Assembly (NCBI GenBank): GCA_022818135.1
Contig: JAFMSR010000003.1
Coordinates: 17,096,351 to 17,160,350 of the forward strand
Direction: 5' to 3'
From: Saxidomus purpurata
Lineage: Eukaryota; Mollusca; Bivalvia; Venerida; Veneridae
Length of the DNA stretch: 64,000 bases
In this document: piece after piece, positions 1 through 64,000 of the stretch
Position numbering within the stretch: the first letter of the stretch is position 1
How the letters are laid out: every line of letters starts with the position of its first letter
Notes under the pieces: model-generated
Database searches by the model: none
Seen by the model: only the letters and a program-made list of their open reading frames with translations
What the model was told of the DNA's origin: nothing
Translations under genes and position numbers: made by a program

Positions 1-516
1 AAAACATGTAGTATGAATAATTACACAAGAAACTGGTTTGATAAAGTTAATGCCATCAATGGTACAAATGGCATAGGAGGTAGTAAACTAAGAATGTATA
101 AGTTATTTAAAAAAGGATTTGAAACAGAAAAATATGTATCAGCTATAATGCCGCTGAGTCACAGATCAGCCCAGGCAAATTTTCGTTGTGGGTTGGCACC
201 TATCCGTCTTGAGACAGGCATATATGAAAGGTTAGATGTGCATGGCTGATAGAGTTTGCCCATTTTGTTCAAACGCTAGTACTGTAGAGGATGAAAAACA
301 TGTTCTTTTACACTGTCAAGAGTATTCGTCTATTAGAAAAGATTTGTTGAGTAAGGCCCCCTATCATGTGATAACAATTTCAGCACATTTACAGATACTG
401 AAAAATTGAATTTCATACTCTCCGACCCTAGAATAGTTCATGTTTCTGCAAAATCCTGTTTTATGATTTTAAAGAAAAGAAGAAATTTACTGTATTCAAA
501 TTTATATACAGTTTAA
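1..516 (+). mobile_element. 3' end of a non-LTR (LINE) retrotransposon, degraded
   Basis: The sequence encodes the C-terminal tail of a LINE reverse transcriptase in three frames. Positions 13-249 read HRSAQANFRCGLAPI followed by ETGIYERL, the conserved segment after the RT domain. Positions 242-408 continue in another frame with a zinc-knuckle-like CPFC...HVLLHC motif (CX2C, then HX4C). A third frame from about 380 reads NFILSD and ends at the stop at 514-516. At least two frameshifts, near 240 and 380, make it non-functional. The RT palm would lie upstream of the window. The clade was not resolved. Confidence 0.75.
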
Positions 517-919
517 TTGTGTGTGAGCCATGCTGTGGGAGGTTTTCATGCAACAGAGCTCATATACATAGACTAAAGTGTGATACATATATTTAGATTT
601 AGATGAGTGATATGTAAATTATTATAATGTTATACTATTCTTAATCAGATACTAGTCTTAAATAATATGCATATAACTTAAACACTTTGTATTTTACATT
701 TAAGCATACAGATAGTGTAAATCAGGTTGTTTCAGATCTGGTCTGAGGAAATAAGCATTTTAAGCATAATAGAAAAGGGCGGTAGTCTAATATTTGCCCT
801 TTCATAGTATTGAATACTTTTTAAAGCAGTGTTTAACCATGTTTAAACTCATGGTACGATTAACACTGTCTTTATGTCTTTTAAAATTTAATGTAAAATA
901 TGCAGTAATATTGTGTATG
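517..919. other. AT-rich stretch without recognisable genes
   Basis: Downstream flank of the LINE tail. I see no coding signal, RNA gene or repeat match to other parts of the window. Confidence 0.5.
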
Positions 920-1258
920 CAATAAAGGTTGCATTTTTCATTTGATCTTCATGCGCTTCGTCAGTATAATTGCCTTGATTAAATCTAGGTCAAGTTCGAA
1001 AATGGGTCATCTGGGGTTAAAAACTAGGTCACGGGGTCAAATCATAGAAAAACCTTGTGTAATGCTCAATCTGTTAACAGAGTGGTGTGAAAATAATTGT
1101 ATGAAGATAAATGTGTTAAAAAGTTATATATGTGCAGTATTGTGCAATACGTATTGTAATTTATAAAGTCTCTTGTAGCTCTATAAAGAACTGCCATGTA
1201 CTATTTTATATTGATGAATTTATATGTGTAAATGATGTTTATGGATGAGACGTAAATA

Positions 1259-1295
<37 letters not shown>

Positions 1296-1560
1296 CATAA
1301 AAGTATGCAATAGAGGTTGCATTCATTTTTCTTTGGATCGTCATGAAACCGGGTAGAATGACTGTGAAGAAGAAATCTAGGTCGAGTATAAAATTTAATA
1401 TGGATCATCTGAAGTAAAATATTAGGTCACAGGGTCTAATAGAAAAACATTGTATTTGTCATTTTCATTGGATCTTCATGAAACTTGGTCGGTTTAATTG
1501 TCCTGATTACATTAAGGTCGAGTTCAAATGTAGGTAATCTGGGGTCAAAGTCTATGTCAG
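920..1560 (+). repeat. dispersed repeat with CTAGGTCAAGTTCGA units
   Basis: Degenerate direct units of roughly 130-180 bp carry 'ttcatgaaactTGGTCAG', 'TAGGTCgAGTTCgaAaTggGTCATCTGGGGTCAAA' type segments and 'ATAGAAAAACCTTGTGTA'. The same units recur at 27440-27790 and 41900-42290, so this is an interspersed family rather than a local array. Short reading frames inside it are repeat artefacts. Confidence 0.6.
1258..1297. repeat. (AT)n microsatellite
   Basis: About 40 bp of alternating A and T with two TG interruptions, lying inside the dispersed repeat. Confidence 0.9.
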
Positions 1561-1796
1561 CCAGTCATCCTCAATGATCTGGAATGTCTGAATGCAGGAC
1601 TCCTTTACGTTCGTAACAAAGTCCTATGGGATCGGGAATGGTCAGGAGAGGTCGGTGTGTCCCCCGTAACATTCAGGTTACTAATCCGATTGTGTCTAGT
1701 CGGATTACAATCGTGACTATGTCGTGACAGATAATGCTGTATCTGATCAAAATTGTAACTATATCCTGTGTTGACTTGAGTGCCAAAAATAAATGC

Positions 1797-2259
1797 CATA
1801 TTCTTCACAAATCAGGGTCCTGTCATTCAGGTTGCTGTACCTGAAGGCAAATCCGTAAATGCGAAGTTTTACAAGACTAAAGTTCTTCGAAAACTGAACA
1901 AATATTTCAGAAAATCGAAAACCTGCAACTGGTTTGGCCAATGTCAGATTGCTACATGACAATGCGTCATCGCACAAGGCGTCTATTGTACAAGACTTTC
2001 TGAAGCAGGAAAAGGTTGTTGTGCTCCCTCACCCTCCGTATTCGCCTGACTTTGCCCCGTGTGACCTCTTTTTGTTCCCAAAGCTCAAAAAATACCTTTC
2101 TGGTCGAAAATTTGTCCAGCGCAAACACCTCGGTTCTGCAATATTCCACTGTCTCCATAGTATACCTAGAAAAGACTATGAAATGCCTTCAAGGATTGGA
2201 TTAGAAGACTGAAACTTTGCATATCTGTTGGAGGTGAACACTTCGAGGGGACAAAATAA
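1797..2259 (+). pseudogene. mariner-type transposase remnant
   Basis: The C-terminal half of a mariner (IS630/Tc1 superfamily) transposase is readable in pieces. Near 1800-1925 the frame reads QGPVIQVAVP and then KFYKTKVL. After a shift near 1926, RLLHDNASSHKA and LPHPPYSPDFAPCDLFLFPK follow; these are the blocks with the second and third catalytic Asp of the D,D34D triad. A third frame after about 2160 reads CISVGGEHFEG to the stop at 2257-2259, the normal mariner C-terminus. The N-terminal helix-turn-helix part and the first catalytic Asp are missing, so the copy is dead. No terminal inverted repeats were found around it. Confidence 0.85.
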
Positions 2260-2979
2260 AATTTTCATTGAAATCTATCAAGGATACATTTTTATGTGCT
2301 TAGATGCATTCATATTTGAACATTCCTCGTATAAATGCAATTGTTACATATGTGTCCAATACTCAAAACGCCGGACAAAACAGTTTATTATTCACTTACA
2401 TAGTATAAATTATTAACGTTTAATAAGTTTTGTGCGAAGCAACACACTCCCTGATTGTATATCTTCAATTGATAATAAATTGAGACATTTCTCGTCTCAA
2501 ATATTTTATTTTTACTCATTTCTTGATGCAATTACCAGTACAGTGATTCGCTCATTCTGTCAATACTCGGTACACGTTTAACCATTACCCGGTACAGGAG
2601 TTGATATGTTTCAGGAACTGTATCTTCGCTATACTTTCATCGAAATTGATAAAATTTGGAACATTAATATGTTGTCTATGGGCAAATGAATCGCCCGATT
2701 CAGATCATTCAAATGTTTATAACTTCCTAAATAAAAAGGCAGAATTTGCCAACAATCGAGATTTTTCCAGTGAGCACTTTTTTGATATTTTCACCATTTC
2801 AACATACTTCTGTTGCACCTCGAGAATATATTGGACTTGGGTAGTCATTATAGTTTCTAAAAACACACAAATAAACACAAAATGATATGCATCAGAGTGA
2901 AAATTTGGTTAAACTTACCCTAGTCGTAACATGATCCATGCGAAAACTAATTATCTATGCTCAATTTCCAGCCAATATC
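2260..2979. other. no recognisable feature
   Basis: AT-rich flank of the mariner remnant. An open frame of 94 codons at 2601-2885 has no recognisable domain, and composition does not favour coding. Confidence 0.4.
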
Positions 2980-3120
2980 CGATGGTCGTTCAGCCGCAGT
3001 GAATACCCTTCTTCACGTTGTATGCTAAAGACACTGAGTGTGACCTGTGTTGTACGTTAAAAAAACATGAATTTTGATGGATTTTGGACGACTTTAAAAA
3101 TTGGACATAGCTTCTTCATT

Positions 3121-3956
3121 TTTAGCTCAAGTGGCACAAAGTGCCAGAGAGAGGTATTAGGATTGCATTCCGTCAGGCGTCCGTCGTCCGTCCGTTCACC
3201 ATTTCCTTCAAACGACATCTCCTCTAAAACCACCGGGCAAATTTTAATGAAACTTTGCAGGGACCTTGCTGAAAGCTCTATCAAAGATGTTAAAAAAACA
3301 TATTCCATGCAGAACTCTGTTTGCTATGGCAAAAACAAGGAAACACTTTAAAAATCTTCTTCTCTGAAACCACAAGGCCTAGAGCTTAGATACACCACAA
3401 GACCTAGAGCTTAGATATTAAGCATGTGGCATTGTCTAGTGGACTTCTACCAAGATTGTTCAAATTATGACCCCCAGGTCAAAATTGACCCCGCTCGAGG
3501 GTCACTTTGTTTTACATAGGCTTATATAGGAAAATCTTCTCTGAAACCACAAGACCTAGAGATTAGATATCTAGCATGAAGAAATGTCTAGTGAACCTCT
3601 ACTAAGTTTGTTTAAATTTAAGGTCAAAATAACTGCAGGGGGTCACTGGATTTTACATAAGCTTAAACAGGAAACACATGAGACCACAGTGCCTAGAGCT
3701 TAGATATTTAGCATGTAGCATTGCCTAGTAGACTTCTTCAAAGTTTGTTCAAATCATACCCTTGGGGTCAATATTTGCCCCGCCGAGGGGGTCACTTGTT
3801 TTAAAAAGACGTTTATAGGAAAACCTATTTGGTATCTAACGTTGTATTGTGGCCTTCCACCTTCTTTGTTCAAATCATGCCTCTTGGGTCAAAACTCACC
3901 ACACCCATTAGGCAAGTGGACTTGTATTCAGGTGAGCGATATAGGGCCTCTTGTTT
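3121..3956 (+). mobile_element. clam repeat family A, full-length copy with terminal hairpins
   Basis: It starts with a hairpin (TGGCACAAAGTGCCA) and ends in 'GGGCCTCTTGTTT'. The interior has three to four degenerate units with 'gaaaccacaagacctagagcttagatatt' type sequence and 'GGGGTCAAAATTGACCCCG'. The uninterrupted sister sequence at 35120-35545 shows it is an insertion. No coding capacity, so it is non-autonomous. Fragments of the same family occur at 4530-4990 (minus), 57900-58134 with 62404-62800, and 41787-42330. Confidence 0.65.
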
Positions 3957-4029
3957 CATGTTAGATTAATTTCAAAGTTTTACCAACAATTAATGGATAA
4001 TTTACTTCAAAATATCAAATTGGTTTTTG

Positions 4030-4066
4030 AGTCATACATTTGGGTAGGGGGGCGGGGGGCGGGGGT
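4030..4066 (+). repeat. G-rich tract
   Basis: 'GGGTAGGGGGGCGGGGGGCGGGGG' type sequence with four or more G runs. It could form a G-quadruplex in single-stranded DNA or RNA. Confidence 0.5.
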
Positions 4067-4529
4067 TATTTCAGGATTTTGGGCTTTGTCATTTTTTAGC
4101 TAGTCTGATTGTTTAATTTTTGCTTTTGGGTCACTTACATGCAAACTATCAAAGCTATCACTTTAAAACGTGGACTACCTGCTCACTTTCAAATGTACAA
4201 AAAATGAAGGAAGAGTTTTACAAGTCACATAACCCTGTGTTGTATTTTTACTGGATTATTGTCCCTCCTTAACTTAAAAAGTTTCAAATACACACACTAG
4301 TTTTGTAATAATGAACATAATAGCCGGTGCTCTTGTTAGTTTGTTCAATAATTAAGATAAAACTATTATTCACAGCTTTATATTTTCCCAGAACTTTGAT
4401 GGTATTCATTCTTGGAAAGTTAAGCGGATCCTGAAGCTTGTAGGGTAAGCCTCGTGAAATCAATTTGACTCCGAACAATAATTGTAGAATATGACTCGAG
4501 TAAAAAAATTCAAACTGGGGCCATGATTT

Positions 4530-4990
4530 GAACATTATTCATGGAGGTCTTCTAGAAAATGCTACATGCCAAATATCTAAGCTTTAGCTCTTGTGGTCTC
4601 ACAGGAGAATATTAAAAACAAATCCTATATAAAAACCTGTATAAAACAAATGACCCCCCGGATGGGGTCAGTTCTGATTCTGAACAATCTTGGTAGAGGT
4701 CCACTAGGCAATGTTACATGCGCAATATATATGCTCTTTGCATTGCGGTTTCAGAGGAACAGATTTTTCCTATTCATTGCCATAGCAACCTGAGTTTTGC
4801 ATGGAATGGAATTCTTTGAATACCTTTGATAGAGATTGATAAATGAAACATCCCTGCCAAGTTTCAGTAATTTTAGCCCTGTGGTTTCAGTGGAAATGTT
4901 ACATGTGGACAGACGGACGGACGACGTACGACTTACGTCGGATGGCGGGTGGTCCTAATAAATCACTCAGGCACTTTGCGACTGCTGTAC
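4530..4990 (-). repeat. family A fragment, inverted
   Basis: Read on the minus strand it contains 'gaccacaagagctaaagcttagatatttggcatgtagcatt' type units, like those inside 3121-3956. It stops near the TCCGTCCGTC block at 4905-4925. The 163-codon frame that crosses it (4843-5334) is a repeat artefact. Confidence 0.55.
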
Positions 4991-5589
4991 TAAAACACTA
5001 CATAATTTTATGTAAGTCAATATCATTTCTTTGGAAAAACAATGTAAATTTCTCATTCCGTTGTAAAGTAGGCGAAAACACTGTCATAGAATCAAGTGTC
5101 TTAACTGTTGTATATTTTGTCAAAATTACCGGCATTCCTGGGGATAAAGTTATCAGTTCGAGCTTAGCTTTATTCGGACAGCTCTTATTGACTATATACC
5201 CCCATTTCATAAAATGCAATTTAATTCTAACTTATTTTTCATTTTCAACTTTCCTATCTTTATTCAGTTTGAATGACTGTGTAAAAGTATATCACATAAC
5301 ACAAACTCAGTTAAGACGTGTACGAAGTATTTAGAATAACTACAGTAGTTCAGAGTTGGATGAACTTTTTTGATATATTGATGATTGCTGAAACCATTTG
5401 TCTCCTAAAATATCTTCAAATATAGAACTTGCAAATGTTTCACCGCTTCAACAATGATTTTAGCCTGACTCTGGATATTACTGCGAGTTTCTCTAATAGT
5501 GGTGTCGGTGTTACGTCACACTTTGATGGATGCTGGCATACAAGGATATAATCTCCAATACTAATACAGTTAATGTGCAAAATATTCTA

Positions 5590-6451
5590 TGTCACGGTAG
5601 GTGGGCTTATCAAAACGCACCGTCCGTCCATGTTTTCGTCCGTCCATTCATGAGTGTGTCTGCCCTTCCATTTTTACGAGTCGGGGCAGTCATGAATGAA
5701 GGGATTTTCCCGTCATATTGCACAACTGTTAAGATATTAAATAAAGTTGTTGCGTACAAGACCAATATCCCTACCTAAAATGTCAGTGTCAAACTTTAAG
5801 AGTTTAAAAGTAACGAATTTTTGTATAAATGCACACATTCGTGTCCGGGCTGTAACTTTGTCCAGCGTGAAAGGATTTTTAAATCGTACGGCAGAAATGT
5901 TCAGCACATGAAGACGTGAACAATCGTGCCCGGACTGTATTCTTGTCATGCACTGAAGGGTTTGGTTAAAACAACTTTGTATAAATGTTCAGCACATGGA
6001 AAGGAACGTGTCGCGTGCAAGTACCGCATCCAAAGCTTGAATGTCAATGTCACACTTACAGTTTATACGTCATGGTATTTGAAGTTCATGTAGTCCGTTA
6101 CATGTACATTGTAATTCTGCAATGCATTTAAAAATGCATGGCTCAAATAATGAGCGCATGGAGATTAAGTGTCATGCACAAGTCCAGCATTCTTACCTTG
6201 AAAGTCAAAGTCACATTCAAAGGCCAGAGGTCTTAGAATCCTGTATATTATGTACACATATTCATGTCCGAATTCATTGAAGGATTTGAAAATAATCGAA
6301 ATATGATGCGGGCTTTCTTTCCCGTCTGGCCGTCTGTAGATATTTTGATTTACAATGAAAGTTTTCAAAAATAAATTAGCACAACTATTCAGCACGACTG
6401 TGAGACACCACTTCGGGAACATTCGTCACTTACGAATGACAGCTCTTGTTT
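5590..6451 (+). mobile_element. clam repeat family B, divergent copy
   Basis: The left end carries GTCCGTCC runs. The body repeats 'gtgtccgg(g/a)ctgtaactttgtc(a/c)(t)gc' and 'gttcagcacatg(a)aagacgtg' units of about 150 bp. The right end is a hairpin ATTCGT-CACTT-ACGAAT followed by GACAGCTCTTGTTT. Other copies lie at 26200-26667 with 31706-32155, and at 35549-36260, 37914-38805, 42895-43485 and 45603-46429. Confidence 0.6.
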
Positions 6452-7177
6452 CGTCTTTATTATCAAAAAACACAAGCATTTGACATGAGGGCACCTTAAA
6501 ACAGCTGACTTGTATTTGCTACACTTCTGCTCCGGGAGCATGCAAATTTACAAATCGTGAATTTCAAAACTAATTGGAGATACAATGCACATGGATGTCA
6601 CTTCACAAAACTGACAGTTGACCCCGCCTGGTAGCACTGGGCCCCTTAATAATAAAAAGAAATAGAAACACATATTTGGAAAATGAATAAAATAGTAAAC
6701 GTGTTCGTTTCTAGCGACCGTTTCGGAAAAAAGTGAAAATAGTCATATGTTGTTGACCATTTCTTTTAAACAGTTAATTGCTATTTGCTACCCGTTAGTC
6801 ACTGAAATTCCCTAAATTCCTGATTTGTGAAGTCTTTTTTTGACCTTAGCTAAATGTTGAAATTAAGAATGAGCACTTTCTACTGACACTTTGGTTTAAT
6901 GTTTGGACCCATTTAAATATACCATTGTCAAGGTGTTATTTTGTGCATTTTCTTTCTTACTTTCCTTGTATCTCTAGCCGGTATTCCTGTTTTTACCGGA
7001 CCTGAACACGTAGTGCTTCTGTTGAGCTATTGTGATCACCCTGTGTCCGTCGTCAATCAACAATTTCACTTTTATAGATGTCACATATTATACTTTCACC
7101 ATTGTAGGAAAAATTTAAAAACATATTTTGTCAAGGTCACTGTTCTCAAATATAATCACTACAATTACAAAAGATGC
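6452..7177. other. no recognisable feature
   Basis: AT-rich sequence with no supported gene. Confidence 0.4.
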
Positions 7178-7335
7178 AAAAGCAGTTTATGGTCAGAAAC
7201 TATGATGGACATTATTATTTTGAAACAAACGTGGGAACATAGCAATGTGTCAGTTCAAAAGCAGTTTATGGTCAGAAACTATGATGGACATTATTATTTT
7301 GTATATTATTATAGCAATGTGTCAGTTCAAATCTG
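7178..7335 (+). repeat. local tandem duplication, period about 80 bp
   Basis: The block AAGCAGTTTATGGTCAGAAA... through ATTATTATTTTG occurs at about 7179 and again at about 7259, and both copies are followed by AGCAATGTGTCAGTTCAAA. The copies are nearly identical, so the duplication is recent. Confidence 0.85.
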
Positions 7336-8580
7336 AATGTTTCTTTGGTTAAATTAATTAATAATTTACGGGATTAAAATGTTGTTCTCTTCTGCCAATC
7401 AGATCGCAGTAACAAGGTCCTTATCTTTAGAATATCACGGTTGACTGTTTTCCCAATACAATCTTTCTAGAAACTCAGATAATCCATGGTCGTCAGAATA
7501 ATTTAATCTCGTAAAAAATACTCTAATGGTCATTAAGCGAGACTGCTTAAAAGAAATCAAGCCTTTTGCAGTTAATGCATTGCATCTAAAACAAGGGGTG
7601 GGGGTGTACTTTTCAAATCGACAGATCCCATCAAATCGTTGAATTTCTGGACCCATTTCTTCTAATCCACTCACTATAACATCAGTTGATTTTGCACAAG
7701 TGTTGTTATAGACCCATACAAAAAATGCTACACAAAATTTAATCCCTTAAGAAATATGGCCCTTACCGGTGAGGATCCTTCTTCAACAAAAAACTCACAT
7801 ATAGTTTAACGGTTTGTTAGCACTGTCTCCATCACGTTTTGGAGACAAATTTTAGAAAAAAAGCTGGTGTTACTTCAGAGAAAAGGATGGACAAGAGGTT
7901 TTGAAAAACATGTATCTCCCCCTTACGGCAGCCAATTAGTAGTTAAGTTGTTTTGCAATTAAATCACCGCGACCATGATTTGTTGACCTCAAAATCGATA
8001 GGGGTCATCTTGTCATGACCAACCTACCTACCAAGTTTGAGAAGGCGAAGCCAAAGCGTTATCTAGCGGCTCGGGTAATATTAATCTAGGCGGGTAATAT
8101 ATCCCCATATACCACGACAGAAAAAAAACAAAACAGTAATATATATATTATTCCATTAAAACTCACGGGACGTAACTTGCACACGAGGTTATACTTGATT
8201 AAACCCGACACTAAGGCACGGGTACTCGTGCATGAAATTGTCATTGACTGATACGATGAAATTTCGCAAAATCGGGATAAAACAAAACGTATTTGATATT
8301 GGTTACAGACCTACATCAAAATAAAATGGATTATGGGGTCCATAATTAAATGCGAAGTAATGTCCCACGAGGACTCTCAGTACCTTAAGTAACATGTCTA
8401 CGTTAGAAGTACAATTCTTCTAATAGAAGCGACCAACGGTAAACTGGTTACATGTTGATAGCTAGGCTGGCATCCAGTCCTTACATTTACTATACATATT
8501 TCATTTTATGATTATCTGTGAATTCATCTCTTACTCAATTAACCCCTTTGCTGACAAAAATGTAAGCCCAGTCAGTAGAT
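7336..8580. other. no recognisable feature
   Basis: Non-repetitive, AT-rich sequence. I see no coding frame with a recognisable domain. Confidence 0.4.
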
Positions 8581-8922
8581 ATGGACCAGAAAATGCAAAT
8601 TTGTTCATGTGAAAGCTTTAATTTGTATTTCAACAACTACAAAGGTTTAGCACCTCACTTTAGTTCTGTCAAACGAGCATCTCAGTTTGACCGCACTCAA
8701 ATTTTTACAACGTTTCGAAAGCTATCCAAATTGCAAAACAAATTGACTAAAAGTTTTACTGAAATAATTATTCTGAGCAGTAATAATCCTTGTGACAACA
8801 TTAAAGATATATACACTCAATCAGTTAAAGTTAAAATAAATCTACTGTCCTATCGAAACACTACAAGTATATTGTCTATCCTGCAAAATCGTTTGAAAAT
8901 CATCCGCTACAACTTCAGGTAG
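8581..8922 (+). CDS. hypothetical open frame, 113 codons
   Basis: An open frame from ATG to stop whose product is Lys/Asn/Ile/Leu-rich, with an amphipathic heptad-like stretch in its middle (FTTFRKLSKLQNKLTKSF). I recognise no family. The spacing would suit a coiled coil. There are no consensus splice sites at its edges and no neighbouring gene. It could be a chance frame in AT-rich DNA or a relic of a repeat-encoded protein. Confidence 0.2.
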   Translation: MDQKMQICSCESFNLYFNNYKGLAPHFSSVKRASQFDRTQIFTTFRKLSKLQNKLTKSFTEIIILSSNNPCDNIKDIYTQSVKVKINLLSYRNTTSILSILQNRLKIIRYNFR

Positions 8923-9436
8923 ACTTTATATCTCTTTGATTTAATTTTGCATATACATACATGCGTTATACATGATGTATACATGTATTTTACATTTTTG
9001 TACGTAATATATTTCGATTTTAAAAGCCACTTTAAACTAAAAGCAATATTGCTTATAAGAAATTGTCACGCTGTTTCCTTTTACACATCAGTTATAGATT
9101 GCAGTTCATGAGTTTAATGATTATTGCATGTATACAACTATGTAAAGAAAAGAGTACTTTATTATTCTACATCAGTTATGCTGTTGCAAACATGCCAAGC
9201 CTTTATAAGATAATTGAACAAGAGCACTGTATTCGTGCAGGTAAAACACTAAAAGCAGTTGACATTTTTGCACGCAATTACTAACCTAAACGTAGATTCA
9301 GAGCAAATAAGCATAGCTGGTAACTAACAGAACTACGAAACTAGATGATGCTGGTTCAAGCCTCCTTTAGAATTCGTAATACGCTTTTTATACATTTAGA
9401 TGACTAGTTAATATTTTAATATTACTTATAATTATT

Positions 9437-11592
9437 AAGCAGGTTTTTAAAAAAAACCTACTTATTAGAATGGCGATGTCGTATGTCGGGCGGGCGGATG
9501 GGCGGGCGGGCGGGCGTCAAACATTGGTTTCCGTTGGATAACTTTAGTTAGGAGTGACCAATTGCAATGAAACTTGGTGTGTAGGTAGATTGCGTGGAGA
9601 CGCCGCTTGGGATTGCATTTGGGGTCACTAGGGTCAAGGTCAAGGTCACTGTTACTAAAAATAGAAAAACGGTTTCCGCTCAATAACTCGAGCTAGGAGT
9701 GACCAATTACAATGAAACTTGGTCTGTAGGTAGCTTGCGTGGAGACGCCGCTTGGGATTGCATTTGGGGTCACTAGGGTCAAGGTCAAGGTCACAGCTAC
9801 TAAAAATAGAAAAACGGTTTCCGCTCAATAAATCAAGTTAGGAGTGACCAATTACAATGAAACTTGGTCTGTAGGTAGCTTGCGTGGAGACGCCGCTTGG
9901 GATTGCATTTGGGGTCACTAGGGTCAAGGTCAAGGTCACTGTAACTAAAAATAGAAAAATAGTTTCCGCTCAATAACTCAAGTTAGGAGTGACTAATTAC
10001 AATCAAACTCAGTGTGTAGGTAGCTTGTGTACAGAGGAAGCTTGGGATTGCATTAGGGGTCACATGGTTCAAGGTCAAGGGCACTGTTACTAAAAATAGA
10101 AAAATGGTTTCCACTCAATAACTTGAGTTAGGAGTGACCAATTGTAATGAAACTTGGTGTGAAGGTAGCTTGCGTTGAGAGGAAGCTTTGGTTCACTAGG
10201 GTCAAGGTCAAGGTCACTGTTACTAAAAATAGATTTTTATTTATTTTTAGTTTTTAGATTGTTTTAAGCAAAAAAATTTTTTTTGGGTCAAGGTCACTTG
10301 ACTCAAGGTCAAGGTCACTGTTACTAAATATAGATTTTATTTAATTTAAGTTTTTTGATTGTTATAAAAAACAAAGGTCAAGGTCACTGTTACTAAATAT
10401 AGATTTTATTTAATTTAAGTTTTTTGATTGTTATAAAAAACAAATTTTTTTTCGGGGTCAAGGTCACTAGGGTGAAGGTCAAGGTCAGTGTAACTAAAAA
10501 TAGATTTTTATTTATTTTTAGTTTTTAGATTGTTTTAAGCCCAAAAAATTTTTTTTGGGTCAAGGTCACTTGGCTCAAGGTCAAGGTCACTGTTACTAAA
10601 AATAGATTTTTATTTATTTTTAGTTTTTAGATTGTTTTAAACAAAAAAAAATTTTCCGGGTCGAGGTCACTAGGGTCAAGGTCAAGGTCACTGTTACTAA
10701 AAATAGATTTTTATTTATTTTTAGTTTTTAAATTGTTTAAAGCAAAAAAAAATTTTTTGGGGTCAAGGTCACTTGGCTCAAGGTCAAGGTCACTGTTACT
10801 AAAATAGATTTTTATTTATTTTTAGTATTTTGATTGTTTTAAGCAGAACATTTTTTTTTCGAGGTCAAGGTCACTATGGTCAAGGTCAAGGTCACTGTTT
10901 CTAAAAATAGATTTTTATTATTTTTAGTTTTTAGATTGTTTTAACAAAAAAATTTTTTTCCGGGTCAAGGTCACTAAGGTCAAGGTCAAGGTCACTGTTA
11001 CTAAAAATAGATTTTTATTTATTTTTAGTTTTTAAATTGTTTTAAGCAAAAAATTTTTTTTTAGGGTCAAGGTCACTTGGCTTAAGGTCAAGGTCACTGT
11101 TACTAAAATATATTTTTATTTATTTTTAGTATTTTGATTGTTTTAAGCAAAAAAATTTTTTTTTCGGGGTCAAGGTCACTAGGGTCAAGGTCAAGGTCAC
11201 TGTTACTAAAAATAGATTTTTATTTTTTTTTAGTTTTTAGATTGTTTTAAGCAAAAAAAATAATTTTGGGGTCAAGGTCACTTGGATCAAGGTCAAGGGC
11301 ACTGTTACTAAAAATAGATTTTTATTTATTTTTAGTTTTTTGATTGTTTTAAAAAGAAAAAAAATTGGGGGGTCAAGGTCACTAGGGTCAAGGTCACTGT
11401 TACTAAAAATGTAAAAAAAAATTAGTTTTTAAATTGTAGCGAAAAAAAATTTGGGCCCAAGGTCACAAGGGTCAAGGTCAAGGGCACTGTTACTAAGATA
11501 GGGAGGAGTCAAGATGACTGTTTTTTTTTAATTCTACAATTTCTACAGGCGCTGTTTAAACCTGCTTTCGCGGCATTGCCGCGTCTTCTTGT
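9437..11592 (+). mobile_element. clam repeat family C with long AGGTCA minisatellite array
   Basis: The left end is a hairpin (AAGCAGG...CCTACTT, 9437-9463), followed by GGGCGGGCGG. The interior first repeats ~150-bp units (9500-10230, 'TTTCCGCTCAATAACT', 'GGAGTGACCAATT', 'GGTCAAGGTCAAGGTCAC'). From about 10230 to 11460 shorter ~100-bp units follow: GGTCAAGGTCAAGGTCACTG, then TTACTAAAAATAGATTTTTA, then T-rich and A-rich runs. The right end has a hairpin CGCGGCATTGCCGCG (11569-11583) followed by TCTTCTTGT. The 53907-54903 copy shares both ends. It is non-coding and ends about 550 bp upstream of the host gene's ATG. Confidence 0.75.
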
Positions 11593-12138
11593 AATATTAT
11601 TTATATGATCTTGTTGAAATAAATAATGTTTAATTTTATCATTGTTTTGATGTTGCTTTCTTATATTTCATAATTATTGTATTCTCTTTTGATACATGTA
11701 CATGTATCTATATTTCATTAATCTATAGGTTTAAAACAGATAAATTTTCCCCCTCACTGGCCGTGTCTGTATCGTAGTGTTTCAGTAATGTCGTCAATCG
11801 CATATACTTATATGCATTAATTTCTGTATTTTATGGTATTTACGGGCTTTTTTACTTACAAATTCGTTAAAAGGCACTGAAAAAAGAAAAAAAATATCGT
11901 CTGGGGTTCGTACCCATACCTAACCGTACTACTTATAAAACTGCAGTGCCTTTCCGTCACGGCTATTCTGACTTCACAACTTGTATGTTTTAACTTTGAA
12001 TATCAACTTACTATTTCAAACCTGACTTACCTATAACGTAAAATAGTTTTATAAATGTGCAATCACGGCTCATGGCATAAAATCCTACTATAGTCTATAC
12101 ATTAAAATTTTTTTTCGAAATATGTTCTGTTTTAAGAG
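11593..12138 (+). promoter_or_regulatory. 5' flank or leader of the HEPN gene
   Basis: The 546 bp between repeat family C and the HEPN start codon. An in-frame TAA (12133-12135) lies just before the ATG at 12139, so the first coding exon cannot extend further 5' without splicing. No TATA box or initiator could be fixed. The transcription start is unknown and may lie further upstream behind an untranslated exon. Confidence 0.3.
11900..11985 (-). repeat. possible tRNA-like SINE fragment
   Basis: On the minus strand, GCCGTGACGG resembles a degenerate A box, and about 50 bp later GGGTACGAACCC resembles a B box (GGTTCGANTCC). A poly-A-like run follows. There is no convincing cloverleaf, so it is not called a tRNA gene. 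Confidence 0.3.
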
Positions 12139-12739
12139 ATGGCAACACAGGAAGACAAGTATTACCTGAGGGCATCATATCTTTTGACAAAAGGAGGAAG
12201 GTTTGCAGCAATGAAAGTTTTAGACAGGGTAGTGGCAGCTCAAGGTGGTGACCTAGACTTGATTTTGAAAAAAGAACGTGCAAATCTACATAAAAATTTA
12301 AAAAGGAACAGTTTAGAAAAGTTATTTCCTATTAGTGGAATGACGGATATTTCAGCGTGGGACATTACTTTGCTAGCGAATGTGTTGCTGAATGTATTTC
12401 ACCCTTCACTCAATCAAAGTGAAAGAAAGTATCTAAGAGTCATAGAGTCTCGAAGAAATTACATTGCGCATCATCCGAGCGGTTCGCTGAGACTCGACCA
12501 GTTTGACGATTTTTGCAGAGATGTTAAAAAAGCTGTGAATAAACTATGTTCAAACTTGGATAAATCTGTCCAGGATGAGGGTGATGCAATCATTAATGAC
12601 TGTTTGTTGATTCCACTTGACGATGCCGTCCAAATTGAAGAATTGAAGCAAAAGCTACAAGACATAGATGATATGTTTATACTTCTTCTCGCCAAATCAG
12701 GCCCGATTACGGAAGAGGATTTAAGGAGCATGAAGGAAG
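12139..12739 (+). CDS. exon 1: HEPN domain of the DZIP3 type
   Basis: The 200 codons hold a domain of the family found at the N-terminus of DZIP3-like proteins. Landmarks are SYLLTKGG (13-20), LEKLFP (59-64), DITLLANVLLNV (75-86) and the active-site-like segment SRRNYIAHH (104-112). Arg106, Asn107 and His111 fit the RNxxxH signature of HEPN ribonucleases; an alternative His112 gives the x4 spacing seen in some members. A second helix DQFDDFCRDVKKAV follows (120-133). HEPN domains dimerise and either cut RNA or act as interaction modules; which applies here is unknown. The ATG has purine at -3 and G at +4, and an in-frame TAA sits two codons upstream. The exon ends after one base of a codon (GAAG|GTACTT), phase 1. 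Confidence 0.85.
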
Positions 12740-12992
12740 GTACTTAAAAATCTTTAGAAAAAGAAATTTACCACTAATACTGATTGAACAGTGACTATCA
12801 TGAAAACGACGAAATGATGAAACTGATTTTATTTATTGATTAATTTAATTGCAAGGATGATTGTCTTCATGATGATTACAATGATTGCGTTAATGTTCAC
12901 TTTTGTATACGTTCTATCGTTCTAGATGGTTATGATTATTGCAAGGATAATGGTGAATGGTAATTATATGATGATCAAAAATTAATAATGAG

Positions 12993-13182
12993 CGTAGCGG
13001 TGGTGTAGAGGTTAAGGCGCATGTCACTCACCCCGGAGGTTACGGGTTCTAGTCCAACTGCGGTCACGATTGTACCGCCTCATATGACACTAGTACTGGC
13101 TTTTCCAGGAAGCGGATTTGAAGGTGACTCGATAGGCTAGAAACTTCTTCACAATCGAGCTAAAATAAATGAGTATAAACTA
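12993..13182 (+). repeat. tRNA-derived SINE
   Basis: Box A TGGTGTAGAGG at 13001-13011 and box B GGTTCTAGTCC at 13045-13055 have tRNA-like spacing. The body includes 'CCTCATATGACAC', 'TTTTCCAGGAAGCGGA', 'ATCGAGCTAAAATAAAT' and ends in GAGTATAAACTAA. The body recurs at 56820-56946, so this is an interspersed Pol III retroposon. It lies in intron 1. Confidence 0.75.
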
Positions 13183-13570
13183 ACCAAGTTTTATGTGATA
13201 CTGGAATTATTTGAAATCACTCCCGAAATTAGGCAGTTGTACGTTGTACGTTTGCATTTACGAGTGCGAGTGTGAGTGCGCTGGTCAGGTGTATTATAAA
13301 TCTTAACATGCTGGCGTTTTTCCTCCTGGACGTAAAACGGCTTCAATAATTGTTTTGCTGATGAAGATACAGGCTTGAAATAATGATTCAACGATAGTTA
13401 GATAACAGGGCCACATCATTTGATTCAAAACACGTCAAAAATATAACTTACAATAAGAAGAAGAGTTATCCACCACAAAAATCCGACAATTTCTTACTCA
13501 CCAGCTAACATTTGTCTCGTTTAAAGTAAACCAGAAACCACTTTATGATCTACCCCCTGAATTATATTTT

Positions 13571-13760
13571 CCCGCCGCAAATGCGGGACGGGGATTTAAA
13601 ATTGAAATACGTTCGTCGGCCCGTACGTCCGAAACATTAAGAGTCTGCTCCATATCTTCTATATCCTGCGAGGGAAGTTCATATAACTTGGTCAATGACC
13701 TTAAGTGGACGGCTTTTGGGCACGAGTTTTACACGTCGTCTTGATGAGGTGAAAACTTGA
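13571..13760 (+). repeat. repeat start with 5' hairpin (family undefined)
   Basis: CCCGCCGCAAATGCGGG (hairpin) is followed by a CGTTCGTCGGCCCGTACGTCCG block, the same layout as the left ends of the other clam families. The interior and right end were not identified; the rest of intron 1 shows nothing recognisable. Confidence 0.4.
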
Positions 13761-14322
13761 TCAAGAGTTAAATGAAATTGTTGTGGATGTGCTTTGTATA
13801 GATGGTATGTTCGCGAGAACTTTTTCCAGTTTGCAAATAATCTTGGCTCATACAATATGGAGCGGTAATATTCAATACATTTTTGTTGCATTCCATTAAG
13901 GTATAACATGATATTGCGGCTTGAGTTTTTTTTACAGATATGCCTGAAATGTTTATATGTTTTTAATGGATGTTTGAAACAATGAATATTTTTGTTGGTA
14001 CATTTCAGTCTATTGTAAGTGTAAAATTTGTATGATGATTTGTATGATGAGTTTTGCAGCTATAGAATATTAAAGTTAAGTATAGCACATATAAATACAT
14101 ATTGATTGAATAAGGTTTTCAAAACTTTATGAAATATACACTGATTCGTGTGCTGCCCAACTTTTTAATTCTTATCGAATCATTTTCAGGCTATTTCTTC
14201 TTTTTTTAATTTTTTGTCGTTCATTTCCTAAATCTGCTGAAGACGACAATATCCAATAGCGACAATTTTGCTGCATGTACCTATTTTCCTCGACCTGCTA
14301 ACGTATTTCATTTATTTTAAAG

Positions 14323-14379
14323 AGGTAAAGCGCCTTGCTGAAATCATGTTAGATGGTCGTCCTTTTCAAAAAGTCAAAG
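14323..14379 (+). CDS. probable exon 2: short linker exon
   Basis: A 57-nt open segment is bounded by an acceptor (TTTATTTTAAAG) and a strong donor (AAAG|GTAAGC). It is symmetric phase 1-1, so it can be included or skipped without loss of frame. Joined to exon 1, it adds EVKRLAEIMLDGRPFQKVK, which continues the helical, charged character of the end of exon 1 (PITEEDLRSMKE). It probably extends the helix that links the HEPN domain to the next domain. It is too short to prove by eye; a spliced read is needed. Confidence 0.5.
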
Positions 14380-15412
14380 GTAAGCTTCTTTTTAACTGCT
14401 GGTATGTAATATGACCCTTTTTGAGCTTCGTAACGAAACAAATATTTTAAAAAAACGAACGCCTTCAGGAGTAAAATTTTGCCCAAAGAAAGCTCGTAGT
14501 ATTCTAAGACTCCTCTGCAAGATCTTTCACGAACAAAAGCCAGGTCAATGTCCCTGTTGGTATTGCATGTTGAGCAAGTGGGTACAAAGTCATTCTCTAC
14601 GACTATAACAATATGTACACACACACCGGTAAACCCGATAAAGTGGGAGCGACTTGATAAAGCTGGAGCGACCGGCAGAAAAGAGAATCATTTTGGTAAG
14701 GGTTTTTTTTCTTTTTTTCTTGGTATACTATTATACCTATCAAAAAGTAATTAATTGTATTAAAGGGCGGTGATTTGTGCACCAATACGTCTTTTTAGAT
14801 ATAAATCTGGTGACGTATTACCTGAGAAATCGATTGTTAAAAGTTCAATTTCTCGTCAGAAATGGTTAAAACCAGGTTTACCAATTTATCGGGTTTACCG
14901 GTCTGAAAACTTTCTGTGCTAAAACATGATATTTGTACAGTCAATCTTGCTGCTAAGGTAGCTGACAAAGAGAGCTCGTTTAGGGCCACGCGCAGTAACT
15001 TTAAAGAGGAAAACAAAACAATTTCCGTCCAGTACTTATTTATGTTTGAAATGAAGTGTTAGGACCAAATTCTTCGAGACATTTCTAAAATCTAGAGGCA
15101 GACATATATATTTTATACATGGCGAACGCTTTTATAACTTAACATAGGACATCTCTTTACAAGTTACTAAAATATATATTTGATTAACAGTTAGTCCAGT
15201 TACAGAGCACAATAATATACATGTTCATTTAAAGTGATAGAAAGAAGGTATAATTACTATTTACTTCTTTAATAGCTAATTATACATTAAAACTTAGGCC
15301 AACAGTTGGACAAGTTTACTTGGCCAGAAGTTGAACCTTTTGCATTGTTTTGCCACGTGTCTTATTAAATGTTTTGTTTATTGAAAATGAAACTTCATTA
15401 TGTGTGTTTCAG
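14380..15412. other. intron, no recognised insert
   Basis: About 1 kb of AT-rich sequence. Frames at 14349-14785 on both strands have no recognisable domain. Confidence 0.4.
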
Positions 15413-15817
15413 TTGTTAAATCAGAACTTCTGCTAAGTGCGTCTGTAAGTGATCAAGAAGACGTAGACCTGGCGAGCAGAATTTTAACTGAAGTAGTAGA
15501 TGCGGCCATAAGAAGAGCTGGGAGTAGTGCAGATCATGCAACGATTAGAGAGAACGTTGACAAGGTACTTGATGACCTAGAACGCATGTCAGGAGTACAT
15601 CTAGAAGGAGCACATCAAGAATGCGTCGTCTTGACTTTTACATGTTCGTCAAATGCGGGCTTACTGGACCTCTTTAACTATCTGGACGGTGAAACCTATA
15701 AGGAACGCTTGAACAGTATAGCATCTGCACTGAATGAGTATCTTCAGCGTCCGCAACCTCTATTCATTTCTTCCGAAGTGACATCTGAATGTTTACGGTG
15801 CATTTTAGACGACTTGC
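15413..15817 (+). CDS. exon 3: TRADD-N-like repeat 1 (both halves)
   Basis: 135 codons, acceptor TGTGTTTCAG, donor TTGC|GTAAGT, phase 1 at both ends. The N-half reads SELLLSASVSDQEDVDLASR, then a long helix to VDKVLDDLERMSGVHLEG. The C-half has a beta strand ECVVLTFTCSS, a helix GLLDLFNYLD, a second helix ERLNSIASALNEYLQ, a strand PLFISSEVTSE and a terminal helix CLRCILDDL. The order of strands and helices, and the spacing LTF...L..L...RLNSI..AL, match the N-terminal TRAF-binding domain of the adaptor TRADD, and repeats 2 and 3 align with it. The identification is by pattern, not by a search. If correct, it is a protein-binding ferredoxin-like fold. Confidence 0.65.
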
Positions 15818-16028
15818 GTAAGTGAAAGTTTAGCTCACACGAACCCAAAGTGCTTATAGTGAACTTTGGGATCGCTTGATATTAGAAGCAACTGCACATA
15901 CTGGTCCTGTACTTATAAAAAATCGTGCTCAACTGAGTTTCGTGCTGAAACTTTGTATCAATAGACTACTGTAAAATTCTTTTGAAAATTCTTTATAAAA
16001 GTATGTCATTTTCCGTAAATATTTATGA

Positions 16029-16750
16029 CTCCCCCATAAAAATGGGGGACATATGGAGGAGAGACAAATTGTTTTTGGCATTGTATTTGAGTACCAATCG
16101 TGAAAGTTTACAGGAATAATTATCAGTATTTGAGATGTGCAACTGCAGATTCATCCAGTATTGGCGGGGCTATGACCCTTACGTTTGTGCAAATCAGCTA
16201 TTGTAACTTGTGTCGCATAAAACTGAAAAAGTATTTGAGCTACAGCCATGAAACTTTACATTAATGTTTTGCACCTTGGAATTTTTGATGAGGATTTATC
16301 CAGTTTATTATGATATGGCCCTTGACTTAATGAAAATTGACGATTTTCAACTTTTGTTGCGCGCTACTCCGAAAGTAGTTTAGGTACAGCCATGAGTCCA
16401 AATAGGAATGTTTATCAGTCTGTGTTGTTGTGCATGGCGCTTTTTTCGTAATCAAACTAAAAATGAATTAGTATAAACTAAATGTGAAATTATGGCCCTT
16501 GACATATGTCGCATACAAAATACAAACATTGTTTGTATATCCAAAAGATATTTGAGCAATTCAATAATGTTTATCAGCATGTGAAGTTGTGCACGTGGGA
16601 TTTTGTTTTGTCTGTCTGTCCGTCTGTCTTTAAAGATGATGTTTAAACTTAAGATCTTTTGTTTCGTATACTGTACAGAGTTAAGAGTAAGAAACATTTT
16701 GTACTCAAACTCAGTTGAGCATGAAAAAAACTTTATAAGCAGGCGACCTA
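16029..16750 (+). repeat. clam repeat family F (5' hairpin CCCCCAT..ATGGGGG)
   Basis: The left end is the 18-bp palindrome CCCCCATAAAAATGGGGG (16031-16048). Degenerate units follow, with 'tttgagctacagccatgaaactttacatt' type segments and TGGCCCTTGAC. A GTCTGTCTGTCCGTCTGTC tract lies at 16610-16628. The right end is unclear. Confidence 0.45.
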
Positions 16751-16857
16751 GTCGTATTTGCTAAATATAGATAAAACCTTTAAAACATATCGCCTAATCA
16801 CGGTAAATTTCAACCAAATGATAATAGAAATATGTCTCGGGTAATCTTGTAATAGTG

Positions 16858-17940
16858 TATGCCCCCTTCAAAAAATAGGCGTATATTTGCGGATGTCTGT
16901 TGGTATGTCGGCCGGTCAAACTTGACATGGAGGTTGGTCATGACCAGCAGAATGACCCTTATTATCCCCCGCCTTGGCGGAGGGGATATAGTAACGGGCT
17001 CCGTCTGTGCGTCCGTCCGTCCATCTGTCACACTCTTGTCCGGAACATAACTCCAAAAGTATTCAAGGGATTTTTTTTAACTTTACAAACAGACAGAGGA
17101 CATTGAGAGGAAGTGCAGTGCCCAAGAACCATAATTCTACTTGGCCTTATTCTTTAATTATTCCCCTTTGTTATATGTTCTTGATCTTTCTTGTCCGGAA
17201 CATAACTCCAAAATTACTGAAGGGAATTACTTGAAACTTAATACAGTGATAGAGTACAATGAGGGGAAGTGCAGTGCTCAAGAACCATAACTCTACCATG
17301 CCACTTTTTGAATTATTCCCATTTGTTGTATTTCTTGAATTTTCTTGTCCGTTGCATAACTTCAAAAGTACTGAAGGGAATTACTTGAAACATCATGCAG
17401 TGATAGAGCACAGTGATGGAAGTACATGCCCAATAACATAACTACCTTATCTAATTATCCACTGCCAAAAACATACATTTCATTAAATTAGAAACTATAC
17501 CATATCCATTCCTCTAACCCCAAATTTCTTGGTCATAGAAAAAGCACTTGGCGGGGGGGATGGCCATGTCAAACATGGCTCTTGTTTATTTTGAGGTCAG
17601 TATGTCAAAGGTCAATGTCACGGTAACTCGGAATTGTATAACAGTTTCTGGACGATAACTCGAGAATACTTGGGCCTAGGACCTTGAAACTCAATGCGGA
17701 GGTTGGTTATAACAAGTAGAGGACCTGTATTGATTTTGAGGTCAGTAGGTCTAAGGTCAAGGTCACAGTTACCAAGAATAGTACAACTGTTTCCGGACGA
17801 TAACTCGAGAATACTTGGGCCTAGGATAACTTCATGTTGAGGTTGTTTATGACCAGTAAATGATCCCTATAGATTTTGGGGTCGGTAGAGGTCAAAAATC
17901 AAAGTCAGGGTGACCTGTAATTTGTAGAATGGTTTCCGGA
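16858..17940 (+). repeat. clam repeat family D, interrupted copy
   Basis: It starts with TATGCCCCCTTC (16858) and contains GTCGGCCGGTC, then units with 'ttccggacgataactcgagaatacttgggccta', 'gaggttggt(t/c)atgacca' and 'TTGATTTTGAGGTCAGTAGGTC'. The related copy is 56655-57230. It is split by the family G element at 16963-17587. It merges with family C units from about 17940. Confidence 0.55.
16963..17587 (+). mobile_element. clam repeat family G, full-length copy with terminal hairpins
   Basis: The left end is a long hairpin (TATCCCC..CGCCTTGGCG..GGGGATA, 16963-16988), followed by TGCGTCCGTCCGTCC. Three ~145-bp units follow with TTGTCCGGAACATAACTCCA, 'gaagggaattacttgaaac' and 'AAGAACCATAA'. 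The right end is the hairpin GCCATGTCAAACATGGC (17563-17579) and then TCTTGTTT. It sits inside a family D unit: the left flank CCAGCAGAATGACCCTTAT and right flank ATTTTGAGGTCAGTA are contiguous in other family D units (for example near 17710 and 57120). No target duplication is evident. Confidence 0.7.
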
Positions 17941-18720
17941 GCGTCAAACATTTGGTTTCCGCTCAATAACTTTAGTCAGGAGTGACCGATTGCAATGACA
18001 TTTGGTGTGTAGGTAGCTTGTGGGAATCGCATTTAGGGTCACTAAAGTCAAGGTTAAGGTCACTGTTACAAAAAATTGGAAAATGGTTTCTGCTCAATAA
18101 CTTGAGTTATAGTGACAGATTGCAATGAAACTTAGTGGGTAGGTAGCTTGCGTAGAGAGAAAGTTTAGGATTGCATTTGGGGTCACTACGGTCAAGGTCA
18201 AGCTATCTGTTTACTTAAAGTAGAAAAACGGTTTCCGCTCAATAGTTCGAGATGGAGTGACCACTGGCAATTAAATTTGGTGTGTAGGTAGCTTGTTTTG
18301 AGCGGAAGCTTGGAATTGCATTTTGGGTCACTACGGTTAAGGTAAAAGTCACTGTTACTAAAGTAGAAAAATGGTTTTCGCTCAGTAACTTAAGTTTGGA
18401 GTGACAAATTGAAATGAAACTTGGTGTGTTTACTAGGTAGCTTACGTGGAAAGGAAGCTTTTTAAGTCACTACGGTCAAGTTCAAGGACCCTGTAATTGG
18501 AAATAGACCTTTTGATATATTTGTTTTAATTTTAGAATTGTTTTAAGCAAAATTAACGTGTGTGGGTAAGGGAAAGGGGTAAGATCCCTGTTACTAAAGA
18601 TATTTTTCAATTTTTTCAATTGTTTAAAAGACAATTTCCGGGAGGCGGGGGGTCAAGATGACTGTTTTTTCACTATGGTCAAGGTCACTGTTACTGAATA
18701 TATATATAGTTTTTAATTCT
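17940..18720 (+). repeat. family C fragment without ends
   Basis: 'GGTTTCCGCTCAATAACTT', 'AGGAGTGACCGATTGCAATG' and 'GGTCACT..GGTCAAGGTCAAG' units like those of 9437-11592, more diverged. Neither terminal hairpin is present. Confidence 0.6.
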
Positions 18721-19528
18721 AAAATGAGACTGGGACTGAGAAAATTGGTCCAGCTGAATATTATTTATTATTGCACAAATGTAAAGACAAATGACCAATT
18801 TTCACCAAATTTCGACAAGGCCTAAAATGTTTATTGGATAATAGCATTCACAAATATGCATGAAAATGATTCTATTAAGTCTTTATCGTAAAGCATATTA
18901 CCATAGCAACCACTAATTATGTCGCATTCGAGAAAGTGAAAGTTAGAGCACGGTCAATTAAAATGAGGATTTATTGAAAAGTTGAGAAATGCCAACGAAG
19001 TGAAAACAAGCAAAATACTTGACGATAAATTATGTGTTATCAGTTGAAATTTCAAGAAAAAGTACCTCCATACGAATGTGTACCATGGCAATCTGGAACG
19101 TCAAATATATGATGTTAAAATTAATGTTTTGACGTTACAAACATTATGATGAAAAATAACAATGTGTGTTATTTGAAAACAAGCATAACTTTAAAAGTAA
19201 TTGATAGATTAACTTGAAATTTTCAATTCACACTCAACATACTTCACACTTTTAGAAAACATTTAAAATGAAATGTGTGATGTTTACTCATCTGGACCCA
19301 TTTTCTCAGTCACAGTCACAAATTAAAGTAACATTTACTTTAAAAACTGTTCCTTGCATAGATTTGCATCAAAGGGGTGGGGGGGCACACGTGTTTTGTA
19401 ATAAAAATATTTATACTGTTCTTTTTCGCTTCACATAATAGCCATATATAATGAGCTATAAAGAGAAACTGTTTTAAATTGACATCTCTTCATAATCAGC
19501 TAAGCCAATTTCATCTTTACATTAACAG
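18721..19528. other. intron sequence, no recognised insert
   Basis: AT-rich. It was searched by eye for the missing N-half exon of TRADD-N-like repeat 2 and none was seen. Confidence 0.4.
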
Positions 19529-19747
19529 GACCTGAAGCAGATTTGAAGGAAAAGCGAACCGTTTACATACCAATACAGATAGGAACGATCGCCGGAATGA
19601 CATTTGTGTGGAATTTGTTTGTTAAAGATGGAATTTTGGAAAATTTAAACAGTCTCACAAAAGTTTTGTCTTCGTGCGTTGGGACTCACCTGACTGTAAA
19701 GGTGTCTTTAAATAAAGAGCAGTTCAAGAAAGTTTTTCTTAAAATAG
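19529..19747 (+). CDS. exon 4: TRADD-N-like repeat 2, C-half only
   Basis: 73 codons, acceptor ACATTAACAG, donor AATAG|GTACTA, phase 1-1. The protein KRTVYIPIQIGTIAGMTFVW, then LENLNSLTKVLSSCVGTHL and KVSLNKEQFKKVFLKIG, aligns closely with exon 6 (KRTIRMPITF..REGMRYVW, CLNSLSEAVSEHVGKHL, KASLDIEQLKTALTEIG) and more distantly with the C-half of exon 3. The N-half that precedes the C-half in repeats 1 and 3 is absent: the exon joins directly to the end of repeat 1. Either the half was lost with the exon or a diverged exon in 15818-19528 was missed. Confidence 0.75.
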
Positions 19748-20034
19748 GTACTACTTTTTACTTTATTTTACTTATATTGCTTCCACCATCTACCATTTAA
19801 GCATAAATGATAAGTATTAGCTATTGTGACCACTTACTGACCGAAGTGCGTGATATGACATAATTGCTCAAACAACATGATGGGATTGACTAAAACTTGC
19901 CAGAGTTAATAATTGGAAGTACAGAGAATAAAGCCTAGGAAAATTATCGAAGTGCTAGGGTTGAGAAGAGATTTAATTTGGTTGACCGTTACCCCAAAAC
20001 TGTCCATCAATTTAACCGTCTCCTGAATATTGGT

Positions 20035-21530
20035 CTAACAATCTGAGTATGTGAGACCTTGTACACACGAATTAATTTGTGGGCTACTTGTTAAGCCCAT
20101 TACTAAAACAGTAAACTGATATTTCACATTGTTGTACCAAAATCTAAAATATTTCCTATCTTGTCGACATACAGAAATACAGTAGAAATCATCAGACAAG
20201 TCTACCGACCCAAAGAAGCAGCATTTCCGCATAGACTTACAAAATTACAACTTCCAGTAGATAAATCCTGCTGCCTGTAATTGAGTCTGTTTTATTTGAT
20301 CTGTCATTGCCCTTTGCCAAAAGAAAAACTTGAGAATAAAAACGGCTTTTAGGAATAACTGATTTTTCACTGGAAGAAAACTGTACCATGGCATCAGTTT
20401 TGTAAGAACTGATAAAATACTGGATGATGACTTGTTTTTCTACAGTCTTTTACCCGTTTTTTTAAAAAATGGATTTTAACTGGACAAAAAAACTGGTTTT
20501 CTCCAAGCCTTTCAAATGTTGGCAGAAAAAACTGAAAAATTACTGGAAATTTAACTGAAAACTGATGTTTAACTGCATTTTAAATGGAAATATCAGCAGT
20601 TCTTGCTGCTGACTTCATGACAGAGTTTACAAAATCTGTACTGTTACTACGACTTTCGGCCACTCGCAGGTAATATTTTTTACAGAAGACCAATTTGCCG
20701 TTTTGATAATACTGTGCATAGAACCACCTGATTTAAAAGCCACTGAACTTGCAGCATCTCTAAATGAATGTGCCTTGAAAGAACTGGTATCTATGCCTGC
20801 TAGGTTTAACACACATTTAAGCCACCTAGTAATTGTAGAGGTACTAACAGATTTAAAAGTTACGAATGAAATTAGTAATTGCTTGTAAAGACCTTGTATT
20901 ATCCCAAAAATCATTGTCATTGCTACCTTCAGCAGAAGATCCTGAATTAACATCAGGAGTATTATCAAAGAGACAGTCTTCAAAAGCGCTGTTTAGTTTC
21001 CTGGCACTATAATAATAAACACCCTGATTAGGAAAATTTTTTCCAAAATCAACCTGATTCTCAGTCATAATAATCAAGCTCAACGTCATCATAGACATTG
21101 TCTCGAGGAAACAAAACCTTTACATTTGGACGAAACTTTGATTTTCTAATATGAGACTGAGGAGCCTCATAAATTTGATCATTAATATATCTACAATTTG
21201 GTGACAAGTTTGTGGGGTCAGCGACCCCCAATACATTTCTAAGTTTTTAGATATCCTCCATTGTTTAAATCAACAAAATAACTTGGATTTTTCAATTTCT
21301 TTTGGCCTCTATCGACTTTAACCTTCAGGGTTTTCTCCTCTTTTTCATTCTTTTTCAATTTGTTGACACCTTGCCCTGACGCGGAAATACCACGCGTAGG
21401 TATGGGCAAAATTTTGCAACTATCGTTTTCGTCCACAAACCCGACACGGACAACTTTACTTTTTAATTTCATTTTTTTTTTCGGAAAAGTCATTGAAACC
21501 CGAGAGAGAGCCACTACTTGAATCACAAGA
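20035..21530 (-). mobile_element. DIRS-like retrotransposon fragments (RT, tyrosine recombinase, gag-like)
   Basis: Minus strand. 20035-20232 encodes RT blocks GSVDLSDDFYCISV and KYFRFWYNNVKYQFTVLVMG, which are typical of DIRS RT. 20580-20983 encodes a tyrosine recombinase end: VSTSTITRWLKCVLNLAGID, KAHSFRDAASS (the H-x-x-R active-site box) and a frame-shifted YLRVAESRSNST tail. 20853-21526 holds two charged, low-complexity frames that could be gag remnants. All pieces are broken. On the minus strand the recombinase comes before the RT, the reverse of the usual DIRS order, so at least two fragments or a rearrangement are present. It lies in intron 4 of the host gene, antisense to it. Confidence 0.7.
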
Positions 21531-22099
21531 CAAAACGTCTATATCAGTGTCAGGCTAAAATGTCAGTAAACAAACAAAAAACCGGACTGTTTGGCAACAA
21601 GAAATACATTCGAAGTGTTGTACAAATGTAAACAGCGTTTACGCAAACTGAAAGAATAGATAACAGAAGAAAAAAGGTAACATACTTTCAAAATCAGAAA
21701 GAAAAGAAGTCTAACATCGTTAGAAAATTGCAAATTCTACACGTGGCTTACTCCCAAGGTCTACATCAAAAACTACATGTATACTCATGTACAGTACTCC
21801 GATACCGACGGTCGCAAAAATAACTATGAATTTTCGCCCGTGCCTTTCATGGTTATATGCCTAACAGTCACGTGATCTATATGTTATTTTTATCTTAAAA
21901 GAGCGATACGACGTAGGTCAATGGAATGACATGCTTAGTTGATTATATATAGAGGCAGGAGGCAAGTATGAAAATAATGAGAATGTAAATGTCTTGTTAA
22001 CATAAAACTGTTTTTCTTTAAGAAGGTACTGTACTACTAACAATTTTAAACACATGTTTCAAATGAAGCTGCTTGTTTCGTGCTTCAATATTCAAGAGT

Positions 22100-23110
22100 G
22101 ACATATTAGCAAGTGTTTGACAATTAACACTTTCCCTTAAATATTGTATCCATATCATTTATAAATCTGACAATTTCATTTTGCCATATCTTGAGTTCGT
22201 CTTTAAAACATTTACTAAAACTAGGATACCAAGAGGAACAAGCATAGTTTATATGACATTGTTTAAGGGCAGAGCACAATTTTTTTCTAGTATTATGATC
22301 TAATACCGTAGCATGTGTATACAAACATTTAAGTCTAGTATTGAACTTTGATACAATAGAGTTTACAACTGTTTACCAGACAAATTGTCATCAATACTTA
22401 AACCTAAATACTTTACAGATGATGTTGGAGATTTACAGATGATGTTGGAAAAAAAGTGTGATTTGTGGCACACAGTTTTAAAACTTACATCCTTTTTAAT
22501 TTCCTTTGAGAACGAAATAAAATACATTCAGATTTACCCAAATGTAGTGATAACTAATTGTCAACTAACCAAAATGAACATGATTCTAAAACAGTTCCTA
22601 GTTTTTCAGATAATTATGACATTTGGATCTTTGTGGGCAAATTAAATTGCACTTTCATCAGCATATAGTATCAGTTTACATGTTGGATCAATATTAATTT
22701 TCATATCATTTACATACCAAAGAAACAATAAAGGGCCTAGAATACTGCCCTGTGGAACACCACATGTAACAGGCCGAAAGTAAGAATAAACATCATTAAC
22801 ACAAACATTTAATTTTCTACCCATAAGATATGACATGAACCAGTCTGTAGAAATAACACCATTGATTTCAAGTTTACCACATAAAATATCATGGTGTCAA
22901 TTTCATACAGTGTCAAATGCTTTCTGCAAATCTAACATTACCATACCGGTATACGGACCTTTGGCGTTGTTATCCCTTATAAAGCCAAGTAAGTGTATAA
23001 GACATGTATCAGTTGAATACGATAATCCTGACTGTAATTCATTCAATAACATATTGTAAACATCAAGAATTTTTCCAATTGTACATACACAGATTTTCAA
23101 GATTTTTTAT
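22100..23110 (-). mobile_element. LINE reverse transcriptase fragment, broken
   Basis: Minus strand. 23100-22903 has palm motif A (MVMLDLQKAFDTV). 22836-22642 has motif B (GVPQGSILGPLLFLWYVNDM) and motif C as LILYADESAI, where the second catalytic Asp of YADD is Glu. 22324-22124 has the post-RT segment ALKQCHINYACSSWYPSF and IWQNEIVRFI. Frameshifts separate the pieces and both ends of the element are missing. It resembles a Jockey/CR1-group LINE; the clade is not fixed. Confidence 0.8.
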
Positions 23111-25240
23111 ACAACGCTTATAGTGACTGATCTTCATCCGCCCACCGTTTGTCCGTCTAGTGTCATATCTTTGTATTTACTGGCTGAAATTCAATGAAAC
23201 TGAAAATGAAGCTTCAGTGCCAAGAGTATATGAGAATGTTTTAAGAATTTGCTGTGGCCCTTTGATTTTGATCACTGATGGTATAGTAAGAACCTTTTGT
23301 GTCTGCGCCAATTCTCATCAGCAACAAGATAGAATTTAACAAAACTTTATAGCTAGCTTCAGTAGCAATCTGAGATGCGCACATTTTCAAAATGTTGGTA
23401 AAGGGATTTTTATCTGCTTTATGGAAGTAAATAGCCTCGAGATAGTAAAATCTTGTGGACGCTTAATCTCGAAAACCATAATCAGAAATAATGATACTTC
23501 ACAGAAGTGATGAGTACAATGTCTAGTTGTGCATGGTCCATGTTTTTGGTCACTAGGTCAAAGGTCAAGGTAACAGGGGCTCGGGTTAGTAAAATTTTAT
23601 GGATGCTAAATCTCCAAAATCCCTTGTCAGAATTTAATGATACTTCACTCAAGTGATAAGTGCAATGCCTAGTTATGCATGGGGTGTATTTCAGGTCACT
23701 AGGTTAAAGGTCAGGCTCGGGATATCAAAATCTTGTGGATGCTAAATCTCAGAAACCCATGGTCAGAATTTAATGATACATCACAGAAGTGATACGCAAC
23801 TTACTTGGTTTCGGGTCTCTAGGTCAAAGGTCAAGGTCACAGGAGCTCGAGATAGTAAAAATTATGGGGCGCTAAATCTCGAAAAAGTCTGGTCAGAATT
23901 TAATGATACTTGACAGAAGTGATAAGTACAATGCCTAGTATCTGTTTTGCATGGTTTATGTTTCGAGTCTCTAGGTAAAAGGTCAAGGTCACAGGGGCTC
24001 GAGATAGTAAAATATAGTGGACGCTAAATCTCCAAAATCCCTGGTCAGAATTTGATGATAATTCACAAAAGTGATGAGTACAATGCCTAGATGTGCCTGG
24101 TCCATATTTCGGGTCACTAGGTCAAAGGTCAAGGTGACAGGTGCTCGGGATAGAAAAATCTTATAGATGCTAAATGTCAAAAAACTCTGGTCAGAATTTA
24201 ATGATACTTTACACAAGTGATAAGTACAATGCCTAGTTGTGCATGGTAGATGTTTCTGGTCACTAGGTTAAAGTTCAAGGTCACAGGGGCTCGGGATATT
24301 AAAATCTTGTTGATGCTAAATCTACAAAACCCCTGGTCAGAATAGAATGATAGATCACAGAAGTGATAAGCACCATGCCTTGTTGTGCATGGTTGTTAGG
24401 GTCAGTAGGTCAAAGGACACAGGGGCTTGAGATAAAAAAAATGTTGTGTGCTTTTAATCTCCAAAACCCCTTATCAGAATTTAATGATACTCACAGAAGT
24501 TCGGCAGGTCCAGTAATAAAAGCATCAAATATTACATAAATTTTGTATACTGTATCTGTGGGTTGTTCGTGGGGTATTCATCACTTTCAGTGATAGTTCT
24601 AGTTATGCATGGTTCATGTTTCGGGCCTCTAGGTCAAAGGTCAAAGTCACAGGGGCTCGAAATAGTAAAATATAGTGGACGCTTAATCTCCAAAACCCCT
24701 GGTCAGAATTTAATGATCATGCCCAGAAGTGATAAGAATAATACCTAGTTGTGCATGGTTGATGTTTCGGGTCAAAAAGATCACAGGGGCTCGAGATAGT
24801 AACATCTTACGGAGGCTTAATCTCAAAAATCCCTGGTCAGAATTTAATGATACTTTACAGAAGTGATAAGTACAATGCTGATTTATGCATGGTGTATGTC
24901 TCGGGTCAAAGGTCAAGATCAAAGAGGCTAGGGATAGTAAAATCTTGTAGACGCTAAATCTCCATAACCCCTGGTCTTAATTTAATGGTATTTAAAAGAA
25001 GTGATAAGCACCATTCATAGTTGTGCATTGTCCATGTTTTTGGTCACTAGGTCAAAGGTCACAGGGGCTTAAGATAGTAAAATCTTGGTACCTGGTCAGA
25101 ATTTAATGATACTTCACAGAAGCGTCAAGTTGTGCAGGTCCAATAATTAAAGCATCAAATATTACATAAATTTTATATACTGTATTCATCACTTCAGTGA
25201 TAGATTTAGTTGGAATGAATGTCCAGTCTAAAACATCGAA
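23110..25240 (+). repeat. clam repeat family H: tandem array, unit about 165 bp
   Basis: Around twelve units carry GGTCACTAGGTCAAAGGTCA, AGGTCACAGGGGCTCGAGAT, AGTAAAATCTTGTGGACGCT, AAATCTC(G/C)AAAACCCCTGG, TCAGAATTTAATGATACTTC and AGAAGTGATAAGTACAATGC. Two internal tails contain GTCCA(A/G)TAAT(A/T)AAAGCATC and end in an ATCACTT(T)CAGTGAT hairpin (24575-24590 and 25185-25200) followed by TAGTT. A small copy lies at 57230-57520. The unequal lengths of the units suggest slippage or unequal exchange. Confidence 0.7.
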
Positions 25241-25599
25241 TCGAACGGTGTCTTATCTGATAAGGGGACATGAAACAATTAAGGGATTAAACAGTTTGAA
25301 TAGGGGCATTTATGAAGGAGTTTTTAATTCCCTTTAAGACGTAACAAAAGCACATGGTACAATACAATGACATTGTAGCTGGATCCCGTGATTCGTTACA
25401 CTGATAACACAATACTTTACCTTTGCTGTAAAAGAAATAATTGAAAACTAGAATGAAACAATGCTAGATAACAATCTGACATTAAAAAAGTCATGTAACT
25501 CTTACAGATTTTGTTTATTCATTTCAGAACTAGCAAAACATGGTTCAATTTCAAAGGTGATGCAAGAAGGTAAAGTATTTACAGATTTTATACCCCACA

Positions 25600-26035
25600 A
25601 AGGACTTATAGGTCGGTCGATCAGTGGCTCAGTCTGTTGATTTTTGTTTCCGCTCCATTTTTAACACTGATGAAGGATTTCATAAAGACATATTTAAGAC
25701 AAAGAACCTTCTCCGTGTCTGTTTAATCCCTAGGTCAAGTATTACTCTTACACAGACAATGTCAGGAACCAATGTTCCAAATCCGCCAGTTCTTGGTCAA
25801 CGTCGCCTTGTACATGTAGGTAGGAATTCCTTTTGTGCTATGGTTCTGCGTTCACCTCAGGATTGAAGGGTCCTTGGTTCGATCCAAGCAGTGCAAAGTA
25901 GTTGTAGTGTTTCTTAGGCAAAAACACAGATAATTCCACAGTTCCCTCGCCTTCTTTGAGGTTGATCTCATCTGGAGTGAGTCTTGACAGCGATAAATTA
26001 AAGCTGTAAGAATTTGCATTCAGGAGTAAATGAAT
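25600..26035 (+). repeat. tRNA-derived SINE region
   Basis: A good B box GGTTCGATCC lies at 25876-25885, preceded by CTGCGTTCACCTCAGGATTG. The 3' body has 'GATAATTCCACAGTTCCC', 'GTGAGTCTTGACAGCGATAA' and ends with GAGTAAATGAATAAATAC. The A box is poor, near 25840. An 80-codon open frame at 25624-25866 crosses it and is not believed. Confidence 0.45.
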
Positions 26036-26662
26036 AAATACAAATTATAAAATGAAAATAAGGTCAAGGTCAGTTAGGGGTAATTACTTTTTTTGTGTTC
26101 GCCCCGTATGTGCTTAATCTCTTAAATTATGTTGAAAATAAGTCATGTTCCACCCCTGCCAACTCAATGTCTACATCGTACTTAAGGGCGATTGCATTTT
26201 GTTTTATTTTGTGTCTCCAAAGGTGGGCTTTTAAAATTATCACACCGTCTTTGTGTCCGTCCGTCTGTGAACGTGTTCATCCGTCTGTGAGCGTGTCCGG
26301 CCGTCCGTGCATGTGTCCGTCCTCTCGTGAGTTCGTGTCTGGGCTGTAACTTTGTCGTGCATGTATGGACTTTCATATAATATGACACAAATCTTAAGTA
26401 CATCAAGACTTGTTGCGTGCAACGCTCATGTCCCTACCTTAAAAGTCAAGGTCTCAAAGTTTAAATGTTTGGCATCATTTATTACAATTTTATGCACACA
26501 CAATCATATCATATGGCACAAAATGTTCAGCACATGAAAACGACGTGTCGCATGCAAGTCCCACGTTCCTACTTTAAAGGTTGAGACACACAAGTGTAAA
26601 GGTCATAGAATCATGTCTATATACACACATACATGTACGTGTTCATACTGTAATTATGTCAT

Positions 26663-26667
26663 GCATT
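26663..26667 (+). repeat. target-site duplication GCATT (left)
   Basis: GCATT precedes the terminal CACGGGTGG of the inverted-repeat element and is repeated at 31706-31710 after its CCACCCGTG end. Confidence 0.8.
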
Positions 26668-27094
26668 CACGGGTGGTTAACTCTCCCCACCACCTCAAAA
26701 TGAGATGCAAAGAAATTGTGGGGAGCACACTTCCGAGGTGGTGGGGTTGTAGCAAATAAACAAGAAATGTGAGTATGATTTTTGTAAATTTTGTTTTAAA
26801 TTATTTTGTTGAAGAACTTTCAAAAATCGGGCAATGTAGTTACCAGTAGAAATGTTGAGACTACCGTTTGCACGAATTGTCGGAACAAAATTCCATAAAT
26901 TTACTCTCTAGAACGTTTATAAGGTGGCGAAAATCTCGATTTTCAGTCACCAAAGTTAAACTATCCTTATTTTTTGGTCCAAAATCCCGTTTTTCCGAAT
27001 ATATTTTACATGCAACGTACGAGTACATGTACAGAATAGCCATTCATTGTGTCTACACGATCGGGCGAGTAAATCAATTGAAATTACAGCCAAT

Positions 27095-27165
27095 TTCTCA
27101 AATGAGGTGGTGGGGTGGAGTAAGAGGCGGTGGGGAGTTGGTGGTGGTGGGGTGGTGCTATACAT
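27095..27165 (+). repeat. GGT/GGGG-rich tract
   Basis: Many GG and GGGG runs (GGTGGTGGGGTGGAG, GGCGGTGGGGAG, GGTGGTGGTGGGGTGG). The complementary C-rich copy is at 28128-28185 in the other arm. Quadruplex formation is plausible. Confidence 0.5.
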
Positions 27166-28228
27166 ACTGCAAGTCTCCTGGCATGTACATTCCTATTTAA
27201 AGTGTCAGTGCGACGGAGAAGAAATATTATTTTATTTTCTCACGTATCTGTTCACTGCGAATTGACAGTGCTCCACGCTGATAATTTATTTTAAAGATGA
27301 AGGCTGCTTTTTTTTCTTTCGTAGTTTCTGGTCGGAAATCATTATTAAATAATGACCGGTATTAAATGTTTTATAATATTAACAGATATCCATTACTGAA
27401 GCATAAATGCGCAACCAATTGTTTTACAGTTAAGAGGATTCATGATAACCGATTCTGTCTGTTTGCGTCTGTCTGTCATCTGTCTTTCCACCCTTAACCA
27501 TTTGTATGTAATAGACACTATATTTGTCACTGGATCTTCACGAAACTTGGTAAGAATGACTACCTTGAGAAAATGTAGGTCGAGTTGGAATAAGATGTCA
27601 AAATCTAGGTCACGATGTCAAATCCTAGACAAACCTTGTGTATGCAATACAGGTTGCATTTCCATTGGATATTCATGAAACTTGGTCAGTACGATTGTCA
27701 TGATAAAATCTAGGTCGAGTTCGATATGGGTCATCTTTGGTCAAAAACTAGGTCACGGGGTAAAATCATAGAAAAACCTTGTGTATCCTATATGGATTTG
27801 AATGTTCAATGGATGTTCACGAAACTTGGTCACACTCACTGTCTTGATGTAATATATACTGAAGCGAAAAAGAAATGCAGGGTAAATAAATATGTAATAA
27901 TATCAAAACGGCTATGTGTAGAAGTATGAAAATCGGTCAGATAATTATCTCGGTCACTGTGCTCATCGACCTAAAATCACTCAAAACCAGTTTAAATAGT
28001 AAGTGCATGATATCACTACTTCTACACATAGTGAACAGATACGTGAGAGAATAAAATAATATTTCTTCTCCGTCGCACTGACACTTTAAATAGGAATTTA
28101 CATGCCAGGAGACTTGCAGTATGTATAGCACCACCCCACCACCACCAACTCCCCACCGCCTCTTACTCCACCCCACCACCTCATTTGAGAAATTGGCTGT
28201 AATTTCAATTTATTTACTCGCCCGATCG

Positions 28229-31200
28229 CACCGGGGAGTATCACGTGATCTCAATAGTACACTGTCCGCACAAAATGGCTGCAGAAATCGCCACTTCGAC
28301 CAAGAAATAAGGGGTAAGCTCATTGTTATTGATATTTTAGGATATGCAGAATAGGCGCAAAGTACCCGCATAATAAAAATAATTACTAACAATCTCTTCG
28401 TTTTTCCGAAGTTTTCTTGGTTTAGGCCTGAAACTCTATACAGATAATATTTTTTTAAGTACATTGTCTGAACAAACATTTAATTTGCGTATTTCAGCGC
28501 TAAAAGCATTTATAATGCACGATCTTCTATAAAATAATGATTTAATGTGTGAATGTTTCCTTCGTGACAAGTTTCCAGTGTTTTTTCGGTGTTTCAAAAA
28601 AAGTTATGGATTTTTTTCATAGCGAGTACATTGTCTGAACAAAATAATATGAGTACATTGTATGAACGTCTTTTTTCGATGTATCTACTGACTCATTATA
28701 TTCATTTCTTTTTAGTTTGGGCCATCGAAGCAAGCATTTCGTACCTGCTGTTGCCTGTTTGTCACGTTTTTTCAGAGATTGGAAGGTAAGAGTCAAGATG
28801 TTTTTTTAATTCTAGAAATTTCAATCCAATGTTCATGAGCGATACATACTCTTGTAAAGAACTGAACATTTGTAAAATGTAAGATGTTTATTTTGAAAAC
28901 AGTTCAATATCTAGTCTTCACCGTCAGTGATTCATATTCTAATTTAACAAAGTGAAAAATTTAGTTTGTGTTGGTGCACTTGTATTGCAAAGTCTTTATG
29001 GATATAACTGATACTACATGAATATACAATACAAGTTAGTCGTATTTTCTTTCAGAATGCGTCATAAGAAGCCATCGTTGTCGCTTCATCGACAGAAGAA
29101 AACACGAGCGGAGCCAAATTCACTTCAACGATGCTTAAAAACAACCATTGCATCGCAGCTGAAAAGCGCAAAATGGAAAACATTTTGTCCCCAATCAGTT
29201 GTCTTATTATAGTAAGTCTACAAGAAATGCCACCAATACTGTCTCCAATAAAATTACCATTTCGTTTATCCACTTAATTACAAAGCATCGTCACCTAAAA
29301 AGCGTGCCAAGAAAAACTCCTCAGCACGAGTGCTTTTCAAACCATCTGACAGTGGTTTTTCTTTAAAACATCAAATCAATTGTAAAAGCTTTGCCGAACT
29401 TGAGAAATTATAAATAAATTGTGACACTGTTTTTGTCGGTGATTTAGACTTGCATCGGTGCACTGCAATTTGGAAGCTTTATTAGTGCTACTGCTTTCAG
29501 ACAAAGTACTCGTTGACTATTTTTTATACAACCTCTATACATTATTTTTCATTGTTATGTTTGGAACACTTTCATCATTAAGCGCATCGTGTTCAAGATT
29601 TGATGTACCACTGTTTTTAATACTCACAGCATCACATTCGAAATCACAATCACGAAAGTCTACTTTCTCCAGTTTTATAGAGCCCTTTTGAGTCTAAAGT
29701 GTTCTGTTTAACGCACTTTTAACATCTACCGTTTCACGTTCACGACTTGATGATTAACCAATGTTTTCAAGATAATTTACATCACTGACATAAACAGTGT
29801 CACAATTTAATTCTGATCTCCCAAGTTCGGCAAAGCAGAACACTTTAGACTCAAAAGGGCTCTATAAAACTGGAGAAAGTAGACTTTCGTGATTGTGATT
29901 TTGAATGTGATGCTGTGAGTATTGAAAACAGTGGTACATCAAATCTTGAACACGATGCGCTTAATGATGAAAGTGTTCCAAACATAACAATGAAAAATAA
30001 TGTATAGAGGTTGTATAAAAAAAAGTCAACGAGTACTTTGTCTGAAAGCAGTAGCACTAATAAAGCTTCCAGATTGCAGTGCACCGATGCAAGTCTAAAT
30101 TACCGACAAAAACAGTGTCATAATTTATTTATAATTTCTCAAGTTCGGCAAAGCTTCTACAATTGATTTGATGTTTAAAAGAAAAACCACTGTCAGATGG
30201 TTTGAAAAGCACTCGTGCTGAGGAGTTTTTCTTGGCACGTTTTTTAGGTGACGATGCTTTGTAATTAAGTGGAGAACGAAATGGTAATTTTATTGGAGAC
30301 AGTATTGGTGGCATTTCTTGTAGACTTACTATAATAAGACAACTGATTGGGGACAAAATGTTTTCCATTTTGCGCTTTTCAGCTGCGATGCAATGGTTGT
30401 TTTTAAGCATCGTTGAAGTGAATTTGGCTCCGCTCGTGTTTTCTTCTGTCGATGAAGCGACAACGATGGCTTCTTATGACGCATTCTGAAAGAAAATACG
30501 ACTAACTTGTATTGTATATTCATGTAGTATCAGTTATATCCATAAAGACTTTGCCATACAAGTGCACCAACACAAACTAAATTTTTCACTTTGTTAAATT
30601 AGAATATGAATCACTGACGGTGAAGACTAGATATTGAACTGTTTTCAAAATAAACATCTTACATTTTACAAATGTTCAGTTCTTTACAAGAGTATGTATC
30701 GCTCATGAACATTGGATTGAATTATCTAGAATTAAAAAAAATACTCTTGACTCTTACCTTCCAATCTCTAAAAAACGTGACAAACAGGCAACAGCAGGTA
30801 CGAAATGCTTGCTTCGATGGCCCAAACTACAAAGAAATGAATGTAAATAAGTCAGTAGATACATTGAAAAAAAAAAACGTTCAGACAATGTACTCATATT
30901 ATTTTGTTCAGACAATGTACTCGCTATGAAAAAAATCCATAACTTTTTTTCAAACACCGAAAAAACACTGGAAACTTGTCACGAAGGATACATTCACACA
31001 TTAAATCATTATTTTATAGAAGATCATGCATTATAAATGCTTTTAGCGCTGAAATACGCAAATTAAATGTTTGTTCAGACAATGTACTTAAAAAAATATT
31101 ATCTGTATAGAGTTTCAGGCCTAAACCAAGAAAACTTCGGAAAAACGAAGAGATTGTTAGTAATTATTTTTATTATGCGGGTACTTTGCGCCTATTCTGC

Positions 31201-31317
31201 ATATCCTAAAATATCAATAACAATGAGCTTACCTCTTATTTCTTGGTCGAAGTGGCGATTTCTGCAGCCATTTTGTGCGGACAGTGTACTATTGAGATCA
31301 CGTGATACTCCCCGGTG
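28229..31317. mobile_element. 3.1-kb near-perfect palindrome (nested element)
   Basis: Left arm 28229-29705 and right arm 29836-31317, about 1.48 kb each, around a 130-bp loop. The ends are CACCGGGGAGTATCACGTG and its complement. The arms share identical 64-codon frames (29018-29212 plus, 30329-30523 minus) and 77-codon frames with one or two changes (29458-29691 plus, 29851-30084 minus). Small indels are visible, e.g. CGTTTATCCAC against CGTTCTCCAC. It interrupts the right arm of the outer element between CGATCG and TAGACAC. The intact sequence (27050-27065, minus) reads CGATCGTGTAGACAC, so no clear target duplication is seen. Confidence 0.85.
30129..30410 (-). CDS. hypothetical protein in palindrome arm
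   Basis: A 93-codon frame in the right arm, directed towards the palindrome's centre. The C-terminal half, with ASSPKKRAKKNSSARVLF and SFAELEKL, is basic and Ser-rich and looks more like real coding than chance. The left arm carries the same sequence but with a one-base difference near 29272 that breaks the frame. I recognise no family. Upstream, a polypyrimidine tract with TTTCTTTCAG precedes it, so it may be an exon of a captured or element-encoded gene. Confidence 0.3.
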   Translation of the reverse strand: MLKNNHCIAAEKRKMENILSPISCLIIVSLQEMPPILSPIKLPFRSPLNYKASSPKKRAKKNSSARVLFKPSDSGFSFKHQINCRSFAELEKL

Positions 31318-31705
31318 TAGACACAATAAATGGCTATTTTGGACATGTACTCGTACGTTGCATGTAAAATATATTCGGAAAACGGGATTTTGGACCAAAA
31401 AATAAGGATAGTTTAACTTTGGTGACTTAAAATCGAGATTTTCGCCACCTTATAAACGTTCTAGAGACTACAATTTATGGAATTTTGTTCCGACAATTCG
31501 TGCAAACGGTAGTCTCAACATTTCTACTGGTAACTACATTGCCCGATTTTTGAAAGTTCTTCAACAAAATAATTTAAAACAAAATTTACAAAAATCATAT
31601 TCACATTTCTTGTTTATTTGGTATAACCCCACCACCTCGGAAGTGTGCTCCCCACAATTTCTTTGCATCTCATTTTGAGGTGGTGGGGAGAGTTAACCAC
31701 CCGTG

Positions 31706-31710
31706 GCATT
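31706..31710 (+). repeat. target-site duplication GCATT (right)
   Basis: Matches 26663-26667. Confidence 0.8.
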
Positions 31711-32155
31711 AAAGGGTTTTAAAACAACTTGGCACAAATGTTCAGCACATATAGACATCATGTCGCGTGCAAGTCTCCTATCCCTAGTTTGAAGGTAAAG
31801 GTCACACTTCAGAGTTTACAGGTCATGGAACCCTGTATATATGGTCATGCATTGAAGGATTTTAGAATTACACAATGACACAAATGATGAGCCCATTGAG
31901 ACGACATGTCATGTGCATAATGGAAATGTGGTGCGCGTTTTCTCTCTGACCGTTTGTCTGTAGACATTTCTTCCTGCACTGTAATTCGATCTGTTATAAT
32001 TGGAAGAATTGTTAATGATTTAGCACAAATCTTAAGTATTTAGAGATAATGTGTCGTGCGCAAGTAATTTGTCCACACTTTGAAGGGTAAGGTCACAGAC
32101 TGTGAGATACCACTTCGGAAGCATTCGTTACTTACAAGTAACAGCTCTTGTTTTT

Positions 32156-33129
32156 TTCCTCCCGTCCGCTTCATATCTAATCAACCCCTTGAAGGATTTT
32201 TACAAAATTTTGTCAGAGTTATCTTTTAATCCCGCCCGCTCAAGGTGCAACATACCAACATAAAGGTGTCATTGTTTTTGTTATATCTGCTCCATATCTC
32301 TTTAACCCCTTTAAGGATTTGGATGAAATTTTGGAGAAACGTAGTCTCAATTCGAAGAACATAGTTTTCAATGGTACTGCTCAAGATCTCGATCACGGGT
32401 AGGCGTCAAAGGTCACAAGACTATCTAATAAAGCTCTTGAAGGATTTTCTTGAAATTGAGGTCAAAATGTTTATGTCTTCGAGACGATAAAGGTCATTTT
32501 TACAATAAAGGGTCAAAGGTTATGAAACTTTATTTGTTAAACCATTTGGGGCCCTGGGGGGAGGGGGTTCAACTATGCCAGCTTAATGGTTAAAGGTCTG
32601 TCGAAAGATATTCAAGAAACTTTTGTCAAATGTTAAGCATGCATATCATATCTTACAGTCATCTTGATTGAATGCCAAGGTAAAAATTAATGTCACTATA
32701 TGTCGTGTTCAATCTACACATGTATCTCCTAGCCGCAGATTTCAAAAATGATATCGAGGTCAACTTAAAGATGATAATGTAATGGGAGAAGCCATTTCCT
32801 TTGAAAAGGAGTGTAAATTGGTATTTCAATAAGTGCATATATCTTTTGAGAAAATCACCAAGTTTCAGTCTGAATGAGTGGTATATATATATATTAATAT
32901 ATAGAAGAGGTTGAAAAAAACTAGCAACAGAAAACATCAAAAACTAACATAATTCAATACAAATTGAATTTCATCTTGTTGATGATGATTTACAATGAAC
33001 GAATAGAAAAGCAAAAATTTGGTAAACATTTACCCTTTAAACAAAATAGATGCTTTGAAAGCATACAAGAAGCAAAGTGCATACAAGAACCAAAGTATAA
33101 CGTGATTTTGTTTTTGTTAAAATACAAAT
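32156..33129. other. intron with weak dispersed-repeat signal
   Basis: 'TCATATCT(A/C)T(T)(C)AACCCCTT(G/T)AAGGATTT' occurs three times in degenerate form (32170-32440), and GGTCAAAGGT-type words appear. Nothing coding was seen. Confidence 0.4.
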
Positions 33130-33430
33130 TTTATACATCTAGCGCATAATATTCTCAGAACATTAATAATGTGTTCAATGAACGGATAATGACAAATTAA
33201 TACAATTTAAAAGAACATCAAAGTCGAAAAATTTCTCATTATAGCACAAATAATAAGCATAATCATTCATTAAATGTACAAACACCTTACATAGATTATT
33301 TAATGTTTTACGGTACTGCAGCATATCTTAAAATGTTGATTTTACCGATATTGTGGATAATACTTACAAATGTTCAATTATTTATGCGTTTGAAGTTATT
33401 ATTTAGGGAGTGCCTCTGTAAATTAGATGG
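33130..33430. repeat. dispersed repeat, paired with 34850-35110
   Basis: Shared blocks include TATGTGTTCAATGAACG, 'aatacaattt(a/c)aaaga', ACATAGATTATT(G/T)AATG and TTTACGGTACTGCAG. The two copies are direct repeats either side of exon 5 (34200-34385), roughly 80 percent alike by eye. Confidence 0.65.
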
Positions 33431-34199
33431 GTGTTCAGTAGAACACTTGTGTCGCCCTCTTACGCTTTGTTAGAATAAACAATAATTTTCTGGCAAAATT
33501 AGTACAAAAGTACAAAAAGGGGCATCACTCTTTCAAACTTGACCTGGACTTACAAAACTTACAAAATTCAGCAGCATCACGACCATTTTGTCAGAAGCAA
33601 TACAATTTGAAAGTTTAATGAAGAATTCTTAAGAAATGACAAAGTTATAGCCAACGTTACGTTTTCATGACAAAAGTACAAAAAGCGGCATAACTATGTC
33701 AAATATGACCATGACCTACAAAGTTTGGCGGCATCACAACTCTCACAACGGCTAAGTTTTGACATTTGCTTTGTTCCCGCACACATTTAAGGCCTCACGT
33801 TTAAAGATTAATGTTGATAATGGGACTAAGGTAGGGATCATATGGTGTATTTTCCATTTGACAGAAATGTTACCGTGAATATGTCTTTTATTTTTGAATC
33901 TATGTGAAGTTTGATACTAAATGCTTTGACACTTTTACGTACTTTATTTTTGTAAAACTGATTTTTTGAGATGAATCAGTCCTTTGTAAATGAATCTGAA
34001 CGACAGAGTGTCGCAAGAATTATACCAAATGCCCTAGCTTAAAGTTTAAAGTTACACCTCGTGCTTAAACTCCTTGCATACTATGAGTTAAATTTTAAAA
34101 TAACATTTCAGGATAATAATCACAACTTAAATATTTACTGTTCCAAGTTCTTTTTAACTTCCCTAAACGCGTAGTAATTGAAGTTGTATTCATTTTCAG

Positions 34200-34385
34200 T
34201 TTTTGATCTTGAAATAGCCTTTTACGGACCTGGCGATAGCGCAGAAAGAGGAAAAGATATATTCGCAAAAGCTTTCAAGGAGACATTCCAAGGCTCACAA
34301 ATAAAGGATGAATATCAAGCAATCAGACTTGCTATTCAGTTGGTTTTGAATCAGATTGAAGACGTTGAGGATGTTCAAATAAAAG
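34200..34385 (+). CDS. exon 5: TRADD-N-like repeat 3, N-half
   Basis: 62 codons, acceptor CATTTTCAG, donor AAAAG|GTAAAT, phase 1-1. The product FDLEIAFYGPGDSAERGKDI, then FKETFQGSQIKDEYQAIRLA and LNQIEDVEDVQIKG, has an initial strand followed by two helices, as in the first half of exon 3 (ELLLSASVSDQED...VDKVLDDLERMSGVHLEG). It is followed by the C-half exon at 42405, so repeat 3 is complete but split by an 8-kb intron, while repeat 1 is encoded in one exon. The Gly-x-Gly-Asp turn after the first strand has no counterpart in repeat 1. Confidence 0.7.
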
Positions 34386-34767
34386 GTAAATTTATCATGA
34401 CAAAAAATTAGATATGCCACAGACATTTAACTGCGCAGTAAATGCCATTAATTAGGAGTAACCCATTATACAAGGTCATTTTATTCTTGTTAGATACTTT
34501 GGCTACAGTAAAACTTTCATCCCTATAAAATGTGGCTGTAATGGATCCCTAAAGAATGTGGCTGTAATTGATGATCTTTGCATGGACTTCCGTAACTCAT
34601 TAGCATTGATATTAAAGAAAGTAAGATCGTACCCAGCTTATTAGTTTCTTTTGCAAAATCAGTCTCATTTACCTCTTGTGTGTATTCATGCAACGCTAGA
34701 TTAACAGTAGTACATCACAAACTCAGAATTGGAATTAAATTTGGAACTTTTTGAAAGTCATTCTTAG

Positions 34768-35545
34768 CTTGTCTGATTTTTAAAAAAATGACGAGCTATT
34801 GTCGTCACTTGATTGTCGTTTGCGGCGGCGTTTGTTAAAGAGGCACTCCCTACATCTAGCAGATTATATTCTCGAAACATAGATTATGTGTTCAATGAAC
34901 GTAAAATGATAAATAAATACAATTTCAAAGAAGAACCTATGTCGAAAAATGCACCATTTTACCACAATTAAGCAATATAGAGGCTTTCTGGAATAACTCG
35001 CATCCACCCATTAATTGAACAACAACAACTCTACATAGATTATTGAATGGTTTACGGTACTGCAGTATATTTTAAACCGCTGATTTTATCGATAATGACT
35101 GGGAATGCATAGCTGAAACTTTTAGGTTAAGTTATAATACTTCCAAAGATTCTATTATTTATGTTTTGGTGGTTATCTAGTTTGACATCAGTTATAGGGT
35201 ATGTCCCTTTAAGTTTTGCATTTGGAACACTTGCATGCAAACAATCAAAGCTATCACTTTGAAACTTGGGAAACCTGTTCATCTTATACCCTTCTTCATA
35301 TTGTATGCTTAAGATGCAGAGTGTGACCTGTTTTTTGAGGTAAAAAACATGACTTTTGATGGATTTTGGTCGATTTTGAGAATTGGACATAGCTTCTTCA
35401 TTGTTTGTTAGATTGATTTCAAATTTTCACAAACAATTTATGGATAATGTACTTCAACATATCATATGGGTTGTTTGATTCATACATTGGGGTTGGGGGG
35501 AATATTTTAGTATTTTTGGACTTTGTCATGTTTAGCTAGTCTGAT
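34768..35545. repeat. dispersed repeats: family E 5' end, 34850-35110 copy, and copy 2 of the 2980-4220 repeat
   Basis: 34768-34840 starts with the TAGCTTGTC..GACGAGCTA hairpin of family E. 34850-35110 repeats 33130-33430. 35120-35545 is the uninterrupted form of the repeat that is split at 3121-3956 near the left end of the window. Confidence 0.55.
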
Positions 35546-35548
35546 TTT

Positions 35549-36260
35549 TATGCCCCCGAAGGGTGGCATATTAAAATAGCACCGTCCGTCTGTCCGTACA
35601 TGCCCAGTAGACATTACGGGGTTAGGGTTTGAGTACAACTTAGCATTGTGAGGTTCTTTGAGTTCATTCCGTCATTATGGGGTTAAAAATGGCATTGTAT
35701 TGTGGGGTTGAAAAAGATCAAAGAAAGATCAAAGGGATAACCTCACAAAGTCCGTCTGGTAAGAACGTCCGTCTGTCCGTCTGTACGTCCTCCCTTACAT
35801 TTTCTCGTGACCGGGCTGTAACTTTGTCATGCATTGAAAGCTTTTTTAATAACTTGGCACAAATGTTCAGCACATCAAGGCGACGTGTCGCGTGCAAGAC
35901 CCATGTCCCTACCTCAAAGGTCAAGGTCACACTTAGAGTCTGAAGGTAATGGAATCCCCTATATATGCACGAATTCGTGTCCAGACTTTAACTTTGTCAT
36001 GCATTGATTGATTTAAAAATAACTTGGCACAAATATTCTGCACATCAATCCAACGTATCGAGTGTAAGAGCCACGTCCCTACTTCAAAGATCAAGGTCAC
36101 ACTTAGAGTTTATAGGTAATGGAATCTCCTCTATATAGTATGTAACTAATATACGGACTATAACTTTGTCGTGCATTGATTGATTTTAAAATAACTTGGC
36201 ACAATTGTTCAGCACATCAAGACAATGTGTTGTGCGCAAAAACCACGTCCATACGCACTC
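35549..36260 (+). mobile_element. family B element, left end intact
   Basis: The left end is the TATGCC..GGCATA hairpin (35549-35570), then a GTCCGTCTGTCCG block, then units with CATGCATTGAAAGCTTTTTT, AACTTGGCACAAATGTTCAG and CACATCAAGGCGACGTGTCG. It follows directly after CTAGTCTGATT of the preceding repeat, which runs on unbroken at 4108-4130. The right hairpin is missing. Confidence 0.65.
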
Positions 36261-36639
36261 GTGATTTAATTACTACGTATCCTAATTCCTATCTGTATTT
36301 TATTAAACAATAAAATACTGGGACACAGTTATTATTTCTTAAATAAAAAGGAAAGAAAGTATACGTGCCCCACCAATTGACGATAAGTTTTCATGAAAAT
36401 TGGGTGTTTTCGCGTTAATAATAGAGGATTTCAAACTACTTATAAGATTACTTTAACATTTTACCTACTTAAATATATTATCCTAGTGCTTTGAACTGCC
36501 ACTATATAACAGTAAGTTTACATGAAAAGTTTCCCGTATATATTTCGTGTTACCTGAAAAATATCATGAAACCGAACGTGTTATCTTGTTTCGTGATAGT
36601 TTCTCGGTTATCATGAAATCTTCTTACCTGTAAAATAAT

Positions 36640-37389
36640 TGGTTGCGCATTTATGCTTCCGTAATGGATATATGTTAACATTATAAAACATTTAATACAG
36701 GTGATAATTAAATAATGATATCCGACCAGAAACTACGAAAGAAAACAAAAGCAGCATTCATCTTTAAAATGAATTGTCAGCGTCGAGCACTGTCAATTCG
36801 CAGTGAAGATATACGTGAGAGAATAAAATAATATTTCTTCTCCGTCACACTGACACTTTAAAAAGGAATTTACATGTCAGGAAACTTGCAGTATTTATAG
36901 CACCACCCCACCACCTTCAGATCCCTACCGCCTCGTACTCCACCCCACCAGCTCACTTGAGAAATTGGCTGTAATTTCAATTTATTGACTCGCCAGATCG
37001 TTTGGTGAAAATAAATGGCTATTTTGTACATGTACTCGTACGTTGCATGTAAAATATATTCGGAAAAACTGGATTTCGAACAAAAATACAGATAGTTTAA
37101 CTTTGGTTACTGAAAATCGAGATTTTCGGCAACTTATAAACGTTCTAGAGACTACAATTTATGCAATTTTGTTTCGATAATTCGTGCAAACGGTAGTCTC
37201 AACATTTCTACTGATAACTACATTGCCCGATTTTTGAAAGTTCTTCAACAAAATAATTCAAAACAAAATTTACAAAAATCATACTCACATTTCTTGTTTA
37301 TTTGGTATAACCCCACCACCTCGGAAGTGTGCTCCCCACAATTTCTTTTCAGCTCATTTTGTGGTGGTTGGGAGAGTTAACCACCCGTG
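36640..37389 (-). mobile_element. single-arm copy of the 5-kb inverted-repeat element
   Basis: It matches the right arm of 26668-31705 and, further in, the 27265-27435 part of the left arm. It ends at 37389 in CCACCCGTG. The second arm and any second terminus are absent. It has an undisrupted AGATCG..AATAAATGG region at the place where the 3.1-kb palindrome sits in the larger copy. Confidence 0.75.
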
Positions 37390-37913
37390 TTTTAAGTTAT
37401 TTTACCATCATCCTGTTTTATGTCTTTTCCATTCCGCCAGTATGTCGCAAAAGAAAGTTGTTTACCTTAAGTAATTTCAATTTTATATCTTTATTTGATA
37501 AGTTAATTTCAAATATCAGTGTTCCGCCAAAACATTTCAATAATGGTTTATAAACAATATTCCATAAGGGACTGCTATTTTCTTTTAGAGGTTTTGTTAT
37601 ACGGCAAGTAGTTCAAGAATTTAGAAACATATGTCATTTTAACTCTTCCATAACTATAGTCTAATTATAAAGCATGTATTTTTAGGTGTCCTTTAAGGAC
37701 ATCTAATCTGGAGTTTTAAGGTTATATTTCTTATACATGATACTAATTATACTCATGTGAAAATCGTCCGACAAAAATAATTCAAGAGTCACAATAAAAC
37801 ATTTAAGAATGTACGTATATTTCCAAAAACACTTCATGCATCTTAAATAATTCATGCTATACTCTATAATCATCTAACATAAAGAACTATTTTCGTCATA
37901 TTTTGATATATTT

Positions 37914-38805
37914 TATGCCCCCGAAGGGTGGCATATTAAAATCGCACCGTCCGTCCGTCAGTCCGTCCGTCCGTCTGTCTGTCTGTCTGTCTGTCCGTCC
38001 GCCCTAACATTTCTTCGTGTCCGAGCTGTAACTTTGTCATGCATTGAAAGCTTTAAAAATAACTTGGAGCAAATATTTAGCACATCAAGACGGTGTGTCG
38101 TAAGCAAGACCCATGTCCCTACCTCAAAGGTCAAGGTCACACTTAGAGTTTGAAGGTAACAAAATCCTCTATACACATATTCAGCACATCAAGACGGTGT
38201 GTCGCGTGCAAGACCCATGTCCCTACTTCAAAGGTCAAGGTCACACTTTGAGTTTGAAGGTAATGGAATCCTCTATACACATATTCAGCACATCAAGACA
38301 GTGCGTCGCGTGGAAAACCCATGGCTCTACTTCAAAGGTCAAGGTCACACTTAGAGTTTTAAGGTAACGGAATCCTCTATATATGCACACATTCGTGTCC
38401 GGACTGTAACCTTGTCATGCATTGAAGGATTTAAAAATAACTTCACACAACTGTCTAGCCCTTCAATACGATGTGTCGCGTGCAAGACTCACGTCCCTAC
38501 CTAAAAGGTCATGGTCACACTTAGAGTTTTAAGGTAATGGAATCCTCTATATATTTAAAATAACTTGGCATAAATGTTTAGCACATCAAGACGACGTGTC
38601 AAGTGCAAGACCCACGTCCCTACCTCAATGGCCAAGGTCAAACCTAGAGTTTATAGGTAATGGAATAATGTATGCATGGTAACTCTGTCATGCATGGAAG
38701 GATTGTAAAATTACATAGCACAATTATTGAGCACATGGGGAGGACACAGACTGTGAGAGACCTCTTTCGGGGGCATTCGTCACTTGTGAGGGACAGCTCT
38801 TGTTT
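37914..38805 (+). mobile_element. family B element, full-length copy
   Basis: The left hairpin is at 37914-37935 (TATGCC..GGCATA) and is followed by GTCCGTCTGTCTGTCTGTC. Five units of about 100-180 bp contain CACATCAAGACGGTGTGTCG, CAAGACCCATGTCCCTAC and TCAAAGGTCAAGGTCACACT. The right end has CGGGGGCATTCG, the hairpin TCACTTGTGA (38780-38789) and GGGACAGCTCTTGTTT. It is the best reference copy of family B here. Non-coding. Confidence 0.75.
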
Positions 38806-39112
38806 CTAACAGAGTATGCTAGGATAGAGATTGTTTTATTTATACTGTAAGCATGGTCCCCTTCACAGATTATCCACGATTGAAGAAAATAGTTAGGGCA
38901 AATAATTTTCCAATCGAAAGTCCTTGGTACTTTCCGTTATGCTACATCAAAGCAATCTGCCAAGGTGTTCCGATTGATAATTTTTGTGTTACACATTTTA
39001 CTGCCATATTGGATAGCTAATTGTAACGAGAACAATTGACTGTCATTTATTGGATCTTACTGTTTAATACATGACAATGACAGACAAATGGCAATAAGTC
39101 CGACGTGTTCCT

Positions 39113-40325
39113 ACGGGACATTTACAACTTAATCGGAATCGTAATCTGATTTTGAATCGGACAATTGTTGACTGAAGAATAGGGGACATCTCACCATTAT
39201 TCTTTCTATTATAAAGCTGTTCAATGACGGATATAATTTTAGGACACAATAAACAAAACCTTGTTCAAAGCGTTTATGTATTTCGGGTACATATATTAAT
39301 CAGTTAAATTATCTTTGTTCAAGAATATGCAGTACTTCCCAAGGCATACCAAATTTGCACAAATAATGATTCATATGCATTTCCAAATCTTTCTTCCGAT
39401 ATAACGGGGACTGTCAGGGATATACATTTTTGCAGCCATGTACGATTTAACTTCGGCTACAGCGTGTCACTTTCTACACCTTCTACGCATACATATACCT
39501 TTCCTTGCAAACTGCGAAATCCGGCATTTATGGTGTCATGACGGGGTCTCGGTTAGGATAGAATTTGTCGCCCACAAAGACCCAGTCCGCAGGAATATGT
39601 GCCGACCAAACGTCTAGGTATTGTTAAGATGTCCAAAGAACACGCTCTCACTGTAACGAATAATGACATTTGCATCTACTACGATGTGTGAGTGTAGTGC
39701 CTGATACAACAGTAGCCGGAGTAAACCTGCTGCTCTTGTTTGTTCTGATGACTGTATATTGCATGCCAAGTGAATTCAATTAAGCAGTGATGATGATGGT
39801 CAGGGCCAAGATTCACCATGTCGGAGGCGACGACTTTCCAATCTAATTATGAGCTGTACCATGCATCTATGACAAGGCATTTTACGCGCATCCTCAATGA
39901 ATTGGGTCTCCCGGACCATTTATCAAATTAATCAAATTATTAAAATAATTTTCATAATACAGTCAAACCTGTGTTAAAGACCACTTCCGAATAAAGGCAC
40001 ACTGCGAATAAAGACCAGCCTGGAGATCACTCTGCACAATTCATCTATTATAGAAATAACTGTGAATAAAGACCACCTGCAATCAAAGACCAAATTTGTA
40101 GCTTCCCAACAGTGGTCTTTGTTCACAGGTTTGACTGCACATGTACGATTTGAAGTATGTGTGTCTTTTGTTTTTTACGGTAATCCTGAACATATCCGAT
40201 ATTTACCATTAATTAATAGGTACAAATTCCAATGATTTCATAACGATGAAATGTCCCCCGTTCTTGAGCCGTGAATTGTCCGATTCAAAATCGGATTACG
40301 ATTCCGAATAAGTTGGAAATGTCCA
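39113..40325. mobile_element. inverted repeats around 1 kb of unknown DNA
   Basis: 39113-39200 and 40239-40325 are inverted copies (about 85 bp, roughly 85 percent alike), including ATCGGAATCGTAATC and TTTTGAATCGGACAATT. They may be the ends of a non-autonomous DNA transposon. The interior has no coding capacity apart from a MITE (39960-40137). Target duplications were not found. Confidence 0.55.
39960..40137. mobile_element. 178-bp MITE with CAGTCAAACCTGTG ends
   Basis: Perfect 14-bp terminal inverted repeats, CAGTCAAACCTGTG and CACAGGTTTGACTG. The interior repeats 'GAATAAAGACCA' four times. The ends resemble Tc1/mariner-type miniature elements. The left flank is TA but the right flank is CA, so the target duplication is not clear. 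Confidence 0.75.
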
Positions 40326-41786
40326 CGAAGAATAAATACGGAATAATACATATATGAAGACCCAGAACGTGTTAAACTCAGTCAAATCGCATAAAATGCG
40401 TCCCCGTATTTTCACTGTGCAAATGATTATTTGCAATTCATAAAGTATACCGTGCAATTAACGGTCTGGTTAACTGTGCCTTTAGTTGAAGTATAAGGTA
40501 AAAGCGGTACCGATACAATCACGTAAGTGCTATATATAGAATTCACATAAACTAGTCAAAAAGAGATGTGGCAAGCCGGAATTTACAGGTTTTGGTAGAA
40601 CTTTGATAAGACGCGGCCGGATTCGATATATATCCTGACTTAATATTTCAGACAATAGTTTTCCCTTTCAGATGAGACCGATAAGAGAAACCTTGTATTC
40701 GACACCTTTCCAGCTGCGGGCCTATTTAACGAGGCCCGCAGTTGAATATTTGTCAGATTGTCTAATACTTCAAACAATCAACATCTGCTTAATACTATAA
40801 TAGTGGAAAAATTATTAAAAACAGCGAATTTACATATCTTTACACTTTTCTTTCGCTAGTGAATTGCTCAATCACATTTTAAATAGGCCCGCAGAATAAA
40901 CATTTCCTGCACTTTTATTGGTTCTTTCACGGGTCATTTGATGTCACAAGCACCTGCAGTAAATGTTCTAAAATATACTGATTTATATTGAGGGGTGTTA
41001 AAAAAAGTATTGACACATTGCAGTGCGCATTTATTTGGATTATTTTATATATAAATGAATGACTGTCACTGGTAAAACTGCCTTTCTTTTAGTTGTTTTC
41101 TTATAATACCACACTGTCCTTATAAGATGCTTAATAAACACACTGTGGACAAAAATACTTATAGAACAACATAATAAGAAATAAAACATAAAAGATTAGC
41201 AAAAGTGTGTTTCTCTTATTTCTTCACATGTAGCAGTCCCTCATGTTTTTAAAGCATGTTTAAGTGTAGATTAGAAAATGTCATCACACCAAAAGCAGGA
41301 GAATACCTCCCTACATTCATTGTAAAATTATTGATAGACCTTCATTTGTAATTCTTACAGTTTTAGAGATTTAACAACGCAATTTAATAGTGACGCCATA
41401 GAAATTACCTCTTGAAAGTGAAAGTGGGGAAACCCTAAAAATTGCTATATAAAATTAATCTGAAGTAAATTGTGTAAATATGACATTGTTTCTTTATTTA
41501 TTACTGCAGGCACTGTATATGTGCAACGTTATTTTCTTCGCAGTTTTGGGAAGAGCAAAATTCTCTGTTCTTATTTACTCCATTGGAAGGAACGAACGTG
41601 CAATCCCGAAAGTATTTTTTTATGAAAAATACAGGAAATTGTACATGCACGACTTGTGGACTACGCATGACTTTAGAACAACAAACCATATAGCTTTCAG
41701 TGCATTACCTTTTTAAGCGGTTTTCGTAGCAGTTTAATGGCTTGATGAATTTACAGGTTTATTTAGTTGCTTTTCATGTTAGCTCA
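40326..41786. other. intron, no recognised feature
   Basis: AT-rich. A 78-codon frame at 41480-41716 follows an acceptor-like TTATTACTGCAG, but it hits a stop when read in the frame required by exon 5, so it is not accepted as an exon. Confidence 0.4.
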
Positions 41787-42330
41787 CCTGAGAACGAAGT
41801 GCTCAAAAGTGACCTATTGTGATCGCCCGATTTTCGGCGTCTGTGTAGCTTGTGAAAACTCCAGTCCAGAGGCCACATTTTAAGTCTTACCATCATGAAT
41901 ATTAGTCAGGATGTCTGTCTGAATTATGTCTCGGGCGTGTTTAAACTGGATTCTGTTGGGTCAAATACTAGCTCACCAGGTCAAATGATAGATACTAACG
42001 AGGTCAAATGATAGAAAAATCTTGTGAACACTCTAGAGGTCACATGTGACTCAAAATCATCCTAACATTTGGTCAGAATGTGTGTATTGAGCTATTGATG
42101 TCAAATTCGAAACTGGGTCACATTGTGAGCCAAAAACCAGGTCACCAGGTCAAATCATAGAAAAACCATGTCAACACTCTTGAACCCACATTTTGTAATC
42201 AATCATCATGAATGTTTGTCAGAATGTCTGTCTTCATGCATTTTAAGGAAAGTTTAAACCTGGCTCACCTGGGGTCAAAAACCAAGTCACCAGAAATGAA
42301 TGTAAAGCATATATTCTTAATAACACAATA
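41787..42330 (+). repeat. family A-like start, then CTAGGTCA-type repeat
   Basis: AGCTCACCTGAGAACGAAGTGC (41787, hairpin-like GAG..CTC) is the common start of a related clam repeat and is followed by 'TATTGTGATCGCCC'. From 41900 the units match 920-1560 and 27440-27790 ('GTCAAATCATAGAAAAACC'). Confidence 0.55.
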
Positions 42331-42404
42331 CACCAAAAATTGATCTACTCGTATGAATTTTCTAACACAAAGTGCATGATGTTTTTATTATTTTGTTGCT
42401 TTAG

Positions 42405-42611
42405 ATTTAGAGTACAAGAGAACAATTCGTATGCCTATTACGTTCGAGACAAGGGAAGGGATGCGATACGTCTGGGACTTGTTCGAAAAAGGCGGAGCAA
42501 CAAACTGTCTGAATAGTTTGTCAGAGGCAGTATCGGAGCATGTTGGCAAACATCTAAAAGTGAAGGCTTCTCTTGATATTGAACAGTTAAAAACAGCTCT
42601 CACAGAGATAG
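42405..42611 (+). CDS. exon 6: TRADD-N-like repeat 3, C-half
   Basis: 69 codons, acceptor TTGCTTTAG, donor GATAG|GTATTG, phase 1-1. The protein DLEYKRTIRMPITFETREGM continues YVWDLFEKGGATNCLNSLSE and KASLDIEQLKTALTEIG. It is the closest relative of exon 4, at about 45 percent identity by eye, with conserved KRT..(I/M)PI, the W in VW(D/N)LF, LNSL, VG.HL.VK.SL and the terminal IG. This is good evidence that the two exons arose by exon duplication. Confidence 0.8.
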
Positions 42612-42866
42612 GTATTGTTTATTTCTGGTATTTTCTGAAATGATAATAAACAGATACGGGCACATGGTAGTACACAACAAATAACTAGGCACTACATAAA
42701 TAAAGAAATGATTAGAGATGATAAGTATAAAAAAATCCCCATCTTAAATCAACACATTACCAAAATGTCATTAGATTTTGACTAATAATTCATTAGCAAT
42801 TGAAGCACATTTTACGGTACGCCCAATATCTCAAAGCGAAGCGGACTGACTCGTCAGCATCTCGTA

Positions 42867-42882
42867 TGCCCCCCCCCCCCCT
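42867..42882 (+). repeat. poly-C tract
   Basis: A run of 14 to 15 C after ATGCC, immediately left of a family B fragment. Confidence 0.85.
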
Positions 42883-42894
42883 CGCTAATCTGCA

Positions 42895-43485
42895 AAACCC
42901 TGATTCTCTGCACAAATGTCTAGCACATTAAGACGACGTGTAGCGTGCAAGACCCACGTCCCTAGCTCAAAAGTCAAGGTCATACTTAGAGATTGAAGGT
43001 AATGGATTCCTCTATATATGCATATATGCACACATTCGTGTCCGGACTGTAACTTTGTCATGCATTGAAGGATTTTAAAATAATTTGGCACACATGTCTA
43101 GCACATCAAGACGACGTGTAAGACCAACATCCCTACCACAAAGGTCAAGGTCACATTTAGAGTTTATAGGTAATGGGATCTTATATATATGCATACATTT
43201 GTGTCCGGACTATAACTTTATCATGCTTCGAAGGATTTTAAAATAACTTTGCACAAATGTCTAGCACATCAAGCGGATGTGTTGCATGCAAGACCCAAGT
43301 CCCTACCTCAAAGGTCAACGTCACACTTAGTGTTTAAAGTAATGGAATACTGTATGCATGGTTACTCTGTCATGCATGGAAGGATTTTAAAATGACATAG
43401 CACGTTTATTGAGTACATGGAGAGGACACAGACTGAGGCACCTCTTTCGGGGGCATTCGTCACTTGTGAAGGGCAGCTCTTGTTT
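42895..43485 (+). repeat. family B fragment, right end intact
   Basis: Units with CACATTAAGACGACGTGTAG and GTGTCCGGACTGTAACTTTG; right end GGGGGCATTCG, TCACTTGTGA hairpin, then GGGCAGCTCTTGTTT. Confidence 0.7.
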
Positions 43486-43814
43486 GCCTCTGACCTTGCA
43501 TTAACAACGCAATAGCCTGACCCTCTAACCTTCCGTCGGCCAACCATGATTGCAATAGCATCAAACTCAGTGTTACTTGCGGAAAGCGATGTGTATACCT
43601 AAAAATATCAAGTGGTATGACCACATGCTTTGATGAACTTGTCATCATTATTCTACACGTGTTTTTTTTACTTTCTATCACTTTCTCTGTGTGGCTCTGC
43701 AATACACGGTTCAGTAACTTTAGGCACCGGTTTGAGTGAGCTTAACTACACGCTGCATGATCTCTCTCTGTGAAGCCCATTAGAGAGTTATGTGGGAGAT
43801 GAAATTGGCTTAGC

Positions 43815-44865
43815 CGTGGGACTTGATATTAATAAATGTATTTATAGAAAAGTCTTTGGTCTCGGATCACTAGACGTGGGAATTTTTGTTCCTTTCAAAA
43901 CAGTCTTAGACTAATGGTTTTCTACCAAGATTATTTAGTGAATACGCGTGTGTCAAAATGTATGTCCTGCCCACAGGGTGAGCTATGAGAACCGGTGGTC
44001 GTGTGTCGTATATTCAGCTACCATTTCTTTAAAAGGACGTCCCCTCTGAAACCGGGCAATGTTGATGAAAATCGTGATGTGTGTTTCTAGGATAAAGCCC
44101 TACTCAAGTTGTTCAAAGAATTCCATTCAATGCAGAACACTAGTTGCTATAGCAACAAATAGGAAACACTTTTTTAAAAATCTTCAAAACCACAGGACCA
44201 GTGCATAGATATATGGTTAGCAGCTCTTCCTAGTGCATTTATGTCAATCTTGTGCAAATTATATTGGAAACTGCAAGGCCTAGTATGTAGCAACCATTGT
44301 GTATCGTGTAGACTTTATCTATCATGTTTATTCTAAAAGCATGCTGCAAGGGTGGAAATTGGACCTGCCCCAGGAGTAACTTTTTCAAAATGACTCGTAT
44401 TTATACTGAATACAGGAGTCACCTTGTCCATTCGTGCGTCTGTCGAATACCAATGAATCTTCACAGGAGTGATTGGTAACATTAGCCTTTTCTTCAGAGC
44501 GTTGGCATATTGCGCTCACATAAGTTTTCCTTAAGTTAACTGTCACTTTAATTTTTGACTTACGTCCCATTCATTTTTTTGCAATGTTTTCTTCGCTATT
44601 TCTCAGCAACCAATGAAACTTCACAGGAGTGATTGATACAAAGCCTATTTTTGCATATCAATTGGTTACGGTCCTTTGATTTTTATGTCCACGAAGGATT
44701 TGGGTGTCATGCCAAAATCGACTCGTCCGTCCCAACTTCCTTGTCGGTAGCATAACTCCAAAAGTGTTAAAGGCTATTGCTAAAAACCTCATGCAATGAT
44801 AGAGCACAATGAGAGAAAAGGCTATATGCAAAAACCATAACACTGCGTGTCCTTAAAGGTGCCAT
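43815..44865 (+). repeat. dispersed repeat family J, copy 1
   Basis: It matches 55129-56400 over about 1 kb: CGTGGGACTTGATAT, TTTGGTCTCGGATCACTAG, CTACCAAGATTATTTAGTGA, CAGCTACCATTTCTTT, CATTCAATGCAGAACACTAG and GTCCCAACTTCCTTGTC. Similarity is high but with many indels. It is non-coding. Confidence 0.7.
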
Positions 44866-46028
44866 TGATTGACGATTTTCCGTTTTAAGGTAATATGTCC
44901 TAAACAAAATGGACACCAGTGAAAAAATAACACTATCACTAAAATGTTGTCTGGTGGTCTTTTGACATAATACACAACCAAATAACTGTTATATAAGCTT
45001 TCAAACCTGTATTAGTGTGTGTTGTGGCAAATATTGCTTACAAATGTAATTTCATTTCTTGGCTTACTTACATGAAAAATATCCAATTTTTGTGCAAGTT
45101 TCCTGACAAAGTCAAATGATGAAATCCTTCAAACTGGCACTAATTTACTAGTTCAATGTCTCCTGTAGATGCTCGACCTTAGAAAAAGTTGAACAGTTCT
45201 TTCATTCTTACACATCAACAAATTATAAAACATCACTAGATTAGGAAGTACACGTGCTTCAGCTTATGGTTTAAGGTAGAACACTATTGTCTTTAGTAGG
45301 TGGGGTGAAAGTTTTTTCAATTTTTATTTTTCCCTTAATATAAACTGAGTCTCTTTTGGTCGGTATGTCATATCATTGTAGCATACTGACACTAATGATT
45401 CTTGTAAAGAGAACTATGAACTAGTGTTTTATTATGAAGGAGGGATACATTTTGAAACATATTCTTGCTAGTTGACGAACAAAGACTCTGTGACAGATTC
45501 AGTTGAAATAAACGAACTAAAACAAAGTTTTTACCATTACCAACATACTCTTTTTGTAAATAATTGTCTTTACATATATTTTTCAAATTATGTATTTGAT
45601 ACAAAACAAGAGCTGACCCTCACAAGTGACAAATGCCCACGAAAGAGGTGTCTCACAGTCTTTGTCATCTCCATGTGCTCAATTGTGGTATTTAATTTCA
45701 AAATTCATGCAACACACCAGCTTGATGTGCTAGACATCTGTGCCAAGTTATTTCTAAATCAATCAATACATGACAAAGTTATAGATCAAGAATGGAATGT
45801 CTGCATTTATACAGAATTTCATTACCTTCAAACTGTAAGTGTGACCTTGACCTTTGAGGTAGGGACGAGGGTCTTGCACGCGACACGTTGTCTTGATGTG
45901 CTAGACATTTGTGCAAAGTTATTTTAAAATCCTTCAATGCATGACAAAGTTACAGTCCGGACACGGATTTGTAAGTGGGGACGCACAGACGGACGGATGG
46001 ACGGACGGACACCGATACGAAGGTGTTA

Positions 46029-46162
46029 TTAGGTGGTATTTCCATTGTTCTCGAACAATAGAGTGACCACTTAAGTAACAAAAGAATGACCACTTAAGGG
46101 ACAAAAGACGGAATGAAGACAATAGATTTCTATTGTCTTAGGCCACACTTCCTACCACCCAA
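46029..46162. mobile_element. 134-bp MITE, copy 1
   Basis: Ends TTAGGTGGTA and TACCACCCAA form an inverted repeat. The interior has the inverted pairs ATTGTTCTCGAACAAT and AGACAATAGATTTCTATTGTCT, and a GACCACTTAAG direct repeat. Confidence 0.75.
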
Positions 46163-46223
46163 GGTACCCATCGTGCGTGCGGACATAACGGACGGACAGA
46201 CGGACGTTCATGCGTAGTTGGTA

Positions 46224-46357
46224 TTAGGTGGTATTTCAATTGTTCTCGAACAATAGAGTGACCACTTAAGTAACAAAAGAATGACCACTTAAGGGACAAA
46301 AGACGGAATGAAGACAATAGATTTCTATTGTCTTAGACCACACCCCCTACCACCTAA
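46224..46357. mobile_element. 134-bp MITE, copy 2
   Basis: Same length and nearly the same sequence as 46029-46162, with ends TTAGGTGGTA and TACCACCTAA. The separation is 195 bp, and GGACGGACAGACGGACG lies between the copies. Confidence 0.75.
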
Positions 46358-47136
46358 GATACCCAATATGCGTGCGTCAGATGGACGGACGGACAGTGCG
46401 ATTTTAATATGCCACCCTTCGAGGGCATAAAAAATGAAACAAGAGTTTGTTGATAATGGTAAAAACTGTGTTTAAATTTCTTTATTTCCACTGAATCTGA
46501 GTCTTTGTTCGTCGCCTAGCAAGAATATGTTTCAAAATGTATCCCTCCTGCATAATAATTTATTTATATACTTATCATATTTATAGTTTATTATACTTAT
46601 TTATAGTTCTCTTTACATGAATTCTTAGTGTCAGTAAACTACAATATTATGACATCTCAACCAAAATAAACACAGTTTATATTAAAGGAAAAAATAAAAA
46701 TTGAAAAAACATACACCCCACCTACTAAAGACAATAGTGTTCTACCTTAAACCATAAGCTGAAGCATGTGGATTTCCAAATTTATTGATGTGTTATAAAT
46801 TGTTGATGTGTAAGATTGAAAGAGCTGCTCAACTGTTTCTATGGCCGAGCATCTGGAGGAGACATTAAACTAGTAAATTAGTGCCAGTTTGAAGATTTCA
46901 TCATTTGACTTTGTCAGGAAATTTGCACAAAAATTGGAAATTTTTCATGTAAGTAAGCCAAGAACTGAAATGACATTTGTAAACAATTTTTGCCACAACA
47001 CACACTAATACAGGTTTTGAAAGCTTATATAGCTTATATTTTGTTGTGTATAATGTCAATGGCCACCAAACCACCTTTTAGTGATAGCATCATTTTTTCG
47101 CTGGCGTCCATTTTGTTTTGGACATATTACCTTAAC

Positions 47137-48918
47137 ATTAGAATATTATTCGTCAGCTTATACAAATTGGATAATTGTTGATGGAAAATACCGGGTGGTT
47201 ACCTGTCCGTAAGCCCATAAAGTTCTCAAAATAACACACCTGTACGGAAAGTGACGATAATATTTCCGGAAACCTACGAGCGGCAGTTTCGGAATCGCTA
47301 GCCTGGAGTGACGTCATACCCAGTACAATCGTGGCCGATAACAGGTACTCCTACAACAGCGAAAGCGATTTTTTCATCCAATTATGCATCTTCAGAGAGT
47401 GGAGATGGGGATGTTAAGACGTTACCTTATCAGTTTGATCTTGTAACGAATAGAGCGAAGTCCGTATAATGTTATAAAATTATTTTATTAAAGTATAAAA
47501 ATTCAGCAGTTATGTCGAGTTTTTTATATGCAAATGACACCAACTTCTGTTTCTGTTTGTTTCTATCAAAAGGAAAATATATGTTTCATTCTTAAATGTA
47601 TAAGAAATCTACCTTGTAAATGTATCGAAACGATCAAAACTACGCATGCACTTGACTTACAAACTATTCAATTATGGACGATATTATTTCCATTGACGAT
47701 TAAAACTTGCTTCCGAAAATGAGAACACAAATGCTCGATCTTATTACAATATCTAAAATGAGGTAGAAATTTACAAGCTTGCATGCTATTCTTGATTTTT
47801 CATGAAACGTTTTCTTGTGGGTAGATTTAAGAATTAGATCTATAATTAATTTAAGAACGTAAATCAAAATAGTTTTCACGATTTTATTGGTTGCAAACAA
47901 AAACAAATCACGCAGATCTATTTAAAAACTCATTATAATTAAAATCACGATATCTACCTAAATACGTGTCCAATTTCACTCATAGAAAGTAATTTCATCA
48001 GAGTACATAAAATGTGTCATCAACAGCCAAAACGATGTTTTTTCTGAACATTTATAGGGTTCCTGGAAACTGTCGTTTGCTGAATTGCTTTTTACCAAGT
48101 TGTATGTATATATGTAAGATGAGTAAATAATATTTTATACAGACTTGATCATACATTATAAATGTAACTCGAAGGTTAGTGAGAAATATTGTATATGTAT
48201 AAAAGTTATATAGGCTTATCATTCATTCAATATATGGTTCGTTTTTATCACAGTGATAAATAAATTCATATGTCACCTCGATCGTTCACATACAAAAGGT
48301 TGCATAATTTGAATTGGGCACTCTGCATATTGTGTTATTATCAAATGCAATTGACCAGTGTGCAATATGCAATAATGTGTGACCAGTTACATTGCTGGCA
48401 GGGGGTCGCCAATTAACAATAAATCATATCGCATTCTTTGTTGTGACTTATGCCCATGGGCTAGATCCATTGAAATTCCATCAATGGTTAGATCTACGCT
48501 AATTATTTACCATGGCAACGTTGTCAGAATGAGATATTGTTTGTGTAATTTGATTTTATTGAAAGCGAGAATTAAAATGTTTGAAGGATTTTTAGGATAA
48601 CTGAAGTGCTCCGCAACATGTAAGTTAAATATTTAGTAGAGTATCTGTTCCACATCAATTCTATATAGGACCTTTACTGTAACTACATGATTTTTTGATA
48701 GTATTTTTAATATAAATGCCAGCCCTTTATATAGACTAGATCTTAAAAACAAATATGTTTTTATAAATAATACCATATTGTCCTATAATAAAATACATTT
48801 CGTGACAAAAGTTTCAACCTAACATTCTCGTATATGATGTGTTTCGGCATGATTTAAGTTATACGAGAAAAGTTGCACTTGATAAAATCTAGATCTAGAT
48901 TGGATAAGTTTTAAGTTT
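47137..48918. other. intron, no recognised repeat
   Basis: Includes a less AT-rich patch at 47190-47460 with one TGACGTCA octamer (47309-47316). No exon with the required phase was seen. Confidence 0.4.
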
Positions 48919-49035
48919 GGACCCCGGAGTCGTTTTTATGAAACACCCGGACCGACTATCAAACATATATAATACCTTTTATATATGCTTGATAGTCGGT
49001 CTGGGGTGTTTAAGAAAAATGACTCTTCGGGGTCC
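48919..49035. repeat. 117-bp hairpin-forming palindrome
   Basis: GGACCCCGGAGTC... pairs with ...GACTCTTCGGGGTCC, and GACCGACTATCAA pairs with TTGATAGTCGGTC around an AT-rich loop near 48975. It could be a small fold-back MITE. Confidence 0.75.
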
Positions 49036-49491
49036 ATGTGGCTGTGGTTCGTCCCTATTGTCTTAACCACTGACTTTTCATATCAGAGTCCCTAGGGAAC
49101 TGATGCAGGCTTATTCTTCCACTCCGCTTGTTGCTGCATCCACCCACACACCTAGAGCCTCCCATTTCACAAAAGTAATATAAATAGTAAGTTAATCGTG
49201 TTTTTACACTGAGTTCTGTATGCTTGTTTACTATGATGAATGTGGCGGAATTTTATCGAATACTTGGAGTGACGTCACACGGGAACTTTTCCAATATTTT
49301 ACAGAAGTCACCGAGGATCCTAATATTTGCGTTTCGGCGAAATACCGGCCAAATCGTATAGGTGATTTATGTCCCAATAAACATGTTTCTTGTCGGAAAT
49401 ATCCGCCCAACTGGGTTCAGTGCACTTTATTTACAAATGGCTTACCAAATATTAACCGGGAAAATTGTCAGTCAATGGGACCTTTAATTTT

Positions 49492-49795
49492 TAGCTTGTC
49501 TGATTTTTGAAAAAAACATGACGAGCTATTGTCGTCACTTGATCGTCCGCGTCGTCGTTGTGGTTGGCGTTGCTTAAGTTTTGCGTTTAGGTCACTTAAA
49601 ATTTTAATTTGAATTTCATGAAACTTGCTCAGAAGGTTGCAAGCAACCTGTAGATGAGCCCTATTGTTTTCGGGCCAGTGGGTCAAGGTCACAGTGACCT
49701 TTGTTAGCTTTTCCATGATCACATTGCAAAAGATTTGCATAAAACTTACGCAGAATAGTCCAGCCAGTCCATTAGAGCGATGCTAGCTCTTTTGA
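49492..49795 (+). mobile_element. clam repeat family E, 304-bp copy
   Basis: Left hairpin TAGCTTGTC..GACGAGCTA (49492-49528) and right hairpin GAGCGATGCTAGCTC (49775-49789), followed by TTTTGAT. The interior has GGCCAGTGGGTCAAGGTCAC. A left-end fragment is at 34768. Non-coding. Confidence 0.6.
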
Positions 49796-49845
49796 TCCTC
49801 TAGTTATTTTGCTAATCTAAAAGAATATTACAATTTTCAGGTTTA

Positions 49846-50107
49846 TGAATTGAAACTTGTAAATTTTTCATTTGCTGTTCATCCAAAAACTCAGGCTTTG
49901 GGGAATAGCCATCGGTGTTACAAATTGCTCTTGTTAGTTTTGTGTGTGTTTTTACAACCAACTAATGTTATGGTGGTTGCACCAAAAGGCAACATTAAGT
50001 TGTTAAAAATAACGAAACTTCAAAAAAAATATGAAGGGTTTTGCCCAAAGTATTTCCCTGAGTCAGAGTATATACATTTTATACCGAGTTTTGAATGTGA
50101 ACTGTGA
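49846..50107 (+). other. unexplained open frame behind an acceptor-like site
   Basis: After AATTTTCAG an open frame of about 87 codons reads VYELKLVNFSFAVHPKTQAL, with a hydrophobic LLLLVLCVFL patch. It is open only in phase 0, while the upstream exon needs phase 1, where a TGA follows at once. So it is not part of the HEPN gene as modelled. Confidence 0.25.
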
Positions 50108-50186
50108 ATGTGAAAATCAGTCGTTCTTCGTATGCTATTGCATTTACTTGCAAACATGATGATGCAATTATCTTTATGTCGTTTAG

Positions 50187-50299
50187 ATGGCAACCCAGAA
50201 GCGAAATTGTTGACAGTTCAGCAAAAGGATTATTTTGTAGCAAACATAGATCCAGAGAAACTTCTAAATCACTTGACATGCCTTACACAGAGCAACAAG
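50187..50299 (+). CDS. exon 7: CARD-like domain, first half
   Basis: 38 codons, acceptor TGTCGTTTAG, donor CAAG|GTATCA; phase 1 in, phase 0 out. DGNPEAKLLTVQQKDYFVAN then IDPEKLLNHLTCLTQSNK matches the first three helices of a CARD, with the typical IDPEKLLNHL helix. The match depends on joining to exon 8, which supplies the remaining helices. CARDs form homotypic assemblies in inflammasome-like and apoptotic complexes. Confidence 0.7.
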
Positions 50300-50499
50300 G
50301 TATCATTTGACTTCCATGTTTATGGCATACCATTTGGGTCAAAAGTAACGGATATAACAACTAGTAATAAATTAGTTTATTTTTATATTTCATACTTCAT
50401 TCAACTGACAGAATTTCATGAATGTTGAAGTAAGTATACAAAAGCATAATGGTGCGGCACATGCTTTTAACTCTTTCTTATATTCGATATAAAAACTTG

Positions 50500-51200
50500 A
50501 AAATCCTATTTCCCTTGAACCGGTAATCAATTGTAATTGGCTCAAATGATGTTATGATAGCTCTTTCTAATATCCACCCATGCACCCCTCCCCCGTGGAA
50601 GATGGGGCCAGATATTTAAAATTGCTTCTTTTTTCTGAAAAGGCTTGTCAGAACTTGATTATATTTGGCACACGTAATCAACTTTGTAGTTTATAACTAT
50701 TAAAAGTTTTGAAAATGGACTTTTTTAATGAGGGCCTTGAGGTGGTGTAGTGCTTTTCTTATATATTCTTTATAAAAGCTTAAGAACTATTATTTTCGGA
50801 AACTTTTAGTGCTGATTTAATTTAACTTACAACAATTATGTTCTGTAAGATGCAGAAAACAATTCACTCTTGGAGATGAGGATCCATTTTAAAAATGCTA
50901 CTATTTTCTGAAAGGGCTTGTTAGAGTTTGATTATGTTTGGCACAAGTAATCAACGTAAACTTAAGATTGTACATTTTTATAGAAATGAAGCCCCTAAGG
51001 GGATGAAGTGCTTTTCTTACATATTCTATATAGAAACTTAAGAATTCGTGTCAGAAACTATGAAACTTATGTAGTACTCATGTAATTAAACTTACAAAAC
51101 AATGAAGTTCTTTATGACTGTAACTTGCAGAAGAAATATCCCCTTGGAGATGAGGCCCGAGTGGGGTGGTTAGATTGGAAAAATGTTTCTTTTTTTTTAA
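50500..51200 (+). repeat. degenerate tandem repeat, period about 240-250 bp
   Basis: 'tttctgaaaaggcttgtcagaacttgattatatttggcac' type sequence occurs near 50630 and 50915 and is traceable again near 51190. 'GTGCTTTTCTTA(T/C)ATATTCT' also recurs (50752 and 51010). It lies in the intron between the CARD exons. Confidence 0.55.
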
Positions 51201-51458
51201 AACGGTCAAACCAATACACTTTCCAGTTGTTGCTTATTAGTTTTTTGCTTCATTCATAGGGGAATATAATTTCACTGAATTTGCTTGTTGTATTTTCAGT
51301 CACAAGAGAACTTACATTGAAACACTGTAATATCTATTCAGTGCTCCTTTTGCATCTAGTCATAATTTCAATATATTCCATACAAAAGCCACTATTCTAT
51401 CTTTATTTCATAACGCTTCTGTTTACGCGAAAAATGGAAAATATTACCTGTATTCTAG

Positions 51459-51627
51459 GATAATGTGACTAAAACTTACAATGAGAGCGGACGGGAAAAT
51501 GCAAATAGCCTCCTCTTAACACTTCTGATGGGATGTCCGGACGGCATAGATCAGCTTTTGGTTGCGCTGCGGGCACGAGATATCAATCAACAAGACTTAG
51601 CAAACTGGATTGAATTTCCTTTGAATA
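51459..51627 (+). CDS. exon 8: CARD-like domain, second half
   Basis: 56 codons, acceptor TATTCTAG; phase 0 in. The donor AATA|GTTTGT was chosen because it gives phase 1, which matches exon 9; GTATAA four bases later would not. DNVTKTYNESGRENANSLLL, TLLMGCPDGIDQLLVALRAR and QQDLANWIEF give helices 3-6 of a CARD (x..NA..LL..L..GCPDGIDQLL.AL......LA). With exon 7 it makes 94 residues, the normal CARD length. The splitting intron is phase 0. Confidence 0.75.
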
Positions 51628-51885
51628 GTTTGTATAAACAAATTTAACTAGATGTATTCTAGAAAAAATTATTATAGTGAGTGTTTCCAAATATGATACC
51701 ATCCCATATATTCTCTGTTTTGCGCATTTGGTTAAAGTGTATCTACAAAAATGCAAGCCAAACTGATATAAGTACGAGCTTAACAATAAAAAGTGCTTTA
51801 ATTACAATGTTATAACTTCTAGACTTACAAAATTAAAACTCGTCTGAAAGAGACCTACAGCATTATACACACTTGAATATTTTAG

Positions 51886-51971
51886 AAAGCATTGACCGGC
51901 TCCGAGACCTATCAATTAAGAAAAAGGCTCCTAGCATCGACAGTGGTCTTTCTGATTTTGTTACTGTGAAG
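51886..51971 (+). CDS. exon 9: charged linker
   Basis: 29 codons, acceptor AATATTTTAG, donor GAAG|GTAGTA; phase 1 in, phase 0 out. The product SIDRLRDLSIKKKAPSIDSG and LSDFVTVK has no domain. It extends the CARD C-terminus with a basic patch and a short strand-like end. Confidence 0.6.
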
Positions 51972-52393
51972 GTAGTATTCTTTCATTTGAACAGTTTGTA
52001 CACTTATAGTCACAGACATACATGTATATTTTACATTGTAAAGTGCTTAAAAGCCTACCTAAGCTAATTAAAAGGAATACCAACGGTTTATTTATATTTT
52101 GATATTAACACTACAGTTGAGCACTGCCATGTGCCTCGAACAAATTCATAATTAGCTGATACTGCATTTGATATCTATTTGAACTTTTTGAACCGTTACA
52201 AAATTAGAACAAAGTAAGGAAGAAGAAAGCAGTATACAGCAGTAACTAGAGTACGGAGTGGTATTTCCTATGTAGTAATTGCTCATAATGATTATGGGTT
52301 ATTAAAATCAAGGTACTGTTACTGTATTAAAACAAAGGTACTGGATTTGCCTTGACAAGTACAAGCTATTGGTGGGTTACATTTAGGGTTGAT

Positions 52394-52660
52394 GGGAGTC
52401 AAAGTTAAAGTCACTGTGTTATGAAAAGATTGAGAAAGGATTTTACCGAAATAGATCTAGTAAGGAATTAGATATTGCAAATAAAGCATGCAGTTTACTT
52501 TGATTATAAGGGGTACATGCAGTTGGGAGTCAAAGTTAAAGCCACTGTCTTATGAAAAGATTGAGAAGAGATTTTACCGAAATAAATCTAGTAAGGAATT
52601 ATAATTATATATTGCAAATAAAGCTTGCAGTTATCCTTGATTATAAGGGGTACATGCAGT
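52394..52660 (+). repeat. tandem duplication, period 131 bp
   Basis: GGGAGTCAAAGTTAAAG.CACTG, 'TTATGAAAAGATTGAGAA', 'TCTAGTAAGGAATTA' and GATTATAAGGGGTACATGCA occur twice with few changes. Confidence 0.8.
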
Positions 52661-52856
52661 AGTTTGGTACTGCATTATCAGTTATTTGGGTAAAGGTCAA
52701 ATATGGACTGTTACTAAAAATAGGAACAAACTGTTTCCAGTCGATAAAGTCGATATAAAATGACATATCATGCCACTTGAAAATAATATGCTTTAAAATG
52801 TTCCCTAAGTTGAAGTTAACTAAACTTAACCAGAAAAAATGATATTCCAATTGCAG

Positions 52857-52947
52857 AGTACCGACCCGACTGAAGACGAAAGTGATAGTCGGCAGACAGC
52901 ATCACATGTCCAGTCTATGTCAAAAAGTGATGTATCAGAATATTATG
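52857..52947 (+). CDS. exon 10: acidic Ser/Asp/Glu-rich linker
   Basis: 30 codons, acceptor CCAATTGCAG, donor TATG|GTAAGG; phase 0 in, phase 1 out. STDPTEDESDSRQTASHVQS and MSKSDVSEYYG look disordered, with several casein-kinase-like S-x-x-E/D contexts. The strong donor and the matching phase with the 63133 exon support it. Confidence 0.65.
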
Positions 52948-53906
52948 GTAAGGATGCTTAATATTGTTACAAAAATAGGATCTGAGTTATAACTTTTGAC
53001 CAGTAATGTTGTTATAAACGGGTATATACCTCCGATAGTCTTGTTTACTGTTGCCTCAATCATATTGACTTTGAGTCAAAAGTTCAAAGTCATTGAGAGC
53101 TCGGCGCTTTATCCAGAATTTCGAAAACAGTGTCTACATATTTGTAACTTTTTAAATATTTGAGTTTGCGGTGGTTTGTGCTTGACAATTTTAATACATG
53201 ATGTTATTGGGTATTTAAATGTTAAATATAATGTGCTTGCTAAAATACATTACAATGAAAATATCAGTGTTTTATTACAAACAATCGTATTTGGGTAACA
53301 TGATTAAGTACACTTAATAGTTTAATCATAATACGATGGGTTTATTACCTCGTCAGCAATTTGTTAGAACAACATCTCCTCTCACACCAGAAGTGTCACC
53401 ATGTTAGCCTCTTATCAAAGAATAAATTTAACTAAATTTAACAAAAACCTTTAATAATCTATCTGCCCCATACTGCAAAGCTGAATGTTTGTATAATTGG
53501 TGTGTAGCTTGGTCCTTTGGTGATCCTCTAACAAGTTTGCTAGATCTTGACCATATGTTTGAGTTTACGTTTTCCCAAGAGGTCACTTGTTCCTAGTAGG
53601 TTAGTAAAGAAAGTACGTGTGAAAAAAAATCTTGTTTCAAGACACAAGTCCATGAGCTTAGATATTAGTCAGTATAAGCCATCGTCTTTTGTACTATACA
53701 AAGTGCATTCACAGAATGCTCACGGATTTAACTGGCGTCACTCTAGCGGTGACATGTTTTGAAGAATATTCTGTCGTCCTCTTCAAAACTGCAAGGCACA
53801 AATATGTGACGTTGTCATTTTCCCAATTTCAATTAAAGCATGCTTGGCTTCGGCAGTATGTGACTTTACTGTTTTACATACTGTTTGCATACTGTTTGCA
53901 TTTGTT
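52948..53906. other. intron, no recognised feature
   Basis: AT-rich. Frames at 53547-53922 show no domain. Confidence 0.4.
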
Positions 53907-54903
53907 AAGTAGGTTTTTTTAATAAAAAAACCCTGCTTATTTAAAATAGCAATGTCGTATGTCAGGCGAGCGGGTTGGCGTCAAACATTGGTTTCCGTCC
54001 AATAACTTTAGTTAGGAGTGACCAATTGCAATACAACTAGGTATGTGTGAAGCTTGCATGGAGACGCAGCTTGGAATTGCATTTGGGGTCACAAGGGTTA
54101 AGGTAAGGGTCACTGTTACTAAAATAGAAAAATGGTTTCTGCTCAATTACTCAAGTTAGGAGTGACTAATTGCAATGAAAGTCGGTGTGTGGGTAGATTG
54201 CGTGGAGAGGAAGAATGAGATTGCATTTTGGATTACTAGGGTCAAAGTCAAGGGCACTGTTACTAAAATAGAAAAAAAGTTTCCGCTCAATAACTTGAAT
54301 TAGGAGTGACCAATTGTAATGAAACTTGGCGTGTAGGTAGCTTGCGTGGAGAGGAAGCTTTCGGTTACTAGGGTCAAGGTCACTAGGGTCAAGGTTAAGG
54401 TCACTGTTATTAAAATAGAGTTTTATCTTTTTTTAGTTTTAAGATTGTTTTAAGCAAAAAAAAAATGGGAGGTCAAGGTCACTAGGGTCAAGGTCAAAGT
54501 TTCAAAAATTAAATTTTTATCTTTTTTAGTTTTTAGATTGTTTTAAAAAATTGGGGGTCAAGGTCACTAGGGTCAATGTCAAGGTCAGTATTACCAAAAT
54601 AGATTTTTATCTATTTTTAGTTTTAAGATTGTTTTAAGAAAAACAAAATTAGGGGGCTAAAGGTCACTGTCACTAAAAAAAATTTTTTTTTAAATTGTTT
54701 AAACCAAAAAGTCAAGGTCACTAGGGTCAAGGTCAAGGTCACTGTTACTAAAAATAAATTAACAAAAAAGATTTTCTATAATTTTTAGATTGTAAGGCAA
54801 AAAAACATTCTTTGCAAAGGGTGGAGTCAAGGTGACTTTTAATTCTACAATTTCTTCAGGTGCTGTTTAAACCTGCTTTGGCGGCATTGCCGCGTCTTCT
54901 TGT
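53907..54903 (+). mobile_element. clam repeat family C, second full-length copy
   Basis: The left hairpin AAGTAGG...CCCTGCTT is at 53907-53938, followed by AATGTCGTATGTCAGGCGAG. The units are the same as in 9437-11592 but fewer. The right end has AAACCTGCTTTGGC and the hairpin GCGGCATTGCCGC, then GTCTTCTTGT. Confidence 0.75.
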
Positions 54904-55128
54904 TTTATATATTATTGTCCAGTACACAAAGCCTTAGGCTTTAGATATTTAGTACGTTGCAATATCTTAATGTGTTGTAAACTTTGTTCATTATGTGGAA
55001 ATTGGTCCCAAAAAGTTGGTTCATTATTTGATTGAAAACTTTAAGATGTTTTACATATCCAAACCCAGAAGGTGGTTAGTTTGATGTGTAGCTTTGTCTT
55101 GTGGACTTGAGCTTTTAAATTGTTTTCG

Positions 55129-56640
55129 CCGTGGGACTTGATATAACAATGTAATATATTTATTATAGATCAGTATATTTTGGTCTCGGATCACTAGGGG
55201 TGGTGATTTTTGTTCTATTCAAAACAGTCTAATGGTTTTCTACCAAGATTATTTAGTGAATATGGGTGTATTTAAATATATGTCCCATCCTCCGCTATGC
55301 GGACCGGTGGCCGTATGTCGTATAATCAGCTACCATTTCTTTTAAAAAACATCTCCTCTAAAACAACTCGGACAATGTTGATAAAAACGGTGATGTGTGT
55401 TTCAAGGATAAAGCCCAACTAAAGTTAATCGAAGAATTCCATTCAATGCAGAACACTAGTGGCTATGGCAACAAATGGGAAAAACTTTTTTTAAAAATAT
55501 CCAAATCCACAAACCAGTGAATTGATATATGGCGTGCAGCACTTCCTAGTGTACTTATGTTAATCTTGTGCATATTATGTCGGAAACAGCAAAGCCTAGT
55601 GTGTAGAAACCATTGTGTATTGTGTAGAGTATTTCTATCAAGTTTATTCAAAGCATGCTCCAAGGGTCGAAATTGAACCTGCCCCAGGCGTATTGTTTTA
55701 TGAAGACTTATTTATACTGTATACCGGAGTCACCTTGTCCATTCGTGCGTCTGTCAGAGGGTCCGTGCACATGTTGTGCACGCTATTCCTCAGCAACCAC
55801 TGGCTACACATACCAATGAACCTTTACAGGAGTGATGGTACAAAGCCTTTATTTCAGATCGTTGGAATATTGCGCACAGAGTCATGTCTCTTTGATTTTT
55901 CTACAAATTTTGTGTCTCCAGGTTTTCTATAAAAAAACCGAAGATAGAAAACAAATGAAACCTCATGGAAGTAACTTCCAAAACGATTGATAACAAAGCT
56001 TCTTATGCGTATCGTTTGCATGTGCGCTATGGTGAATTTTTATTGACTTACGGCCCATTCATTTTTTGCAACATATTTTGTCCTCGCTTTTTCTCAGCAA
56101 CTATAGGCCGGAAATCAATTAAACTTTTCACAGGAGTGATTGATACAAAGCGTAATTTTGCATATCAATCGGCACGTTGCGCTCAGATAACATTTTATTG
56201 AGTTGTGGTCCTTTGATATTTTACCCACGAAAGAAATTTGGGTGTGATGATAAAATCGACTCGTCCGTCCCAACTTCCTTGTCAGTAGCATAACTCCAAA
56301 AGTATTAAAGGATAATACTTAAAACCTTATGTTATAACAGAGCACAATGAGAGGTAAGGCAATATGCGAGAACCATAACCCTGCTTGTCCTTATATTTAA
56401 TTATTCCCCTTTGTTTTATTTTCTTCTCCGAAAATTAAATCTAAAAGTATTGAAGGAAATTTCTTAAAACTGCATACAGTGAGGGAGAACATTAAGGGGA
56501 ATTACAGTGCCTAAGAACCATAACCATATATAGCCTTATTTTTTATAATCATCTCCCTTTATTAATTTTTTGTCCAGAGCATAACTCCAAAAGTTACAGT
56601 GTTAGAGCACATGTATTCACATCCTAAACATCTTTCTCTC
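55129..56640 (+). repeat. dispersed repeat family J, copy 2
   Basis: Pairs with 43815-44865 up to about 56400. From 56410 it continues with family G-like units ('GAGCATAACTCCAAAAGT', 'AAGAACCATAACC'). Confidence 0.65.
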
Positions 56641-56654
56641 GAATCATTTTTTTT

Positions 56655-57230
56655 ATGCTCCGCTTCAAAGAAGCGGGGGTGTATTGCTTTCCGCATGTCG
56701 GTCGGTCGGTAGATAATTGTTTCCGGAAGATAACTTAAGAACGCTTTGGCCTACAATCCTCAAATTTGGTGTGCAAGGGGGGAGGCGATAGTGTTGAGGT
56801 AAATGTGCCTGCCGCTTATCTCCGACTTTACCTCCTCATATGACACCAGTCCTGTTTTTTCCAGGAAGCGGACTAGGGAGTGATTCGAAAAGCTAAAGCT
56901 TTCTTCATAATCGAGCTGAAATAAATTGGTATAAACTTAACTTAATTTAGTGTGCAGGTTTTTCATAACCAGTAGATGACATCACCAGTAGATGACCCCT
57001 TTTGATTTTGAGGTCAGTAGGTCAAAGGTCAACTTACAATGACCCGGAATTGTAAACTCAAACACGCTTGGGCCTAGCATCTTGAAACGTAGTGTTTCGG
57101 TTGATCATGACCAGCAGATGATCCATATTGATTTTGAGGTCAGTAGGTCAAAGGACAAGTCATAAGTGACCTTTACTTTAAAAACGGGTCCTTGGATAGT
57201 TCGACTTTTTCAACATTACTGACATTACTA
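56655..57230 (+). repeat. family D copy with an inserted SINE
   Basis: The left end has a CCGCTTCAAAGAAGCGGG hairpin (56662-56679) and GTCGGTCGGTCGG. Units with TTGATTTTGAGGTCAGTAGG follow. A SINE body (CCTCATATGACACCAG to GGTATAAACTTA, about 56820-56946) interrupts it and is related to 12993-13182. Confidence 0.6.
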
Positions 57231-57520
57231 AACCCCCGGGCAGAATTTAATGATAATTCACAGAGGTGATAAGCACCATACCTGGTTGTGCATGGTCCAT
57301 GCGGGTCACTAGGTCAAAGGTCTCAGGGGCTTAAGATAGTAAAATCTTGTGCGCTTTTAATCTCCAAAACCCCTGGTCAGAATTTAATAATACTTCGTAG
57401 AAGCCTCATGTTGTGCAGGTCCAATAATTAAAGCATCAAATATTACATACATTTCATATATACTGTGTCAGTGGGGTGTTGGTATTTCTCACCTTCAGTG
57501 ATAGTTTTAGTTTGTTCTGT
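57230..57520 (+). repeat. family H fragment
   Basis: AGAATTTAATGATAATTCAC, GGTCACTAGGTCAAAGGTC and AAAGCATCAAATATTACATA, ending in a CACCTTCAGTGATAG tail as in 23110-25240. Confidence 0.65.
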
Positions 57521-58129
57521 ATACACATTGGCTACCAGCGTTAAAATAGAATGAAAACTTGTAAAACGTTTCTTCATAAGTTATTGGTCATATTCTTAAA
57601 AGCGTCACAGGAATAATCCATCATCATGCCTCACCAAAATTGTTTAAACTGTTCCGCTCTGCTGCACAAAATAGCCTCTAGAGCTGAAAATTGAAATTAC
57701 AATTTTTCCCTAACCAATGGGCCATTTTCAACCAAACACAGGATTTGTTTTTAGATGCATTATCATATAAAAGAAACGCTATTCAGGCGTTGTGTTTGAG
57801 AAAGTGACGTCATAATGTTTATAACATTACGCTACAGGTAATTCACGAGAGTCGTCTGGCATAGGAGGGGTGCCAGACCAATGTTTCCTGCATGGGTAAA
57901 AAAGTTGGAAATGCCGATCCGATATGCAAGGAAATTATATTAGGAAATACTTTAAAAATCTTCCTATCCAAAATCATGAGTTCAAGAGTTTAGATATTTG
58001 GTGTATAACATTTTCTACTGGTCTTCTATCAACATTGTTCAAATTGTATAAAATAGGTCCTGTCCCAAGTTATTGTGTAAGAAAATATCTAAACGTCCTC
58101 TTGTCCAAACCCGTAAAGCATAGAGCTTA

Positions 58130-58134
58130 GATAC
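58130..58134 (+). repeat. target-site duplication GATAC (left)
   Basis: GATAC precedes the left LTR and recurs at 62399-62403 after the right LTR. Confidence 0.9.
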
Positions 58135-58291
58135 TGTTGTGTTCTAGGGGATTCATTATAATCAAAGACACACAATAGTTAATATGGCTTTATTCTCTGA
58201 GTGCCTGTAGAGAAGTGACCAGAGCGCATTATTGAGCGCCAAGTAAACGGCGTGTAATATGATACGCACAGAGATGCATGCATACACTACA
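58135..58291 (-). repeat. 3' LTR (157 bp)
   Basis: TGTTGTGTTCTAGGGG ... ATGCATACACTACA. Identical to the 5' LTR except for one transition (ATATGGC against ATATGAC). A purine tract, AAAAGGGGAGA on the minus strand at about 58294-58304, abuts it and serves as the polypurine tract. Confidence 0.95.
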
Positions 58292-58303
58292 ATATCTCCC
58301 CTT

Positions 58304-59240
58304 TTAAGAATATACCACATACATTAAATACAAGTAGAAAAGAAATAAAATCAGCAAAACTTTTATAAAAAGTTCTAAACAACATGAAATTAATACATTA
58401 ACCTGCACTACTTTGAGTAAAACTTTATCTCCGACAGAAATATCACTTTTTTGCGCGTTTCTTTTCTTATCCGTATATAGCTTTGATTTTGATTTCCGTT
58501 CAAAATCTCGATCTCTCACCTCATGGTCAGCTAAATCAAATTTACCATACTCTTGTAACTGTGGGATTTTTGTTCTTATCTTCCGACCATAAAGGAGCTC
58601 TGCGGAACTTACGCCTATTGTAGAATGAGGGCTACTTCTGTACATGAGTAAGTAAGTATTAAGTTCTTGTCTCCAATCGCGTTTCTCAGCAATAGCTATG
58701 CGAATACGCTTCATTATGCTAGACATTTGTCTTTCTACTAAACCATTTTGCTGAGGTGACAACGGCGTAGAATGTGTGACCTTAATACCATACTCTTTCA
58801 AGAATGACTGAAAATGATCACTTGTAAAGTAGCTTGCATTGTCTACACGCAAATAGAACGGTATGCCATGTCTGGAAAACATTTTCCTGAGAACTGAGTT
58901 AACCTTTCCGAGGTTGTAGACTTGATAATTTCGATTTCCATAAACCTGCTGTAGTAATCTATAACAACAACTAATTGTTCACCTGTAGGCAGCGGGCCTA
59001 ACAAGTCACATGTATATATTCCCACGGCGCATTTGGAAGTTCGGTCGGTTTAAGAGGTTCCGGCTTTGTCGGACATCCTACTAACTGACAACCATGGCAT
59101 GTTTTACAAACATTTTCGACATCGCGGTCGATTCCTGGCCACCATACCCGTGTACGTAAGGCCTGTTTCATTGAAACTATACCGGGATGACCAGAGTGTG
59201 CGGCTTCTAATATCTTTGCCCGTAAATCTGTAGGGACCAC
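58304..59240 (-). pseudogene. pol integrase region, disrupted
   Basis: Continues from the Gag-Pol frame after an in-frame TGA at 59253-59255, at a CGA-like codon position, so a CpG transition is likely. 59240-58998 holds the zinc-binding start: H..H spacing in HSGHPG and C..C in CKTCHGC. A one-base loss near 59008 shifts the frame. 59025-58843 holds the first catalytic Asp (VVVIDYYSRF and before it CDLLGPLP). A second shift near 58880 follows. 58882-58304 has VDNASYF, GLVERQ (third acidic residue, Glu) and SVGDKVLLK. After KVLLK the sequence is hydrophobic and unrelated, and the LTR starts 13 bp after the stop, so the integrase C-terminus has been lost. The copy cannot make active integrase. 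Confidence 0.85.
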
Positions 59241-59252
59241 TATGCGCGTACC

Positions 59253-62084
59253 TCATAGTACTAAGAATCCTATTGCAGACAATTCATTTTTGACAACTAA
59301 GTAGTCTTTGAATGGTATCTTGTACCATAAACCATACGTCAAACAGTCTCGGACAGCGGACATTTCAGGGTCATACTTTGAAGCCTTTTCTATATCTCGC
59401 GTTGTGACGGCTTCCGGTGTAGCAGCACGAGCTACAAACTTTACATATTCGTCATCAGATACAAACTGATCTATAGACTTTCCCGAATTTTCATTTACTA
59501 ATCTGCTGAGACAATCAGAAATATTTGTCTTGCCTTTGATATGACGAACTGTGTACGTATATCCTTGTAAACGTAACACCCATCTCTCAATTCGCGCGGA
59601 GGGTTTTGATTTTGGCGCGAATATATATTGAAGCGCTTTGCAGTCAGTGACTAGCTGAAATTCTATGCAGTATATGTACGCATGAAATCTTTCACATGCA
59701 CAAACGATTGCAAGTGCCTCTCGTTCAGTTTGCGAATAACGTCGCTCAACATCTGTTAAGCTACGGCTAGCATAACAAATTACACGGTAATCATTACCCT
59801 GTTGTTGCGTAAGCACTGATGATAACGCGTACGGCGAAGCATCGGTTATGACCTGAGTTTTTGATTTGATATCAAAATATCCTAGAGTATCAGCGCTCAC
59901 TAATTGCTTTTTCAAGTTACTGAATGCAGATTGTTCTGCGTGACCCCATTTAAACCAAACATTCTTTCGCGTCAATTTGCGAAGCGGTTCTGAGATTGTC
60001 GCTAAATCTCGTATATATCTTGCATTGAAATTAACCAGACCGAGAAAAGATCTGATTTCGCTTGCATTACGCGGTGGTCTCGCGTTAAGCACATCTTGCA
60101 CCTTCGATTCGGAAGGACCTACACCGTGTTCGGACAACACATTTCCCATAAATATCACCTTTGACATTTCAAATTGACACTTTTCAGGGTTTAGAGTAAA
60201 CCCTTTTTCCTTTAACACTTTCAACACATTATCTAGACACTGCTGATGTTCTTCTTTCGTTGGCGCGTGCACGATTATATCATCCATTATGTTGCGTGTT
60301 CCTGGGCAGCTTTGTAGAATTTGTTCGAGCACTTTCTGGAACATTTCAAAAGCACAGCTTACACCCTGTAGAAGTCTGCGATATCTGAATACTCCTACAT
60401 GTGTAATAAACGTAGTGATCTCCCTTGATTCAGGATCAAGTTCAAGCTGGTGGTAGGCGTTCGAAATGTCTAATTTACTAAAGAATTTAGATCCATTCAA
60501 ATCTTGAAGCACTTCTTCCACCGTAGGTATTGGGTGTCGAACCCGTTTTACTGCCTCATTCGCTCGCCTCATATCAATGCACAATCGAATGTCGTCGTTT
60601 CTCTTGGGTACCACTACTACTGGAGATACCCATCTACTTGGTGAATCTACTTTTTCAATTATTTCAAGCTTTTCAAGGTCATTGAGTTTATTCTCAAGTT
60701 TGTCCCTCAAACTGAATAGTATTCGACGTAAAGGCTGAATAACTGGTTCTACAGTTTCATCGATCGGAATTTTTAATTGGAAATCCCGAAGTTTGCCAAT
60801 TCCTGTGAATAGTGCTGTGTTTTCATTGATAAAGCTTGACTGAATAGCGTTCACTTCCGGTCCTAATCTCAAAACATTTAGTTGGATGGCTGTGTCTTTT
60901 CCAAGCAAAGACTGTCCCTTTCCATCCAACACTGTGAATTCTACGTTGTCTAATTTGACCGAATTGCATACCACATTAGCTCTGAATATTCCTGCTAATT
61001 TAAGAGGCGTTTTATTTCCATACGCGTAAATTTTCTTCCCTGTTCTTTCATGGGACAAACAATCAAAATGTTTTTGTGTTTTCATGAAGTTCCAAGTGTT
61101 CCTATCTATTATGTTGCAGGTTGCCCCCGAGTCTATGATCATATTCAGTGGTACGTTGCCGACGTCTACATTAACTGAGCTATTCCTAAATTTATCTTGT
61201 ACGGTGAATGAATATTCCCCTTCTGAATATTCCCTCTCGCTTTCTGGTGTTAAGCCATTGCTTTCTACTGCATGAATTTTTTGTCTTGAGTGTTGCTTTT
61301 TCCCGTTACTTCGTGATGACCTACATTTCCTCGCATAGTGTCCTGTTTTGTGACACTTATTACATTCTGCATGCGTTGCTGGACATGTCGGGTCTTTTGC
61401 TTTGTGACCCCGCCGGCCACAGCTGTAACATTCCACATGAGTCGGTTGCTTCTGTGGTTGTCGATATCCACGTTTGCCCTTGACCTGGAACGCGTCATCA
61501 TTCGGTTCCCTTTGGGAATAGTGTTTCCCATTTTCGATCTGTTTTGCACTGTCCTCAGCTCTTTCATACGTCGTCGCAAGTTCAAGCACTTTGTCTAGCG
61601 TTAGCTCTTTCTGATATAGAAATTTTCTTCTGAGAGTGGCGGAGCAACATTTTTCAACTATTTGATCTCTAATTCTGTCCTTTCCGTCAGTAAACTCACA
61701 TGAAAGAGAGAGTTGCTTTAAACGTGTTGCGTATTCTTGAATTGATTCGTTATCTTTTTGTCTTTCTGAATTAAATTTATGTCTTTCAAAAGATAGGTTT
61801 GTTTTTGGCTTGAAATATTCATTAAATGCGCTAACCGCTGTGTCAAACTCATTTTCCGCCCCGGTATTTTCTAAAGTATCAAAAATTTGTTGTACCTCAG
61901 GACCAACGAGATGCAATAAAAGTGCTCTCTTTTGGGTTTTGTCTGTCACCCCCGATCCGGTTACGAAATACTTGAACGACTTCATCCATCGGTCCCATCT
62001 GCTGGGTAGACTACTTGAATCTCCCGCGATCTGAAACGGCTCAATGCTGGACACTGACAGTGCTTTGGCCATAGTTCTGCACAA
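59253..62084 (-). CDS. Gag-protease-RT-RNase H polyprotein (943 codons, stops early)
   Basis: Gag occupies about residues 1-300, with two zinc knuckles: CYSCGRRGHKAKDPTC (219-234, spacing longer than the CX2CX4HX4C norm) and CNKCHKTGHYARKC (241-254, canonical). The protease active site is IIDSGAT (317-322). RT has palm motif A KLDISNAYHQ (537-546), GVSCAFEMFQ (574-583) and the catalytic IMDDI (599-603). RNase H has TDAS (747-750), EREAL (787-791) and TDCKAL (813-818). The start is either Met1 or Met5 (MAKALS). The frame ends at a TGA where the integrase should follow. It is otherwise intact, as expected for a young copy. Confidence 0.9.
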   Translation of the reverse strand: MCRTMAKALSVSSIEPFQIAGDSSSLPSRWDRWMKSFKYFVTGSGVTDKTQKRALLLHLVGPEVQQIFDTLENTGAENEFDTAVSAFNEYFKPKTNLSFERHKFNSERQKDNESIQEYATRLKQLSLSCEFTDGKDRIRDQIVEKCCSATLRRKFLYQKELTLDKVLELATTYERAEDSAKQIENGKHYSQREPNDDAFQVKGKRGYRQPQKQPTHVECYSCGRRGHKAKDPTCPATHAECNKCHKTGHYARKCRSSRSNGKKQHSRQKIHAVESNGLTPESEREYSEGEYSFTVQDKFRNSSVNVDVGNVPLNMIIDSGATCNIIDRNTWNFMKTQKHFDCLSHERTGKKIYAYGNKTPLKLAGIFRANVVCNSVKLDNVEFTVLDGKGQSLLGKDTAIQLNVLRLGPEVNAIQSSFINENTALFTGIGKLRDFQLKIPIDETVEPVIQPLRRILFSLRDKLENKLNDLEKLEIIEKVDSPSRWVSPVVVVPKRNDDIRLCIDMRRANEAVKRVRHPIPTVEEVLQDLNGSKFFSKLDISNAYHQLELDPESREITTFITHVGVFRYRRLLQGVSCAFEMFQKVLEQILQSCPGTRNIMDDIIVHAPTKEEHQQCLDNVLKVLKEKGFTLNPEKCQFEMSKVIFMGNVLSEHGVGPSESKVQDVLNARPPRNASEIRSFLGLVNFNARYIRDLATISEPLRKLTRKNVWFKWGHAEQSAFSNLKKQLVSADTLGYFDIKSKTQVITDASPYALSSVLTQQQGNDYRVICYASRSLTDVERRYSQTEREALAIVCACERFHAYIYCIEFQLVTDCKALQYIFAPKSKPSARIERWVLRLQGYTYTVRHIKGKTNISDCLSRLVNENSGKSIDQFVSDDEYVKFVARAATPEAVTTRDIEKASKYDPEMSAVRDCLTYGLWYKIPFKDYLVVKNELSAIGFLVL

Positions 62085-62241
62085 TTTTCTTCTCTTACTT
62101 TTTTCGGAATTTAATCCAGTCAGAATTTAATCTATCGGAATTTAATCCAGTTGAATCCCCGTTACTCTTTTTATCGGAATTTAATCCACGACACGAATAT
62201 AACAATTAAATGTTTTCTTTAAATTCCATCTTCGTCGCCAT

Positions 62242-62398
62242 TGTTGTGTTCTAGGGGATTCATTATAATCAAAGACACACAATAGTTAATATGACTTTAT
62301 TCTCTGAGTGCCTGTAGAGAAGTGACCAGAGCGCATTATTGAGCGCCAAGTAAACGGCGTGTAATATGATACGCACAGAGATGCATGCATACACTACA
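62242..62398 (-). repeat. 5' LTR (157 bp)
   Basis: Same sequence and orientation as 58135-58291, with one substitution. It would hold the promoter of the element, directed to the left. Confidence 0.95.
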
Positions 62399-62403
62399 GA
62401 TAC
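62399..62403 (+). repeat. target-site duplication GATAC (right)
   Basis: Matches 58130-58134. Confidence 0.9.
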
Positions 62404-63132
62404 TTAATATATAATATTATCTAGTGGTGCTCTACTACGAATGTTGTAATAATGCTCCTTGAGTTAACATTGGTACAACTCTGAGGGTCATCATTTTACA
62501 TATTGGAAGATCTTCTTTTCTAAGATTGCATGATCAAGAGCTTAACTATTTGGTGTGTAGCATTGTCTGGTGGTCCTCTACAATGGTTTCAGTTATTCGC
62601 ATTGAATCAATACTGGCCGAGCACCTTTAAAACTACTTTTATGTTTTCGAAATAATAGTGATGAAATTAAGATCATGTGATCAGCAAATAGATTTCAGTG
62701 CTTAATTGGGCATGTTATGGTCATCTTCACTTCTAGACCTACTATCTGATTGTTAAAGATACAGCAATTTAACATGTACCAAGCCTACACAAACATAATA
62801 AACAAATATTATTATATTTAAAACTATGACCTTCGGACTTACTTTCTTCCTTGTAAAGCTACAGTCATGAAATTAAGACCATATGTTAAGTTTTTGTATT
62901 GCCTCCATACTCACAGCAAAGCTAATGGACTATAATTATGACCTATCATGAAAGGAATTTTCAACCTTGACCTTCTGTACAGAATTCAAAGTAGCATGCA
63001 TACATTCTACAGATTTCACTTCTATTTGAAAAAGTGCAAATATTATAGCCCTCTTGTAAAATGTTTTGCAAACTTATGATAGTATTGCTATGAATAAGTA
63101 AACACATTTAATATATTTGCCTTGTTTTCTAG
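62404..63132. repeat. continuation of the family A-like repeat, then intron
   Basis: 'TTAATATATAATATTATCTAGTGGTGCTCTAC' and 'GAGCTTAACTATTTGGTGTGTAGCATTGTCTGGTGGTCCTC' type units continue the family A pattern cut by the LTR element. The last 300 bp are plain AT-rich intron. Confidence 0.5.
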
Positions 63133-63429
63133 GTGAGATCTTTGAAAAACAGACAGGAGTTGAAGAACATATCATTGGATGTAGGATAGTTCTTAAAGGT
63201 GAAGATTGTCATGAAGAAGTGACAGCGGGACCAATTGTTGGAATCAATCGAAGCGGGAAAACATTTTTCCTTACAGTATGTAGGCATCCATTTAAGTACA
63301 AACGAGTAGATTGTGTAAGAAATTACGATATCAACCAACCCTTTGGAAAGGTCTATTATAGAATTGAAAAGTATGGCGTATGTCTGGTCAAAGTTGATTC
63401 GTCAATAATATCAGCAATATGTACAAAAG
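63133..63429 (+). CDS. exon 11: start of a possible trypsin-like protease domain
   Basis: 99 codons, acceptor TTGTTTTCTAG, donor AAAG|GTTCGT, phase 1-1. The protein GEIFEKQTGVEEHIIGCRIV, then AGPIVGINRSGKTFFLTVCRH, later FGKVYYRIEKYGVCLVKVDS. The pattern (strand)-GPIVG-(x)-(hydrophobic) FFLTVCRH resembles the strand and catalytic His region of chymotrypsin-fold enzymes (LTAAHC type), and GVCLVKVDSS resembles their 'D-I-A-L-I-K-L' strand. At that place the usual Asp is replaced by Gly/Val, so if the fold is right, catalysis may be lost. The Ser motif would lie in exons beyond the window. The domain identity is tentative; the exon itself is well supported. Confidence 0.6.
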
Positions 63430-64000
63430 GTTCGTATAATAGTTATAGCTGTCATTTATCAATTAGTTTATTCAGGAACAATAGAAGACTCAAGATTATA
63501 CTCAAGGGACGTGATTTCGGGTGCTGTTGGATAAACCTCTTGAATCCTCGGCATACTTGATATCACAGAAAATTTTGCTGCTGTTTTTACAATAGATTAA
63601 CTATCATATTTATCATTTCTTTTAAAGAAAAAGTGTAAAATGGAATTAACTGTAGTTTTCAATGTTACAATATCAAGTTTACCATTCAATTCAGATATGA
63701 TAATAGCATCCCCAAAATATTCAATAATTCTTAATGCCGGGTGGTATATATAAATCGACTCGTCCGTCTTTCCGTGCCGATACAGTGCGGGTTAAGTGGC
63801 TATGGCAACAATACATAGTTCCCACATCCACAATATTTACCTCCCTTGTTCTGAATTAGCAGCAATTTTGAATGGCAAAACTGATAAAGCATCAATAGGA
63901 ATTTTATCAATTATGTGATAATTAAGAAAATACCAAGATAATTTATGTGTGACAACCACATTTTCTTGAACCTGCTGAGTCATCTGCCCATATCAGCATC
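63430..64000. other. start of the next intron, no recognised exon
   Basis: AT-rich with a short 'CGGGTGGTATATATAAATCGACTCGTCCGTC' repeat start near 63738, as at 44715 and 56265. The gene's next exon is outside the window. Confidence 0.4.

Follow-up and report, generated by a model that had tools for sequence, protein, structure and literature searches.

The locus described here raises the question of whether exons scattered over 51 kb of the Saxidomus purpurata genome encode one protein chain, and whether the domains of such a chain point to a gene of innate immunity. The window, i.e. the whole stretch of DNA that was analysed, comprises 64,000 nucleotides of contig JAFMSR010000003.1. A preliminary description had proposed a single gene in which an HEPN domain, TRADD-N-like repeats, a CARD and a chymotrypsin-like domain are joined.

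Exons, splice phases and coding signal

The exons were derived from the list of open reading frames, the sequence itself and a splice-site scan. Ten exons on the forward strand (+), between positions 12139 and 63429, were found to splice without a stop into 791 codons, every intron being of the GT...AG type. Exon 1 (12139-12739) carries the start ATG, with an in-frame stop two codons upstream of it, an HEPN_DZIP3-like domain and the motif RNYIAH. A full TRADD-N-like module is encoded by exon 2 (15413-15817) and the second half of a module by exon 3 (19529-19747), whereas the second full module is divided between exon 4 (34200-34385; first half, from the splice scan) and exon 5 (42405-42611; second half, homologous to exon 3). 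The first and second parts of the CARD lie in exon 6 (50187-50299) and exon 7 (51459-51627). Exon 8 (51886-51971), open and in phase, encodes a linker; exon 9 (52857-52947) encodes an acidic linker and exon 10 (63133-63429) a C-terminal domain that matches no family, both taken from the splice scan and in phase. Eleven exons had been described, and no eleventh was recovered inside this interval. A possible exon 11 with a stop codon (63476-63534, +) is doubtful and requires a 46-nt GT-AG intron (63430-63475); behind these 46 nucleotides an open run continues in the phase of exon 10 and closes with SGAVG and a stop.

The splice phases agree at nine of the nine junctions, so that the stop-free join with matching phases described previously was borne out, with the reservation that the end of exon 7 was picked to preserve the frame, which is broken by the alternative end. 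Seven introns (1|2, 2|3, 3|4, 4|5, 5|6, 7|8 and 9|10) are in phase 1, all of them at the borders of modules or half-modules, and the remaining two (6|7 and 8|9) are in phase 0. Modules flanked by phase 1 introns on both sides are a prediction of exon shuffling. The longest intron measures 14,452 bases, and the one before exon 10 measures 10,185 bases. Open stretches between an AG and a GT are common in the window (180 at loose thresholds, 85 once overlaps were collapsed) and the donor scores of exons 3 and 5 are low in the splice scan (-1.4 each). An open join alone is therefore weak evidence, and this weakness is greatest for exon 10, which lies behind the 10,185-base intron, and for exons 8 and 9, which are small.

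Codon usage was scored by a leave-one-out procedure against non-exonic DNA. The z values for exons 1 to 10 were 4.4, 3.2, 1.5, 3.8, 2.4, 2.0, 3.2, 2.3, 2.0 and 1.3, respectively. The coding signal is thus weak in exons 3 and 10, and homology rescues exon 3 but not exon 10. The proposal of a single gene over 51 kb holds in part: it is likely for exons 1-7 and becomes uncertain for exons 8-10, up to an exon 10 whose codon signal is weak.

The surrounding DNA is AT-rich (GC 0.30-0.41 in 2-kb steps), intron-like and rich in repeats. The last intron harbours a young LTR retrotransposon (58135-62398, - strand). Its LTRs, 157 nt long, agree in 156 positions, GATAC flanks it on either side, and its coding frames, which lie on the - strand, are interrupted by stops. 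Intron 3 contains a near-perfect inverted repeat (28229-31317) with arms of 1481 and 1485 bases about 120 bases apart, which align with 1452 identities, 24 mismatches and 8 gaps. A transcript running through it could fold into a long double-stranded RNA, and an assembly artefact is a possible origin of the structure. More copies of the same material, 90-99% alike and in both orientations, are scattered over intron 3 between 26668 and 37389. There are also two related tandem arrays (9526-11396 and 53989-54666), whose units measure about 145 and 70-200 bases and are rich in GGTCAAGGTCAC. Three further ORFs resemble, by eye, fragments of a mariner transposase (1898-2212, +), a tyrosine recombinase (20627-20992, -) and a reverse transcriptase (22642-22896, -).

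HEPN domain, repeated modules and CARD

Exon 1 matches the Pfam family HEPN_DZIP3 (PF18738) with an E value of 3.9e-5, which supports the HEPN domain of the preliminary description, though the score of 23.9 bits lies below the curated cut-off of 27. Within the whole chain the same family reaches only 18.6 bits (E 0.0017), and two further HEPN families match more weakly. The run RNYIAH fits the ribonuclease motif of HEPN proteins (Rx4-6H; RNxxxH). Among 20000 shuffles, R[NHDK]x3H occurred in 5.8% and Rx4-6H in 51%, and a motif so frequent by chance is, taken alone, weak evidence. In the pearl oyster, the Rx4-6H motif is present in 194 of 202 DZIP3-HEPN proteins, according to the available part of that report (PMC9646362). 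A ribonuclease activity of the HEPN domain is a prediction from sequence.

Within exons 2-5 the module occurs twice in full, in exon 2 and across exons 4+5, and once as a half, in exon 3, and one important question is whether these are truly repeats and whether they are TRADD-N domains. Homology between exons 3 and 5 was detected with phmmer (E 2.9e-16, in a set of 1577 six-frame ORFs of at least 25 codons from both strands), and exon 3 aligns with exons 4+5 at 26.7 SD above shuffles. The alignment of exon 2 with exons 4+5 stands 5.1 SD above shuffles, its score being reached by 2 of 1000; for exon 2 against exon 3 alone, 107 of 1000 shuffles reach the score, which is not significant. Six-frame searches recovered the second half only in exons 3 and 5 and the first half only in exons 2 and 4, the rest being rows at chance level; a search upstream of exon 3 for a first-half exon that would serve as its partner found none. 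Scans of viral contigs returned three pattern matches for exon 1 and 37 for the module alignment, with no relative among them. The repeats announced in the preliminary description are therefore real, and it is their name that is unproven. The Pfam family TRADD-like_N gave an E value of 0.09 for exon 2 and was absent for exons 4+5, and hhalign assigned a probability of 1.3% to the match of the module with TRADD-N. Out of 1000 shuffles in each case, 177 attained the score of the alignment with human TRADD-N for exon 2, 39 for exons 4+5 and 276 for exon 3; the HEPN exon, which served as control, gave 210. When the module profile was run against the PDB, its three matches were at chance level and TRADD was not among them. 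The structural model of exon 2 is of low confidence (pLDDT 48); Foldseek returned 143 matches for this poor model at E 10, none at 0.001 (top E 0.29), with no TRADD among the best 50 of the 143, and these matches were disregarded. The TRADD-N topology served as the basis for comparing the order of the elements predicted in this model, and the module aligns colinearly with human TRADD-N. From that element order and that alignment, it is plausible that the modules are TRADD-N domains.

The CARD became apparent on splicing. The frame containing exon 6 matched CARD_2 with an E value of 0.028 and exon 7 alone matched no Pfam family at E 1, whereas the two exons spliced together matched CARD_2 (PF16739) with an E value of 2.6e-10 and 40.6 bits, above the curated cut-off of 28.2. 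In the whole chain the match scores 36.4 bits and covers residues 552-618. This gain across the 6/7 junction is the best evidence for a real splice. Scans of single exons can miss a death-fold domain whose sequence is divided between two exons and which surfaces only once they are spliced. At E 10 the CARD matched sixteen PDB sequences. MAVS accounts for nine of them (E 0.0015-0.23) and MDA5 for five (0.84-0.94); the other two, at 0.74 and 1, are unrelated. Three of the four alignments displayed are gapless, the top-scoring one being gapped. These comparisons strongly support, at the level of sequence, a CARD_2 of the MAVS/RIG-I type, which confirms the CARD of the preliminary description and makes it more specific.

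In the alignment, the intron within the CARD corresponds in position to MAVS residues 39|40, and human MAVS presumably has a matching exon boundary near residue 39. Exon 7 ends near the equivalent of MAVS residue 95, and a human MAVS boundary has been placed at residue 97 in the available text of PMC5536018. The available parts of PMC8306335, PMC11763982 and PMC3900705 give no residue number for the first MAVS boundary. The placement of the CARD intron as in human MAVS is regarded as a lead.

C-terminal exon

The chain had been described as ending in a chymotrypsin-like domain. Searches of Pfam, NCBIfam and PADLOC at E 10 assigned exon 10 to no family, and its three matches among PDB sequences are at chance level. 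A protein search with this region gave 15 candidates, none at E 10, and the single match of a tblastn search in phages, at E 5, was disregarded. In exon 10 the run LTVCRH follows a Gly-rich stretch. The canonical S1 spacing is T-x-x-H, with the His three residues past the Thr, and the Asp site of S1 proteases has the pattern D-[LIVF]-[AS]-[LIVFM]. Here the His lies four residues past the Thr, one off the canonical spacing, and the Asp pattern is not present in the exon. Visual inspection of 63430-64000 in the three forward frames revealed no Ser site of the GDSGG type; such a site would sit in later exons. The claim of a demonstrated protease was thus rejected, as neither profile nor PDB matches support it and the His and Asp sites are non-canonical.

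An active chymotrypsin-like protease that forms the C-terminus and acts as the effector, as in the bacterial CARD-protease systems, would agree with the position of LTVCRH behind the Gly-rich stretch, with a structural model of exon 10 that is mostly beta (pLDDT 35, too poor for use) and with the location of the 3' part of the domain outside the view. Set against the missing family matches, the chance-level PDB matches and the two non-canonical sites, it is a very improbable reading. Exon 10 may represent a degenerate chymotrypsin-like fold, of which maybe only a part is in view.

Readings of the locus and comparison with known systems

Our main reading starts from what was observed: the exons, the repeats, the class of the CARD and the similarity to HEPN. 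The locus would be a host innate-immunity gene, whose product combines an HEPN domain with a ribonuclease-type motif, the repeated modules, a MAVS/RIG-I-type CARD, a linker and a C-terminal domain, and works as a switch operated by clustering. It is held tentatively, with a probability of about 0.4. It has to be weighed against the possibility that two or more adjacent genes were wrongly joined, for example a gene with the HEPN domain and the modules, a CARD gene and an exon 10 gene, each of them working alone; the CARD gene might then encode an adaptor of its own. The length of the introns (up to 14,452 bases), the abundance of open AG-GT stretches and the weak codon signal of exon 10 all favour such an error, which is a real possibility, if a doubtful one. 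The agreement of the phases at every junction, with one exon end fitted, argues for the single chain, as do the related chains already published and a search, not systematic, in which no start exon for a separate CARD gene was recognised.

The locus might also belong to an expanded immune family and be decaying or allele-specific, with its exons still present and the full product lost. The half-module of exon 3 without its partner, the low donor scores of exons 3 and 5 and the introns holding a recent LTR element and a large inverted repeat are in line with decay. Since the 791 codons are free of stops and frameshifts and the codon z value is at least 2.0 in eight of the ten exons, we consider this explanation unlikely.

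In the host-gene reading, the ribonuclease activity, the partner of the CARD, the clustering switch and the antiviral role are all inferred. HEPN ribonucleases are often dimeric in action, and MAVS-type CARDs form filaments. Recruitment through the CARD would cluster the chains; in the cluster the HEPN domains would dimerise and RNA would be cleaved, and the TRADD-N-like modules could act as extra docking sites that bring in partners. In a more far-reaching version, the product would be a soluble MAVS-like adaptor with its own ribonuclease: RIG-I-like receptors would seed CARD filaments that cluster the HEPN domains, sensing and cleavage would reside in one chain with an RNase-L-like output without transcription, and the gene would have arisen from shuffled phase 1 modules. 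That version is speculative and improbable as it stands. If the chain is real, it would tie a MAVS-type CARD to a predicted ribonuclease in an invertebrate, suggest a short cut from the sensing of viral RNA to the destruction of RNA, and provide a testable case of shuffled phase 1 modules making new immune adaptors.

CARD-protease systems are known from bacterial gasdermin defence. The present chain shares the CARD with them and differs in being the product of an animal gene, in having no Pfam gasdermin match along the joined chain and in a protease that is not demonstrated. A protein search with the joined chain, in which the 7992 candidates sharing most words were scored, gave none at E 0.001; the collection is perhaps poor in animal proteins, and the result carries no inference on rarity.

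In oyster MAVS the CARD is N-terminal and accompanied by a Death domain and a transmembrane segment, and the protein binds the CARDs of oyster RIG-I, as stated in the available text of PMC5557890. The CARD studied here belongs to the same Pfam family, and MAVS CARDs are its best solved relatives. The identity of the gene with MAVS was nevertheless rejected, because its CARD is internal and not N-terminal. No membrane segment was found in the 791 residues (the highest 19-residue hydrophobic window scores 1.47, and the 3' end may lie beyond the window), and MAVS lacks HEPN and modules. With the DZIP3-type HEPN proteins of the pearl oyster (PMC9646362, in the part available) the chain shares an HEPN_DZIP3-like N-terminus and an Rx4H-type motif; unlike those proteins, which often carry NACHT, it shows no NACHT by Pfam. 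Lophotrochozoan RIG-I-like receptors carry grafted death-fold and other domains, as far as the accessible text of PMC8998645 goes.

The closest published systems are those of Kaur et al. 2021 (PMC8195603), whose available text describes chains of bivalves in which HEPN is combined with TRADD-N and death-fold domains, reports their lineage-specific expansions and discusses retrotransposons near TRADD-N genes. The preliminary view of a notable new architecture was in this respect overstated. As in the bivalve HEPN, Ig and DED-TRADD-N proteins of that paper, an N-terminal HEPN, a TRADD-N-type module and a death-fold domain occur here in one chain, in a phylum rich in such architectures and with retrotransposons nearby. 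The chain differs in that its modules are repeated and followed by a MAVS-type CARD, that no Ig repeats or DED were found, and that its modules are only TRADD-N-like, not statistically established as TRADD-N. A comparable chain may already be listed in the source tables of Kaur et al. Among the papers listed on HEPN, TRADD or MAVS with CARD in molluscs or invertebrates, judged by title and opening lines of the abstract, none dealt with HEPN and a MAVS-type CARD together, which does not prove their absence from the literature. The architecture is a variant of this published theme, and its specific point is the MAVS-type CARD in an HEPN chain.
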